Shown here: positions 1 through 34,468 of the stretch, one piece after another
How positions within the stretch are numbered: position 1 is the stretch's first letter
How the letters are laid out: each line of letters opens with the position of its first letter
IMG/VR virus record: IMGVR_UViG_3300042376_000629
Span: 1 to 34,468 of that record
Source: a virus
Length of the DNA: 34,468 nucleotides
Direction: 5' to 3' (one strand)
Position numbers and translations under genes: made by a program
Notes under the pieces: model-generated
What the model saw: the letters and a program-made list of their open reading frames with translations, nothing else
Database searches by the model: none
Told to the model about the DNA's origin: nothing

Positions 1-14
1 GCTTGTGTCCCTGT

Positions 15-20
15 ATTATA
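15..20 (-). promoter_or_regulatory. -10 box TATAAT for a gene left of the window
   Basis: The minus strand reads GATGCCCTATAATACAGGG. The same GATGCCC-TATAAT core recurs near 1836 and 10244. It drives a gene beyond the left edge. Confidence 0.6.
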
Positions 21-49
21 GGGCATCAGGGGGGTCTGTGCTCATTTAC

Positions 50-73
50 TGTGCCAGTGCTACGAGTGGCACA
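50..73 (-). terminator. Stem-loop after the tail-collar gene
   Basis: Arms TGTGCCA and TGGCACA form a perfect 7-bp stem 9 nt beyond the stop codon. There is no T-tract. It is a relative of the 9-bp stem-loops at 1871 and 4395 and belongs to a stem-loop plus promoter cassette. Confidence 0.65.
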
Positions 74-82
74 TTGGATAAA

Positions 83-865
83 TTATAAGACCCTTATAAT
101 GAAAGCAAGTGCATGATATGGAGGTAAGTTTTGGTTTAAACCACTAACACCCTCTGGTGTAACAGCAACACTGTGGGAGTGTCTTCCATTAGAATTAGTG
201 CCTGCAGCAAATGCTGCTAATCTTTGTCCGTCATTTCCGCCAGATTGTTCCAATTCGGTAACATTGCCAGTGTTTGTTACATTAACAATTCCATTATAAC
301 CATCTTTTATAGCACCAGCTGAACCTTGGGCAAAACCATATCCGTGATTGTGTGCAGAAGCTGTATCAGTGATAGATGTGTGTCCGTGAGAAACTACAAC
401 AGCATCCGCACTACCACCAGTTTGATTGACACCAACTCCAGGATAAACATTATCTCCTCCACTGGTAGAACCAACAATAAATTTATCTCTTAGGTCTGGA
501 GTTTTTGTAATTGTTGGTCTTAATGGAGAAGTTGATGGTAAATCAGTTCCATTGCATAGTTGCCAACCATCTGGTGTCGTAGTTCCAGACCACATAAGAA
601 TTGCACCAAGTGGAACTAATGATGATGATGAAGCAAGCTTATCTGCAGTTACAGAGGAATTTGCAAGTTTATCTGTAGTTACAGAAGAATTTTGAATATG
701 ATTAGTTCCGACTGCTCTTTGAGAATTATCACTAGCACTACTTTGTAGTTTAGCAGCAGTTACAGCAGAATCATTGATATCATTTGTTGTTACTCCAGAA
801 GTAGCTATTTCTGTTGCACCTATAGAACCCGTAGCTACAAGACCACTTTGTATTTGAGTTGCCAT
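83..865 (-). CDS. Phage tail-collar / short tail-fibre protein
   Basis: 260 aa. Residues 1-82 are Ser/Thr/Ala-rich with tandem units such as NSSVTTDKLA and NSSVTADKLA, typical of fibre shafts. Residues about 83-135 form a phage tail-collar domain (VPLGAILMWSG, then DGWQLCNG and PDLRDKFIVG). A His-rich middle (SHGHT, HNHGYGF, RHSHS) and the ending NLPPYHALAFIIRV are usual in this family. It probably forms part of the baseplate/fibre apparatus that contacts the host. The T4-late-like AATAAATA box lies 28 nt upstream. A stem-loop and an early-type promoter follow its stop codon. Family assignment is confident; fibre position is not. Confidence 0.88.
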   Translation of the reverse strand: MATQIQSGLVATGSIGATEIATSGVTTNDINDSAVTAAKLQSSASDNSQRAVGTNHIQNSSVTTDKLANSSVTADKLASSSSLVPLGAILMWSGTTTPDGWQLCNGTDLPSTSPLRPTITKTPDLRDKFIVGSTSGGDNVYPGVGVNQTGGSADAVVVSHGHTSITDTASAHNHGYGFAQGSAGAIKDGYNGIVNVTNTGNVTELEQSGGNDGQRLAAFAAGTNSNGRHSHSVAVTPEGVSGLNQNLPPYHALAFIIRVL

Positions 866-892
866 TATAGTTTTACTTTAATTTCGTAAAAC

Positions 893-900
893 TATTTATT
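893..900 (-). promoter_or_regulatory. T4-late-like promoter AATAAATA for the tail-collar gene
   Basis: Minus-strand AATAAATA lies 28 nt before the ATG at 865. It resembles the T4 late -10 element TATAAATA and is the same class of box seen before other structural genes here. Confidence 0.5.
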
Positions 901-902
901 GA

Positions 903-1094
903 TTACTTTGTAGATTCCTTCACAAGGACAACCTCATTATATTGATTTGGATAAACTAAAAGACAAACATCCTTTGATTTGTGTTCCATTCTACGAACAC
1001 AAATTGTAATGTATTTTTCGCAGACAAAATAAACTTTACCGTACATTCCACGATAGTAAACTTCAATTCCTTCTGCAAATGTTATTCTTGGCAT
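903..1094 (-). CDS. Conserved small cyanophage protein, function unknown
   Basis: 63 aa with three short beta-prone segments: GIEVYYRG, GKVYFVCEKYITICV and VCLLVYPNQYNEVVL. This looks like a small beta-barrel fold, and similar proteins are frequent in cyanomyoviruses. No catalytic motif is visible. It follows the 52-aa membrane protein gene with a 21-nt gap, so the two are probably cotranscribed. Confidence 0.7.
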   Translation of the reverse strand: MPRITFAEGIEVYYRGMYGKVYFVCEKYITICVRRMEHKSKDVCLLVYPNQYNEVVLVKESTK

Positions 1095-1115
1095 TTGAAC
1101 TAATTTAATTCAAGA

Positions 1116-1274
1116 CTATTTAATTTCATTACTTGGAGGATGTTTCAGTCTTTCAATACCCACTGCTTTATCATAAATATCAAACATTTTCTTATCACGT
1201 TTGATTAGAAATGCGTTCCATCCAAGAATAGCAATAAAAGCAAGAAAGATGTAAGTAATAGTTTTAGAATTCAT
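1116..1274 (-). CDS. Small single-pass membrane protein, 52 aa
   Basis: It begins MNSKTITYIFLAFIAILGW, an N-terminal transmembrane segment (about residues 6-24) followed by a basic KRDKK cluster, which suggests the tail stays in the cytoplasm. It ends HPPSNEIK. The frame is closed and lies in line with its neighbours on the same strand. Function unknown. Confidence 0.6.
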   Translation of the reverse strand: MNSKTITYIFLAFIAILGWNAFLIKRDKKMFDIYDKAVGIERLKHPPSNEIK

Positions 1275-1292
1275 TTCAAATAAAATTTATAT

Positions 1293-1691
1293 TTACTTAT
1301 ACAAATATTGCCCACTCCAATCAGCACGTTGATACATTTCCTCACGAGACTTATCATCAAGAAGGTTGTACCGAATACCTTTGGCAGGTGCTTTCCACGA
1401 TGCTGGTTTATAAACATCAGCAGTCTCTTTATCTACAAAGAGATGAACGTGACTTTGATTATAATCTCTCATTATAATCTTATGGTACTTGCGAAGAGTA
1501 TTGATATAAAACTCTGGAACATCTTCACCTTCACAAAGTTTATCAATTTGCTCTTGATGATATTCTACATTCTCACCTTTTTCAATGTATTTGCGGTGAT
1601 TATCAATACGATGCGATTGATAGTTAGTGCGAAGAACCTCACAAAGAGTTTGAGTGTATTGAAGAACCTTATCAGCAGTCGCAGTAGTCAT
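1293..1691 (-). CDS. Conserved cyanophage protein, 132 aa, function unknown
   Basis: The protein is soluble and rich in charged and aromatic residues, with helices at residues 5-60 and an ending DWSGQYLYK. Its ATG overlaps the stop of the 41-aa gene as ATGA, so translation is probably coupled. No signal peptide, membrane segment or catalytic motif is seen. Confidence 0.7.
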   Translation of the reverse strand: MTTATADKVLQYTQTLCEVLRTNYQSHRIDNHRKYIEKGENVEYHQEQIDKLCEGEDVPEFYINTLRKYHKIIMRDYNQSHVHLFVDKETADVYKPASWKAPAKGIRYNLLDDKSREEMYQRADWSGQYLYK

Positions 1692-1813
1692 TTGAAGTTC
1701 AGTTTGTTTTTGAGATGTTGAAGTGCTTGCTTGCGGGATTTAAGTTTTCCCTTACAAGTTCCTTTAGTATTCTTTTGTTTTCCTGAGTTATGTTGCCAAT
1801 TTGGGGTAGTCAT
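1688..1813 (-). CDS. Very basic 41-aa protein, function unknown
   Basis: It starts MTTPNWQHNSGKQKN and ends HLKNKLNFK, with about 11 Lys/Arg in 41 residues, which suggests nucleic-acid binding (inference only). AAGGAAAGGAG lies just before the ATG. A TATAAT box lies 23 nt upstream. The 4-nt overlap with the 132-aa gene makes this the first gene of a two-gene operon. Confidence 0.6.
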   Translation of the reverse strand: MTTPNWQHNSGKQKNTKGTCKGKLKSRKQALQHLKNKLNFK

Positions 1814-1835
1814 CTCCTTTCCTTGGTATGAACCT

Positions 1836-1841
1836 ATTATA
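1836..1841 (-). promoter_or_regulatory. Early-type promoter (TATAAT) before the 41-aa gene
   Basis: The minus strand reads GATGCCCTATAATAGG, where CCTATAATAGG is an 11-bp palindrome centred on the -10 box. The upstream CACAGACC..CCCTGATGCCC is also present at the 15-45 copy. Confidence 0.6.
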
Positions 1842-1870
1842 GGGCATCAGGGAGGTCTGTGGGGGTTTAT

Positions 1871-1894
1871 TGTGCCACTAGAAGAAGTGGCACA
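1871..1894 (-). terminator. Perfect 9-bp stem-loop flush with the HNH stop codon
   Basis: Arms TGTGCCACT and AGTGGCACA flank a 6-nt loop. The stem begins at the base after the stop codon of the HNH gene. There is no T-tract. The promoter of the next gene follows about 30 nt later. Confidence 0.7.
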
Positions 1895-2371
1895 TCAACT
1901 ATAGCAATACTCTTTCCACTCAGGAACATTTGCTCTATCTAAAGAAAATAACATTTTATTAAATGGTTTCTTTGGAATAGTTTGAAGAATCATATTAGTA
2001 TCTTCAAGTAGTTTGTTGCCTTTTCTCATATTACAAGGCATACAAGCAACCACAAGATTTTCCCAAGTATCTTCACCACCACGAGAACGTGGAATAATAT
2101 GGTCGATAGTTAATTCTCTTGTCGAACCACAATACTGACACTTATGCCCATCACGTTTATAAATCATAGTTCGTGATGGTTTGGTTTGCATTAGTTTTTC
2201 ATATGGTAACTTAATATAATTTACCAATCGAATCACTCTCTTACCGAGTGCTTGTGCTTTATTTTTCATAAGAAGCACAATTGCTCTTTTCCAATTACAA
2301 AAGTTAAGAGGTTCAAAACTTGCGTTTAGAACAAGTATGGTTTGGTATGGTTCAAGTTTTAGATAGTCCAT
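1895..2371 (-). CDS. HNH endonuclease, 158 aa
   Basis: The HNH domain sits at residues about 76-120: zinc-ligand pair C78-x2-C81, catalytic DH at 90-91 (LTIDHIIPRSRGG), N105 in TWENLVVAC, and the second zinc pair C110-x2-C113. The N-terminal 70 residues match the beta-rich extension of a cyanobacterial/cyanophage HNH family of this length. It probably cuts DNA as a free-standing mobile or homing nuclease. It lies near a tRNA trio. TATAAAGGTCG before the ATG gives a usable ribosome site. Confidence 0.85.
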   Translation of the reverse strand: MDYLKLEPYQTILVLNASFEPLNFCNWKRAIVLLMKNKAQALGKRVIRLVNYIKLPYEKLMQTKPSRTMIYKRDGHKCQYCGSTRELTIDHIIPRSRGGEDTWENLVVACMPCNMRKGNKLLEDTNMILQTIPKKPFNKMLFSLDRANVPEWKEYCYS

Positions 2372-2395
2372 CGACCTTTATATGAATTTATAAGT

Positions 2396-2458
2396 GAACA
2401 GATTTTAACTCTTTTATTATCTAGATGTCAAATAACAAATCAGAGTTAAAACCTGTTC
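2396..2458 (-). promoter_or_regulatory. 17-bp inverted repeat with a sigma70-like promoter before the HNH gene
   Basis: Arms at 2396-2412 and 2442-2458 pair over 17 positions; the single mismatch becomes a G.U pair in minus-strand RNA. TTGACA (2426-2431) lies in the loop and TAAAAT (2402-2407) in the distal arm, 18 bp apart. Read-through RNA would form the full hairpin, whereas RNA started here would not. Confidence 0.55.
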
Positions 2459-2464
2459 TTTTTA

Positions 2465-2683
2465 TCAGAGAGCAGTCACAGCACCATCAACATCAGTCAG
2501 AGACACATAACCATCATCATCAACTGCTTGAGTGTAGTTCTCAAGAACAGTAGAATCATAATTATCCAGTGCTTCTACGAGTTCAGCACCAGTTTCTGCT
2601 TTCGTGATATTTACAATCAGTTGAGCACCAGCAGGATTGGTATCAACGAGTTCAGCAGCAAGAGCAACCAGTTTGGCAGACAT
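2465..2683 (-). CDS. Conserved acidic 72-aa protein, function unknown
   Basis: It starts MSAKLVALAAELVDTNPAG, is helical at first, and ends DGYVSLTDVDGAVTAL. It is strongly acidic. No Shine-Dalgarno sequence is visible (TTATTATAATG). It lies 43 nt downstream of tRNA-Ile and may be read from the tRNA transcript. No domain is recognised. Confidence 0.65.
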   Translation of the reverse strand: MSAKLVALAAELVDTNPAGAQLIVNITKAETGAELVEALDNYDSTVLENYTQAVDDDGYVSLTDVDGAVTAL

Positions 2684-2706
2684 TATAATAAAAGCAAGGT
2701 GAATGT

Positions 2707-2726
2707 TTGGGTATTGTTATACCCAA
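2707..2726 (-). other. Perfect hairpin flush with the tRNA-Ile 3' end
   Basis: Arms TTGGGTAT and ATACCCAA pair over 8 bp around a 4-nt loop. It begins at the base after the tRNA discriminator. It is one of seven such tRNA-trailing hairpins in the window. Confidence 0.75.
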
Positions 2727-2799
2727 TGGAAATAACTGGACTTGAACCAGTGGTCTTTCGATTATCAGTCGAATGCTTTACCAACTAAGCTATATTTCC
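2727..2799 (-). tRNA. tRNA-Ile(GAT)
   Basis: 73 nt cloverleaf. Acceptor GGAAATA pairs with TATTTCC, discriminator A; anticodon loop CTGATAA; canonical T-loop TTCAAGT. No CCA is encoded. It is the last of three clustered tRNAs. Confidence 0.95.
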
Positions 2800-2802
2800 A
2801 GA

Positions 2803-2874
2803 TGGGTTATGTTGGATTTGAACCAACGACTAATCGGTTAAAAGCCGAATACTCTACCACTGAGTTAATAACCC
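2803..2874 (-). tRNA. tRNA-Lys(TTT)
   Basis: 72 nt. Acceptor GGGTTAT/ATAACCC, discriminator A; anticodon loop CTTTTAA; T-loop TTCAAAT. It is separated from tRNA-Ile by 3 nt. Confidence 0.95.
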
Positions 2875-2878
2875 GAGG

Positions 2879-2967
2879 CGGAAGTGGTTGGATTTGAACC
2901 AACGGATGCCCTAAAGAACATCGGGAGATTAGCAATCTCCTGCATTAAACCACTCTGCCACACTTCC
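2879..2967 (-). tRNA. tRNA-Ser(GCT)
   Basis: 89 nt with the long variable arm of serine tRNAs. Acceptor GGAAGTG/CACTTCC, discriminator G; anticodon stem GGAGA/TCTCC with loop TTGCTAA. Confidence 0.94.
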
Positions 2968-2977
2968 AAAAAAGAAA

Positions 2978-3121
2978 TTAAACACCCAAAGGATATTCAA
3001 TTTCAATTTCATCTTCGTCAGGAAGACCAAGTTGAAGACTAATGTAGTCTTCATAATCAACACCGAGAAACTTTTTAGCAAAGTCCTCGTAATCATCGTG
3101 AAGAACGCAAGTGTCAATCAT
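2978..3121 (-). CDS. Acidic 47-aa protein (LGxDYED family)
   Basis: It starts MIDTCVLHDDYEDFAKKFLG and ends EDEIEIEYPLGV. AAGGAGG lies 5 nt before the chosen ATG; an in-frame ATG three bases upstream would be only 2 nt from it. Its core FAKKFLGVDYEDYISL resembles FAEYLGIDYEDLYQL in the gene at 27709. It lies 10 nt upstream of tRNA-Ser. Function unknown. Confidence 0.65.
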   Translation of the reverse strand: MIDTCVLHDDYEDFAKKFLGVDYEDYISLQLGLPDEDEIEIEYPLGV

Positions 3122-3138
3122 CATAACCTCCTTGACTT

Positions 3139-3153
3139 GATGAATACATCATA
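3139..3153 (-). promoter_or_regulatory. Extended -10 promoter with inverted repeat
   Basis: TGCTATGATG (-10 at 3148-3153). TGATG..CATCA forms a 5-bp inverted repeat that starts inside the -10 box. It serves the 47-aa gene and probably the tRNA trio below it. Confidence 0.6.
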
Positions 3154-3182
3154 GCATGGTCAGGACCGTTTGGAAAGTGTTG

Positions 3183-3206
3183 TGTGCCACCTAAAAAAGT
3201 GTCACA
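3183..3206 (-). terminator. Stem-loop overlapping a stop codon
   Basis: TGTGACAC pairs with GTGGCACA with one mismatch. The TGA of the 76-aa gene lies inside the proximal arm. It is an imperfect relative of the 1871 and 4395 stem-loops. Confidence 0.55.
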
Positions 3207-3432
3207 AGGTCTCAACGTCCTCCAGCAATTCTGGATTGTATTCTTTTACTTCTGTGATGAGTTCTTCATCATTATACTCATTGAGATTGGAAACAAGAGT
3301 ATCATAAACAAAACACTCCATTGTCTTCATATCCATTGAATCCATTATTTGTTGTGCATAATCTTCAATGAGTTTTTCACGATTGAGAGACATTTTGTTA
3401 AACTCCAAGATTTCTTTGTAAAGGTCAGTCAT
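3202..3432 (-). CDS. Acidic 76-aa protein, function unknown
   Basis: It starts MTDLYKEILEFNK at an ATG whose A is also the last base of the upstream TGA (TGATG), implying coupled translation. It is predicted all-helical and highly acidic at the C-terminus (NPELLEDVETL). No known motif. Confidence 0.65.
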   Translation of the reverse strand: MTDLYKEILEFNKMSLNREKLIEDYAQQIMDSMDMKTMECFVYDTLVSNLNEYNDEELITEVKEYNPELLEDVETL

Positions 3433-3653
3433 CAAACAGCATCAATTTCAGCAAGTTTCTTTTGCTTTCGCAAATCAGTGATAATCATTTGAAGTTCAGC
3501 AATATCTTCATACAGAACTTCTGCTTCATCAGCAAGATTTTCGTATTGAAATGAAGACCTTGCTTTCTTCATTTGCTTGAGAAGTTTATCATACTTCTTC
3601 TTTGCTTCTTTGAGTTCTTTTTCGTAATCTTGAATAGACTTTGAGTAATTCAT
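3432..3653 (-). CDS. Coiled-coil 73-aa protein
   Basis: Nearly the whole protein is one heptad-rich helix (KELKEAKKKYDKLLKQMKKA, later ADEAEVLYEDIAELQ). It overlaps the upstream 43-aa membrane protein gene by ATGA and the downstream 76-aa gene by TGATG. It is probably a small oligomer. Function unknown. Confidence 0.65.
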   Translation of the reverse strand: MNYSKSIQDYEKELKEAKKKYDKLLKQMKKARSSFQYENLADEAEVLYEDIAELQMIITDLRKQKKLAEIDAV

Positions 3654-3781
3654 TTGTTGAAAGGAGAATTGAAATAACTACGAAAAACAGTAATAAGAAT
3701 AACAAAAGTAAAAATAAGACCACCCAAACCAGCAATAGTAGTCCCATCACCAGTGAAATTGTAAGTTGAAATCTGGTTCAT
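3650..3781 (-). CDS. Small membrane protein, 43 aa
   Basis: MNQISTYNFTGDGTTIAG leads into one transmembrane helix (GLGGLIFTFVILITVF) and the tail RSYFNSPFNK. The frame is exact between a promoter and the next gene, with ATGA overlap. First gene of a three-gene operon. Function unknown. Confidence 0.6.
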   Translation of the reverse strand: MNQISTYNFTGDGTTIAGLGGLIFTFVILITVFRSYFNSPFNK

Positions 3782-3790
3782 CGTTTGATT

Positions 3791-3809
3791 GATTTACTCC
3801 GTAATCATA
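3791..3809 (-). promoter_or_regulatory. Extended -10 promoter with GATTAC inverted repeat
   Basis: TGCTATGATTAC with -10 at 3804-3809. GATTAC..GTAAATC is an inverted repeat with one bulged base. The same element occurs at 14050, 18445 and 29201. Confidence 0.65.
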
Positions 3810-3813
3810 GCAC

Positions 3814-3862
3814 AAAAAAGGGGCACTTGCAACCGTCAATAGACAGTTCGGCAAGTGTCCCC
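3814..3862 (-). terminator. Rho-independent terminator overlapping a gene end
   Basis: GGGGACACTTGC pairs with GCAAGTGCCCC (one bulge), followed by TTTTTT. The stem begins inside the last codons of the 75-aa gene, and the next promoter follows at once. Confidence 0.8.
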
Positions 3863-4063
3863 ACCAGAAAGACCAATGTTTTCTGAAATGGCATAGCACA
3901 AATTACCGTGCAAATCGTAATCAAGTTGTCCCATTTTATCTACTACTGCATCAGAAATCATTTGAATAAGAAACCCAATCCATCGTTCATCGTTGTAGAT
4001 ATATTCTACAACTTCTGGTGCAAGTGCAGCAGCAATTTTATTCAGAGACTTAGCAGAAATCAT
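3836..4063 (-). CDS. Conserved 75-aa protein, function unknown
   Basis: Helical protein starting MISAKSLNKIAAALAPEVVE, with a hydrophobic stretch RWIGFLIQMISDAVVDKMG that looks amphipathic rather than membrane-spanning. The ATG overlaps the upstream stop as ATGA. Its last codons form part of the terminator at 3814-3862. Confidence 0.65.
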   Translation of the reverse strand: MISAKSLNKIAAALAPEVVEYIYNDERWIGFLIQMISDAVVDKMGQLDYDLHGNLCYAISENIGLSGGDTCRTVY

Positions 4064-4314
4064 TGGTCGGTAGAAGTATAAAAAACAAAATCAACAACAC
4101 GATTGCTGTTTGTCTTAACACTATTTACAATAGTTTCACCATTATCCAACCACCACAGTTGTGCAACAGTAGCAAAATAAGAAACTACACCAACAACAAT
4201 CGCACAAATCGTAGCAACAACAAAGATGATGCTTTCACCAAACTTCACATAATCAATCTTCTGTAGATTACCATAAAGGTCATCAGCAGGAGGAAATCCA
4301 AGTGTTGAGTTCAT
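4060..4314 (-). CDS. Single-pass membrane protein, 84 aa
   Basis: Start chosen at MNSTLGFPPADD, because codons further upstream fall in the poly-T leader. A transmembrane helix spans about residues 27-50 (SIIFVVATICAIVVGVVSYF). The C-terminal half is polar with aromatic WWLDN. It is coupled to the 75-aa gene by ATGA. Function unknown. Confidence 0.65.
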   Translation of the reverse strand: MNSTLGFPPADDLYGNLQKIDYVKFGESIIFVVATICAIVVGVVSYFATVAQLWWLDNGETIVNSVKTNSNRVVDFVFYTSTDQ

Positions 4315-4394
4315 TTTAATAAAGAAAAAGAATTGTGGTCTCTGTCTCAACCACCCTTTAAGAATACCACAGTTTATGGTCTGTGCTCTTTTAC

Positions 4395-4418
4395 TGTGCC
4401 ACTAGAACAAGTGGCACA
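4395..4418 (-). terminator. Perfect 9-bp stem-loop
   Basis: Arms TGTGCCACT and AGTGGCACA flank a 6-nt loop, 3 nt beyond the stop codon at 4422. The stem sequence is identical to 1871-1894. A TGG-TATTCT extended -10 lies about 27 nt further on. Confidence 0.7.
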
Positions 4419-4421
4419 CGA

Positions 4422-4610
4422 CTATGGAGTGGGGTCATAATAAACAATCTCTTCCAGTGCAGGAAGAATTTCATATTGAATAGTTTCCAAATGAGTTCCA
4501 ATAATAGTCATATCCATCTCGTGAAGTTTATTTTCACGTTCTACAACTTCTTTGAGAATCTTGTATGCTTTTTCGATTTCAGCATAAGAATAGATGATTT
4601 TGGATTCCAT
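4422..4610 (-). CDS. Helical 62-aa protein, function unknown
   Basis: Starts MESKIIYSYAEIEKAYK. I chose the ATG that overlaps the upstream TAA, because GAGGTG lies 7 nt before it; an ATG two codons upstream is only 2 nt from GAGGTG. Acidic ending ALEEIVYYDPTP. Confidence 0.6.
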   Translation of the reverse strand: MESKIIYSYAEIEKAYKILKEVVERENKLHEMDMTIIGTHLETIQYEILPALEEIVYYDPTP

Positions 4611-4873
4611 TACCATTCACCTCGTTGAATCATAATTTTTTTAATTTCAGTATATATAAACTTCTTTAGTTTTTCGTCGTTTGTACTTTCAAAAGCAGCA
4701 TACAATCTCTTTAGATAGTCTTCTTGTTTTGTGATATTCACAACTTTAACATTTGTGACACCAATATCACGCATAGAAGAACCTGCTTTTGTTTTTGCTC
4801 TTCCAAAATTGCCAGTTACATTACCTTGAGTACGAAGTTTAGGTTTGATTTTAGAAAGATTAGAGTAAATCAT
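4610..4873 (-). CDS. Basic 87-aa protein, function unknown
   Basis: Starts MIYSNLSKIKPKLRTQGNVT. It has a basic, probably flexible N-terminal half rich in Gly, Lys and Thr, followed by a helical C-terminal half (YLKRLYAAFEST, LKKFIYTEIKKIM). First gene after an extended -10 promoter. Possibly RNA- or DNA-binding by charge alone. Confidence 0.6.
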   Translation of the reverse strand: MIYSNLSKIKPKLRTQGNVTGNFGRAKTKAGSSMRDIGVTNVKVVNITKQEDYLKRLYAAFESTNDEKLKKFIYTEIKKIMIQRGEW

Positions 4874-4885
4874 CAATCAGGTCAT

Positions 4886-4918
4886 TGATACAAGTATCAT
4901 AGCACCTACTCTGGTGCT
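4886..4918 (-). promoter_or_regulatory. Compact stem-loop plus palindromic promoter cassette
   Basis: AGCACC..GGTGCT (4901-4918) encloses the stop codon of the 61-aa gene. TATGAT (4896-4901) follows at once and is overlapped by the perfect palindrome TGATAC-TT-GTATCA (4886-4899). It is the tightest example of the stem-loop/promoter unit. Confidence 0.65.
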
Positions 4919-5091
4919 TTGGGGGGTACAGGGGACACTTTCGCATCTGGTCCCTTGACCTCAACAAATAACCTATTCAATATATCATCACAAACTTGAT
5001 ATGATTTAGATGTTAAACCAACTTTATTCATTTGATATAATCTTACAGCATTATAGATAATCTTTTTTTCTTCTAAATTAAATTCAGTCAT
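4906..5091 (-). CDS. 61-aa protein, function unknown
   Basis: Starts MTEFNLEEKKIIYNAVRLYQ, helical, with a Pro-rich tail GPDAKVSPVPPKAPE. Its ATG precedes the upstream TGA, giving an 8-nt overlap and likely coupled translation. Confidence 0.6.
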   Translation of the reverse strand: MTEFNLEEKKIIYNAVRLYQMNKVGLTSKSYQVCDDILNRLFVEVKGPDAKVSPVPPKAPE

Positions 5092-5407
5092 CTAACTCCA
5101 CATCTTTCACAAGGTCTTTGAGATTATTAACAAAATCTTCATCCATAGGAATCAGTTTCTCTTCACCTCTATCAATTCTATCGCACATTTCCATAAGGTA
5201 CTCAAGAAACTCTTTTGGTAAAGTTTCATCCATATTGATAGAACACCAGAACCAATTATAACATTCTTCATATGGGTCGTCAGTTTTTAGAAGAGCATAG
5301 TCCTTATAGTTTCCACTAATAAGGTCTCTCCACATCTTGAAGTTGTTCCACATCTCCCTCCAACCAGTTTGAAAGCAGTGTCCGAAATAATACTCAAACC
5401 AATTCAT
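5084..5407 (-). CDS. Aromatic-rich 107-aa protein, function unknown
   Basis: Starts MNWFEYYFGHCFQTGWREMW, unusually rich in Trp, Tyr and Phe, then an acidic C-terminal half (MDEDFVNNLKDLVKDVELDD). No membrane helix is clear. Its ATG shares one base with the upstream TGA. Confidence 0.65.
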   Translation of the reverse strand: MNWFEYYFGHCFQTGWREMWNNFKMWRDLISGNYKDYALLKTDDPYEECYNWFWCSINMDETLPKEFLEYLMEMCDRIDRGEEKLIPMDEDFVNNLKDLVKDVELDD

Positions 5408-5949
5408 CAGTGCTCTACCATTCCCTGAAGATACCTTATCGTATCATCCATACGGGCATCAGTCAAGTGTGCTGCAGGATTGAACCCAAGATGTGTATTA
5501 TGTTGATTCAACCAGTGTATCATAAGTTCTTCATCACCACCCACAAGAACATACAAATACTTATAGAGTTGTAGTAGTTTCAGTGGTTCAATGTCACCCA
5601 AAGGCATATGGAGAGCATTTGCTGCTTTTGTTGCTTTTTCTTTTAGAAATTCTTCATCAGTCAAACGAGCAATCAGTTCTTGTCGTTTTTGTTCTTTGAG
5701 TTTCTCTTCTTCTTTTTGTTTCAACATACTCACAAAAGTATCCATTAGATAGTCAAAAGAACAACCAGAATTATACCAATTACTTTCACATTCTTTAGTG
5801 ATAAAGGTTGTTTCATCAAAGTTATTGGTATAAAGTTCATAGAACCTGATTTTGTAATCACCATCCGTATCTTCCTTCACATCATAAGAAAGACCAAGTT
5901 GAGTTGCGTAAGTGAAAAGTTCAAGAAGGTCAGTTGTGGAAACAGTCAT
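5407..5949 (-). CDS. 180-aa protein with MbcA/ParS-like C-terminal motif
   Basis: Residues 1-70 are a mixed alpha/beta domain; 74-95 are a charged coiled coil; residues about 138-178 contain WLNQHNTHLGFNPAAHL. That segment resembles the toxin-binding tail of MbcA/ParS/Xre antitoxins (WLxxPNxxLGGxTPLELL). The resemblance is seen by eye only. If real, it could neutralise a host toxin. First gene of an operon with a TATAAT box 24 nt upstream. Confidence 0.6.
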   Translation of the reverse strand: MTVSTTDLLELFTYATQLGLSYDVKEDTDGDYKIRFYELYTNNFDETTFITKECESNWYNSGCSFDYLMDTFVSMLKQKEEEKLKEQKRQELIARLTDEEFLKEKATKAANALHMPLGDIEPLKLLQLYKYLYVLVGGDEELMIHWLNQHNTHLGFNPAAHLTDARMDDTIRYLQGMVEH

Positions 5950-5972
5950 CAGGTTTCTGTGTGTATGAGAGT

Positions 5973-5978
5973 ATTATA
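5973..5978 (-). promoter_or_regulatory. -10 box TATAAT flush with an upstream stop codon
   Basis: GATATAATACTCTCATACAC: the -10 directly abuts the TGA of the upstream gene, and the ACTCTCATACA leader is shared with the promoters at 6279 and 10244. Confidence 0.6.
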
Positions 5979-6263
5979 TCAAATAGAATTGGGATAAGTT
6001 ATTTCAGTCCAAGGAAGAGTTTTCAGTTCTTCATATGTAAATTGAATGCCATCATCAAGTCGTGCTTCATTTTTATAGAGATAAAACTGCTTGAAATTCA
6101 CAACAGTTCCTCTCAAATCACCATCCTCATCTACCTGATAAACAAGAACATCACAATACTTATTTCTATCATAAGTCAGGATTTTTGCTCTACGAATAGG
6201 TGCTTTTTCTCCCCCAATATCACCATAAGATGGAATGGGATAATCAGTAAAGGCATCAAGCAT
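5979..6263 (-). CDS. Conserved cyanophage protein, 94 aa
   Basis: Starts MLDAFTDYPIPSYGD; codons upstream lie inside the promoter leader. GGA precedes the ATG. It has a beta-rich middle (APIRRAKILTYDRNKYCDVL, then GTVVNFKQFYLY). The DYPIPSxGD N-terminus recurs in many cyanomyoviruses. Function unknown. Confidence 0.7.
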   Translation of the reverse strand: MLDAFTDYPIPSYGDIGGEKAPIRRAKILTYDRNKYCDVLVYQVDEDGDLRGTVVNFKQFYLYKNEARLDDGIQFTYEELKTLPWTEITYPNSI

Positions 6264-6278
6264 TTGGAGTTCCTTTGT

Positions 6279-6295
6279 GTATGAGAGTATCATAC
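6279..6295 (-). promoter_or_regulatory. Extended -10 promoter within an inverted repeat
   Basis: TGG-TATGAT (-10 at 6289-6294) lies in the perfect repeat GTATGA-n5-TCATAC. A degenerate copy of the GTGCCA stem-loop sequence lies at about 6323-6345. Confidence 0.6.
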
Positions 6296-6335
6296 CACCC
6301 ACAGAGGCACCCAGAGCATCCCCTGTGCCAGTTCA

Positions 6336-6488
6336 TCAAGTGTCCTCACCCAAGTTCTTATAAATCGCATCCATCCATATCTTATCAAAATATTTCCTGT
6401 CTTCATCAGTAATCATATTTGCTCTCATATACTCTTCAAGTGTGATGTTATTATCATCCAAGAACTTTTGGAGTTCTTCAATAGTCAT
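6336..6488 (-). CDS. Acidic 50-aa protein, function unknown
   Basis: MTIEELQKFLDDNNITLEEY..., predicted helical with helix-turn character. Start chosen where the frame emerges from the upstream gene (11-nt overlap); ten extra upstream codons are in frame but unlikely. Ends YKNLGEDT at a degenerate stem-loop. Confidence 0.55.
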   Translation of the reverse strand: MTIEELQKFLDDNNITLEEYMRANMITDEDRKYFDKIWMDAIYKNLGEDT

Positions 6489-6738
6489 CCAAAGAAACCT
6501 CAAAGGTAATTCTAGCACCAGTAGTATTGATATACTTATGTCCCATTTCCATATTCATACTTACCACCTGTGCCTCACCATTTTTGATTTTTTCTGCTAC
6601 TTGTTGAAAAGATGCTTTCAAGTCATCAAGGTCATAAGATTTAAGTTTTGATAGTTTTGGTTTCTCTACTGGTTTTGGAGGTTCTGGTGGTTTTGGATTG
6701 TAGAGTTCATTATATTTTTCTATGAGTGGGTTAGTCAT
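6478..6738 (-). CDS. 86-aa protein with Pro/Lys-rich N-terminus
   Basis: MTNPLIEKYNELYNPKPPEP is followed by PKPVEKPKLSK, a flexible linker, then a helix (LDDLKASFQQVAEKIKNGEA) and a beta hairpin. GGGAGG sits against the ATG, which overlaps the upstream stop (ATGA). Function unknown. Confidence 0.6.
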   Translation of the reverse strand: MTNPLIEKYNELYNPKPPEPPKPVEKPKLSKLKSYDLDDLKASFQQVAEKIKNGEAQVVSMNMEMGHKYINTTGARITFEVSLDDY

Positions 6739-6938
6739 CCTCCCAAATCTCCACTCACTACAATAGGTTCTACATCACCACAGACAACTTCTGCGTTCAT
6801 TTGTTCCATAATAATAGACACCTTATCCATAACTCTTTCTCTGGTTTCTTGTGTCCAAATGCTATTTCCAACGACACTCAAACTTTTATAAAGAGTATTA
6901 TGGATTACCATAAGGTCTGCTGCTGATAGTTTAGTCAT
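6735..6938 (-). CDS. 67-aa protein, function unknown
   Basis: MTKLSAADLMVIHNTLYKSL..., a helical bundle-like N-terminus, then a hydrophobic beta-like tail (VEPIVVSGDLGG). ATGA overlap on both sides places it in the middle of a translationally coupled string. Confidence 0.6.
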   Translation of the reverse strand: MTKLSAADLMVIHNTLYKSLSVVGNSIWTQETRERVMDKVSIIMEQMNAEVVCGDVEPIVVSGDLGG

Positions 6939-7069
6939 TCCTCATCCCCAATATTTCCCCAACGATGAAGTGCTTCACGAATAGTATTTCTAACTTCGGG
7001 ATAAAGATTGTAATACCCTCCAATCTCATCCCAAAGTTCATCAATTTGTTCGTCGGTTGGTTCAGTCAT
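6935..7069 (-). CDS. Acidic 44-aa protein, function unknown
   Basis: MTEPTDEQIDELWDEIGGYY... ending HRWGNIGDEE. AAGGAG lies 12 nt before the ATG. Its leader and first four codons are an exact 31-bp copy of those of the gene at 7112-7378. Confidence 0.6.
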   Translation of the reverse strand: MTEPTDEQIDELWDEIGGYYNLYPEVRNTIREALHRWGNIGDEE

Positions 7070-7088
7070 AATCAATAATCAACTCCTT
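7058..7088 (-). repeat. 31-bp direct repeat, copy 1 (leader plus MTEP codons)
   Basis: Identical to 7367-7397. It contains AAGGAG, a TGATTATTGATT spacer, ATG and the first three codons after it. Confidence 0.85.
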
Positions 7089-7110
7089 CTGTTTTTTCAA
7101 TTTCAGTCAT
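7072..7110 (-). CDS. Possible 12-codon leader ORF
   Basis: ATG to TGA reads MTEIEKTEGVDY and fills the gap between two genes. GAGGTAAAGTAAA precedes it. It may simply pass ribosomes to the 44-aa gene, since its codons contain that gene's AAGGAG. Weak call. Confidence 0.25.
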   Translation of the reverse strand: MTEIEKTEGVDY

Positions 7111-7111
7111 T

Positions 7112-7378
7112 TTACTTTACCTCACCTTTTCGTAAGTCAATAAACACAAATTTATCATTTATTTGATGAATTATAAACCACGAAGAGTTTTCATCATCAA
7201 TCATAGTTTTTACTTCATCAAGAGTATCATACAACTTCAAAAACTCCCAATCACTCCATTTACCAGTAAGTTCGTGATGAGTTCCTTCATCAATCCAAAA
7301 TTGAAAAGAATACTGAAAGTCAGTATCACTTATATTACGAATTTTATGAGTATCGGTTAGGTATAGTGGTTCAGTCAT
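7112..7378 (-). CDS. 88-aa protein, function unknown
   Basis: MTEPLYLTDTHKIRNISDTD..., with a beta-rich C-terminal half (SSWFIIHQINDKFVFIDLRK). AAGGAG lies 12 nt before the ATG within the duplicated leader. Two codons upstream (ATT, ATG) are in frame; the chosen ATG matches the copy at 7069. Confidence 0.6.
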   Translation of the reverse strand: MTEPLYLTDTHKIRNISDTDFQYSFQFWIDEGTHHELTGKWSDWEFLKLYDTLDEVKTMIDDENSSWFIIHQINDKFVFIDLRKGEVK

Positions 7379-7397
7379 AATCAATAATCAACTCCTT
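7367..7397 (-). repeat. 31-bp direct repeat, copy 2
   Basis: Exact copy of 7058-7088, covering the leader, ATG and first codons of the 88-aa gene. Confidence 0.85.
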
Positions 7398-7417
7398 GGT
7401 ATTAATGTTGAAGGATT

Positions 7418-7624
7418 TCATTTCACATCCACCCAATCATCATAATAATATCCATAAGAACCTCCACCACTATGATTTTTACATAGAATATTACTACAAG
7501 AAAACCAATAGTCAAAGTTTTTACTTTCTGGTCGCACTTCCAAAAGAGATTGATTACACAGGTATTCTAACACAGGATTTTCACAATCGGTGCATTTACC
7601 AACAACACCCAAACAATCATTCAT
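7418..7624 (-). CDS. Putative zinc-binding 68-aa protein
   Basis: Seven cysteines, among them CTDC near residue 11 and CSNILC near residue 43, suggest a structural zinc ribbon. The tail is Gly/Tyr-rich (GGGSYGYYYDDW). It overlaps the upstream gene by 8 nt. Function unknown. Confidence 0.6.
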   Translation of the reverse strand: MNDCLGVVGKCTDCENPVLEYLCNQSLLEVRPESKNFDYWFSCSNILCKNHSGGGSYGYYYDDWVDVK

Positions 7625-7790
7625 TTTCTTTCCTCCAAGTGTGTAGGATTTCTCCTGTTTCCTTATGAATCAAATGTGCCCAATCAACTTGGTTGGTTTC
7701 ACACACTCTAACAAAATTTTCTTTACTTGAACTATAAGCAACAATAGGAAGAAGGTGGGAGTGATGATAGTAGATTGCGGAAAGGGTCAT
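7617..7790 (-). CDS. 57-aa protein, function unknown
   Basis: MTLSAIYYHHSHLLPIVAYS..., ending LHTWRKENE. Mixed alpha/beta, His/Tyr-rich at the start. ATGA overlap with the upstream gene supports the start, and the downstream overlap (ATGAATGA) supports the end. Confidence 0.6.
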   Translation of the reverse strand: MTLSAIYYHHSHLLPIVAYSSSKENFVRVCETNQVDWAHLIHKETGEILHTWRKENE

Positions 7791-8002
7791 TGTGGGTCTC
7801 CTACAAGTCCAGAATATTTTTCTCTATCCCAACCATCAGTATAACCTCTTTCATATTCAATTTCAGCAACTCGTTGAGCAAACTTCGTAGCAACCTCACG
7901 AAATGCGTTGTTCATAGCACCAGTCATTACACCAGCACCAAGAGTACTCATCCCAAACTCTGTTCCATCTCCCCAGAGTTCCATTAGTTCTTGTTCAGTC
8001 AT
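7787..8002 (-). CDS. 71-aa protein, function unknown
   Basis: MTEQELMELWGDGTEFGMST..., with a Gly/Ala-rich hinge (LGAGVMTGAMNNAF) and a charged helical C-terminus. Start chosen downstream of the TATAAT box at 8027, with GGA before it; codons further up would lie in the promoter. Confidence 0.6.
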   Translation of the reverse strand: MTEQELMELWGDGTEFGMSTLGAGVMTGAMNNAFREVATKFAQRVAEIEYERGYTDGWDREKYSGLVGDPQ

Positions 8003-8026
8003 TGGAGTTCCTTTGTTTGTCCTACT

Positions 8027-8058
8027 ATTATAAGGCATCACAGACCACTCTGGATGCC
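8027..8058 (-). promoter_or_regulatory. Stem-loop plus TATAAT cassette
   Basis: -10 TATAAT at 8027-8032, directly preceded by stem GGCATC..GATGCC (8034-8058) whose far arm touches the stop codon of the 69-aa gene. Confidence 0.6.
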
Positions 8059-8267
8059 TACTGTGCCAGTTCTTCAAGTGTCCTCTGTTCCTCGTAAATC
8101 ACATAATTACAAAGATGCTCAATATCTTTTGCATTCACATTACCAAGAAGTCTTACATTTGGTTCCCAAGAACAAGCACAAATCCGTAGTTCCTCAGCAA
8201 TTTTCTTGATGTTTTCATAATCCTCATTCATACTTTTGAGTGCGGTTTCCCATTCTTCGTCAGTCAT
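8058..8267 (-). CDS. Acidic 69-aa protein, function unknown
   Basis: MTDEEWETALKSMNEDYENI..., all-helical, two cysteines (ICAC). Ends RTLEELAQ; the DNA of these codons is a degenerate copy of the GTGCCA stem-loop. ATGA overlap with the upstream gene. Confidence 0.6.
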   Translation of the reverse strand: MTDEEWETALKSMNEDYENIKKIAEELRICACSWEPNVRLLGNVNAKDIEHLCNYVIYEEQRTLEELAQ

Positions 8268-8431
8268 CGTTCAGCAACAACGATAAAATCATTCATAGAA
8301 ATACTCCTCTTACTTTTAGCAAGAATACCTTGATTGGGAAAATAAGGAACTGCTACAAGATTATAGAATGGTCTCAACTGCTCATAGAGAGTATAAAGGT
8401 GTCCGTCTTTCTTGTATCTGTAGAGTTTCAT
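8264..8431 (-). CDS. 55-aa protein, function unknown
   Basis: MKLYRYKKDGHLYTLYEQLR..., with a basic N-terminus, ending SISMNDFIVVAER. A similar N-terminus is common in cyanophages. It is coupled on both sides by ATGA overlaps. Confidence 0.6.
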   Translation of the reverse strand: MKLYRYKKDGHLYTLYEQLRPFYNLVAVPYFPNQGILAKSKRSISMNDFIVVAER

Positions 8432-8631
8432 AGTGCCTCCAGTTCATCAGCAAGTTCATAAAGCAATCGAGCATCAACTACCATATCTTCTATATCCTGG
8501 TCTCTACAACACTGATAGTATTGATGTTCATTCACAATAGCACGAATAACAGCAACAACTCCATCTTTTGGAAAGTTGTAAGTATCCTCTGCTTCGTATG
8601 CTCTCATAATCTTTTTTGCTCTTTCAGTCAT
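8428..8631 (-). CDS. Helical 67-aa protein, function unknown
   Basis: MTERAKKIMRAYEAEDTYNF..., with CCRDQDIEDM and an acidic helix ending LLYELADELEAL. GGAGG lies upstream of the ATG, which overlaps the preceding stop codon. Confidence 0.6.
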   Translation of the reverse strand: MTERAKKIMRAYEAEDTYNFPKDGVVAVIRAIVNEHQYYQCCRDQDIEDMVVDARLLYELADELEAL

Positions 8632-8804
8632 AGTGCCTCCACATTATAGGAAAGACGATTTAGATAATCTACAACAGGGTCAAAGTAGAGTTGGTCAGCA
8701 ACCTCACGGATTGCCGATGCCAGTGCTTCCTTCATATCATCTGTGGGTTCAACAATCAATTCTGCTTTGAATGCTTCCCAAACTTTGTATGCTGCGTCAG
8801 TCAT
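8628..8804 (-). CDS. 58-aa protein, function unknown
   Basis: MTDAAYKVWEAFKAELIVEP..., helical with a central acidic region, ending LSYNVEAL. The last codons (GAGGCACTATGA) supply the ribosome site and start of the next gene. Confidence 0.6.
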   Translation of the reverse strand: MTDAAYKVWEAFKAELIVEPTDDMKEALASAIREVADQLYFDPVVDYLNRLSYNVEAL

Positions 8805-9028
8805 AGTTCTAAAAGTTCATCACAAATAGCATCAATCTCTTTGAGACATTCATCCCATCCAGCATTAAACATCACATCCAGTTCATCAGTAAAATCAATC
8901 TTATTAGTTCCTGATAGTTGCTTACGAAGTTGTTGAAGAACTTCTTGAAGCATCCAAGCAGTATTGTGTGCTTCACTTTTACAAATAACTTTTAGAAGTT
9001 CTTCTGCTCGTTCTTTATTCGTGGTCAT
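8801..9028 (-). CDS. 75-aa helical protein, function unknown
   Basis: MTTNKERAEELLKVICKSEA... with LQQLRKQLSG and an acidic C-terminus (DAICDELLEL). AGGAG lies 7 nt before the chosen ATG. Upstream in-frame codons overlap the preceding gene in another frame. Confidence 0.6.
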   Translation of the reverse strand: MTTNKERAEELLKVICKSEAHNTAWMLQEVLQQLRKQLSGTNKIDFTDELDVMFNAGWDECLKEIDAICDELLEL

Positions 9029-9197
9029 AATACATCTCCTGTTCATAACGGACATAATCACTTTGAAGATAGTTAAAGAACTCTCCGTCTTCACTTCTCA
9101 TAGTATAGCACCATTCATCAAAGATTTCCCCAATCCACCACCACCCGACTTGGATTTTTTCAAAGAAGTGCATAGGACGATTATAGAGTTTAGTCAT
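9015..9197 (-). CDS. Aromatic-rich 60-aa protein
   Basis: MTKLYNRPMHFFEKIQVGWW... rich in Trp and Tyr, ending RYEQEMYYDHE. Start chosen at MTK, 8 nt inside the upstream gene; two nearby upstream codons are alternatives. Function unknown. Confidence 0.55.
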   Translation of the reverse strand: MTKLYNRPMHFFEKIQVGWWWIGEIFDEWCYTMRSEDGEFFNYLQSDYVRYEQEMYYDHE

Positions 9198-9459
9198 TCC
9201 ATCCATCAAAGTATTCTGTGAAAAAGTTAAAACTCAAACCAACCTTACCAACTTGAAAATCTACTCCAAAAAGAGAAGAAGAAGTAAGAAATGAGAGCAT
9301 GATGTGAAATCCACCATTACTATGAACTAAACTACTGGGATTTTCATAATTCACCCAAAGTAATGAACGATTATTGATGACACCGAACTGCCAAGTGCGG
9401 TCAGTTTCATCATTATCCCAAACTTTTTTATCGTATTGAAAGAGTTTAAGTGGTTTCAT
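9190..9459 (-). CDS. 89-aa beta-rich protein
   Basis: MKPLKLFQYDKKVWDNDETD..., ending TEYFDGWND. It resembles the product of 10468-10707 in its MK-LF start, alternating hydrophobic strands and GW-D ending, suggesting a duplicated family. Upstream in-frame codons lie in the promoter. Confidence 0.6.
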   Translation of the reverse strand: MKPLKLFQYDKKVWDNDETDRTWQFGVINNRSLLWVNYENPSSLVHSNGGFHIMLSFLTSSSLFGVDFQVGKVGLSFNFFTEYFDGWND

Positions 9460-9470
9460 CGGTTTGTTTC

Positions 9471-9486
9471 TTATGAAGTCATTATA
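9471..9486 (-). promoter_or_regulatory. TATAAT promoter with inverted repeat
   Basis: TATAATGA-CT-TCATAA: the -10 (9481-9486) overlaps a near-perfect repeat. Confidence 0.6.
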
Positions 9487-9491
9487 CAAGG

Positions 9492-9516
9492 AAAAAGGGC
9501 ACCTGTGGAGATGCCC
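9492..9516 (-). terminator. Terminator-like hairpin
   Basis: GGGCA..TGCCC followed by TTTTT, just beyond the stop of the 83-aa gene and before the next -10 box. Confidence 0.65.
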
Positions 9517-9528
9517 TGTACCAGTTCG

Positions 9529-9780
9529 TCAAGTGTCCTTTACTACCTCACACAAAGGAAAGATTTTGGTTCTTGAAATAAATCCAGGTTTTGTGTATTT
9601 GTCCTTATAATCTGCTGCGAATACCCGTGCTTGTTCTTTGGTTTCAAAAGGTCCAAAGTATCTGTGTAGCATATCAAATCTACCACCATCAGGAGTATAA
9701 AGACCCACTATCCACTTATGAGAATGTTCTGGATAAGTGTCATTTTCAGCAATCCAGTCGTAATATTCGTCCTTATTCAT
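9529..9780 (-). CDS. 83-aa protein, function unknown
   Basis: MNKDEYYDWIAENDTYPEHS..., with HKWIVGLYTPDGGRFD and GPFETKEQARVFAADY. The layout (beta strands then a helix with FxTKEQA) looks like a small alpha/beta domain. ATGA overlap with the upstream gene. Confidence 0.6.
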   Translation of the reverse strand: MNKDEYYDWIAENDTYPEHSHKWIVGLYTPDGGRFDMLHRYFGPFETKEQARVFAADYKDKYTKPGFISRTKIFPLCEVVKDT

Positions 9781-10031
9781 TTCAGTTCCTCTTCAATCCT
9801 TTCAATCTCAAAGATTTCATTTAGAAACTCTAGACCATACTTACCAACAACCCAAGCATCCTTGTCCTCAAAGAACCTATTCCCGATGGTTTCCATATCA
9901 TAACCTTCTGTGGTTTTATTGAAGAAGGCAACGACATAACAACTATCACCAGAGTCGTGAGTATACCACTTGACGAGTTCATACTTGTTGTTGACTTTGC
10001 TCCAACGGAACTCAATATCACGAAACCTCAT
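9777..10031 (-). CDS. Conserved cyanophage protein, 84 aa
   Basis: Contains IEFRWSKVNNKYELVKWY, CYVVAFFNK and GKYGLEFLNEIFEIE, features I recognise from other cyanomyoviruses as a conserved hypothetical. Beta-rich with a C-terminal helix. ATGA overlaps on both sides. Confidence 0.7.
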   Translation of the reverse strand: MRFRDIEFRWSKVNNKYELVKWYTHDSGDSCYVVAFFNKTTEGYDMETIGNRFFEDKDAWVVGKYGLEFLNEIFEIERIEEELK

Positions 10032-10222
10032 TTGCCCTCCAGTTCATCAAGTTTCCCATTCACAAAACCAGTCATATCAAGTGTGCGTGGGTCTATACCT
10101 TCATCAAGACAATCAAGATTGAACTCCATCACAGCACCAAGAATCAGACATGCTTTACGTTTATCATCCAGTGGTTGAGAAACATAATGAATGATGTGCT
10201 CGTAGAGTTGGTCGTAGGTCAT
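10028..10222 (-). CDS. 64-aa helical protein
   Basis: MTYDQLYEHIIHYVSQPLDD..., with a hydrophobic helix KACLILGAVMEFNLDCLDEG and ending GKLDELEGK. Start chosen just after the promoter leader; eleven in-frame upstream codons overlap that leader. Function unknown. Confidence 0.6.
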   Translation of the reverse strand: MTYDQLYEHIIHYVSQPLDDKRKACLILGAVMEFNLDCLDEGIDPRTLDMTGFVNGKLDELEGK

Positions 10223-10243
10223 TGGTTTGTTATGTATGAGAGT

Positions 10244-10270
10244 ATTATAGGGCATCCACAGGGTCTGTGG
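10244..10270 (-). promoter_or_regulatory. Stem-loop plus TATAAT cassette
   Basis: CCACAG-ACC-CTGTGG (10256-10270), then GATGCCC-TATAAT (-10 at 10244-10249) and the shared leader ACTCTCATACA. Confidence 0.65.
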
Positions 10271-10289
10271 TGAGGTCTTGTGCCAGTTC

Positions 10290-10475
10290 TTAAGGTGTCT
10301 CCTTACTCCAATAGTATTTCAGTTTATCACCATCCGCAGAAATATTCAAGTGGTAGATTTTATCATCCTCAGTATAAACTCCAATCCAAAGAGTTCTTTC
10401 ATTCATACTTTCCAGATGAAACATTTGAATGTCTTGCAACACAATTTCGTCTGGGTTTTCTTGAAATCTACTCAT
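10290..10475 (-). CDS. 61-aa protein, function unknown
   Basis: MSRFQENPDEIVLQDIQMFH..., beta-rich second half (RTLWIGVYTEDDKIYHLNIS). It overlaps the upstream gene by 8 nt. It ends at a degenerate GTGCCA stem-loop copy. Confidence 0.6.
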   Translation of the reverse strand: MSRFQENPDEIVLQDIQMFHLESMNERTLWIGVYTEDDKIYHLNISADGDKLKYYWSKETP

Positions 10476-10707
10476 CCCAACTACCCCAGGTAATACCAAG
10501 AAGTTCAAAGGCAAATCCAAACTTCCAGAACCAGAAGAGAATATCAATCACACGATTGTTTCCAATTCCAATTTGAAGATAAGGATTTCCAGGATATTCA
10601 CTCCAATCAAGACTAAGTTGTAAAAATGAACGTCTTTTACCTTTGAGAAGAGTAAATATATGCTCTACACCATAGTCTTCTTTTTTGCGATAATCAAAGA
10701 GTTTCAT
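10468..10707 (-). CDS. 79-aa protein, probable paralogue of 9190-9459
   Basis: MKLFDYRKKEDYGVEHIFTL..., with FFW/FGF-type hydrophobic strands near the end (ILFWFWKFGFAFELLG) and terminal WGSWDE. Shares layout with the 89-aa protein. It could be membrane-associated through the aromatic stretch. Confidence 0.6.
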   Translation of the reverse strand: MKLFDYRKKEDYGVEHIFTLLKGKRRSFLQLSLDWSEYPGNPYLQIGIGNNRVIDILFWFWKFGFAFELLGITWGSWDE

Positions 10708-10828
10708 TTCTTTTCTCCATAAGTTCTTTCAACTTCTCTTTGCCGTATTCAGTCAATTCGTGTTTTTGTTTGCGGAGTTCTTCTATTTCTTCTTGAGTGA
10801 GATTAACCCACGGCATATCATCGTTCAT
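10694..10828 (-). CDS. Coiled-coil 44-aa protein
   Basis: MNDDMPWVNLTQEEIEELRK..., then a charged helix to LKELMEKRNETL. The gene fits exactly between two neighbours with ATGA and 14-nt overlaps. GGAG lies just upstream. Function unknown. Confidence 0.6.
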   Translation of the reverse strand: MNDDMPWVNLTQEEIEELRKQKHELTEYGKEKLKELMEKRNETL

Positions 10829-11559
10829 CGTAGTTTCTCCTTCATTTTATTGAGACAATGATTAAATCCATCAACAAGTAGTTCGGTATCTACATTCTGT
10901 GAACCAGCAGCAGATTGATACTTTGGAAGCCAATCTTCTACCAAATCTACAATATCATTACAGGCATCAAAATCATAACCAAGTTCATCTACCAATCTAT
11001 TAAAAAGTTTTTGTGCTTGGTGTTTTTTAATTAACCTATTCACAACCTCATCCATCGGTTTTGGATTATCTTTCTCATCCCAATATGCTCTCACATTCCT
11101 ATAAGGTTCATCAACTACATCATCATACTTCCCCTTCTTCACATCGTTGAACCACACACCTTCAAGCAAACGATGAGTTTCACCATCAGTAATTTTTACC
11201 AAAATCACACCATTATCAGTTTTTTTCTTATACCAATTGTGGTTCATACCAGAAAAGTCAAGACGATAATAAACCTCATCATTATAAGAGACAACCTCAC
11301 CCTTAACAGTATATTGAAGGTTCATTCTTGGTGGTTGAGATTTATGTGTTTCAATCTCTTTGAGGAGTTCCAGTTTCTTTTGAAGCACTTTGATTTCTGC
11401 TTCTGTTTTTTCAATATCAGATTTGAAAGTCATTTGTTTAAAATAAGGAGTAGCATCCATCACACCATCTTTGATTGCTTGTCTAAAGGCATCACGGAGA
11501 CCAGTATCCACTTGCTCTGGTGTCTGGGGAGTTGGTTGAAATTCAGTCATTTGTTTCAT
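10825..11559 (-). CDS. 244-aa cyanophage protein, function unknown
   Basis: N-terminal helical part with a coiled coil (residues about 48-70, KTEAEIKVLQKKLELLKEIE), a beta-rich middle (residues 80-140, with VYYRLDFSG and GVILVKITD) and a helical C-terminal part. ATG at 11559 (MKQ) or 11550 (MTEF) are both possible. No catalytic motif seen. The longest protein of this small-gene cluster. Confidence 0.65.
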   Translation of the reverse strand: MKQMTEFQPTPQTPEQVDTGLRDAFRQAIKDGVMDATPYFKQMTFKSDIEKTEAEIKVLQKKLELLKEIETHKSQPPRMNLQYTVKGEVVSYNDEVYYRLDFSGMNHNWYKKKTDNGVILVKITDGETHRLLEGVWFNDVKKGKYDDVVDEPYRNVRAYWDEKDNPKPMDEVVNRLIKKHQAQKLFNRLVDELGYDFDACNDIVDLVEDWLPKYQSAAGSQNVDTELLVDGFNHCLNKMKEKLR

Positions 11560-11896
11560 CCCAAGGTGCTTTACGATTCATAAGTTCTTTAATTCTTTCC
11601 ACCACAGCAGGGTCTTGTGGTTCATTGATTCGTCGCACAAGTTCATCATATGCTTCTGCAGACAAAGTAATTCTCTCAGGTTCTTGTGCTAATCTCAACC
11701 TGCGTTCTGGACTGATGGTTAGATTGTATGGGTCATCATAAGGATAGATGTATTCTCGATACCATCCAATACTCAAACTCTCCCAGAACTCACCATAACC
11801 CCATTCATCACCGTCATCATAACAGTCAAGAATATACAGGACATTACGAAATCCATCAAGGAAGAGTTCCCATTTTGTTGGGTTTTCAAATCTCAT
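11543..11896 (-). CDS. 117-aa protein with antitoxin-like C-terminal tail
   Basis: Acidic, aromatic N-terminal part (residues 1-70). The tail at about 76-112 (ITLSAEAYDELVRRINEPQD, then ERIKELMNRKAPW) resembles the toxin-neutralising region of TacA/DUF1778 antitoxins and a short motif frequent in cyanophages. By-eye similarity only. If real, a decoy antitoxin is possible. Confidence 0.6.
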   Translation of the reverse strand: MRFENPTKWELFLDGFRNVLYILDCYDDGDEWGYGEFWESLSIGWYREYIYPYDDPYNLTISPERRLRLAQEPERITLSAEAYDELVRRINEPQDPAVVERIKELMNRKAPWDETND

Positions 11897-12045
11897 TTGT
11901 TTTTTCCAATCACAGCAATTACTTTACGGTTTGGATACTTCTCTACAATTATATCACGAGCATCCTCATAATCAATCGCATCTTCTACAACTTCATAATA
12001 CACAGTCTTATCTGTGGAATCATAAGTTTGGACTTCATAAGTCAT
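11893..12045 (-). CDS. 50-aa protein, function unknown
   Basis: MTYEVQTYDSTDKTVYYEVV..., a beta hairpin followed by DARDIIVEKYPNRKVIAVI, a beta-alpha-beta unit. GGAGGAGAA precedes the ATG. Ten upstream in-frame codons are unlikely. Confidence 0.6.
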   Translation of the reverse strand: MTYEVQTYDSTDKTVYYEVVEDAIDYEDARDIIVEKYPNRKVIAVIGKNK

Positions 12046-12236
12046 TTCTTCTCCTCCATTTGCATATAGGCACATTCTTTAAATCGTTCCCAATCATTAC
12101 GACTGAAGTTGTCTGAAGCATAAGGAATACCCACAGCACTCGCACAATATCGTGCTACACTTTCTGGCATATGTTCCAGTTGATATGAGTGTGTGGGATA
12201 TTGAAGAATTGTAGAAGCAGCAAGAAAAGCAATCAT
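12042..12236 (-). CDS. 64-aa possibly exported protein
   Basis: The N-terminus MIAFLAASTILQYPTHS looks like a short signal or anchor, followed by a polar domain with two cysteines (CASAVG, KECAYM) that could form a disulphide in the periplasm. Coupled by ATGA to the Pro-rich membrane protein gene. Function unknown. Confidence 0.55.
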   Translation of the reverse strand: MIAFLAASTILQYPTHSYQLEHMPESVARYCASAVGIPYASDNFSRNDWERFKECAYMQMEEKK

Positions 12237-12505
12237 GGTTTTTCGGGAAGCACAGGAGGGGGAGGAGTTAGAGGAGGTTGAACCACTTGAACTGGAGGAG
12301 TTACAGGTTGCTGAACTACTTGAATTTGAGGAGTAATAGGTTGTTCTTTTTTTGCTTCTAGTTGTTGCTTTAGGTCTTCAATAATAACCTGTTGTTTCTG
12401 ACTATTCTCTTGTTGATTGTCAAAGACCTTATATGCAGTAATAGAAGTTGCTGCGATTGTACCCAGAGCAGCAATCGTTGAAACAGTAGTACTAAACCGA
12501 CTCAT
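12233..12505 (-). CDS. Membrane-anchored coiled-coil, Pro-rich 90-aa protein
   Basis: An N-terminal hydrophobic helix (residues 7-24, TVSTIAALGTIAATSITAYK), then a coiled coil (IIEDLKQQLEAKKEQ) and repeated VQQPVTPP, VQPPLTPPPP units. The layout fits an envelope-spanning protein. It could act in lysis with the 64-aa gene product, but no spanin family match is visible. Confidence 0.6.
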   Translation of the reverse strand: MSRFSTTVSTIAALGTIAATSITAYKVFDNQQENSQKQQVIIEDLKQQLEAKKEQPITPQIQVVQQPVTPPVQVVQPPLTPPPPVLPEKP

Positions 12506-12719
12506 TTTTCTCCAAGATAGTTTTAATTTGTTTAAGGTCTTCTACTCGTTGTTTTGCTTCATCATACTGCTCACAATACCAATCAAGGTCATTGTTCTCA
12601 TAATTAGTTTCCTCTCTAATGTCCCATTCAAGACATTGTAGGTGCCCTTCTTGGTCTTCTATAAAGTAGTTGAGAGTATCAATCAGAGACATTTTCATCA
12701 TCAAATTCAAATCATTCAC
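12492..12719 (-). CDS. Acidic coiled-coil protein, up to 75 aa
   Basis: Starts at 12719 (MNDLNLMMKMSLID); MSLIDTLNYF at 12692 is an equally good start. Long charged helix ending DLKQIKTILEKNESV. It overlaps the next gene by 14 nt. Function unknown. Confidence 0.55.
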   Translation of the reverse strand: MNDLNLMMKMSLIDTLNYFIEDQEGHLQCLEWDIREETNYENNDLDWYCEQYDEAKQRVEDLKQIKTILEKNESV

Positions 12720-12742
12720 ACAAAGAGTTCATTAGTTAGGTT

Positions 12743-13258
12743 TCATTTTGCTTTACCATGAAGAGGACAGTCACCATTCACCCATTTACGGTCATTAGGC
12801 ATCTCTGCATTGTCCATCACGGGGCACTTGCAACCTGCTCTACATGCTTGATCTGAACCAGGAACTAAACCATTCCACTCTTTATATTGCTCTGGAAGAA
12901 CTCTTGCAAGTTTTTCTTTTAACTCACGAACTTCTTCCTTTAATGCATAATACTCATCATCAGTGTGATATTGCTTATCTTGCAGTTCATATTCATTCAT
13001 CAACTTCTTCATCTGTTCTCCATCGTTACTATCGTTGAATGCAAGACGGCAAGCACCATCCATAATGCTATACTCAGCAAAATCCATAGCACGAAGAAAT
13101 GCCTTGAACAGTTCAAAGTGCTGATAAACATTCATATCTTGAGCAGGTGCTTCAATCGTAATTGAATGCTTATCAACAATCTCTGGAAAATATTTACTCG
13201 AAATAGTTGCTTCAGTGTTGTTGATGTAGCAGAGTTTTACCGTTGCGTCGTAAGTCAT
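12743..13258 (-). CDS. 171-aa protein with C-terminal Cys-rich segment
   Basis: N-terminal alpha/beta domain (residues 1-95), a coiled coil at about 100-120 (LKEEVRELKEKLARVL) and a C-terminal motif with ACRAGCKCPVMDN, KWVNGDCPLHG. That GCxCPVxDN...CPLHG pattern recurs in many phages and probably binds metal. Function unknown. Confidence 0.7.
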   Translation of the reverse strand: MTYDATVKLCYINNTEATISSKYFPEIVDKHSITIEAPAQDMNVYQHFELFKAFLRAMDFAEYSIMDGACRLAFNDSNDGEQMKKLMNEYELQDKQYHTDDEYYALKEEVRELKEKLARVLPEQYKEWNGLVPGSDQACRAGCKCPVMDNAEMPNDRKWVNGDCPLHGKAK

Positions 13259-13263
13259 TTGAT

Positions 13264-13428
13264 TTAACGAGAATAATAAAGTTCTTCTTGAATGCTTGTG
13301 AGTTTATTATACAATTGATTGACAGAAATCGAAAGAGTTTCTTCAACAATCATTTGATTTTGTTTTGAAAGCAATTGAAGTGAAGTCAGAATAGCATCAA
13401 TCTCTGGTTTATTCAGTTCTACTGTCAT
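13264..13428 (-). CDS. 54-aa helical protein
   Basis: MTVELNKPEIDAILTSLQLL..., all-helical, ending QEELYYSR. Starts with ATGA overlap at the upstream stop; fourteen in-frame upstream codons are within that gene. Function unknown. Confidence 0.6.
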   Translation of the reverse strand: MTVELNKPEIDAILTSLQLLSKQNQMIVEETLSISVNQLYNKLTSIQEELYYSR

Positions 13429-13631
13429 TTTACAATCCTCCAATGTTCGTTTCCATTCTTCGGCAACCACATAAAGTATTTCCTATTCAAAGAGGCAAGA
13501 AATATCATATCACCTTTTTCTTGTTCTACGTGGCATCCGTGAAGATTATCCATAATGTTTGCAAACCGATTCTTTGCTTTTGAAGAAATTGGTTCAACAT
13601 TCACCATTTTACGTTTTTCTTTAGTCATCAT
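13425..13631 (-). CDS. Conserved 68-aa cyanophage protein
   Basis: Contains HGCHVEQEKGDMIFLASLNR and MWLPKNGNEHWRIVK, seen in related cyanophage proteins. Two adjacent ATGs (13631 and 13628) are possible starts. Function unknown. Confidence 0.65.
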   Translation of the reverse strand: MMTKEKRKMVNVEPISSKAKNRFANIMDNLHGCHVEQEKGDMIFLASLNRKYFMWLPKNGNEHWRIVK

Positions 13632-14038
13632 ACTGCAAGAGCACCAGAGGGGATTTCAACGACTTCAAACGTTTTTCCGTCTTCATACTTATAACAATCA
13701 TAGCATACCCATTCTCCATTTACAAAGAGATAAGCATACTCTTCACCATTTTCAAGATACTCATTGAGATTAGCATCAAGACGAGGAGGACAATCCTCAC
13801 CACGGAGGGAATAATAATTTGGACCATACTTGGATGCTTTACCATCACAATCAAATGGAGTATCAGTCCAGCAAGAACTCATATCACCACCATCAATCAG
13901 TTCTTCGGCAAGAGATTTGGAGTTGTAGTGAGTAGTAAGAATACGACCCAACCAAGATGGGTATCCATCCCAATGGTGATAAGAAGATAATACAGAACCA
14001 TCAGAGAGTTCAATACCGATGCGTGACCTTGTACTCAT
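13628..14038 (-). CDS. Conserved phage protein (STRSRIG family), 136 aa
   Basis: MSTRSRIGIELSDGSVLSSY with HHWDGYPSWLGRIL is the signature of a widespread phage and bacterial hypothetical family. Then LIDGGDMSSCW, and a C-terminal beta region (YLFVNGEWVCYDC). First gene of its operon, behind a TATAAT promoter carrying the GATTAC repeat. Confidence 0.75.
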   Translation of the reverse strand: MSTRSRIGIELSDGSVLSSYHHWDGYPSWLGRILTTHYNSKSLAEELIDGGDMSSCWTDTPFDCDGKASKYGPNYYSLRGEDCPPRLDANLNEYLENGEEYAYLFVNGEWVCYDCYKYEDGKTFEVVEIPSGALAV

Positions 14039-14049
14039 TTGCTTTGTTT

Positions 14050-14067
14050 GATTACTCTGTAATTATA
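14050..14067 (-). promoter_or_regulatory. Extended -10 promoter with GATTAC repeat
   Basis: TGC-TATAAT (-10 at 14062-14067) runs into AATTAC-AGA-GTAATC. Confidence 0.65.
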
Positions 14068-14125
14068 GCAGGTCTGCAAGGGCATTGGAGGGGTTGTGTG
14101 CCAGTCCTCACAGTGACACAAGGCA

Positions 14126-14152
14126 CAAAAATAGGAGGCATTACACCTCCTT
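14126..14152 (-). terminator. Rho-independent terminator
   Basis: AGGAGG, 7-nt loop, CCTCCT, then ATTTTT. Its proximal arm is also a perfect ribosome-binding sequence before an ATG in the loop (29-codon ORF 14052-14141). Confidence 0.7.
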
Positions 14153-14153
14153 G

Positions 14154-14365
14154 TAAGTTTTGGGTAAGAAGGAAACTTATAACCCCCTCACTCGTTTAGT
14201 TCAAACAGAAACTGTTTGACGAGAGAAAGCAACAATGTTGTTTACGTTTGTTTGTTTGTTCCGTCAACAGATAATACATACATCCCAGTCGATTCTATTT
14301 TATCCCCACGAAATGGAGATAATCGGTACTGCCCCGATGTGTTGGAATATAGAGGTTTATCCTCT
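14154..14365 (-). ncRNA. Candidate structured RNA: five tandem hairpins before a terminator
   Basis: The 335 bp between 14038 and 14374 hold no plausible protein gene. In minus-strand order: AGAGG/CCTCT (14351-14365), ATCGG/CCGAT (14322-14338), a 9-bp stem TTATCTCCA/TGGGGATAA (14300-14322), CTCGT-CAAACAG/CTGTTTG-ACGAG (14191-14223), TAAGTTT/AAACTTA (14154-14179), then the terminator at 14126. The 9-bp stem has a G.U pair on the minus strand but a mismatch on the plus strand, which favours minus-str RNA. No promoter of its own is clear. Confidence 0.45.
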
Positions 14366-14373
14366 TGAACTCT

Positions 14374-14913
14374 TTATATAGTAGCACACATTTCAATTAA
14401 ATTCAAGAGAACATCTTCAGCATATTTGTTTTTAGCAAAATTTAAAGTCGTGCTAATAAATTGTATATTTCCTTTTACATATCCTTTTGAACTATCAATC
14501 CTATCTAAACTAGCAACTAAATTTGGATTTGATTTATCGTGAGATTGGTCAGTCAAAGGAAGAACTAATTCTCTTTTTAAATAAGGACATTTGCCTTCTT
14601 GTATTTCCCACACTTCTTTTAGATAATTCAAATCAATATCACATTCTCTATTTTTAGATTTACTTCTGCTTCTAACTTTTTTTAAAGTTTCTCTAAAAGA
14701 AGAATAGTCATCTTTATCACTTCCACTAAATTGCTTTATAAAATTTTTGTTAGTTTCACTTTTTCTCCAACTATCCAAATAAGAAGTATCATGAGAACTG
14801 CTGGAGCATTTTAAACTACAAAAAAATGGAGTTCCCAATTTAATTTTCCTATTATATTCACTTTTAATTTTTTCAAACTGCGACCCACATTTTTTACAAA
14901 TACAACTAACCAT
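14374..14913 (-). CDS. HNH-type endonuclease with N-terminal zinc finger, 179 aa
   Basis: An N-terminal zinc finger with C4, C6, C9 (VSCICKKCG) and C32-x3-C36 (FFCSLKCSSSS). The C-terminal part has GKCPYLKRELVL, VASLDRIDSSKGYVKGNIQF, the DRID...GYVxGNIQ core of a cyanophage HNH-like nuclease family. GGAGAG lies 4 nt before the ATG; a GTG four codons upstream is less likely. A late promoter TATAAATA lies 22 nt upstream. Probably a free-standing homing nuclease beside tRNA-Ala. Confidence 0.78.
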   Translation of the reverse strand: MVSCICKKCGSQFEKIKSEYNRKIKLGTPFFCSLKCSSSSHDTSYLDSWRKSETNKNFIKQFSGSDKDDYSSFRETLKKVRSRSKSKNRECDIDLNYLKEVWEIQEGKCPYLKRELVLPLTDQSHDKSNPNLVASLDRIDSSKGYVKGNIQFISTTLNFAKNKYAEDVLLNLIEMCATI

Positions 14914-14934
14914 AGTGCTCTCCACAACTATAGT

Positions 14935-14942
14935 TATTTATA
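14935..14942 (-). promoter_or_regulatory. T4-like late promoter TATAAATA
   Basis: Exact late consensus on the minus strand, 22 nt before the HNH start. Confidence 0.65.
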
Positions 14943-14963
14943 ATATTCCCTTACTCTCCACAA

Positions 14964-15036
14964 TGGAAGCATCGAGTCTCGAACTCGAAACCTCTTGAAT
15001 GCAAATCAAGTGCTCTACCAATTGAGCTATGCCCCC
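14964..15036 (-). tRNA. tRNA-Ala(TGC)
   Basis: 73 nt. GGGGGCA pairs with TGCTTCC (two G.U), discriminator A; anticodon loop TTTGCAT; T-loop TTCGAGA. No CCA encoded. Confidence 0.94.
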
Positions 15037-15040
15037 ATAA

Positions 15041-15061
15041 TGAGTGTAATTAATACACTCA
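15041..15061 (-). other. tRNA-trailing hairpin after tRNA-Asn
   Basis: TGAGTGTA-n5-TACACTCA, 8 bp, starting 2 nt after the discriminator. Confidence 0.75.
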
Positions 15062-15063
15062 AA

Positions 15064-15136
15064 CTCCCCACCTAGGTAACGCTCCTAGCTATCTCGAATT
15101 AACAGTTCGGCCCATTCGCTTGCTTGGTCGTGGGGA
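15064..15136 (-). tRNA. tRNA-Asn(GTT), non-canonical elbow
   Basis: 73 nt. Perfect acceptor TCCCCAC/GTGGGGA, discriminator G as expected for Asn, anticodon loop CTGTTAA at exactly positions 32-38. However, the T-loop reads AGCGTTA instead of TTCRANY, position 8 is G, and the D-loop lacks GG at 18-19. It may be functional with an unusual elbow or decaying. Confidence 0.75.
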
Positions 15137-15147
15137 TTATAAAAACG

Positions 15148-15309
15148 TCAAGTATTCATTAAATACTCAACAGTGTTTGCTACATCATTCATAGCATCAC
15201 GAAGATTTTCTCTTTGACCTGATTCTTGTTTAACAATTGGACGATGATCATCACAAAGAGTCCATCTCCATTGATTCATTTCTTTACAGTACCAAAGATT
15301 AATTTTCAT
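15148..15309 (-). CDS. 53-aa protein, function unknown
   Basis: MKINLWYCKEMNQWRWTLCD... ending NTVEYLMNT. Trp/Cys-rich first half, helical second half. It overlaps the upstream gene by 11 nt and lies 12 nt before tRNA-Asn. Confidence 0.6.
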   Translation of the reverse strand: MKINLWYCKEMNQWRWTLCDDHRPIVKQESGQRENLRDAMNDVANTVEYLMNT

Positions 15310-15454
15310 TCTTGTTGTATTCGATTTTAATCCAATTCATAAGTGCATTGAGTTCCATTCTTTTTTCTTCAGTAAAGTCATTACCTTTATTGAAAAGATA
15401 AAAGTCCAGTGCTTCAATTACAACTTCTCTATCTCTTTGTGAAATTAAGGACAT
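15299..15454 (-). CDS. 51-aa protein, function unknown
   Basis: MSLISQRDREVVIEALDFYL..., helical and charged. The start is tentative: no ribosome site is visible, and codons further upstream enter the tRNA-Pro trailer hairpin and gene. Confidence 0.5.
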   Translation of the reverse strand: MSLISQRDREVVIEALDFYLFNKGNDFTEEKRMELNALMNWIKIEYNKNEN

Positions 15455-15470
15455 AATGAATTTGTAGTAT

Positions 15471-15493
15471 TTGGAGATATTTAGATTCTCCAA
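15471..15493 (-). other. tRNA-trailing hairpin after tRNA-Pro
   Basis: TTGGAGA-n9-TCTCCAA, 7 bp, 1 nt after the discriminator. Confidence 0.7.
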
Positions 15494-15494
15494 G

Positions 15495-15566
15495 TCGGGG
15501 TGACTGGGATCGAACCAGTGTCTTTTTGCTCCCAAAGCAAACCGTCTACCGCTGACTTACACCCCG
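15495..15566 (-). tRNA. tRNA-Pro(TGG)
   Basis: 72 nt. CGGGGTG/CACCCCG, discriminator A; anticodon loop TTTGGGA; T-loop TTCGATC. Confidence 0.94.
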
Positions 15567-15573
15567 TAATGTT

Positions 15574-15593
15574 TAGCAATCTTATGATTGCTA
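15574..15593 (-). other. tRNA-trailing hairpin after tRNA-Val
   Basis: TAGCAATC-ATAA-GATTGCTA, 8 bp, 1 nt after the discriminator. Confidence 0.75.
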
Positions 15594-15594
15594 G

Positions 15595-15667
15595 TGGGAA
15601 ATCACAGATTCGAACTGTGGACTTTCTGCGTGTAAAGCAGACACTCTAACCACTGAGTTAATCTCCC
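15595..15667 (-). tRNA. tRNA-Val(TAC)
   Basis: 73 nt. GGGAGAT/ATTTCCC, discriminator A; anticodon loop TTTACAC; T-loop TTCGAAT. It begins directly after the encoded CCA of tRNA-Gly. Confidence 0.94.
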
Positions 15668-15670
15668 TGG

Positions 15671-15742
15671 AGCGGACAATCGGATTCGAACCGACGACAT
15701 CTAACTTGGAAGGATATCGTTCTACCACTGAACTATGTCCGC
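15671..15742 (-). tRNA. tRNA-Gly(TCC)
   Basis: 72 nt. GCGGACA/TGTCCGC, discriminator T; anticodon loop CTTCCAA; T-loop TTCGAAT. The anticodon stem has two mismatches (T.T and A.G). CCA is encoded at 15668-15670, the only case in the window. Confidence 0.88.
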
Positions 15743-15757
15743 ATTATTTGATTGTAA

Positions 15758-15777
15758 GACAGAATCAAAATTCTGTC
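15758..15777 (-). other. tRNA-trailing hairpin after tRNA-Thr
   Basis: GACAGAAT-TTTG-ATTCTGTC, 8 bp, 1 nt after the discriminator. Confidence 0.75.
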
Positions 15778-15778
15778 A

Positions 15779-15850
15779 AGCCCCCGACAAGATTTGAACT
15801 TGCGACCAATGGTTTACAAAACCATTGCTCTACCACTGAGCTACAAGGGC
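15779..15850 (-). tRNA. tRNA-Thr(TGT)
   Basis: 72 nt. GCCCTTG/CGGGGGC (two G.U), discriminator T; anticodon loop TTTGTAA; T-loop TTCAAAT. Confidence 0.93.
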
Positions 15851-15854
15851 ATTA

Positions 15855-15870
15855 TGCTCCATAAGGAGCA
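15855..15870 (-). other. tRNA-trailing hairpin after tRNA-Ser(TGA)
   Basis: TGCTCC-TTAT-GGAGCA, 6 bp, 1 nt after the discriminator. Confidence 0.7.
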
Positions 15871-15871
15871 A

Positions 15872-15956
15872 CGGAAGTGGTAGGATTCGAACCCACGATG
15901 GCTTTCACCATGCTTGTTTTCAAGACAAGTTCCTTCAACCACTCGGACACACTTCC
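15872..15956 (-). tRNA. tRNA-Ser(TGA)
   Basis: 85 nt with long variable arm. GGAAGTG/CACTTCC, discriminator G; anticodon loop CTTGAAA; T-loop TTCGAAT. Acceptor sequence is identical to that of tRNA-Ser(GCT) at 2879. Confidence 0.94.
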
Positions 15957-15976
15957 ATTCATCAATTATACACTAT

Positions 15977-16816
15977 CTATACAACGGAGTCAAGTGTATA
16001 ATTGGTAATGAGCAACTCAGTCTTTACATTGTCCTGAGTTCCTTTCTCACCACGATGAACCATCGAATACCTTAACTTCCATTCATTTAGATTATACTCT
16101 TTATAACGACTCAATAACCAATCATTGAGATTGTAAGTAATCATAAAACGATGAGGACATTTATCCACATCATCAGCAAATCTTTCGTGAGAGAATGATG
16201 AGTGAAGTTTTCTTCCAGTTCCATAAAGGAAGTCCTTAATATCATAAGGTGGGTCAAGAAATACAAACACATCATCACCCTCTGCGTTCATCACTTCTTC
16301 ATAGTCAATGTTTGTAATCCTCCAGTCCTTAATAATATAAGAATACCTAGGAAGTTTATCAATACCAACCAATGAGAAGTTAGAACGTGATGCTTGAACT
16401 GAAAATGTTGAGTTCTCTGTAAGACCAGAATAAGAACACTTATTCATTACAAAGAACGCAACTGCTTGGTCGATTGGTTCAAGATTACCAATCGTGTGAG
16501 AGTAATCATCAAAGAGTTCTCGGTGTGCATTATCATCACCATTCACTTCTTCTTTGATTGCTCTCAACTTATCTTTAAGAACTTGTCCGTCATCACGAAG
16601 TTGAACCCAAAAGTTATACAAGTAATAATACTTGTCATTGACCCAGATGGGAACTTTTGGATAGTTTTGTGATACCATTAAAGAAATGCTTCCACCACCC
16701 AAGAAGGGTTCACGGAACTCTTTGAAGTCACTTGGAAACCAAGGAGCAAGAGTTTTTAATGCTTTACTCTTGCCTCCAGGGTAACGGAGCATTGTCTTTA
16801 ACGGAAATTGTTTCAT
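15977..16816 (-). CDS. dam: D12-class DNA N6-adenine methyltransferase (Dam-like)
   Basis: 279 aa. It has the motifs of this class: RYPGGKSKALKTL (residues 11-23), the S-adenosylmethionine loop EPFLGGGSISL (36-46), and catalytic DPPY (188-191). It should methylate adenine in a short target on double-stranded DNA; GATC is the usual target of the family and is nearly absent here. The ATG overlaps the stop of the 193-aa gene as ATGA. Start MKQFPLKTMLRYPGGK fits the family. Confidence 0.92.
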   Translation of the reverse strand: MKQFPLKTMLRYPGGKSKALKTLAPWFPSDFKEFREPFLGGGSISLMVSQNYPKVPIWVNDKYYYLYNFWVQLRDDGQVLKDKLRAIKEEVNGDDNAHRELFDDYSHTIGNLEPIDQAVAFFVMNKCSYSGLTENSTFSVQASRSNFSLVGIDKLPRYSYIIKDWRITNIDYEEVMNAEGDDVFVFLDPPYDIKDFLYGTGRKLHSSFSHERFADDVDKCPHRFMITYNLNDWLLSRYKEYNLNEWKLRYSMVHRGEKGTQDNVKTELLITNYTLDSVV

Positions 16817-17394
16817 CGGTTCTTAATCCAGTTATTCATCGTTTCACGAAGAAGGTCAGACAGTCTATCAGGAGACGCAGGAAAAGTAAAGTTAGCAATA
16901 TCCAAATCAAGAACAGTGAGTTCATTGATAGGAAATTGAACCATTACCCCATCACCTTTGCTTACATAATACTTCTGTGCTGTCTCACGAGAAGCAATAG
17001 CAACTCGATAAGCATCACGGTCGATAATCATTACATAATCAAACTTGTCTTCTGTTTTGAACCGATTGAATGCAACTTCACTCACATCTCCTCGGTAGTT
17101 TTTCATCTTAACATCTTTGCAGGTTCCATCTTTTTTGAAGAAACCTTTGAGGAACTTTGCTTCAATACGAACAAGTTCTTCAAGAACTTTCAAGAGAAAA
17201 TCAACACCATCTTCGTCAATATATTCAACCTGTGAAAAACAAGCAATAGCAAGTTCAAATACTTTTGCTCTCAAAAAGTTATCTGAATTACTCTTAAATC
17301 CTTTATCAGAATAAGCATCTTTAACTGCCCCAAAGATAAGGTTCCAGTCAAATTCAGTTTCACAGATGTTTTTAAATTCAGTAGTCGTAATCAT
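16813..17394 (-). CDS. 193-aa protein coupled to the methylase; candidate nuclease
   Basis: No family is recognised with confidence. An E-x-K at 78-80 (VRIEAKFL), then KMKNYRG (96-102) and FDYVMIIDRDAYRVAIASRE, resembles the fold order of PD-(D/E)xK restriction nucleases (ExK strand, N-x-RG, hydrophobic strand with D). The stop overlaps the methylase start by 4 nt. I infer a possible restriction partner; it could also be a methylase accessory or unrelated protein. Confidence 0.6.
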   Translation of the reverse strand: MITTTEFKNICETEFDWNLIFGAVKDAYSDKGFKSNSDNFLRAKVFELAIACFSQVEYIDEDGVDFLLKVLEELVRIEAKFLKGFFKKDGTCKDVKMKNYRGDVSEVAFNRFKTEDKFDYVMIIDRDAYRVAIASRETAQKYYVSKGDGVMVQFPINELTVLDLDIANFTFPASPDRLSDLLRETMNNWIKNR

Positions 17395-17428
17395 AAGTTA
17401 GATAATTCTATAAGTTAGAGTTTACGAT

Positions 17429-17444
17429 TTGCCCTTTCGGGCAA
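17429..17444 (-). other. tRNA-trailing hairpin after tRNA-Leu
   Basis: TTGCCC-GAAA-GGGCAA, 6 bp with a stable GAAA tetraloop, flush with the discriminator. Confidence 0.75.
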
Positions 17445-17528
17445 TAGGAGTAGGGAGACTTGAACTCCCACGACCTTAAGGTCAACAGATTTTAAGTCTG
17501 GTGTGTCTACCGATTCCACCATACTCCC
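17445..17528 (-). tRNA. tRNA-Leu(TAA)
   Basis: 84 nt with variable arm. GGGAGTA/TACTCCT, discriminator A; anticodon loop CTTAAAA; T-loop TTCAAGT. Confidence 0.94.
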
Positions 17529-17532
17529 ATAA

Positions 17533-17565
17533 GACAATCATACCACAGAGAGTTGTGATTGTCAA
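17533..17565 (-). promoter_or_regulatory. Sigma70-type promoter for tRNA-Leu, in an inverted repeat
   Basis: TTGACA (17560-17565), 17 bp, TGG-TATGAT (17537-17542), 8 nt before the tRNA 5' end. GACAATCA (17556-17563) and TGATTGTC (17533-17540) form an 8-bp inverted repeat across -35 and -10. Confidence 0.75.
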
Positions 17566-17650
17566 GGGTTGCCGTGTGGTTGTGAGTCTAAATCAAAACT
17601 CTTTGATAAATGCCCCACTGGATTTTATCTAAAGTCTTGAACCACGGCGA

Positions 17651-17724
17651 TGCTCGCCAAGGGAATTGAACCCTTCTCCGCCAAATTATGAGTTTGGAGC
17701 ATTCTACCAGATTGCTAGACGAGC
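17651..17724 (-). tRNA. tRNA-Met(CAT)
   Basis: 74 nt. GCTCGTC/GGCGAGC, discriminator A; anticodon loop CTCATAA; T-loop TTCAATT. It could be elongator Met or a lysidine-modified Ile tRNA. Its first 10 nt are also the 3' end of the HNH gene. Confidence 0.92.
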
Positions 17725-18146
17725 GTTTGTAAGAACTCTTCCCAACTATTACCATAATGTAATATATGATGACAATTGTGACAAAGAAGATCACATTTGT
17801 CAACTTCTTCTTTAATGGTTTTCCATTTCCTATTCGCAAATGATCTCCCATCAAGTTTTAATTCTTTTTGGGAAGGGTCCCTATGATGAAAGCATAGAGT
17901 TGCTGGTCTATTTTCTCCACAAGATTGGCACTTACCACCTTTATATTGAAGAGATTTCCATTTGTTGGAATAACCTCTTGCTTTTTGTTCGGTATAAGTG
18001 TTTCTGTTCACGATATTTTCATCATTTTTATAACGCCATTTCTGTCTACAAGCATTACTACACCATTTTTTTAGTCGTCCTTTTGTCATTCTTTCATTAA
18101 GAATGTCGCATCTACAACCTTGACAAGTAGTAATAGTGGTAAACAT
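17715..18146 (-). CDS. HNH endonuclease with zinc finger, 143 aa
   Basis: MFTTITTCQGCRCDILNERM with CxxC and WCSNACRQKW form an N-terminal zinc finger. CQSCGENRPATLCFHHRDPS, then KCDLLCHNCHHILH, form the HNH domain (C-x2-C, HH, C-x2-CH). Nine upstream codons (MYVYHH...) are in frame but the late-type box CTAAATA at 18175-18181 favours the ATG at 18146. The last codons and TAG lie inside tRNA-Met. Probably a homing nuclease. Confidence 0.82.
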   Translation of the reverse strand: MFTTITTCQGCRCDILNERMTKGRLKKWCSNACRQKWRYKNDENIVNRNTYTEQKARGYSNKWKSLQYKGGKCQSCGENRPATLCFHHRDPSQKELKLDGRSFANRKWKTIKEEVDKCDLLCHNCHHILHYGNSWEEFLQTLV

Positions 18147-18174
18147 AATGGTGTTATGGTGATATACATACACC

Positions 18175-18181
18175 TATTTAG
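18175..18181 (-). promoter_or_regulatory. Late-type box CTAAATA
   Basis: Minus-strand GCTAAATAGG, 29 nt before the HNH start. Confidence 0.4.
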
Positions 18182-18198
18182 CATAAAAAGATGAGAAC

Positions 18199-18438
18199 TT
18201 ACACACTCATCAGCATACCATCTTTCTTCATTTGAGAAATCATTTTACCTACACTTTCTCCATTATCAAAAGCAGTATAAAGACTGTCTTTGAAACCTTC
18301 AATGCTATCACACTTGAAGATATAAAACTTATCAGGTTTGTAAGTGTAAGCAACACCGACTTCACTGGTTTCTTGATTAAAAGAAACTTTAGCAACAGCA
18401 GAGGAGTTTGTCACTTCAAGGACTTCCATTTGCCTCAT
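18199..18438 (-). CDS. KTSC-like domain protein, 79 aa
   Basis: The segment SSAVAKVSFNQETSEVGVAY, then YIFKCDSIEGFKDSLYTAFD and GKMISQM, follows the KTSC pattern (SSxhxxVxYd...L.V.F..g..Y.Y..V), a small domain common in phages and near nucleic-acid enzymes. MEVLEV three codons in is an alternative start. Behind an extended -10 promoter with the GATTAC-type repeat. Confidence 0.65.
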   Translation of the reverse strand: MRQMEVLEVTNSSAVAKVSFNQETSEVGVAYTYKPDKFYIFKCDSIEGFKDSLYTAFDNGESVGKMISQMKKDGMLMSV

Positions 18439-18444
18439 TCATTT

Positions 18445-18462
18445 GATTACCTTGCAATCATA
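18445..18462 (-). promoter_or_regulatory. Extended -10 promoter with GATTAC-type repeat
   Basis: TGC-TATGAT (18457-18462) runs into GATTGC-AAG-GTAATC. Confidence 0.6.
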
Positions 18463-18489
18463 GCACGGGTTCTGGGGTCTTGGCAAGGG

Positions 18490-18900
18490 TCAGGGACGGT
18501 TCAGCAACTGTCTCATCCCTGTCCTTTTCACAAAAGATTCAAGTCCTTGATTGATGGGACGCACTTTCACATAAATTTCTTCAGGAACTTCACCAAAGTA
18601 TCCTTGTAACCAAGGACACAGCCACACAGGAATACAAAGTGTCGTATCACTATAAGTCGTTCCTTCTTCATCAGATACTTCTTTTACAAGCAAAGTATCA
18701 TAATCATCAGGTTCTTCTGTATTCAAACTGATTTCCATTTGGTCTTCTGCAACTGCGTGTCGTCCAGTTTCAAAATAAAAGTGCTCGTCAATTGCTTCTT
18801 CGGTTCCATTCATCAAGAGTTCTTGAACCGTATTATTATGTGGATGGTCGAATGCCCACAATCCATCTTCAAGTTTGTAAGCAAGTACAGTCAGTTCCAT
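18490..18900 (-). CDS. Conserved cyanophage protein, 136 aa
   Basis: Starts MELTVLAYKLEDGLWAFDHP, then HNNTVQELLMNGTEEAIDEH, a pattern I recognise from other phages (G-WAFDH-HNxTVxExLxNGTE). Beta-rich C-terminal half with WLCPWLQGYFG. Function unknown. TATGAT lies 21 nt upstream. Confidence 0.7.
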   Translation of the reverse strand: MELTVLAYKLEDGLWAFDHPHNNTVQELLMNGTEEAIDEHFYFETGRHAVAEDQMEISLNTEEPDDYDTLLVKEVSDEEGTTYSDTTLCIPVWLCPWLQGYFGEVPEEIYVKVRPINQGLESFVKRTGMRQLLNRP

Positions 18901-18920
18901 AGTCTTCTTGGATTTCCAAT

Positions 18921-18926
18921 ATCATA
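18921..18926 (-). promoter_or_regulatory. Extended -10 (TGC-TATGAT)
   Basis: Followed by the small repeat TTGG-AAAT-CCAA near +1. Confidence 0.55.
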
Positions 18927-18930
18927 GCAT

Positions 18931-18956
18931 AAAAAAAGGTGCCTTTGGGGCACCTT
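18931..18956 (-). terminator. Rho-independent terminator
   Basis: AAGGTGCC-CCAAA-GGCACCTT followed by TTTTT, 22 nt beyond the stop of the 185-aa gene. Confidence 0.85.
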
Positions 18957-18978
18957 GGGACGGTTTGGGAAGTGGTCC

Positions 18979-19536
18979 TCAACCGATGATGCTATCTCTC
19001 CACTCTTCACTCATATTTGACATAATTGCAATTGCTGCTTCTTGAGTATCAGCATATCCTTCATCAAGAAGATGCGAAAGAATTAAATCAAACATATCAA
19101 AATCTTCTTTCTTAGTTCCTTTTCTTGGATATGTAACTGCTTGTGGTTCTCCAGCACCTTTGACAACACGAGTAACTTCAGCAGCATGACGGCTACCATA
19201 CTCTCTTGCCATTTGACCTGTCATTCTCTTCACATAAGGCTTTTCTCTATTCATTCTTTGAGAAACTGTTTCTTCAGTTCCATCCTTTCTCTTACTTTTT
19301 GAAGATGGAGTTGCACGAAGTTTCCAATCACTTTTGAACTTCTCTTCAGGACCGTAACCTGATTTATCTTTACCAGCATCTGCTTTTTTCTTTGCTGCTT
19401 TCTTTTCGTCTGCTCTAATTTCTGCTTGAGTTCGACTTGGTTTATAAGGTTTTACACCAGGTGCTCTCTCTTCATCAAGTTCATTATAAACTTGAGTATA
19501 AGCTTCTTGGAGATTGTAAAGGTCTTTTGAGTTCAT
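18979..19536 (-). CDS. Probable virion protein, 185 aa
   Basis: N-terminus MNSKDLYNLQEAYTQVYNEL, then a long Lys/Ala-rich basic region (DEKKAAKKKADAGKDKS), and a conserved C-terminal helix motif (DMFDLILSHLLDEGYADTQE, AIAIMSNMSEEWRDSI) that recurs in cyanomyovirus structural proteins. A late TATAAATA lies 22 nt upstream. Basic and probably disordered in the middle, consistent with contact with packaged DNA (inference). Confidence 0.72.
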   Translation of the reverse strand: MNSKDLYNLQEAYTQVYNELDEERAPGVKPYKPSRTQAEIRADEKKAAKKKADAGKDKSGYGPEEKFKSDWKLRATPSSKSKRKDGTEETVSQRMNREKPYVKRMTGQMAREYGSRHAAEVTRVVKGAGEPQAVTYPRKGTKKEDFDMFDLILSHLLDEGYADTQEAAIAIMSNMSEEWRDSIIG

Positions 19537-19557
19537 CGTTACAAATCGTTTTGTATT

Positions 19558-19565
19558 TATTTATA
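19558..19565 (-). promoter_or_regulatory. T4-like late promoter TATAAATA
   Basis: Exact consensus, 22 nt before the ATG at 19536. Confidence 0.65.
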
Positions 19566-19577
19566 TATTATTCAATC

Positions 19578-20672
19578 TTATCTAAATCTATGATTAACAA
19601 TTTTTCCAGTTTCTAATGGATTTTTGTAAAATACATCATAAGAATCTTTTCCATTATTATAATCTTGTTTTCCTGCCATTTGAATTCTTTTTATTTGCAT
19701 ATCATATTTAATTTCTCTATCTCTCTTTTTTTCAGTTTGTCTTCCTTTTCTCAAATTAGATTGACTTTGACTCAGTTTTCTTATTTGCCGATTCATTAAT
19801 TCACCAGGCATTTGCTTAAATTCTTCATCAACTTTACCAGTCATCAATCCAGTTTTTGCGGACTTTTCAGTGCTCCTTTTGCCGAAGATTTTCTTATAAA
19901 GTTTTGCACGTTTTGCTTCACCAGTCTTCTTGTCTTCACCAGACATCACAGCAGTTGGTTTTCCAATTACAGTATCACCTTTCTTTGCTCCTGCCCTCTT
20001 TAAATGTTTCGGAGTATCTTTAAGTGCCTGAATAAAGTTTCTACCCCTCTCCATTTGTTGGTCTTTATCACCTTTACCAACATCACTATCACGATGCATT
20101 ACATCTACAGTGTGAACTTTACCTCTCTTATTAGCACCTGATTTAGACATACTCTTCTTCAAGTCCTTCACCCTTCTTACACTTTCACTTGAAGGTGCAG
20201 TCTTGAGTTTAGTCATTCCAGTCGCAGTTCTTCCTGCTGATTTGAACTTCTTAATGAGTTGTTCTCCCTTTGCTGCTTTTCTTGCTGATGAATATGTGCG
20301 GATATAATGGTCTTGCTCAGTGCTTCCATAATCATCTTCAGTATCTTCACTATCATAAGTTGTATAATCTTTTGCTTTGGTTCTCAAATCTTTAGTTGAA
20401 TACTTACCAGTTCCTTTGAGTCCTGCCTTTTTTGCAACTGATGCTGTAGTTCTCTCTTGTCTATCCATATCAGCACCACGACCACGGGCAAGAGTTACTT
20501 TACCTCTGGTTCTTTTACCACTTCTTTCACCACCAGAACTTTCTTCAAGTTCTTCAATATCTTCTTTTACACAACGATTGTAAGTCTTTCCAAAGAGTTT
20601 TTGAGTGCCCTTCTTCTTATATCCAGGCCAACACTTCTTTGCTTCTGAAATAAATTCTTGATAAGTTTTCAT
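19578..20672 (-). CDS. Basic head-targeted protein, 364 aa
   Basis: MKTYQEFISEAKK is almost identical to the capsid-targeting start (MKTYQEFIAEA) of T4 internal head proteins. ISE (8-10), IEE and LEE (38-44) fit the T4 prohead-protease rule (L/I)xE. Then CWPGYKKKGTQKLFGKTYNRC, and a Lys/Arg-rich body. Residues about 188-270 (DVMHRDSDVGKGDKDQQMER onward) look like a folded domain of unknown role. I infer packaging in the head and ejection with DNA. ATGA overlap with the next gene. Confidence 0.72.
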   Translation of the reverse strand: MKTYQEFISEAKKCWPGYKKKGTQKLFGKTYNRCVKEDIEELEESSGGERSGKRTRGKVTLARGRGADMDRQERTTASVAKKAGLKGTGKYSTKDLRTKAKDYTTYDSEDTEDDYGSTEQDHYIRTYSSARKAAKGEQLIKKFKSAGRTATGMTKLKTAPSSESVRRVKDLKKSMSKSGANKRGKVHTVDVMHRDSDVGKGDKDQQMERGRNFIQALKDTPKHLKRAGAKKGDTVIGKPTAVMSGEDKKTGEAKRAKLYKKIFGKRSTEKSAKTGLMTGKVDEEFKQMPGELMNRQIRKLSQSQSNLRKGRQTEKKRDREIKYDMQIKRIQMAGKQDYNNGKDSYDVFYKNPLETGKIVNHRFR

Positions 20673-21124
20673 TTTGATCCCCAGATGGAATATCTACCAC
20701 CATACTGACCTCTCCAAGAATCTGCTGCCTTACGTTTTGCTTGAACTCTATCAGTTGCAGTTGTTCCTGGTTTTGGTGCAGTCTTTGCACCTCTCTCCTT
20801 CTTCACTCCTCTTCCAGAACCACCTTCACCATGTTCGTGTGGTTTGAATCCCATTGTAGGTCCTCCGTGAGTTCCACCTGCCTGAATTGCTGGATAACCA
20901 CCTACTTTACCTTGCTTGTATCTTCCAAGGTCAGCAGTAGGGTTGATTTGCTTTTTCTCAACAGTTTTTGTTTCCCACTTTTTACCACTACCTTCTGGTG
21001 CTTTTTGCACAGTTTTATATTTCTTAGTTAGATAAAGAGGAGTCTTCTTCTTTCCAGCAACTTTATCCTCTTTACGCATCTCAACGAGATATGCTTCTTC
21101 TAAGAACTCTCTGAAGGTCTTCAT
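20669..21124 (-). CDS. Basic head-targeted protein, 151 aa
   Basis: MKTFREFLEEAYLVEMRKED carries the same targeting signature; LEE and LVE fit prohead-protease sites. The rest is Gly/Lys-rich with low complexity (GGTHGGPTMGFKPHEHGEGG) ending GGRYSIWGSK, and lacks an obvious fold. A late-like AATAAATA lies 21 nt upstream. Probably internal to the capsid. Confidence 0.7.
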   Translation of the reverse strand: MKTFREFLEEAYLVEMRKEDKVAGKKKTPLYLTKKYKTVQKAPEGSGKKWETKTVEKKQINPTADLGRYKQGKVGGYPAIQAGGTHGGPTMGFKPHEHGEGGSGRGVKKERGAKTAPKPGTTATDRVQAKRKAADSWRGQYGGRYSIWGSK

Positions 21125-21143
21125 CTTTTTCTAACTTTTATTT

Positions 21144-21959
21144 TTATTTATTTGCTTTTCTCTTTGCTCTTCTTGCTGCAGCAGCAAGAAGTTCTTTGTG
21201 ACTAATTGCAGACTCTCTACTTCCTGGTCCAGAAACAATATCTTTTGTCTTTCCTTCAAGTTCGTGTGCTCCACCAGCACGATGGTAAATTCCAGGTTTA
21301 TCTGCTGGGTCAGTGGATTTCTTTGTGCCCATCACATTCTTCGGATGATGCCCGTGATAAACACCAATCTTTGCATCTCTTGCTTTTCTTGCTTCCCACT
21401 CAGCATCACTCATAGATGCTTTTAATTTTGCAGAATGATGTGTTGGAGTAATATGATGTGCTTCTAATCCTTTTGCTTTTAACTTTCTTACTTTAGTATC
21501 TGCCGATTCTCTTTCTGATGAAGAACTTAGACTTGCAATTCTTTCTGCTCTTGCTTGTCTTTCCTTAACACCACCTTCTTTTGGTTTTAATCTCCACTTT
21601 GGATTTTCAGTGCTGCCAGCATTGTTTGCATAATATCCAGATGGAATTCCACCGTGATGTTTTTCAAGTTCTGCTCTACTTGAAAAATGTCTTTGTGCTT
21701 CACTAATATATGATTCTTCTACAAACTCTTTGAATGTTTTTTTCTTGCGATTTCTTGCTGGATGTGAAACTCTTCCACTATCTAAGTTTCTCTCTGCTTC
21801 ACCTCTTTTCTTTGCCCACATTTGCATCAAAGCAGTTCCAGGTGCTTCAATGTGTCCAGTTTTCACAAAATCCTTTGGTGATTGTGCAGCAGATGCTGCC
21901 ATTGTTGCTGCTAAAAATGCATTAGCAACTTTCTCTCTTTTCTTTGCTTCTTGGAGCAT
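21144..21959 (-). CDS. Probable virion protein with HNH-like C-terminal domain, 271 aa
   Basis: A basic N-terminal region (residues 1-72), then a targeting-like motif internal to the chain (KTFKEFVEESYISEAQ, about 74-89), and a His-rich C-terminal region: LEAHHITPTHHSAK (166-179), YHGHHPKNVMGTKK, IYHRAGGAHELEGK. The HH...N/H...H...H spacing resembles HNH nucleases of the toxin-like type. Late-like GATAAATA lies 24 nt upstream. I infer a nuclease packaged in the head; active-site assignment is unproven. Confidence 0.65.
   Translation of the reverse strand: MLQEAKKREKVANAFLAATMAASAAQSPKDFVKTGHIEAPGTALMQMWAKKRGEAERNLDSGRVSHPARNRKKKTFKEFVEESYISEAQRHFSSRAELEKHHGGIPSGYYANNAGSTENPKWRLKPKEGGVKERQARAERIASLSSSSERESADTKVRKLKAKGLEAHHITPTHHSAKLKASMSDAEWEARKARDAKIGVYHGHHPKNVMGTKKSTDPADKPGIYHRAGGAHELEGKTKDIVSGPGSRESAISHKELLAAAARRAKRKANK
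21145..21152 (-). promoter_or_regulatory. Late-like box AATAAATA
   Basis: 21 nt before the ATG at 21124. It overlaps the end of the upstream 271-aa gene. Confidence 0.45.
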
Positions 21960-21981
21960 TTAGACACAAAAATATCTCTGA

Positions 21982-22137
21982 TTATTTATCATATATGGGA
22001 GAATCAACATAAGAAAGAGACTTGACGAAGAGTTCAGTAAATCGTTCTTGCTTTTCTGGATGCACATATGCTGGATTTTGCGAAATTGCTTTGCGTAAAA
22101 CATCCATTTCTTCAAATTCTTCTTTACTTAAACTCAT
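21982..22137 (-). CDS. 51-aa protein, function unknown
   Basis: MSLSKEEFEEMDVLRKAISQ..., ending VDSPIYDK. GGGGAG lies 7 nt before the ATG. The last codons and TAA (GATAAATAA) double as the late promoter of the 271-aa gene. Confidence 0.62.
   Translation of the reverse strand: MSLSKEEFEEMDVLRKAISQNPAYVHPEKQERFTELFVKSLSYVDSPIYDK
21983..21990 (-). promoter_or_regulatory. Late promoter GATAAATA overlapping a stop codon
   Basis: 24 nt before the ATG at 21959; embedded in the last codon and stop of the 51-aa gene. Confidence 0.55.
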
Positions 22138-22210
22138 CGAAAACTCCCCTACTCTTATATTAGCATTCTAACACACTATCTAGGTACATGTCGTTTCCTT
22201 AAGGATGTCT

Positions 22211-22579
22211 TCAGGTTTCCGTAAAGTCTCGTAACAATTGAATTTCTCGGTCTAACTCAGCATCATTTTTACGTTTATGAAATTCAGACCACAAAGAATT
22301 ATGAACGTCCATTAGTTCTGAAATCCAAAATCCTTCAGGATAGATACCCAAAGCATCTTGAAGACCACGATGACTGGTTCCTTCTTTTTCTGCTTTACAC
22401 ATAATATGACAGATTGCTTGGACCATATCATACTTATCTTCAGAGGAAAGCATATGATACTTTCCTACTGCTTTTTGAACTGATTGTTCTGATGCTTCTT
22501 GTAGTTTTTTACAAGCATCAGAATCCCACCATTCTTGTAGTGCTTTACCAAATTCGTTAGGTTGTTTTTCAGTCATCAT
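22211..22579 (-). CDS. Conserved cyanophage protein, 122 aa
   Basis: EWWDSDACKKLQEASEQSVQ and DKYDMVQAICHIMCKAEKEG, SHRGLQDALGIYPEGFWI: a helical protein conserved across cyanomyoviruses. MM start; either ATG is possible. ATGA overlap with the upstream gene. Function unknown. Confidence 0.72.
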   Translation of the reverse strand: MMTEKQPNEFGKALQEWWDSDACKKLQEASEQSVQKAVGKYHMLSSEDKYDMVQAICHIMCKAEKEGTSHRGLQDALGIYPEGFWISELMDVHNSLWSEFHKRKNDAELDREIQLLRDFTET

Positions 22580-22800
22580 TCTCCAAACATAGTTCCGAAA
22601 AAACCACTACTTCCTGGTTTTCGTGATTCCAGTTTATCCAATAAAGAATCAGTGTGTATTACACTATCAATACGACTAATTAAATCAGCAATCACACTAC
22701 AAACCATTGGTCGTTCTGTTCTTGCAGCAAAAGCAAGGGAATTGCGAAGTGATTCTTGTGCTTCTTTAAGTGATTCTTCTACTTGTGTTCCCAGTGCCAT
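22576..22800 (-). CDS. Conserved 74-aa protein
   Basis: MALGTQVEESLKEAQESLRN..., helical, then SVIADLISRIDSVIHTDSLL and a Gly/Phe tail (GSSGFFGTMFGE). It lies directly after the 196-aa gene. Function unknown. Confidence 0.68.
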   Translation of the reverse strand: MALGTQVEESLKEAQESLRNSLAFAARTERPMVCSVIADLISRIDSVIHTDSLLDKLESRKPGSSGFFGTMFGE

Positions 22801-22802
22801 TT

Positions 22803-23393
22803 TTAGTTCTCCTTTTTAATCAGTTTAAATGAACCATCACCTTGATTGTGCCATTCAATTGCATCACCTGCTTTCCAATTAATTTGTTCTAAAAGGTCTT
22901 CTGGAAATGTGACATTGTAGTCATCATCAACAGGAACCACCCAAGTTTTCACTTTGTTTTTTGCTTCAGCAGCATCACACATTGCATCCAGTTCTTCATC
23001 AGTATAACGAAGTGCTTTCATATCATTGTGACCACAAGGACGCACACCATTATCTTTTACTTCTTCTGGATAATGAGATTCTTCCCCAACTTTCCAAAAA
23101 TCATTCCAGGATTTCTTACATTCGGGTGATAAATCATCCTTATCACATACAAGATTTTCTTTTTTATCAACATATTCATCATATGCTGGAATATGACCTT
23201 TACCATTACCATTCAGAAGAGCAAGAAGTTCATAGCATCGTCCTGTGTGATGTTTGAAATAATGGTAGTTTTCTTCGGTTGCTTTTTTAATTACATCATA
23301 TATTTCTTGTGGAGATGCCTCCGAAGACAAAAGAGCATCATTCATCCACTCTTCAAGTCTTTCAAGAGAATGCTTCTTGTAGTCAAAGTTCAT
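22803..23393 (-). CDS. 196-aa protein with AbrB-like C-terminus
   Basis: N-terminal helical region (residues 1-110) with cysteines (GRCYELLALL, LSPECKKSW). Residues about 150-195 (WVVPVDDDYNVTFPEDLLEQ, NWKAGDAIEW, DGSFKLIKK) match the swapped-hairpin AbrB/SpoVT pattern (hxhPxxxxhxLPxxLLxxhxhxxGDxhxh). Possible DNA-binding regulator, or a conserved cyanophage protein using the fold otherwise. Overlaps the 60-aa gene's start region by 11 nt. Confidence 0.68.
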   Translation of the reverse strand: MNFDYKKHSLERLEEWMNDALLSSEASPQEIYDVIKKATEENYHYFKHHTGRCYELLALLNGNGKGHIPAYDEYVDKKENLVCDKDDLSPECKKSWNDFWKVGEESHYPEEVKDNGVRPCGHNDMKALRYTDEELDAMCDAAEAKNKVKTWVVPVDDDYNVTFPEDLLEQINWKAGDAIEWHNQGDGSFKLIKKEN

Positions 23394-23565
23394 TATTAAA
23401 GTCCTTGATTGCTTGTTCCATAATAACCTGTATCTCTTTGGAAGTCAATCCATTCAACCACTTCCAATTTGGGTCTTCCTTGTCCCAGTCCATAGTATAA
23501 GACCCATCTTCATTTTGAGTAATCTTTAAAGTATCAATCTTTTGGTTTGGGTTTGTTGCACTCAT
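23383..23565 (-). CDS. 60-aa protein, function unknown
   Basis: MSATNPNQKIDTLKITQNED..., with YTMDWDKEDPNWKWLNGLTS and a helical tail. The ATG lies 32 nt inside the upstream zinc-ribbon reading frame with no ribosome site of its own, so it probably depends on translation of that frame. Confidence 0.65.
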   Translation of the reverse strand: MSATNPNQKIDTLKITQNEDGSYTMDWDKEDPNWKWLNGLTSKEIQVIMEQAIKDFNNEL

Positions 23566-23660
23566 TGCAGTAATATGAATATCCGTGTTTAAATGATTTT
23601 ACAACTTGATAATACTCTTTGTCTAATGGTTTTTCTTCATTACATTTAGAGCACTTTCGT
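23534..23660 (-). pseudogene. Zinc-ribbon segment without its own start (frame-disrupted)
   Basis: The frame reads KCSKCNEEKPLDKEYYQVVK, then GYSYYCNECNKP, a complete C-x2-C...C-x2-C ribbon. No start codon fits except one deep inside the 69-aa gene. It lies +1 relative to the end of that gene; deleting one A near 23656 would fuse the two. It is either an indel or a programmed frameshift. Confidence 0.5.
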
Positions 23661-23855
23661 AGTTCCGATGCCCGTATTGCCCCAGATACGTCTTTCTTTT
23701 TTACGCAGTTTCTTAAGGTCTTTATAGAGTTCTTTAATTTGTTGATAAGCATCTTCAGGTGAAAGTTTTCCACTAATTTCAAATCCCGCAATAAGTCCAA
23801 CTTTATCTCCAAAACGTGCTAGTGCTCTTTCGTATTGAGAAAGATTTTCATACAT
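23646..23855 (-). CDS. 69-aa protein, possibly 5' part of a longer gene
   Basis: [20 protein letters not shown], then GKLSPEDAYQQIKELYKDLK and a basic end (LRKKERRIW). GGAG lies 8 nt before the ATG, which shares one base with the ferredoxin TGA. The natural-looking protein ends abruptly in GTTKVL, where the zinc-ribbon frame begins. Confidence 0.65.
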   Translation of the reverse strand: MYENLSQYERALARFGDKVGLIAGFEISGKLSPEDAYQQIKELYKDLKKLRKKERRIWGNTGIGTTKVL

Positions 23856-24145
23856 CAGAGATTCTCCTCTTGCTCCGTAAGAATTACACAATCACTCAGA
23901 GGATATGCAACACAAAGCATAGAGAAACCCTCATTCATTTGGTCATCATCAAGGAAAGATTGTTCAGAATTATCCACTTCACCTTCCACAACCTTACCAG
24001 CACAAGCAGAGCAAGCACCAGCACGGCAACTGGAAGGAAGGTCAATACCTGCATATTCAGCAGCATCAAGAATGTATTGGTCTTCGGGACACTGGATAGT
24101 TTGTTCGGTTCCATCAGCGGAACGGAGAGTTACATTAAAAGTCAT
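23855..24145 (-). CDS. petF: Plant-type [2Fe-2S] ferredoxin
   Basis: 96 aa. Cluster ligands C40, C45, C48 ([15 protein letters not shown]) and C78 ([12 protein letters not shown]) are all present, with the acidic faces typical of photosynthetic ferredoxins. It carries electrons from photosystem I or NADPH to acceptor enzymes; in cyanophages it is a host-derived gene thought to serve phage reductive metabolism (bilin or nucleotide synthesis). Flanked by overlapping small genes (ATGA upstream, TGATG downstream). Confidence 0.93.
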
Positions 24146-24366
24146 TTGTCAAGAGTATAATTACTTAGATTATAAGTTACGGGGTGAATATTGTCAATCT
24201 TTGCTTGTAGTCTGTTTTCAATTTCATACAGAGAATTTATAAGTTCTACATTCTCCTGTTCCAATTTTACGATACGTTCTTCTAACATAACAATTTTTTG
24301 AAACATAGAACTATCAGATATTGAAACTTGATACGGTTTGAGAAAATTATCAATCCACCTAAACAT
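24142..24366 (-). CDS. Coiled-coil 74-aa protein upstream of petF
   Basis: [20 protein letters not shown], then a heptad-rich helix ([20 protein letters not shown]) and [20 protein letters not shown] overlap with petF. Function unknown. Confidence 0.65.
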
Positions 24367-24500
24367 TAGATTACTCCTATTTCTTTAAGATATGCTTGGT
24401 ATCTCATAAATCCTTGAATACGAATTGGTCTTTCTAAACTATTACAACATTCAACATAACTGTTGAATTCAAACCACGGCGTTGTTGGGTCTAGTTGGGG
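24366..24500 (-). pseudogene. 3' part of a frame-disrupted gene
   Basis: The frame reads QLDPTTPWFEFNSYVECCNS and then LERPIRIQGFMRYQAYLKEI, ending GVI with natural protein composition but no good start. It joins the 45-aa frame upstream if one C of the CCCCC run at about 24497-24501 is removed. Confidence 0.5.
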
Positions 24501-24606
24501 GAATTGGCTCTTTTGTGTGCAATTTTTTAATGAACTTAGAAAGTTCTGCAGTTTCTTCCCATTCCCAAACTGTTCCATCTTTTTGCGTATAAGTTCTTTT
24601 AGTCAT
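24469..24606 (-). CDS. 45-aa 5' part of a frame-disrupted gene
   Basis: MTKRTYTQKDGTVWEWEETA, then ELSKFIKKLHTKEPIP; after the C-run the frame runs to TRPNNAVV and stops. The TWEWEE-type N-terminus is common in cyanophage proteins. A 1-nt change would give a protein of about 80 aa. Confidence 0.6.
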   Translation of the reverse strand: MTKRTYTQKDGTVWEWEETAELSKFIKKLHTKEPIPPTRPNNAVV

Positions 24607-24812
24607 ATTTTTTTAAAGCATACACTATTAAAATTACCATAAACTCCTCTCAAAGTCAATTTTGTATGTTGAGAGTGAATTTTTATTGTTTCTACAAAAT
24701 ATGCAGTATTTTCAAATAAAATTTTTCTTGGGTCATCATTGTTTCCCCAATTAATTTGGTCTTGAGTACAACCAATATAAATTACTTTATCCCCATGTTT
24801 AAAGTTTTCCAC
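24603..24812 (-). CDS. Conserved 69-aa protein (GDKVIYxGCT family)
   Basis: KHGDKVIYIGCTQDQINWGN, then HTKLTLRGVYGNFNSVCF. I recognise the pattern from cyanobacterial and cyanophage hypotheticals; it reads as a small SH3-like barrel. ATGA overlap with the next gene. Confidence 0.7.
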   Translation of the reverse strand: MENFKHGDKVIYIGCTQDQINWGNNDDPRKILFENTAYFVETIKIHSQHTKLTLRGVYGNFNSVCFKKI

Positions 24813-25020
24813 CCACTGTGCCCTCGTAGGAAACTCCTACATCATTTAGGCTGCCTTCTTGTTTCCACTTCAAATAATATCTTGTAGCCCTAACACAATT
24901 ATCTTCAGTCAATGAAGTAATAATTGGTTTGCCATCTTTATCGTAACTGCCCCAAGTTCCCCATTTCTTTTGCTTTACATAAAAGCAATCATCATAAAGT
25001 TGTTCCACTTTGAACTCCAT
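24799..25020 (-). CDS. 73-aa protein, function unknown
   Basis: MEFKVEQLYDDCFYVKQKKW, then GSYDKDGKPIITSLTEDNCV. Beta-rich first half. Eighteen in-frame codons upstream belong to the overlapping membrane protein frame. Confidence 0.6.
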   Translation of the reverse strand: MEFKVEQLYDDCFYVKQKKWGTWGSYDKDGKPIITSLTEDNCVRATRYYLKWKQEGSLNDVGVSYEGTVGGKL

Positions 25021-25198
25021 CGACTTGAATATAAATTGTGGTTTCATCATTCCAATGACGAATGACCCCAGCACATATGAATATGTTGGTAATCAAATAA
25101 GTTGCAAACAGAATTGTTCTGATAAGTGCAATCTTATCTGCTTCTCTATTGTTTTTTCCTACTTTTTCTCCCAGTGCCTTGCACCACAGTCTCCACAT
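24992..25198 (-). CDS. Single-pass membrane protein, up to 68 aa
   Basis: A transmembrane helix at about residues 25-45 (LIRTILFATYLITNIFICAG) is preceded by a basic segment (GKNNREADK). It overlaps the 80-aa gene by 53 nt in another frame, so the true start may be internal. Function unknown. Confidence 0.5.
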   Translation of the reverse strand: MWRLWCKALGEKVGKNNREADKIALIRTILFATYLITNIFICAGVIRHWNDETTIYIQVDGVQSGTTL

Positions 25199-25388
25199 TT
25201 GTTCCAGGTTTAATGAATAGTTGATAATCTTTTTGTTTCAATTTACACTTAGAGATGTATTTCTCTGCGTGATTCATATTTTGAAAATAACACTTTTTAG
25301 TGTCTTTCAATTCCTTTCCATCTTTATGTATAACAAGAATAGGAAACTGTACGTGAGGGAACTCAATCGTTTCTGATTTCTTTTTCAT
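25146..25388 (-). CDS. Basic 80-aa protein, function unknown
   Basis: MKKKSETIEFPHVQFPILVI, with KYISKCKLKQKDYQLFIKPG and a basic tail (GRKSRKKQ). ATGA overlap with the upstream 40-aa gene. Confidence 0.6.
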   Translation of the reverse strand: MKKKSETIEFPHVQFPILVIHKDGKELKDTKKCYFQNMNHAEKYISKCKLKQKDYQLFIKPGTNVETVVQGTGRKSRKKQ

Positions 25389-25507
25389 TTGGTTTCATCT
25401 TCTTCGATTGTTTCTTCTACTTGTTGATTTCCCTTCTCTCGTTGTGCTGCAATTTCCAGCATTTCTTCGTGAGTCAGATAAACATAACTAGTGTTTTCTT
25501 CGGGCAT
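25385..25507 (-). CDS. Acidic 40-aa protein
   Basis: MPEENTSYVYLTHEEMLEIA... ending VEETIEEDETK. AGGAG lies 8 nt before the ATG, behind a strong TGT-TATAAT promoter. First gene of the operon that runs towards petF. Function unknown. Confidence 0.6.
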   Translation of the reverse strand: MPEENTSYVYLTHEEMLEIAAQREKGNQQVEETIEEDETK

Positions 25508-25532
25508 AGTGGTGCTCCTGGGTTCTCTCCAT

Positions 25533-25538
25533 ATTATA
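25533..25538 (-). promoter_or_regulatory. Extended -10 promoter TGT-TATAAT
   Basis: Directly follows a 9-bp terminator stem and leads the operon from 25507 down to about 22211. Confidence 0.65.
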
Positions 25539-25541
25539 ACA

Positions 25542-25588
25542 CCCTTTCCCAAGAACGGGAAAGGGTGAGGGACACTTTGTGAAGTGTC
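25542..25588 (-). terminator. Two tandem perfect hairpins
   Basis: GACACTT-CACA-AAGTGTC (25571-25588) is flush with the stop codon at 25589, and CCCTTTCCC-GTTCTT-GGGAAAGGG (25542-25565) follows. No long T-tract. Confidence 0.7.
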
Positions 25589-25765
25589 TCACATCATATT
25601 TTTTTCAACTTTTTGTTTTTGTGCTAGCTCTCTATGAACATGAGCTCTATGTCTCATACCAGCACGAACTTGTGTTTTTGCATAATCAATAGAACGTTCT
25701 TTAGATGCAAGTGCTCTTTTTTGTGCTTCTTCTACTTGCTCTTGAAACTCTCTAAAAGATTTCAT
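25589..25765 (-). CDS. Short head-targeted protein, 58 aa
   Basis: MKSFREFQEQVEEAQKRALA..., the same MK-(F/Y)-EF signature as the 151- and 364-aa proteins, with VEE as a possible processing site; then basic (MRHRAHVHRELAQKQK). Late-like AATAAATA lies 17 nt upstream. I infer an internal head peptide. Confidence 0.62.
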   Translation of the reverse strand: MKSFREFQEQVEEAQKRALASKERSIDYAKTQVRAGMRHRAHVHRELAQKQKVEKNMM

Positions 25766-25781
25766 CTTAAACTTTTTCTTT

Positions 25782-25789
25782 TATTTATT
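25782..25789 (-). promoter_or_regulatory. Late-like box AATAAATA
   Basis: Before the 58-aa MKSFREF gene; overlaps the stop codon of the 108-aa gene. Confidence 0.4.
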
Positions 25790-26114
25790 AATCTCTTTGT
25801 CTCCAATCATCTGGTTTATCTCTACCTTCACTAAAGAAATCAATAATATCATCGACACTATCAAATCCACCGATACCAAATCTTTCATTGCCAGTTCCTC
25901 CAATATCAAGTTGATTTAAAAAATCATCAAGGTCTCCTTTTTGCATATTGGGATTTTCTGCGGTTCTTCTTGCTTGCCTAAGCATTGTTCCAGCAGTGCG
26001 ATTTGCTTTTGCAAGTTTCTCCGACCAAATCATATCTTCCAGACTAACTTCTTCACGATGTATAATTTTTGAACAAATTGCTTCAAGACGCAAACGATAC
26101 TGTGTTGAAAGCAT
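25788..26114 (-). CDS. Conserved cyanophage protein, 108 aa
   Basis: MLSTQYRLRLEAICSKIIHR, then DMIWSEKLAKANRTAGTMLR and RQARRTAENP, features I recognise from cyanomyovirus genomes near structural genes. Acidic C-terminal half (DSVDDIIDFFSEGRD). Late-like AATAAATA lies 23 nt upstream. Probably virion-associated. Confidence 0.7.
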   Translation of the reverse strand: MLSTQYRLRLEAICSKIIHREEVSLEDMIWSEKLAKANRTAGTMLRQARRTAENPNMQKGDLDDFLNQLDIGGTGNERFGIGGFDSVDDIIDFFSEGRDKPDDWRQRD

Positions 26115-26136
26115 TATAAAATCCCAGATATAGTGT

Positions 26137-26144
26137 TATTTATT
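26137..26144 (-). promoter_or_regulatory. Late-like box AATAAATA
   Basis: 23 nt before the ATG at 26114; overlaps the end of the 63-aa gene. Confidence 0.45.
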
Positions 26145-26331
26145 GAACGTTTTTCTCTTCTTTCTTTTTCTTAAAATACTCTTTATAATACTTTTCTTTT
26201 AATTTTTCTATGTATTTAAAATCTTCTGCTTCGTCTAAACAATCCAAAATATAAGAAACGCCCTCTAATTCTGAGATTAGACGGGCGACAGTGATTGCTG
26301 ATTGTGGATTAACGTTCCACTTATTCTTCAT
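26140..26331 (-). CDS. 63-aa protein, function unknown
   Basis: MKNKWNVNPQSAITVARLIS..., helical, with a Lys-rich tail (KEYFKKKKEEKNVQ). Overlaps the upstream gene by 11 nt. Confidence 0.6.
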   Translation of the reverse strand: MKNKWNVNPQSAITVARLISELEGVSYILDCLDEAEDFKYIEKLKEKYYKEYFKKKKEEKNVQ

Positions 26332-26545
26332 AATCCTCTTGATAATACCCACTCACAACTTTGTCATTCCAAGCAGTCGGCAAATTATGCTCTCTTGCTC
26401 TCATATGATTTAAACCTGAAACAGGAAGACCCTCCAAGTCTTCTTCGTGTAATACTCCATCCAGTTGACGTATTTCATTGAATGTATGCGGAAAACGAAG
26501 TGCTCCGCTATTCATTCCTTCAAGATTGCGATGAGTTCTAGACAT
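26321..26545 (-). CDS. Conserved cyanophage protein, 74 aa
   Basis: MSRTHRNLEGMNSGALRFPH, then NEIRQLDGVLHEEDLEGLPV and NLPTAWNDKVVSGYYQEDY. Strongly patterned and recognisable from other cyanomyoviruses. Leads a short operon behind TGA-TATAAT. Function unknown. Confidence 0.72.
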   Translation of the reverse strand: MSRTHRNLEGMNSGALRFPHTFNEIRQLDGVLHEEDLEGLPVSGLNHMRAREHNLPTAWNDKVVSGYYQEDYEE

Positions 26546-26571
26546 AATGTTTGTGAATAAACACAATACTA

Positions 26572-26577
26572 ATTATA
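26572..26577 (-). promoter_or_regulatory. Extended -10 promoter TGA-TATAAT
   Basis: The TGA of the upstream gene supplies the TG of the extended -10. Confidence 0.55.
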
Positions 26578-26808
26578 TCACTTCTTAAATTCTTTTTCAA
26601 GTTCTTTTGCAAGTTTCAATGCTCTTTTCCACATCAACCACTTCACCACTGGATTTCTCGGATTATTCAACAACCACCACTTTGTTTTTTCGTATTGAAA
26701 CTTTATAATTTTAGAAACCAATAAGAAAGCATAAGCAACACTATCATCCGTTGCTACAAGGTAGAAGACAAAGATAAAAATCCCAAACCAAAGGTAATAG
26801 GATGTCAT
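26578..26808 (-). CDS. Membrane protein, 76 aa
   Basis: MTSYYLWFGIFIFVFYLVAT is a strong N-terminal transmembrane segment; the C-terminal half is basic and amphipathic (WLMWKRALKLAKELEKEFKK), so it should face the cytoplasm. Overlaps the 41-aa gene by ATGA. Function unknown. Confidence 0.62.
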   Translation of the reverse strand: MTSYYLWFGIFIFVFYLVATDDSVAYAFLLVSKIIKFQYEKTKWWLLNNPRNPVVKWLMWKRALKLAKELEKEFKK

Positions 26809-26930
26809 TGTTTTAAGGAATAAAGATATTCTATAAGATTTATTTTCAAATCTTCCAACTCCTCTTCGCAACCAAGTTCTTTTGCTGTCATTCGAATTTC
26901 AATATTTTTTGTATGAAGGTCTTCAAGCAT
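26805..26930 (-). CDS. Acidic 41-aa protein
   Basis: MLEDLHTKNIEIRMTAKELG..., all helical, ending IEYLYSLKQ. It begins 4 nt after the lipoprotein gene's stop and ends with ATGA into the membrane protein gene. Confidence 0.55.
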   Translation of the reverse strand: MLEDLHTKNIEIRMTAKELGCEEELEDLKINLIEYLYSLKQ

Positions 26931-26934
26931 CAGG

Positions 26935-27135
26935 TCAATTGCTTGATTTTTTGATTGGTTTGGCATTTTTATTTTCTTTTACAATAACTGGACAGGATGG
27001 GACAATCTTTTTTATTTCTTTAATGATTTCTGTTTTTTGTTGATTATTCAAACCAACCACATTTACTACATTATCAATCAATTGAATTGCTTGCGAACAA
27101 GATATAATGGTTGTTGAAAGTATCAGAGCAACCAT
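26935..27135 (-). CDS. Probable lipoprotein, 66 aa
   Basis: MVALILSTTIISCSQAIQLI: a short hydrophobic signal and lipobox IISC, so the mature protein would begin at Cys13. The mature part is short and basic (KEIKKIVPSCPVIVKENKNA). AGGAG lies 7 nt before the ATG. It could be an outer-membrane spanin-like protein; no partner is proven. Confidence 0.58.
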   Translation of the reverse strand: MVALILSTTIISCSQAIQLIDNVVNVVGLNNQQKTEIIKEIKKIVPSCPVIVKENKNAKPIKKSSN

Positions 27136-27161
27136 AACCCTACTCCTAATTCTATATCTAT

Positions 27162-27425
27162 CTAATCAGTAAATCCCAGATTGCAATCACTAGTGTCTAC
27201 AATTTTCCAATCAAGGTAAAGTTCATTTAGATAATCAAGCAAAGCATCTTCATCTTTAGGAATAACTTCATCTTCATCCAGTTCAAAACTTGCTTCACAA
27301 AGTGCTGGACCATATTCTGGTGGGTCATAAAGAGTAGCAGGATAAATCTCAATTACATCTTCCACAATACCACGAACATAGATTTCATTTTCGTTTTGTT
27401 GAAAGGTTTCAATTACACTAATCAT
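27162..27425 (-). CDS. Conserved acidic 87-aa protein
   Basis: MISVIETFQQNENEIYVRGI, then IEIYPATLYDPPEYGPALCE, ending DCNLGFTD. Beta-rich N-terminal half with an acidic C-terminal helix. Coupled by ATGA to the upstream gene. Function unknown. Confidence 0.65.
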   Translation of the reverse strand: MISVIETFQQNENEIYVRGIVEDVIEIYPATLYDPPEYGPALCEASFELDEDEVIPKDEDALLDYLNELYLDWKIVDTSDCNLGFTD

Positions 27426-27589
27426 TTTTTTCTACGAGTTTCCTTTTGAATAAATTTCTTTGCGGTTTCAAGGGAATGATGAACACATATTTGTTCTCCA
27501 TTATAAATGGAGATATACTTATTTTTGTGCCAGGGCACTGCTGCCCACATCCCATCACTGCTAATGTATCCGTCAGTGTTCATAAGCAT
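27422..27589 (-). CDS. 55-aa protein, function unknown
   Basis: MLMNTDGYISSDGMWAAVPW..., basic ending ETRRKK. MNTDGY two codons in is an alternative start. It lies 16 nt downstream of tRNA-Arg. Pattern GxWAAVPWxKNKYISIYNGE suggests a small beta domain. Confidence 0.58.
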   Translation of the reverse strand: MLMNTDGYISSDGMWAAVPWHKNKYISIYNGEQICVHHSLETAKKFIQKETRRKK

Positions 27590-27604
27590 TATAAAGTAAA
27601 CAAA

Positions 27605-27677
27605 CAGGCACGGCTGGACTCGAACCAGCAATAGACAACTTAGAAGGTTGGTGCATTATCCATTATGCTACGTGCCC
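27605..27677 (-). tRNA. tRNA-Arg(TCT)
   Basis: 73 nt. GGGCACG/CGTGCCT, discriminator G; anticodon loop CTTCTAA; T-loop TTCGAGT. It stands alone, unlike the other tRNAs. Confidence 0.93.
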
Positions 27678-27679
27678 AT

Positions 27680-27699
27680 AAAAAAGAGAGGAACTCTCT
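27680..27699 (-). terminator. Terminator-like hairpin 2 nt before tRNA-Arg
   Basis: AGAGAG-TTC-CTCTCT followed by TTTTTT, 9 nt past the stop of the 50-aa gene and 2 nt before the tRNA 5' end. Confidence 0.65.
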
Positions 27700-27708
27700 C
27701 TTCAAATT

Positions 27709-27861
27709 TTACCTCGACCAATCATCAAAGTCAATATCTTCGTTTTGAATCTTATGATGAAGTTGGTAAAGGTCTTCATAATCAATCCCAAGATATTCTG
27801 CGAAACTTTCTAGGTCTTCGTGTTTATCAAGATTGACTAAATCCTTGGTTTCTTGAGTCAT
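27709..27861 (-). CDS. Acidic 50-aa protein (LGxDYED family)
   Basis: MTQETKDLVNLDKHEDLESF, then AEYLGIDYEDLYQL, ending IDFDDWSR. GGAGG lies 8 nt before the ATG. Its core resembles the 47-aa protein at 2978, which also sits immediately upstream of a tRNA. Function unknown. Confidence 0.65.
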   Translation of the reverse strand: MTQETKDLVNLDKHEDLESFAEYLGIDYEDLYQLHHKIQNEDIDFDDWSR

Positions 27862-27875
27862 TTTCATTCCTCCAT

Positions 27876-28010
27876 TCAATAGCCGTATCTTGAAATCATT
27901 TGGTCCATTCTATCCTCTCTATACTCTTCTTCTTGATTGTCCTCGATGTTATTTTCTTGGAGCTCTTCGTAGATTGTATCTGCGTCTTTATCTAGAAAAA
28001 GTTGAGTCAT
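27876..28010 (-). CDS. Acidic 44-aa protein
   Basis: MTQLFLDKDADTIYEELQEN..., ending QMISRYGY. Highly acidic. A TATAGA-type -10 lies upstream, right after the cobS stem-loop. Function unknown. Confidence 0.55.
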   Translation of the reverse strand: MTQLFLDKDADTIYEELQENNIEDNQEEEYREDRMDQMISRYGY

Positions 28011-28043
28011 AGGAAGAAAAAGGGCAAAGTTTGTTCTATATAT

Positions 28044-28073
28044 CACAGAAAAGGGAATCACCCCTCTTCTGTG
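28044..28073 (-). terminator. 12-bp stem-loop around the cobS stop codon
   Basis: CACAGAAGAGGG pairs with CCCTTTTCTGTG (one G.U) around a 6-nt loop. The TGA lies at the loop. Confidence 0.7.
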
Positions 28074-29191
28074 TTGTTTTGTTGAAATTCTGCGTCAATT
28101 TTGTCGTAGAGTTCAACAAATGTTGCTTTCGTCTCATCATCAAAACGATTCAGACAAACTTTGAGTGCTTTGTCTTTCTTACCAAAGATAGAATATGCTT
28201 TGATAATATGAACCAGACGACGAGTAGAAATCACTTCATCAATACCACCATCAGCAAAGGTCTTACGAATAATCTCAGACCAAGTGCAGAGGTGTTTGAT
28301 GAAATCGGTGTGCTCACCAATCATAGGAATATTAAGTGATTCTGCCACCTTTGTCAAGATTTTGGTTTCCACAGAAATAGTAGGATATTCCTGCTCGAAG
28401 GTAATCGGGAATCGTTCCAAGAATGCTTCATTCAGCACATTGGTGCCGATGAAACGACCATCATCAGAACCTTTACCTTTGGTGTTTGCAGTTGCAATCA
28501 CATTGAATCCTGCCTTTGGAGCAACGTGCTTGCCAATCTTCTTCAGAAAGACACCTTTACCTTCCAGAACAGATTGCAGACACATAATCTTGTTAGATGC
28601 CAGGTCAATCTCATCCAGAAGAAGAATTGCACCACGTTCCATTGCTTCAACCACAGGACCATTGTGCCATACAGTTTCCCCATTCACAAGCCTAAATCCA
28701 CCAATCAGGTCATCCTCATCAGTTTCAACGGTGATATTGACACGAATCAGTTCCCGATTAAGTTGGGCACAAGACTGTTCCACACCGAAAGTTTTTCCGT
28801 TGCCAGAAAGACCAGTGATGAAAGAAGGATAGAATAGACCAGACTGAATAACTTTCTTAATATCCGAAAAGTTACCAAAGCTGACGAAGGTAGCATCTTT
28901 TTTGGGAATAAGGTTTTGAATAACAGAGGTCATAGTTGCCACACCAGGAACCGTATCGGAACCTTCTGCAGCAGGAGAGTTGTAAGTTTCTTCAAGTTCT
29001 TGCACAGTTTCCTCCAGATTCCATTTACCACGACCCACCTTATATTGATTTAGATACTTGGAAAGAGTCGCATAAGTTGTATTGAGTTGCGTTGCAACTT
29101 CTTTAACGGCATCAGCACCAAACTCGGTGCCAAACTTTTCTTTCAGAATAGAGATTGCTTGGTCGGTCATAATGTTAGATTTGCTAGGCAT
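28058..29191 (-). CDS. cobS: CobS-like AAA+ ATPase
   Basis: 377 aa. N-terminal helical region with a helix-turn-helix look (residues 20-45), then the AAA+ core: Walker A GLSGNGKT (about 123-130), RVNITVETDEDDLIGGF, Walker B AILLLDEIDLAS and NVIATANT sensor. Related to the ATPase subunit of aerobic cobaltochelatase and to MoxR ATPases; cobS is a hallmark of cyanomyoviruses. It should drive the adjacent VWA protein. Start at 29191; an in-frame ATG seven codons in is possible. Promoter with GATTAC repeat upstream. Confidence 0.88.
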   Translation of the reverse strand: MPSKSNIMTDQAISILKEKFGTEFGADAVKEVATQLNTTYATLSKYLNQYKVGRGKWNLEETVQELEETYNSPAAEGSDTVPGVATMTSVIQNLIPKKDATFVSFGNFSDIKKVIQSGLFYPSFITGLSGNGKTFGVEQSCAQLNRELIRVNITVETDEDDLIGGFRLVNGETVWHNGPVVEAMERGAILLLDEIDLASNKIMCLQSVLEGKGVFLKKIGKHVAPKAGFNVIATANTKGKGSDDGRFIGTNVLNEAFLERFPITFEQEYPTISVETKILTKVAESLNIPMIGEHTDFIKHLCTWSEIIRKTFADGGIDEVISTRRLVHIIKAYSIFGKKDKALKVCLNRFDDETKATFVELYDKIDAEFQQNNTEEG

Positions 29192-29200
29192 CGGTTGGTT

Positions 29201-29219
29201 TGATTACTTCGTAATCATA
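29201..29219 (-). promoter_or_regulatory. cobS promoter with perfect GATTAC repeat
   Basis: TGC-TATGAT (29214-29219) overlaps TGATTAC-GAA-GTAATCA, a perfect 7-bp inverted repeat. Confidence 0.7.
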
Positions 29220-29238
29220 GCAGGGATTTGGGGGGTTT

Positions 29239-29259
29239 GGGGTGCCTTAGGGACACCCC
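29239..29259 (-). terminator. Stem-loop after cobT
   Basis: GGGGTG(T)CC..GG-CACCCC, 10 nt past the cobT stop. No T-tract. Confidence 0.55.
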
Positions 29260-29269
29260 GCAAAGTGGT

Positions 29270-31453
29270 CTAGGCAATCATTTCAACAAAAGAACCCAGA
29301 AGTTTTTTGTTAGTCCTTTTCTTGCCAAGAACTTTAGTGAAGGCAGATTTGATTTGTGCCTTGGTCGCATTCTCGGGAACAGAGAACTCCTCTTCTTGTG
29401 CAAGAGAACTAGAAGCAATCACATTGAATTGGTCAAATCCAGTATTATCAAAACGAACACATTGGTTCTTTTTGTATTCTGATTTCACACTATCATAGTT
29501 GTTATAATCACCACCATACCAACGATAGCAGGTTTGAAAATCACGACTAGGAGTGATACGGAAATTGATGAGATTCACAGTTGGAAACTTATCCTTTACC
29601 GTTTGAAGAAGAACTTTCGCATAACGAGGGAAATTATCATAATTCAGGGGAGGATAAATCCGACCAGATTTACGATCACGAATTGCAGTACGATTGTACT
29701 TTGTATGACCGATATAAGAATCACTATCATACTTTTTACGTTCAACCGTCACAGAATTTTGATACCCTTCACCATCAGTCAGAAAAATAACATTGACCTT
29801 CTGCAGTTTATTCTTTGCCTGAAAATCAGGAATCAAAGAATGAAGAGCAATGATACTTTCACCAATCGGAGAACCAGACAGGTCAAGATGAGGAGGAACA
29901 GCACCAGACCGTTTCTGATAAGAATAGCAAGCAACCCAAATGTTCTTGAGTTGTTCTTCAAGAACACGATTATTGGTCTTGCTGGTGAAAAAATTCATCA
30001 GACGGAAAGAGTTTTCAGGTGCAAGAACACCAGCAACTTTTTCATAAACAGGAGGATGATTCGGTTGCAGTTCCACATAAGAATTGCAATCTACAGTAAA
30101 GGCATAAACCTCAAAAGGAATATTTACTTTACGGCAAAACCAAATGAGATTTAGAAGTTGCTTATAAGCATCCAGAATGAATTCATTCATTGAACCAGAC
30201 CAGTCAAGAATAAAAATGAGACCGTGATTCTTACCATCAGGAACCACAGAGACCTTCTTAAACAGGTCTTCATTGAACTTATAGGTATGAAGTTTCTGTG
30301 TATCCAGAACACCAGTACGAGCGGTGCTAGAACGAGCATACTGGTCTGCAGATTTCTTACACTCAAACTCTTTTACAAGATAAGAAACTTCTTTTTCTGC
30401 AGACTTCTTGTAAATATTGTATTCTTTACAAGCAGCATCATAGGAATCACGAATCCAACTATTATTATTTGTATAGAACTCCTTTGCTTTACGATGAATA
30501 AACTCATTCGGAATCACCATCGTTTCAAGATTCATTTTGGGAAGTTCCACATAATGAGTTTCATGAGCATACTTATCCACAAGGTCCTGAGACTTCTCAT
30601 CAAAAGAACGAGAAGTTTTGGATTTCAATTCATCTTTATTAGTTTCTCCGTGCTGATTACTTGCTTCCTGACCAAAACCACCACCATTTGGTGCTTCCAG
30701 AGACTTATTCATCTCATCACCAAAGGATTCACCATCAGTTTGAGACTGTCCCTGAGAATCTTGTTCTAGTTCAGTTTTATTCTGTCCGTCCTGATTCTCA
30801 CCATCTTCAGAAGATTGCGATTGAGGAGTTTCAACTTCTTCCCCACCAGAACCAGACATTTCATCTTCACCACCAGCACTGGGCATAGAATCTACCTTCT
30901 GACGTTTGTATTGCACGAACTCGGTAATTTCACGAGCAAGTTGCAGCACTTCATCAAAGGTTTCGGTACAAGAAGCACGAGTCAGAAACTCATTTTCTTC
31001 ATCACCGAAAGCAATGTTATGAAATGCACCGATCTTGAAGTACAGATTGATTCGGTCAATAAAACTCAAATCATCCAGTTTCTCATCCTTAGTGGAGAAG
31101 AAATCATCGTTGTTGAGTTCATTATAACCATTATAGAAAGTCCGAGAAAGACCAGGATACTTTTTCTTCATCAGACGTTCTACACGAACATCTTCCAGAA
31201 CATTCACGAAGTCTTTAGGAACTTCAGGATATTCTTCAGTCCAGTCAATATTATCGGTATAAAGTGCGTGACCAACTTCATGACCAACAAGAAGGTCATA
31301 AACAATCGCAGATGCTTTATCCCAGGTAGGAAGAGTCAACACACGACGATCCACATCAAACATTGCAGTCGGAACTTTTTTGTGCTCGATGATAAGATTC
31401 TCAGTTGCCAGACATTTGGCAAGAGAACCCTTGACTTCTAGATTTACGGACAT
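29270..31453 (-). CDS. cobT: CobT-like protein with HExxH and VWA domains
   Basis: 727 aa. Residues 58-62 HEVGH form a zinc-metallopeptidase HExxH motif. Residues about 188-285 are an acidic, Gln/Ser/Gly-rich linker. The C-terminal VWA domain carries the MIDAS motif D417-W-S-G-S (LIFILDWSGSMNEF). The layout matches CobT-type partners of CobS/MoxR ATPases; with cobS it probably forms a metal-insertion or protein-remodelling pair. Whether the HExxH site cleaves protein is unknown. Own promoter at 31478. Confidence 0.85.
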   Translation of the reverse strand: MSVNLEVKGSLAKCLATENLIIEHKKVPTAMFDVDRRVLTLPTWDKASAIVYDLLVGHEVGHALYTDNIDWTEEYPEVPKDFVNVLEDVRVERLMKKKYPGLSRTFYNGYNELNNDDFFSTKDEKLDDLSFIDRINLYFKIGAFHNIAFGDEENEFLTRASCTETFDEVLQLAREITEFVQYKRQKVDSMPSAGGEDEMSGSGGEEVETPQSQSSEDGENQDGQNKTELEQDSQGQSQTDGESFGDEMNKSLEAPNGGGFGQEASNQHGETNKDELKSKTSRSFDEKSQDLVDKYAHETHYVELPKMNLETMVIPNEFIHRKAKEFYTNNNSWIRDSYDAACKEYNIYKKSAEKEVSYLVKEFECKKSADQYARSSTARTGVLDTQKLHTYKFNEDLFKKVSVVPDGKNHGLIFILDWSGSMNEFILDAYKQLLNLIWFCRKVNIPFEVYAFTVDCNSYVELQPNHPPVYEKVAGVLAPENSFRLMNFFTSKTNNRVLEEQLKNIWVACYSYQKRSGAVPPHLDLSGSPIGESIIALHSLIPDFQAKNKLQKVNVIFLTDGEGYQNSVTVERKKYDSDSYIGHTKYNRTAIRDRKSGRIYPPLNYDNFPRYAKVLLQTVKDKFPTVNLINFRITPSRDFQTCYRWYGGDYNNYDSVKSEYKKNQCVRFDNTGFDQFNVIASSSLAQEEEFSVPENATKAQIKSAFTKVLGKKRTNKKLLGSFVEMIA

Positions 31454-31477
31454 CTGGTTTGCTTTTGAACTTCTAGT

Positions 31478-31483
31478 ATCATA
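31478..31483 (-). promoter_or_regulatory. cobT promoter, TGT-TATGAT
   Basis: Extended -10 placed 5 nt beyond the T-tract of the sRNA terminator, 25 nt before the cobT ATG. Confidence 0.65.
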
Positions 31484-31487
31484 ACAG

Positions 31488-31510
31488 AAAAAAGGGGGCA
31501 GTTGCCCCCC
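31488..31510 (-). terminator. Rho-independent terminator
   Basis: GGGGGC-AACT-GCCCCC followed by TTTTTT. Ends the candidate sRNA and separates it from cobT. Confidence 0.88.
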
Positions 31511-31582
31511 AATGTTCCACCTCGAAAACCGTCCCCACCACAGAACGGGTCTTACAACTCAAAGATACAAAGTTGTGAAGAC
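31488..31582 (-). ncRNA. Candidate ~95-nt small RNA upstream of cobT
   Basis: The 220-bp gap between cobT and the 148-aa gene has no protein gene. A consensus promoter (31589-31617) predicts +1 at about 31582, where a strong hairpin begins (GTCTT-C-ACAACT with AGTTGT-AAGAC, 11 bp, one bulge). The transcript would end at the terminator at 31488. The middle (about 31511-31548) is G-rich and could be the interaction region. Confidence 0.65.
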
Positions 31583-31588
31583 TTATTC

Positions 31589-31617
31589 ATCATACATCAA
31601 ACAATTTTAGGTGTCAA
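31589..31617 (-). promoter_or_regulatory. Consensus sigma70 promoter TTGACA-17-TATGAT
   Basis: -35 at 31612-31617, -10 at 31589-31594. Confidence 0.8.
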
Positions 31618-31648
31618 GTGTTGACAAGATATCAAAATCTACCTAAAA
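31605..31648. repeat. Nested inverted repeats over the sRNA promoter
   Basis: TTTTAGGT (31605-31612) and ACCTAAAA (31641-31648) form an outer pair; GTCAA-GTG-TTGAC (31613-31625) forms an inner one that covers the -35 box. They look like an operator. Confidence 0.6.
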
Positions 31649-31673
31649 TCACTCTGTTGGGTTTGAAGATAAA

Positions 31674-32120
31674 TTATATCTCAGTATCTATAGGTCTTTC
31701 CCATTCAGTACCTTCTTGAACTATACCATCTCCATCACCATCCCTTGCGTCAGGGTTATAACCATCAGCAATTTTTTCTTCTAATGTTTGTTCTATAGAA
31801 ACATTCTCCCAAGGAAGAGGCAATGAAATGATCGGAGGATTGTGTTGTGATGCGATTTCATTTGAAAGTCTCATTTGCAAATAATCAACATCAAGGTTAC
31901 TTTCTAACCAACCAATCACAGTTTCTTTTGTTAAAGTTGAGTAATCAAAAAATTCTTCTGAACTTGGTGATGAGAGAGGATAAGAATTAGAACATTCTGC
32001 AGAATATCCATTCTCATCTTGTGCTTTTAGTCCCCAATTGATAACTTTTACTACGTTCGTCAATCCATTTTCCGATGGGGCACAATCCAATCTAGAAATA
32101 CTCCAAGTATAAGTAATCAT
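31674..32120 (-). CDS. Conserved tail-region protein with Ca-binding-like end, 148 aa
   Basis: MITYTWSISRLDCAPSENGL, then TNVVKVINWG: a beta-rich domain known from cyanophage tail-region hypotheticals (TYTWxVxxLxCAP...TNVV). The C-terminal segment YNPDARDGDGDGIVQEG has the DxDxDG pattern of EF-hand or dockerin-type calcium loops, common in cyanophage virion proteins. It lies 6 nt downstream of the dioxygenase gene and is probably cotranscribed late. Confidence 0.72.
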   Translation of the reverse strand: MITYTWSISRLDCAPSENGLTNVVKVINWGLKAQDENGYSAECSNSYPLSSPSSEEFFDYSTLTKETVIGWLESNLDVDYLQMRLSNEIASQHNPPIISLPLPWENVSIEQTLEEKIADGYNPDARDGDGDGIVQEGTEWERPIDTEI

Positions 32121-32126
32121 TCTTCT

Positions 32127-32777
32127 TTAGCACACTCCATATTTAGATTTGAGGTTATTGGATTGTGTTTCTAAACTTTCAAATCCTTTTACAGTCATCC
32201 AAGTCACCATTGAGTATCGGTTTCCTTTAGTGACTGGTTCTACACCGTGACGATAATACCTATTGGAAGGAAAACATACTAAAAGACCAGGTTCAGGACG
32301 AACACGAATATGAAGGTCTGGAAATACAAAATCTCCACCCTCAAATCCATCATTCAAATATAAGACCATTGACAAATCACGATCTACTGTCTTTCTCCAG
32401 AGTTGTGTTTGGTCTGGTGCAGTCCATACACCCTCACCATCAATATGGGGTTGGTAATGTCCTCCTACACCATAGCAAAGTAGTTGTGGAACTTCACTAC
32501 TATCAACTTCAAACTGATAAAAAGGATTAATAACTTGCTTTACAATGTGATGCATCAGTTCATTGACCTGTGGAAATACAGGTTCAATGGGTGCAATTTG
32601 AGTATCTCTTGTTTTCTTATCAGTAATCCATTCAGTTCCTCGTGTCTGATTGGATTTGTCTGGGTCAAATACTGAAAGGTCTTCTGTTTTTGAAGTTTTC
32701 ATATGATGAACCAATGCATCAATACCTTCTTGACTGATGACTTTTGGTGCAATCAAAATTTTTGATAATAAATTCAT
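32127..32777 (-). CDS. 2-oxoglutarate/Fe(II) dioxygenase (prolyl-4-hydroxylase-like)
   Basis: 216 aa. Iron ligands H111 and D113 (GGHYQPHIDGEG) and H177 (YYRHGVEPV), with R187 (KGNRYSMV) to bind 2-oxoglutarate: the complete P4H-type set. It hydroxylates an unknown substrate, protein or other. Such enzymes are frequent in T4-like cyanophages near structural genes. Late GATAAATA lies 22 nt upstream and overlaps the end of the Kelch-like gene. Confidence 0.9.
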   Translation of the reverse strand: MNLLSKILIAPKVISQEGIDALVHHMKTSKTEDLSVFDPDKSNQTRGTEWITDKKTRDTQIAPIEPVFPQVNELMHHIVKQVINPFYQFEVDSSEVPQLLCYGVGGHYQPHIDGEGVWTAPDQTQLWRKTVDRDLSMVLYLNDGFEGGDFVFPDLHIRVRPEPGLLVCFPSNRYYRHGVEPVTKGNRYSMVTWMTVKGFESLETQSNNLKSKYGVC

Positions 32778-32798
32778 TAGTAATAATGTAGTTTGAAG

Positions 32799-32806
32799 TA
32801 TTTATC
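32799..32806 (-). promoter_or_regulatory. Late promoter GATAAATA overlapping a stop codon
   Basis: 22 nt before the ATG at 32777; contains the TAA of the Kelch-like gene. Confidence 0.55.
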
Positions 32807-34468
32807 CTATTGGTGTATTGGCAGTTGCTGCTAATTGACTTCTCGCTAAACTTAATGGTCCTCTTGGTGATGCTTGAACTGAATCATTAGAGAAATCTAA
32901 ACGGTTTACTGTTGCTACTGTTGTTGGAGTAGATCCTCCACCAAACCAACCATAGTTAGAGTTTCCTGATGCTGCTAAATCATCGGTTGCAGCAATAAAT
33001 GAAGATCTAACTGATGCTGCTACGGAATCATTAGAGAAATTTATACGGTCTATTCTTGTGGATCTTGTTGCTATAACAATCCCACCACCAAACCATCCAT
33101 AATCATAGTTTCCTGTTGCTGCTAAAGATCTTCTTCCTTGAGATAAACTGCCTCTAGTTGATAATGAATTTACATCATTTGAAAAATCCAAACGATTAAC
33201 ACCATTACTAGCAAACCAACCATAATTAAAGTTTCCAACTGCTGCTTCATTAACTTGAATTAATGGACTTGAATTTCTAATATTTATTCTTGTATCATTA
33301 GAAAAATTAATTCTATCTATTCTTGATATAGTTGACGGAGTTGATCCAGGATTAAGACCACCAGCAAACCAACCATAATTAGAATTGCTTACTGCTGCAG
33401 TTACGGCTCTTTCTATAGTTAATGGACTTCTCACAGATGCAGTTACAGAATCATTAGAGAAATTTATACGTTCCACTGTTGATACTGGTGTTGGTACAGC
33501 AGTTCTTCCACCACCAATCCAACCATAGTTAGAGTTTCCTGTTGCTGCTAAATATCCTCTTCCCGCAGTCAATGAACCTCTAGGTGATGCTGTCGCAGAA
33601 TCATTAGAGAAATCTATACGATCTACTACTGCTGAAAATGTTGGAGATATAAAACCACCACCAAACCAGCCATAAGTTCCAGTTTTTGGAATAGTAGTAC
33701 TGCGAGATCTTGCCTGTCCTGATGTTGCCCCCCCACTACCTTTTGCTGAACTTAATGGACCTCTTATATTTGCAGTTCCAGTATCATTTGAGAAATCTAT
33801 ACGATCTACTGATGATAATGGTGTTGTCTCTCCTGTTTTACCACCAAACCATCCATAGTTAGAGTTTCCTGTTGCTGTTAAATTATATCTTTCTTGACTC
33901 AATGGACCTCTCACTGATGCTGTTGCAGAATCATTGGAAAAATCTATACGGTCTACTATTGATGCTTGAGGTGCTGGAGTATAACCACCACCAAACCAAC
34001 CATAATTAGAGTTTCCTGTTGCTGCCATTCGACTTCTTTCTGAACTTAATGGACCTCTAACGGATGCTGTTGAGGAATCATTGGAAAAATCTATACGGTC
34101 TACTACTGATACTGGTCCAGGAGCACCACCACCAAACCAACCATAGTTAGAGTTTCCTGTTGCTGCTAAAGAATCTTTTGCTAAACTTAATGAACCTCTT
34201 GCGGATGCCGTTGAAGAATCATTAGAGAAATCTATACGATCTACTACTGATGAAAATGTTGGAGATGTACTACCACCAAACCAACCATAGTTAGAGTTTC
34301 CTGTTGCTGCTAATCTATGTCTTGTTGAACTTAATGGACCTCTAACGGATGCTGTTGAGGAATCATTAGAAAAATCTATACGGTCTACTGTTGATACTGC
34401 TGGAGATGCCTCAGGAGCACCACCACCGAACCAACCATAATTAGAGTTTCCTGTTGCTGCTAATCTAT
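32802..34468 (-). CDS. Kelch-like repeat adhesin / tail-fibre protein, 5' end outside window
   Basis: The frame is open to the right edge (at least 555 codons); a Met at 34028 is inside a repeat and is not the start. At least 11 units of about 41-63 aa share NSNYGWFGGG, VDRIDFSNDS, TASVRGPLS, R..LAATG. The GG doublet and repeat length fit Kelch-type beta-propeller blades. The protein probably binds a host surface. Repeats are near-identical at DNA level and contain many GATC sites, unlike the rest of the window. Confidence 0.75.
   Translation of the reverse strand, partial: RLAATGNSNYGWFGGGAPEASPAVSTVDRIDFSNDSSTASVRGPLSSTRHRLAATGNSNYGWFGGSTSPTFSSVVDRIDFSNDSSTASARGSLSLAKDSLAATGNSNYGWFGGGAPGPVSVVDRIDFSNDSSTASVRGPLSSERSRMAATGNSNYGWFGGGYTPAPQASIVDRIDFSNDSATASVRGPLSQERYNLTATGNSNYGWFGGKTGETTPLSSVDRIDFSNDTGTANIRGPLSSAKGSGGATSGQARSRSTTIPKTGTYGWFGGGFISPTFSAVVDRIDFSNDSATASPRGSLTAGRGYLAATGNSNYGWIGGGRTAVPTPVSTVERINFSNDSVTASVRSPLTIERAVTAAVSNSNYGWFAGGLNPGSTPSTISRIDRINFSNDTRINIRNSSPLIQVNEAAVGNFNYGWFASNGVNRLDFSNDVNSLSTRGSLSQGRRSLAATGNYDYGWFGGGIVIATRSTRIDRINFSNDSVAASVRSSFIAATDDLAASGNSNYGWFGGGSTPTTVATVNRLDFSNDSVQASPRGPLSLARSQLAATANTPIG
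32830..34468 (-). repeat. Eleven or more tandem coding repeats of ~120-190 bp
   Basis: Repeats encode one Kelch-like unit each. Units 1-7 and 10-11 (from the right edge) are most alike; units 8-9 are diverged, with unit 9 short (YGWFASNGVNRLDFSND). Unit 5 carries an insertion (GQARSRSTTIPKTG). Confidence 0.75.

Follow-up and report, generated by a model that had tools for sequence, protein, structure and literature searches.

Hairpins that start immediately 3' of the discriminator base are a property of cyanophage tRNAs. In the window, the whole 34,468-nt stretch of viral DNA analysed here, seven perfect hairpins were located, each starting 0–2 nt 3' of a tRNA discriminator (Table 1), which confirms the positions and offsets given in the first-pass annotation. 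Its statement that these tRNAs do not encode CCA was also borne out (0/7 trailers begin with CCA). ARAGORN called 12 tRNAs in the window, and an extra tRNA-Asn, called neither by ARAGORN nor by Rfam at the gathering score, was added by hand. Among the other six tRNAs, Lys, Ser-GCT, and Gly have the next tRNA 2–4 nt downstream, and Ala, Met, and Arg have neither a hairpin nor a tRNA adjoining the 3' end.

Table 1. tRNA genes, abutting hairpins, and promoters in the window. Offset, distance (nt) from discriminator to stem.
Feature	Position	Strand	Remarks
Hairpin, tRNA-Ile(GAT) trailer	2707..2726	-	8 bp, offset 0
tRNA-Ile(GAT)	2727..2800	-	Discriminator 2727; without CCA
tRNA-Lys(TTT) and tRNA-Ser(GCT)	2803..2967	-	Next tRNA 2–4 nt 3' of each; without hairpin
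tRNA-Ala(TGC)	14963..15037	-	Without 3' hairpin
Hairpin, occupies Asn-Ala spacer	15041..15061	-	8 bp, offset 2
tRNA-Asn(GTT)	~15064..15137	-	T loop AGCGTTA; placed by hand
Hairpin, tRNA-Pro trailer	15471..15493	-	7 bp, loop 9, offset 1 past unpaired C
tRNA-Pro(TGG)	15494..15566	-	tRNA scan
Hairpin, occupies Val-Pro spacer	15574..15593	-	8 bp, offset 1 past unpaired C
tRNA-Val(TAC) and tRNA-Gly(TCC)	15594..15742	-	3 nt between them
Promoter TTGACA-17-TACAAT, sigma70-like, placed for tRNA-Gly	15751..15779	-	11/12; overlies Thr hairpin; -10 to Gly nucleotide 1, 8 nt
Hairpin, tRNA-Thr trailer	15758..15777	-	8 bp, offset 1
tRNA-Thr(TGT)	15779..15850	-	tRNA scan
Hairpin, occupies Ser-Thr spacer	15855..15870	-	6 bp, offset 1
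tRNA-Ser(TGA)	15871..15957	-	tRNA scan
Promoter TTGACT-17-TATAAT, placed for tRNA-Ser	15965..15993	-	11/12; 8 nt ahead of first paired base
Hairpin, tRNA-Leu trailer	17429..17444	-	6 bp, GAAA loop, offset 0
tRNA-Leu(TAA)	17445..17529	-	tRNA scan
Promoter TTGACA-17-TATGAT, placed for tRNA-Leu	17537..17565	-	11/12; inverted repeat GACAATCA...TGATTGTC

A hairpin starts within 0–3 nt at 1124 of the 68816 window positions on both strands (1.6%). At this density, hairpins at 7 of the 10 non-abutted tRNAs have a probability of 3.6e-11, and at 7 of all 13 tRNAs, 4.9e-10; the automatic count was 6/9, with tRNA-Asn dropped for its missing T-loop anchor, and became 7/10 once this tRNA was added by hand. 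It is extremely improbable that the pattern reflects chance or an annotation artefact, although the window is AT-rich (37% G+C) and the 3' end was shifted for 243 of 1368 anchored tRNAs. Besides the window probability of about 4e-11, every control set (shuffled sequences, upstream flanks, ORF ends, hosts, and non-cyanophages) gave a different result, and this reading is already refuted by them.

Distribution among cyanophages, hosts, and other phages

A hairpin at offset 0–3 follows 34 of 166 tRNAs in 21 named cyanophages, among the matches listed, and 59 of 398 tRNAs of S-CRM01-related contigs, a label that denotes a tblastn match at 1e-8 (106 of 241 loci, the remainder including other cyanophages, e.g., L046). 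The named-phage set comprises at least 243 tRNAs in the 21 phages; tRNAs without a TTCRA T-loop anchor (38/1406 and 2/243, the window tRNA-Asn among them), duplicates, and tRNAs with less than 80 nt downstream were dropped. L095, a contig with the same sequence as the window throughout its tRNAs, was included in the offset profile and shuffles, the 34/166 and 59/398 rates, the ORF-end and T-tract comparison, the offset-0 T count, and the orthologue comparison, and was left out of the CCA-locus, spacer, folding, +1-base, promoter-class, promoter-palindrome, and Thr-type covariation counts.

Stem starts peak sharply 0–3 nt past the tRNA, with re-anchored 3' ends rechecked, and the profile is flat in upstream flanks and in shuffles, which yield fewer stems than the real trailers. 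Stems at the same offsets were found at no more than 19/800 and 3/221 ORF ends (sums of the counts for offsets 0–3, an ORF with two stems being counted twice), which rules out a habit of all gene ends. The comparison with hosts proposed in the first-pass annotation gave an excess of stems in cyanophages and a flush hairpin at 0 of 70 cyanobacterial tRNAs (free tRNAs sampled in three genomes plus two additional contigs, a subset of the tRNAs of these genomes), and inheritance from host tRNA genes is thereby ruled out. In five non-cyanophages (T4, KVP40, Felix O1, CcrColossus, and T5), 100 of 107 tRNAs encode CCA, and only two of 59 free tRNAs carry a hairpin, both stems running through the encoded CCA. 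The hairpins are thus not a feature of phage tRNA arrays generally.

CCA status and the +1 base

The hairpin follows 181 of 839 CCA-less tRNAs in CCA-poor loci versus 2 of 210 in CCA-rich loci (p = 4e-17, a value inflated by phage kinship), a contrast that may partly stem from phage group or host and not from CCA itself. Only about one-fifth of the CCA-less free tRNAs carry the flush stem (181/839), and the CCA-less host tRNAs carry none (0/70), indicating that the hairpin is not needed for processing.

One study (PMC7479834) describes RNase Z as cleaving directly 3' of the discriminator and as being suppressed by C residues that follow, and RNase Z, RNase E, and RNase J are each listed with one gene in cyanobacterial genomes in another (PMC10989914). 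At the +1 position, C is paired in 0 of 45 cases and T in 62 of 136 (p = 2e-10, likewise inflated by phage kinship); the +1 base of the sampled host tRNAs is always a pyrimidine (T in 52 and C in 18 of 70). Two features expected of a processing signal were found, namely the association with CCA-less tRNAs (181/839 vs. 2/210) and a stem start at the RNase Z cut with +1 C left free (offsets 0–3; C paired in 0/45). The earlier suggestions that the hairpins mark the 3' processing point and block exonucleases fit these wider data, i.e., the start at the discriminator boundary, the unpaired +1 C, the CCA-less bias, and the lack of stems in sampled hosts, while we infer which enzymes act and that the benefit lies in cleavage and protection.

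Spacers between tRNAs

Spacers of 18–40 nt were selected by length alone, since a covariation test on sequences chosen for having a hairpin would be circular. In CCA-poor loci, a flush hairpin of at least 6 bp occupies 73 of 112 such spacers, against a mean of 2.9 after single-base shuffling, and one of at least 5 bp occupies 93 of 112, against a mean of 9.9; the corresponding numbers in CCA-rich loci are 0/14 and 1/14. In 73 of the 93 hairpin-bearing spacers, 3–6 nt remain before the next tRNA. When 90 of these 93 tRNA-spacer-tRNA precursors were folded with a partition function, the predicted pairing of the upstream acceptor was 0.65 with the real spacer, 0.47 with a shuffled one, and 0.67 with no spacer, and the real spacer surpassed the shuffled one in 83/90 precursors for the upstream and 68/90 for the downstream acceptor. 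Some acceptor indices are off by one, alike in real and shuffled precursors. As the folding covered hairpin-bearing spacers, and a good score is expected of every spacer that pairs with itself, it is no proof of selection.

The abundance of hairpins in tRNA-tRNA spacers, where the downstream piece starts with another tRNA, and their occurrence at sites with a fresh promoter make it quite unlikely that the flush stem serves, after RNase Z cleavage, as the 5' end of the downstream RNA, blocking 5'-end-dependent RNase E and RNase J. Such a 5' cap would nevertheless agree with the 0–3 nt limit, which matches the short-distance rule reportedly set out by Emory, Bouvet and Belasco in 1992 for stem-loops that protect RNA 5' ends in E. 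coli. Cyanobacteria also possess both RNase J and RNase E (PMC10989914).

Conservation and sequence of the stems

Among non-abutted tRNAs of other phages with at least 80% identity, a stem (loop ≤20) was found for Ile in 2/6, Leu in 19/49, Thr in 10/22, Gly in 22/94, Val in 1/5, Ser-TGA in 1/8, Pro in 1/1, and Arg in 2/10, the sole Val, Ser, and Pro case being the window-identical L095, which contributes to the Leu and Thr counts as well. Of the two outcomes that the first-pass annotation had taken to weigh against it, stemless orthologues and equal stems in shuffles, the former was encountered at many orthologous tRNAs, yet the latter was not. As real stems exceed shuffles and orthologues are often stemless, what is maintained is the position of the feature rather than its presence at each individual gene.

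Near-identical tRNAs elsewhere in phages have different trailers or none, and matches over the window tRNAs extend no more than 8 nt past the tRNA 3' end, among the 30 matches listed. The idea that each tRNA and its hairpin form a movable unit finds no support in these two observations, and sequence-homologous mobile cassettes are ruled out by the same trailer divergence and match ends together with the 59 distinct 5' arms among the 93 spacer hairpins. The description of the stems as unrelated in sequence was nearly right, except that T is preferred at the stem base: the first base is T in 64 of 64 offset-0 stems of the wider set.

Promoters, palindromes, and terminators

The 5' arm of the Thr hairpin contains the GACA of a TTGACA located 17 nt from TACAAT, and the tRNA-Ser promoter sits within an inverted repeat that spans 11 bp or more. 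Promoter scans detected no joined promoter at the Ile, Asn, Pro, Val, Ser, and Leu hairpins. In the wider set, an inverted repeat starts at the -35 in 54 of 73 promoters directly 3' of a tRNA versus 34 of 612 others. The palindrome GACAATCA-15-TGATTGTC (at least 7/8 pairs) occurs in 27/73 tRNA-following promoters, in 9/70 promoters located ahead of a tRNA they drive but not behind another, and in 5/542 others. The Thr-type promoter hairpins comprise nine distinct inner sequences, six of them perfect, and their covariation, equalled in 22 of 2000 permutations, is weak alone.

This recurrence of conserved palindrome arms, along with arms beginning with GACAAT in at least 23/93 hairpins of the spacer set, would suit a role at the DNA level, in which tRNA genes are regulated or mobilised through the inverted repeats acting as operators or as sites of recombination. 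We regard such a role as very unlikely, however, given that the remaining stems have little arm sequence in common (59 distinct of 93) and that the tRNA matches in other phages end within 8 nt of the 3' end, among the matches listed.

The first-pass annotation held that the hairpins are not ordinary terminators, and the T-tract test came out against ordinary intrinsic terminators. The six window hairpins covered by the automatic count have 2–3 T in the 8 nt past the stem, the terminator scan called 0/7 window hairpins, and at least 5 T in these 8 nt follow 18 of 185 tRNA hairpins, rarer than at ORF-end hairpins (48/194 in related contigs and 13/55 in named phages, among the matches listed). 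In the Ser-Thr, Val-Pro, and Asn-Ala pairs, the scan placed no separate promoter for the tRNA downstream of the hairpin. The window match to tmRNA ends in a hairpin with a T-tract (14151-14133).

A promoter early stem-loop (PeSL) is by definition a promoter element whose stem-loop is also an effective terminator. A composite of this type, in which the tRNA transcript terminates at the stem and transcription starts afresh there from an early or late promoter, would account for the hairpin rate (loop ≤20) of 45/69 where a -35 adjoins the tRNA at 0–3 nt, compared with 16/56 for a -35 at 4–60 nt, 29/84 for a late TATAAATA within 80 nt, and 125/720 without a -35 or late motif (11/69, 15/56, 24/84, and 86/720 with loop ≤9), as well as for the -35-based inverted repeats after tRNAs (54/73 vs. 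34/612). PeSLs are described from T4-like phages (PMC4503421), but few PeSL-like elements were noted in the single S-PM2 region discussed in that study. It is unlikely that the hairpins are of this type, as T-tracts are not enriched (18/185 vs. 48/194 and 13/55) and a terminator needs neither a 0–3 nt start nor avoidance of +1 C; moreover, the hairpin rate is 55/134 where a promoter-less tRNA lies 18–59 nt downstream, which termination would silence.

Proposed role

From the position, specificity, CCA link, spacer filling, self-complementarity, palindromic promoters, and predicted folding benefit observed here, we propose, with about even confidence, that a guard hairpin set by its position seals the trailer behind CCA-less phage tRNAs, so that access is left to RNase Z and RNase P. 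In the transcript, the trailer would fold on itself from the base past the discriminator, or past an encoded first C, leaving neither a single strand beside the tRNA as an entry site for RNase E or 3' exonucleases nor a free trailer able to pair with acceptor stems. RNase Z recognises the body of the tRNA and would still cut at the discriminator, and CCA would be added later. In tRNA-tRNA spacers, the mostly 3–6 free nt before the next tRNA would suit RNase P, and where a promoter lies at the same spot, its -35 would double as the 5' arm. The hairpin probably serves to restrict tRNA release to the proper enzymes; it could also hinder RNase Z. If selection acts on position and self-complementarity only, the sequences would be free to differ.

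Phage tRNA arrays have been studied for codon supply and escape from tRNA-cutting defences, and the release of phage tRNAs appears to have received little attention in the literature sampled. The structural rule distinguishes phage tRNAs without CCA from those that encode it and does not hold for the sampled host tRNAs. It provides a way into the study of how tRNAs mature in infected cells and is of help in locating tRNA ends in phage contigs, and the hairpin-promoter overlay packs two signals into one 30-nt stretch.

Comparison with known systems

Such tRNA hairpins are undescribed in the titles and abstract openings of the open-access literature searched. With slightly less than even confidence, they may be regarded as a type of RNA element whose sole defining trait is position: a guard hairpin that lies flush with the end of CCA-less tRNAs, occupies the spacers between tRNAs, and can overlie promoters, with the -35 as an arm. 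Together with promoters ending 7–10 nt before tRNA nucleotide 1, it would give tRNA units that have hardly any leader and lack a free trailer, in contrast to those of the hosts.

Like an intrinsic terminator, the window element is a 6–8 bp stem just past a gene, but it lacks a T-tract, starts flush, and lies between tRNAs without an intervening promoter. The CCA-less precursors and the +1 pyrimidine, as in the sampled hosts, recall the RNase Z pathway of the Synechocystis and Bacillus enzymes, whereas host trailers have no flush hairpin (0/70). The ompA-type 5'-terminal mRNA stabilisers are said to obey an equal short-distance rule, which would apply here if the RNase Z cut makes a 5' end; the window stem, however, follows a tRNA, and its 5' end is presumed. 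The window Thr hairpin and 54/73 tRNA-following promoters resemble the PeSLs of T4-like phages in uniting a stem-loop with a sigma70-like promoter, while the scans gave no joined promoter for the other six window stems, and the window stems are tied to tRNA 3' ends without T-tracts. The shared sequence of PeSLs mediates recombination; here, 59 of 93 5' arms are distinct, yet the GACAATCA palindrome is widely shared.

Phage affiliation and tRNA hairpins of the window

The window, a complete IMG/VR virus record of 34,468 bases, belongs with the T4-like cyanophages, since the best 10 listed matches of its 727-aa peptidase (phrog_459) are all from Synechococcus phages, the closest being Synechococcus phage DSL-LC02 (47.5%). 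At the nucleotide level, it shares short matches with known phages, many of them on tRNA genes.

All seven perfect stem-loops reported directly behind tRNAs in the first-pass annotation (Ile, Asn, Pro, Val, Thr, Ser-TGA, and Leu) were found in place. Among the other six tRNAs, Lys, Ser-GCT, and Gly are followed after 2–4 nt by the next tRNA, whose acceptor stem occupies the place of the hairpin, and Ala, Met, and Arg have neither a hairpin nor an abutting tRNA on the 3′ side. As such a hairpin starts within 0–3 nt of 1.6% of window positions, its presence behind seven of ten tRNAs far exceeds chance. When Ser-Thr, Val-Pro, Asn-Ala, Ile, and Leu are folded together with the spacer or trailer, the minimum-energy structure has the hairpin right behind the acceptor helix, with cloverleafs not perfectly predicted in every case.

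Features of the window and of S-CRM01
Feature	Position (strand)	Remarks
tmRNA, permuted cyanobacterial type	14135–14387 (−)	RF01851, 79.8 bits (cut-off 70); tag NNIVAFSRQTVSV*
tRNA-Asn(GTT)	15064–15137 (−)	odd T loop AGCGTTA; escapes both ARAGORN and the Rfam gathering score
Inverted repeat embedding tRNA-Ser promoter	15964–16003 (−)	arms at least 11 bp
DNA methyltransferase gene (phrog_56)	15977–16816 (−)	lies between the tRNAs for Leu and Ser; a stretch of about 470 bases matches S-SKS1 and S-SCSM1 at 70% identity
Inverted repeat embedding tRNA-Leu promoter	17533–17563 (−)	arms at least 8 bp
tmRNA match in S-CRM01	88334–88555	unannotated as tmRNA

Occurrence in cyanophages and relation to CCA

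The comparison covered 240 IMG/VR stretches among the matches listed for two DNA patterns and 21 named cyanophages sampled around their tRNA regions, with duplicate removal as the only correction for relatedness among the phages. The excess of stems that the first-pass annotation proposed to look for in related cyanophages was evident: among 922 free tRNAs (no other tRNA abutting downstream) of the contig set as listed, stems start at offsets 0, 1, 2, and 3 in 57, 45, 28, and 23 cases, versus 3.8, 2.4, 2.5, and 2.2 expected from dinucleotide shuffling. The starts peak at these offsets downstream, and the flanks upstream of tRNAs are flat. After re-anchoring of the 3′ end on the T loop, stems follow 59/398 tRNAs in S-CRM01-related contigs, 93/513 in other contigs, and 34/166 in named cyanophages; ORF ends, taken as control, gave at most 19/800 and 3/221. 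S-PM2, a phage of Synechococcus WH7803, and S-CREM1, a phage of Synechococcus CB0101, are among the carriers of these stems.

Stems follow 181 of the 839 free CCA-less tRNAs in CCA-poor loci versus two of the 210 free tRNAs in CCA-rich loci, and CCA status may be a proxy for phage group or host. Sorted by trailer start, they occur at 138/562 with T, A, or G, 42/270 with a single C, 1/26 with CC other than CCA, and 2/205 with CCA. A C reportedly moves the cut site of Synechocystis RNase Z. Since a +1 C lies inside the stem in 0/45 cases and a +1 T in 62/136, the stem start would coincide with the expected RNase Z cut, past any C usable as the first base of CCA. According to PMC7479834, this cut falls after the discriminator and is repressed by the Cs that follow.

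Gaps between tRNAs in CCA-poor loci are mostly 1–5 nt or at least 18 nt long, with few of intermediate size. Spacers were picked by length, ignoring structure, so the test is not circular. A flush hairpin with a stem of 6 bp or more is present in 73, and with one of 5 bp or more in 93, of the 112 gaps of 18–40 nt, versus means of 2.9 and 9.9 after single-base shuffling; 49 loci have at least one spacer hairpin of at least 6 bp. In CCA-rich loci, none of the 14 such gaps holds a hairpin at the 6-bp threshold, and one does at the 5-bp threshold. The 93 hairpins include 59 distinct 5′ arms, and 73 leave 3–6 nt up to the next tRNA.

Promoters and palindromes

In the window, the Leu, Ser-TGA, and Gly tRNAs each have an 11/12 promoter that ends 8 nt ahead of their first paired base; these three promoters are distinguished by position and score alone, because the scan of the tRNA region gave 13 promoter-like sites against 13.2 expected. 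In the contigs, such a site lies within 80 nt upstream of 200/1346 tRNAs, and the distance from −10 to tRNA nt 1 clusters at 7, 8, 9, and 10 nt (13, 25, 15, and 28 cases); the named phages have a site for 33/243 tRNAs (2, 4, 4, and 4 cases). Given this clustering, many tRNA transcripts should begin only a few nucleotides ahead of the tRNA.

The −35 of the sigma70-like Gly promoter is contained in the Thr hairpin, and this overlap is a general pattern for promoters directly after tRNAs. An inverted repeat begins at the −35 in 30/39 of those without a next tRNA and 24/34 of those driving one, compared with 24/542 promoters without a tRNA on either side and 10/70 driving but not following a tRNA. 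That the palindromes track the tRNA 3′ end more than promoters generally points to a role in RNA read through from the tRNA. One type has free arm sequences and ends just short of the −10; the other has recurring arms near GACAATCA/TGATTGTC, extends beyond the −10, and may additionally act at the DNA level. The GACAATCA-15-TGATTGTC type is repeated at many cyanophage tRNA promoters.

Possible role of the hairpins

The first-pass annotation held that these are not ordinary terminators, and termination indeed seems unlikely as their main role, because T-tracts are rare (18/185 tRNA hairpins versus 48/194 and 13/55 after ORFs) and some hairpins lie within tRNA pairs for which the scan gave no second promoter. 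Both observations also weigh against an arrangement like the promoter early stem-loops (PeSLs) of T4-like phages, in which the stem ends the tRNA transcript and a promoter starts there; it does predict the higher hairpin frequency seen at sites followed by a promoter, but we regard it as unlikely.

We favor, at about an even chance, a stem that seals the trailer of a CCA-less tRNA and would keep it clear of tRNA acceptor stems. Such sealing accounts for stems that start flush, leave a +1 C unpaired, go with CCA-less tRNAs, vary freely in sequence, and fill the spacers, with the acting enzymes presumed. Folding covered 90 of the 93 hairpin-bearing precursors; upstream acceptor pairing was 0.65 with the natural spacer, near the value without spacer (0.67) and well above that with a shuffled one (0.47), which fits a trailer held out of the way. 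Where mRNA follows the tRNA, the stem may cap the 5′ end of the downstream RNA, a doubtful reading that agrees with the distance rule for protective 5′-terminal stem-loops.

tmRNA and other RNA elements

The tmRNA tags of four related contigs (L306–L309, RF01851 matches under cut-off) read NNIVSFRRTAVAV*. Host tags, from three genomes, read NNIV.FSRQ.APVAA*, and their final Ala-Ala is missing from the phage tags. A pattern search for such a tag in the stronger tmRNA matches of three contigs (L302–L304) found none. A ctcgctaggcagatagcctagaaggagg-like stretch, which looks like a further structured RNA, recurs in the trailers of Ser, Arg, or Thr tRNAs of several phages (contigs L301, L279, and L111). 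In S-CREM1 (L241), annotated Rfam elements abiF and manA adjoin tRNA-Gly and tRNA-Asn, and manA touches one tRNA-Asn end.

Comparison with hosts and other phages

The search for stems, also proposed for hosts, gave 0/70 among cyanobacterial tRNAs (Synechococcus, Prochlorococcus, and others). Shuffled sequences did not equal the phage stems, but conservation at orthologous tRNAs was incomplete, as near-identical phage tRNAs may be without one. Because, in addition, most CCA-less tRNAs have no stem and host tRNAs mature without it, the hairpin is at most an aid to the tRNA.

The flush pattern is absent from the available text of PMC9964418, PMC2988021, PMC4503421, PMC5931544, PMC10989914, PMC7479834, PMC2864571, PMC3161902, and PMC3014915, as are the words "hairpin", "stem", and "tmRNA" from the main text of the first (S-CREM1). 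In T4, KVP40, Felix O1, CcrColossus, and T5 together, a stem follows two of 59 tRNAs, and both stems extend through the encoded CCA.
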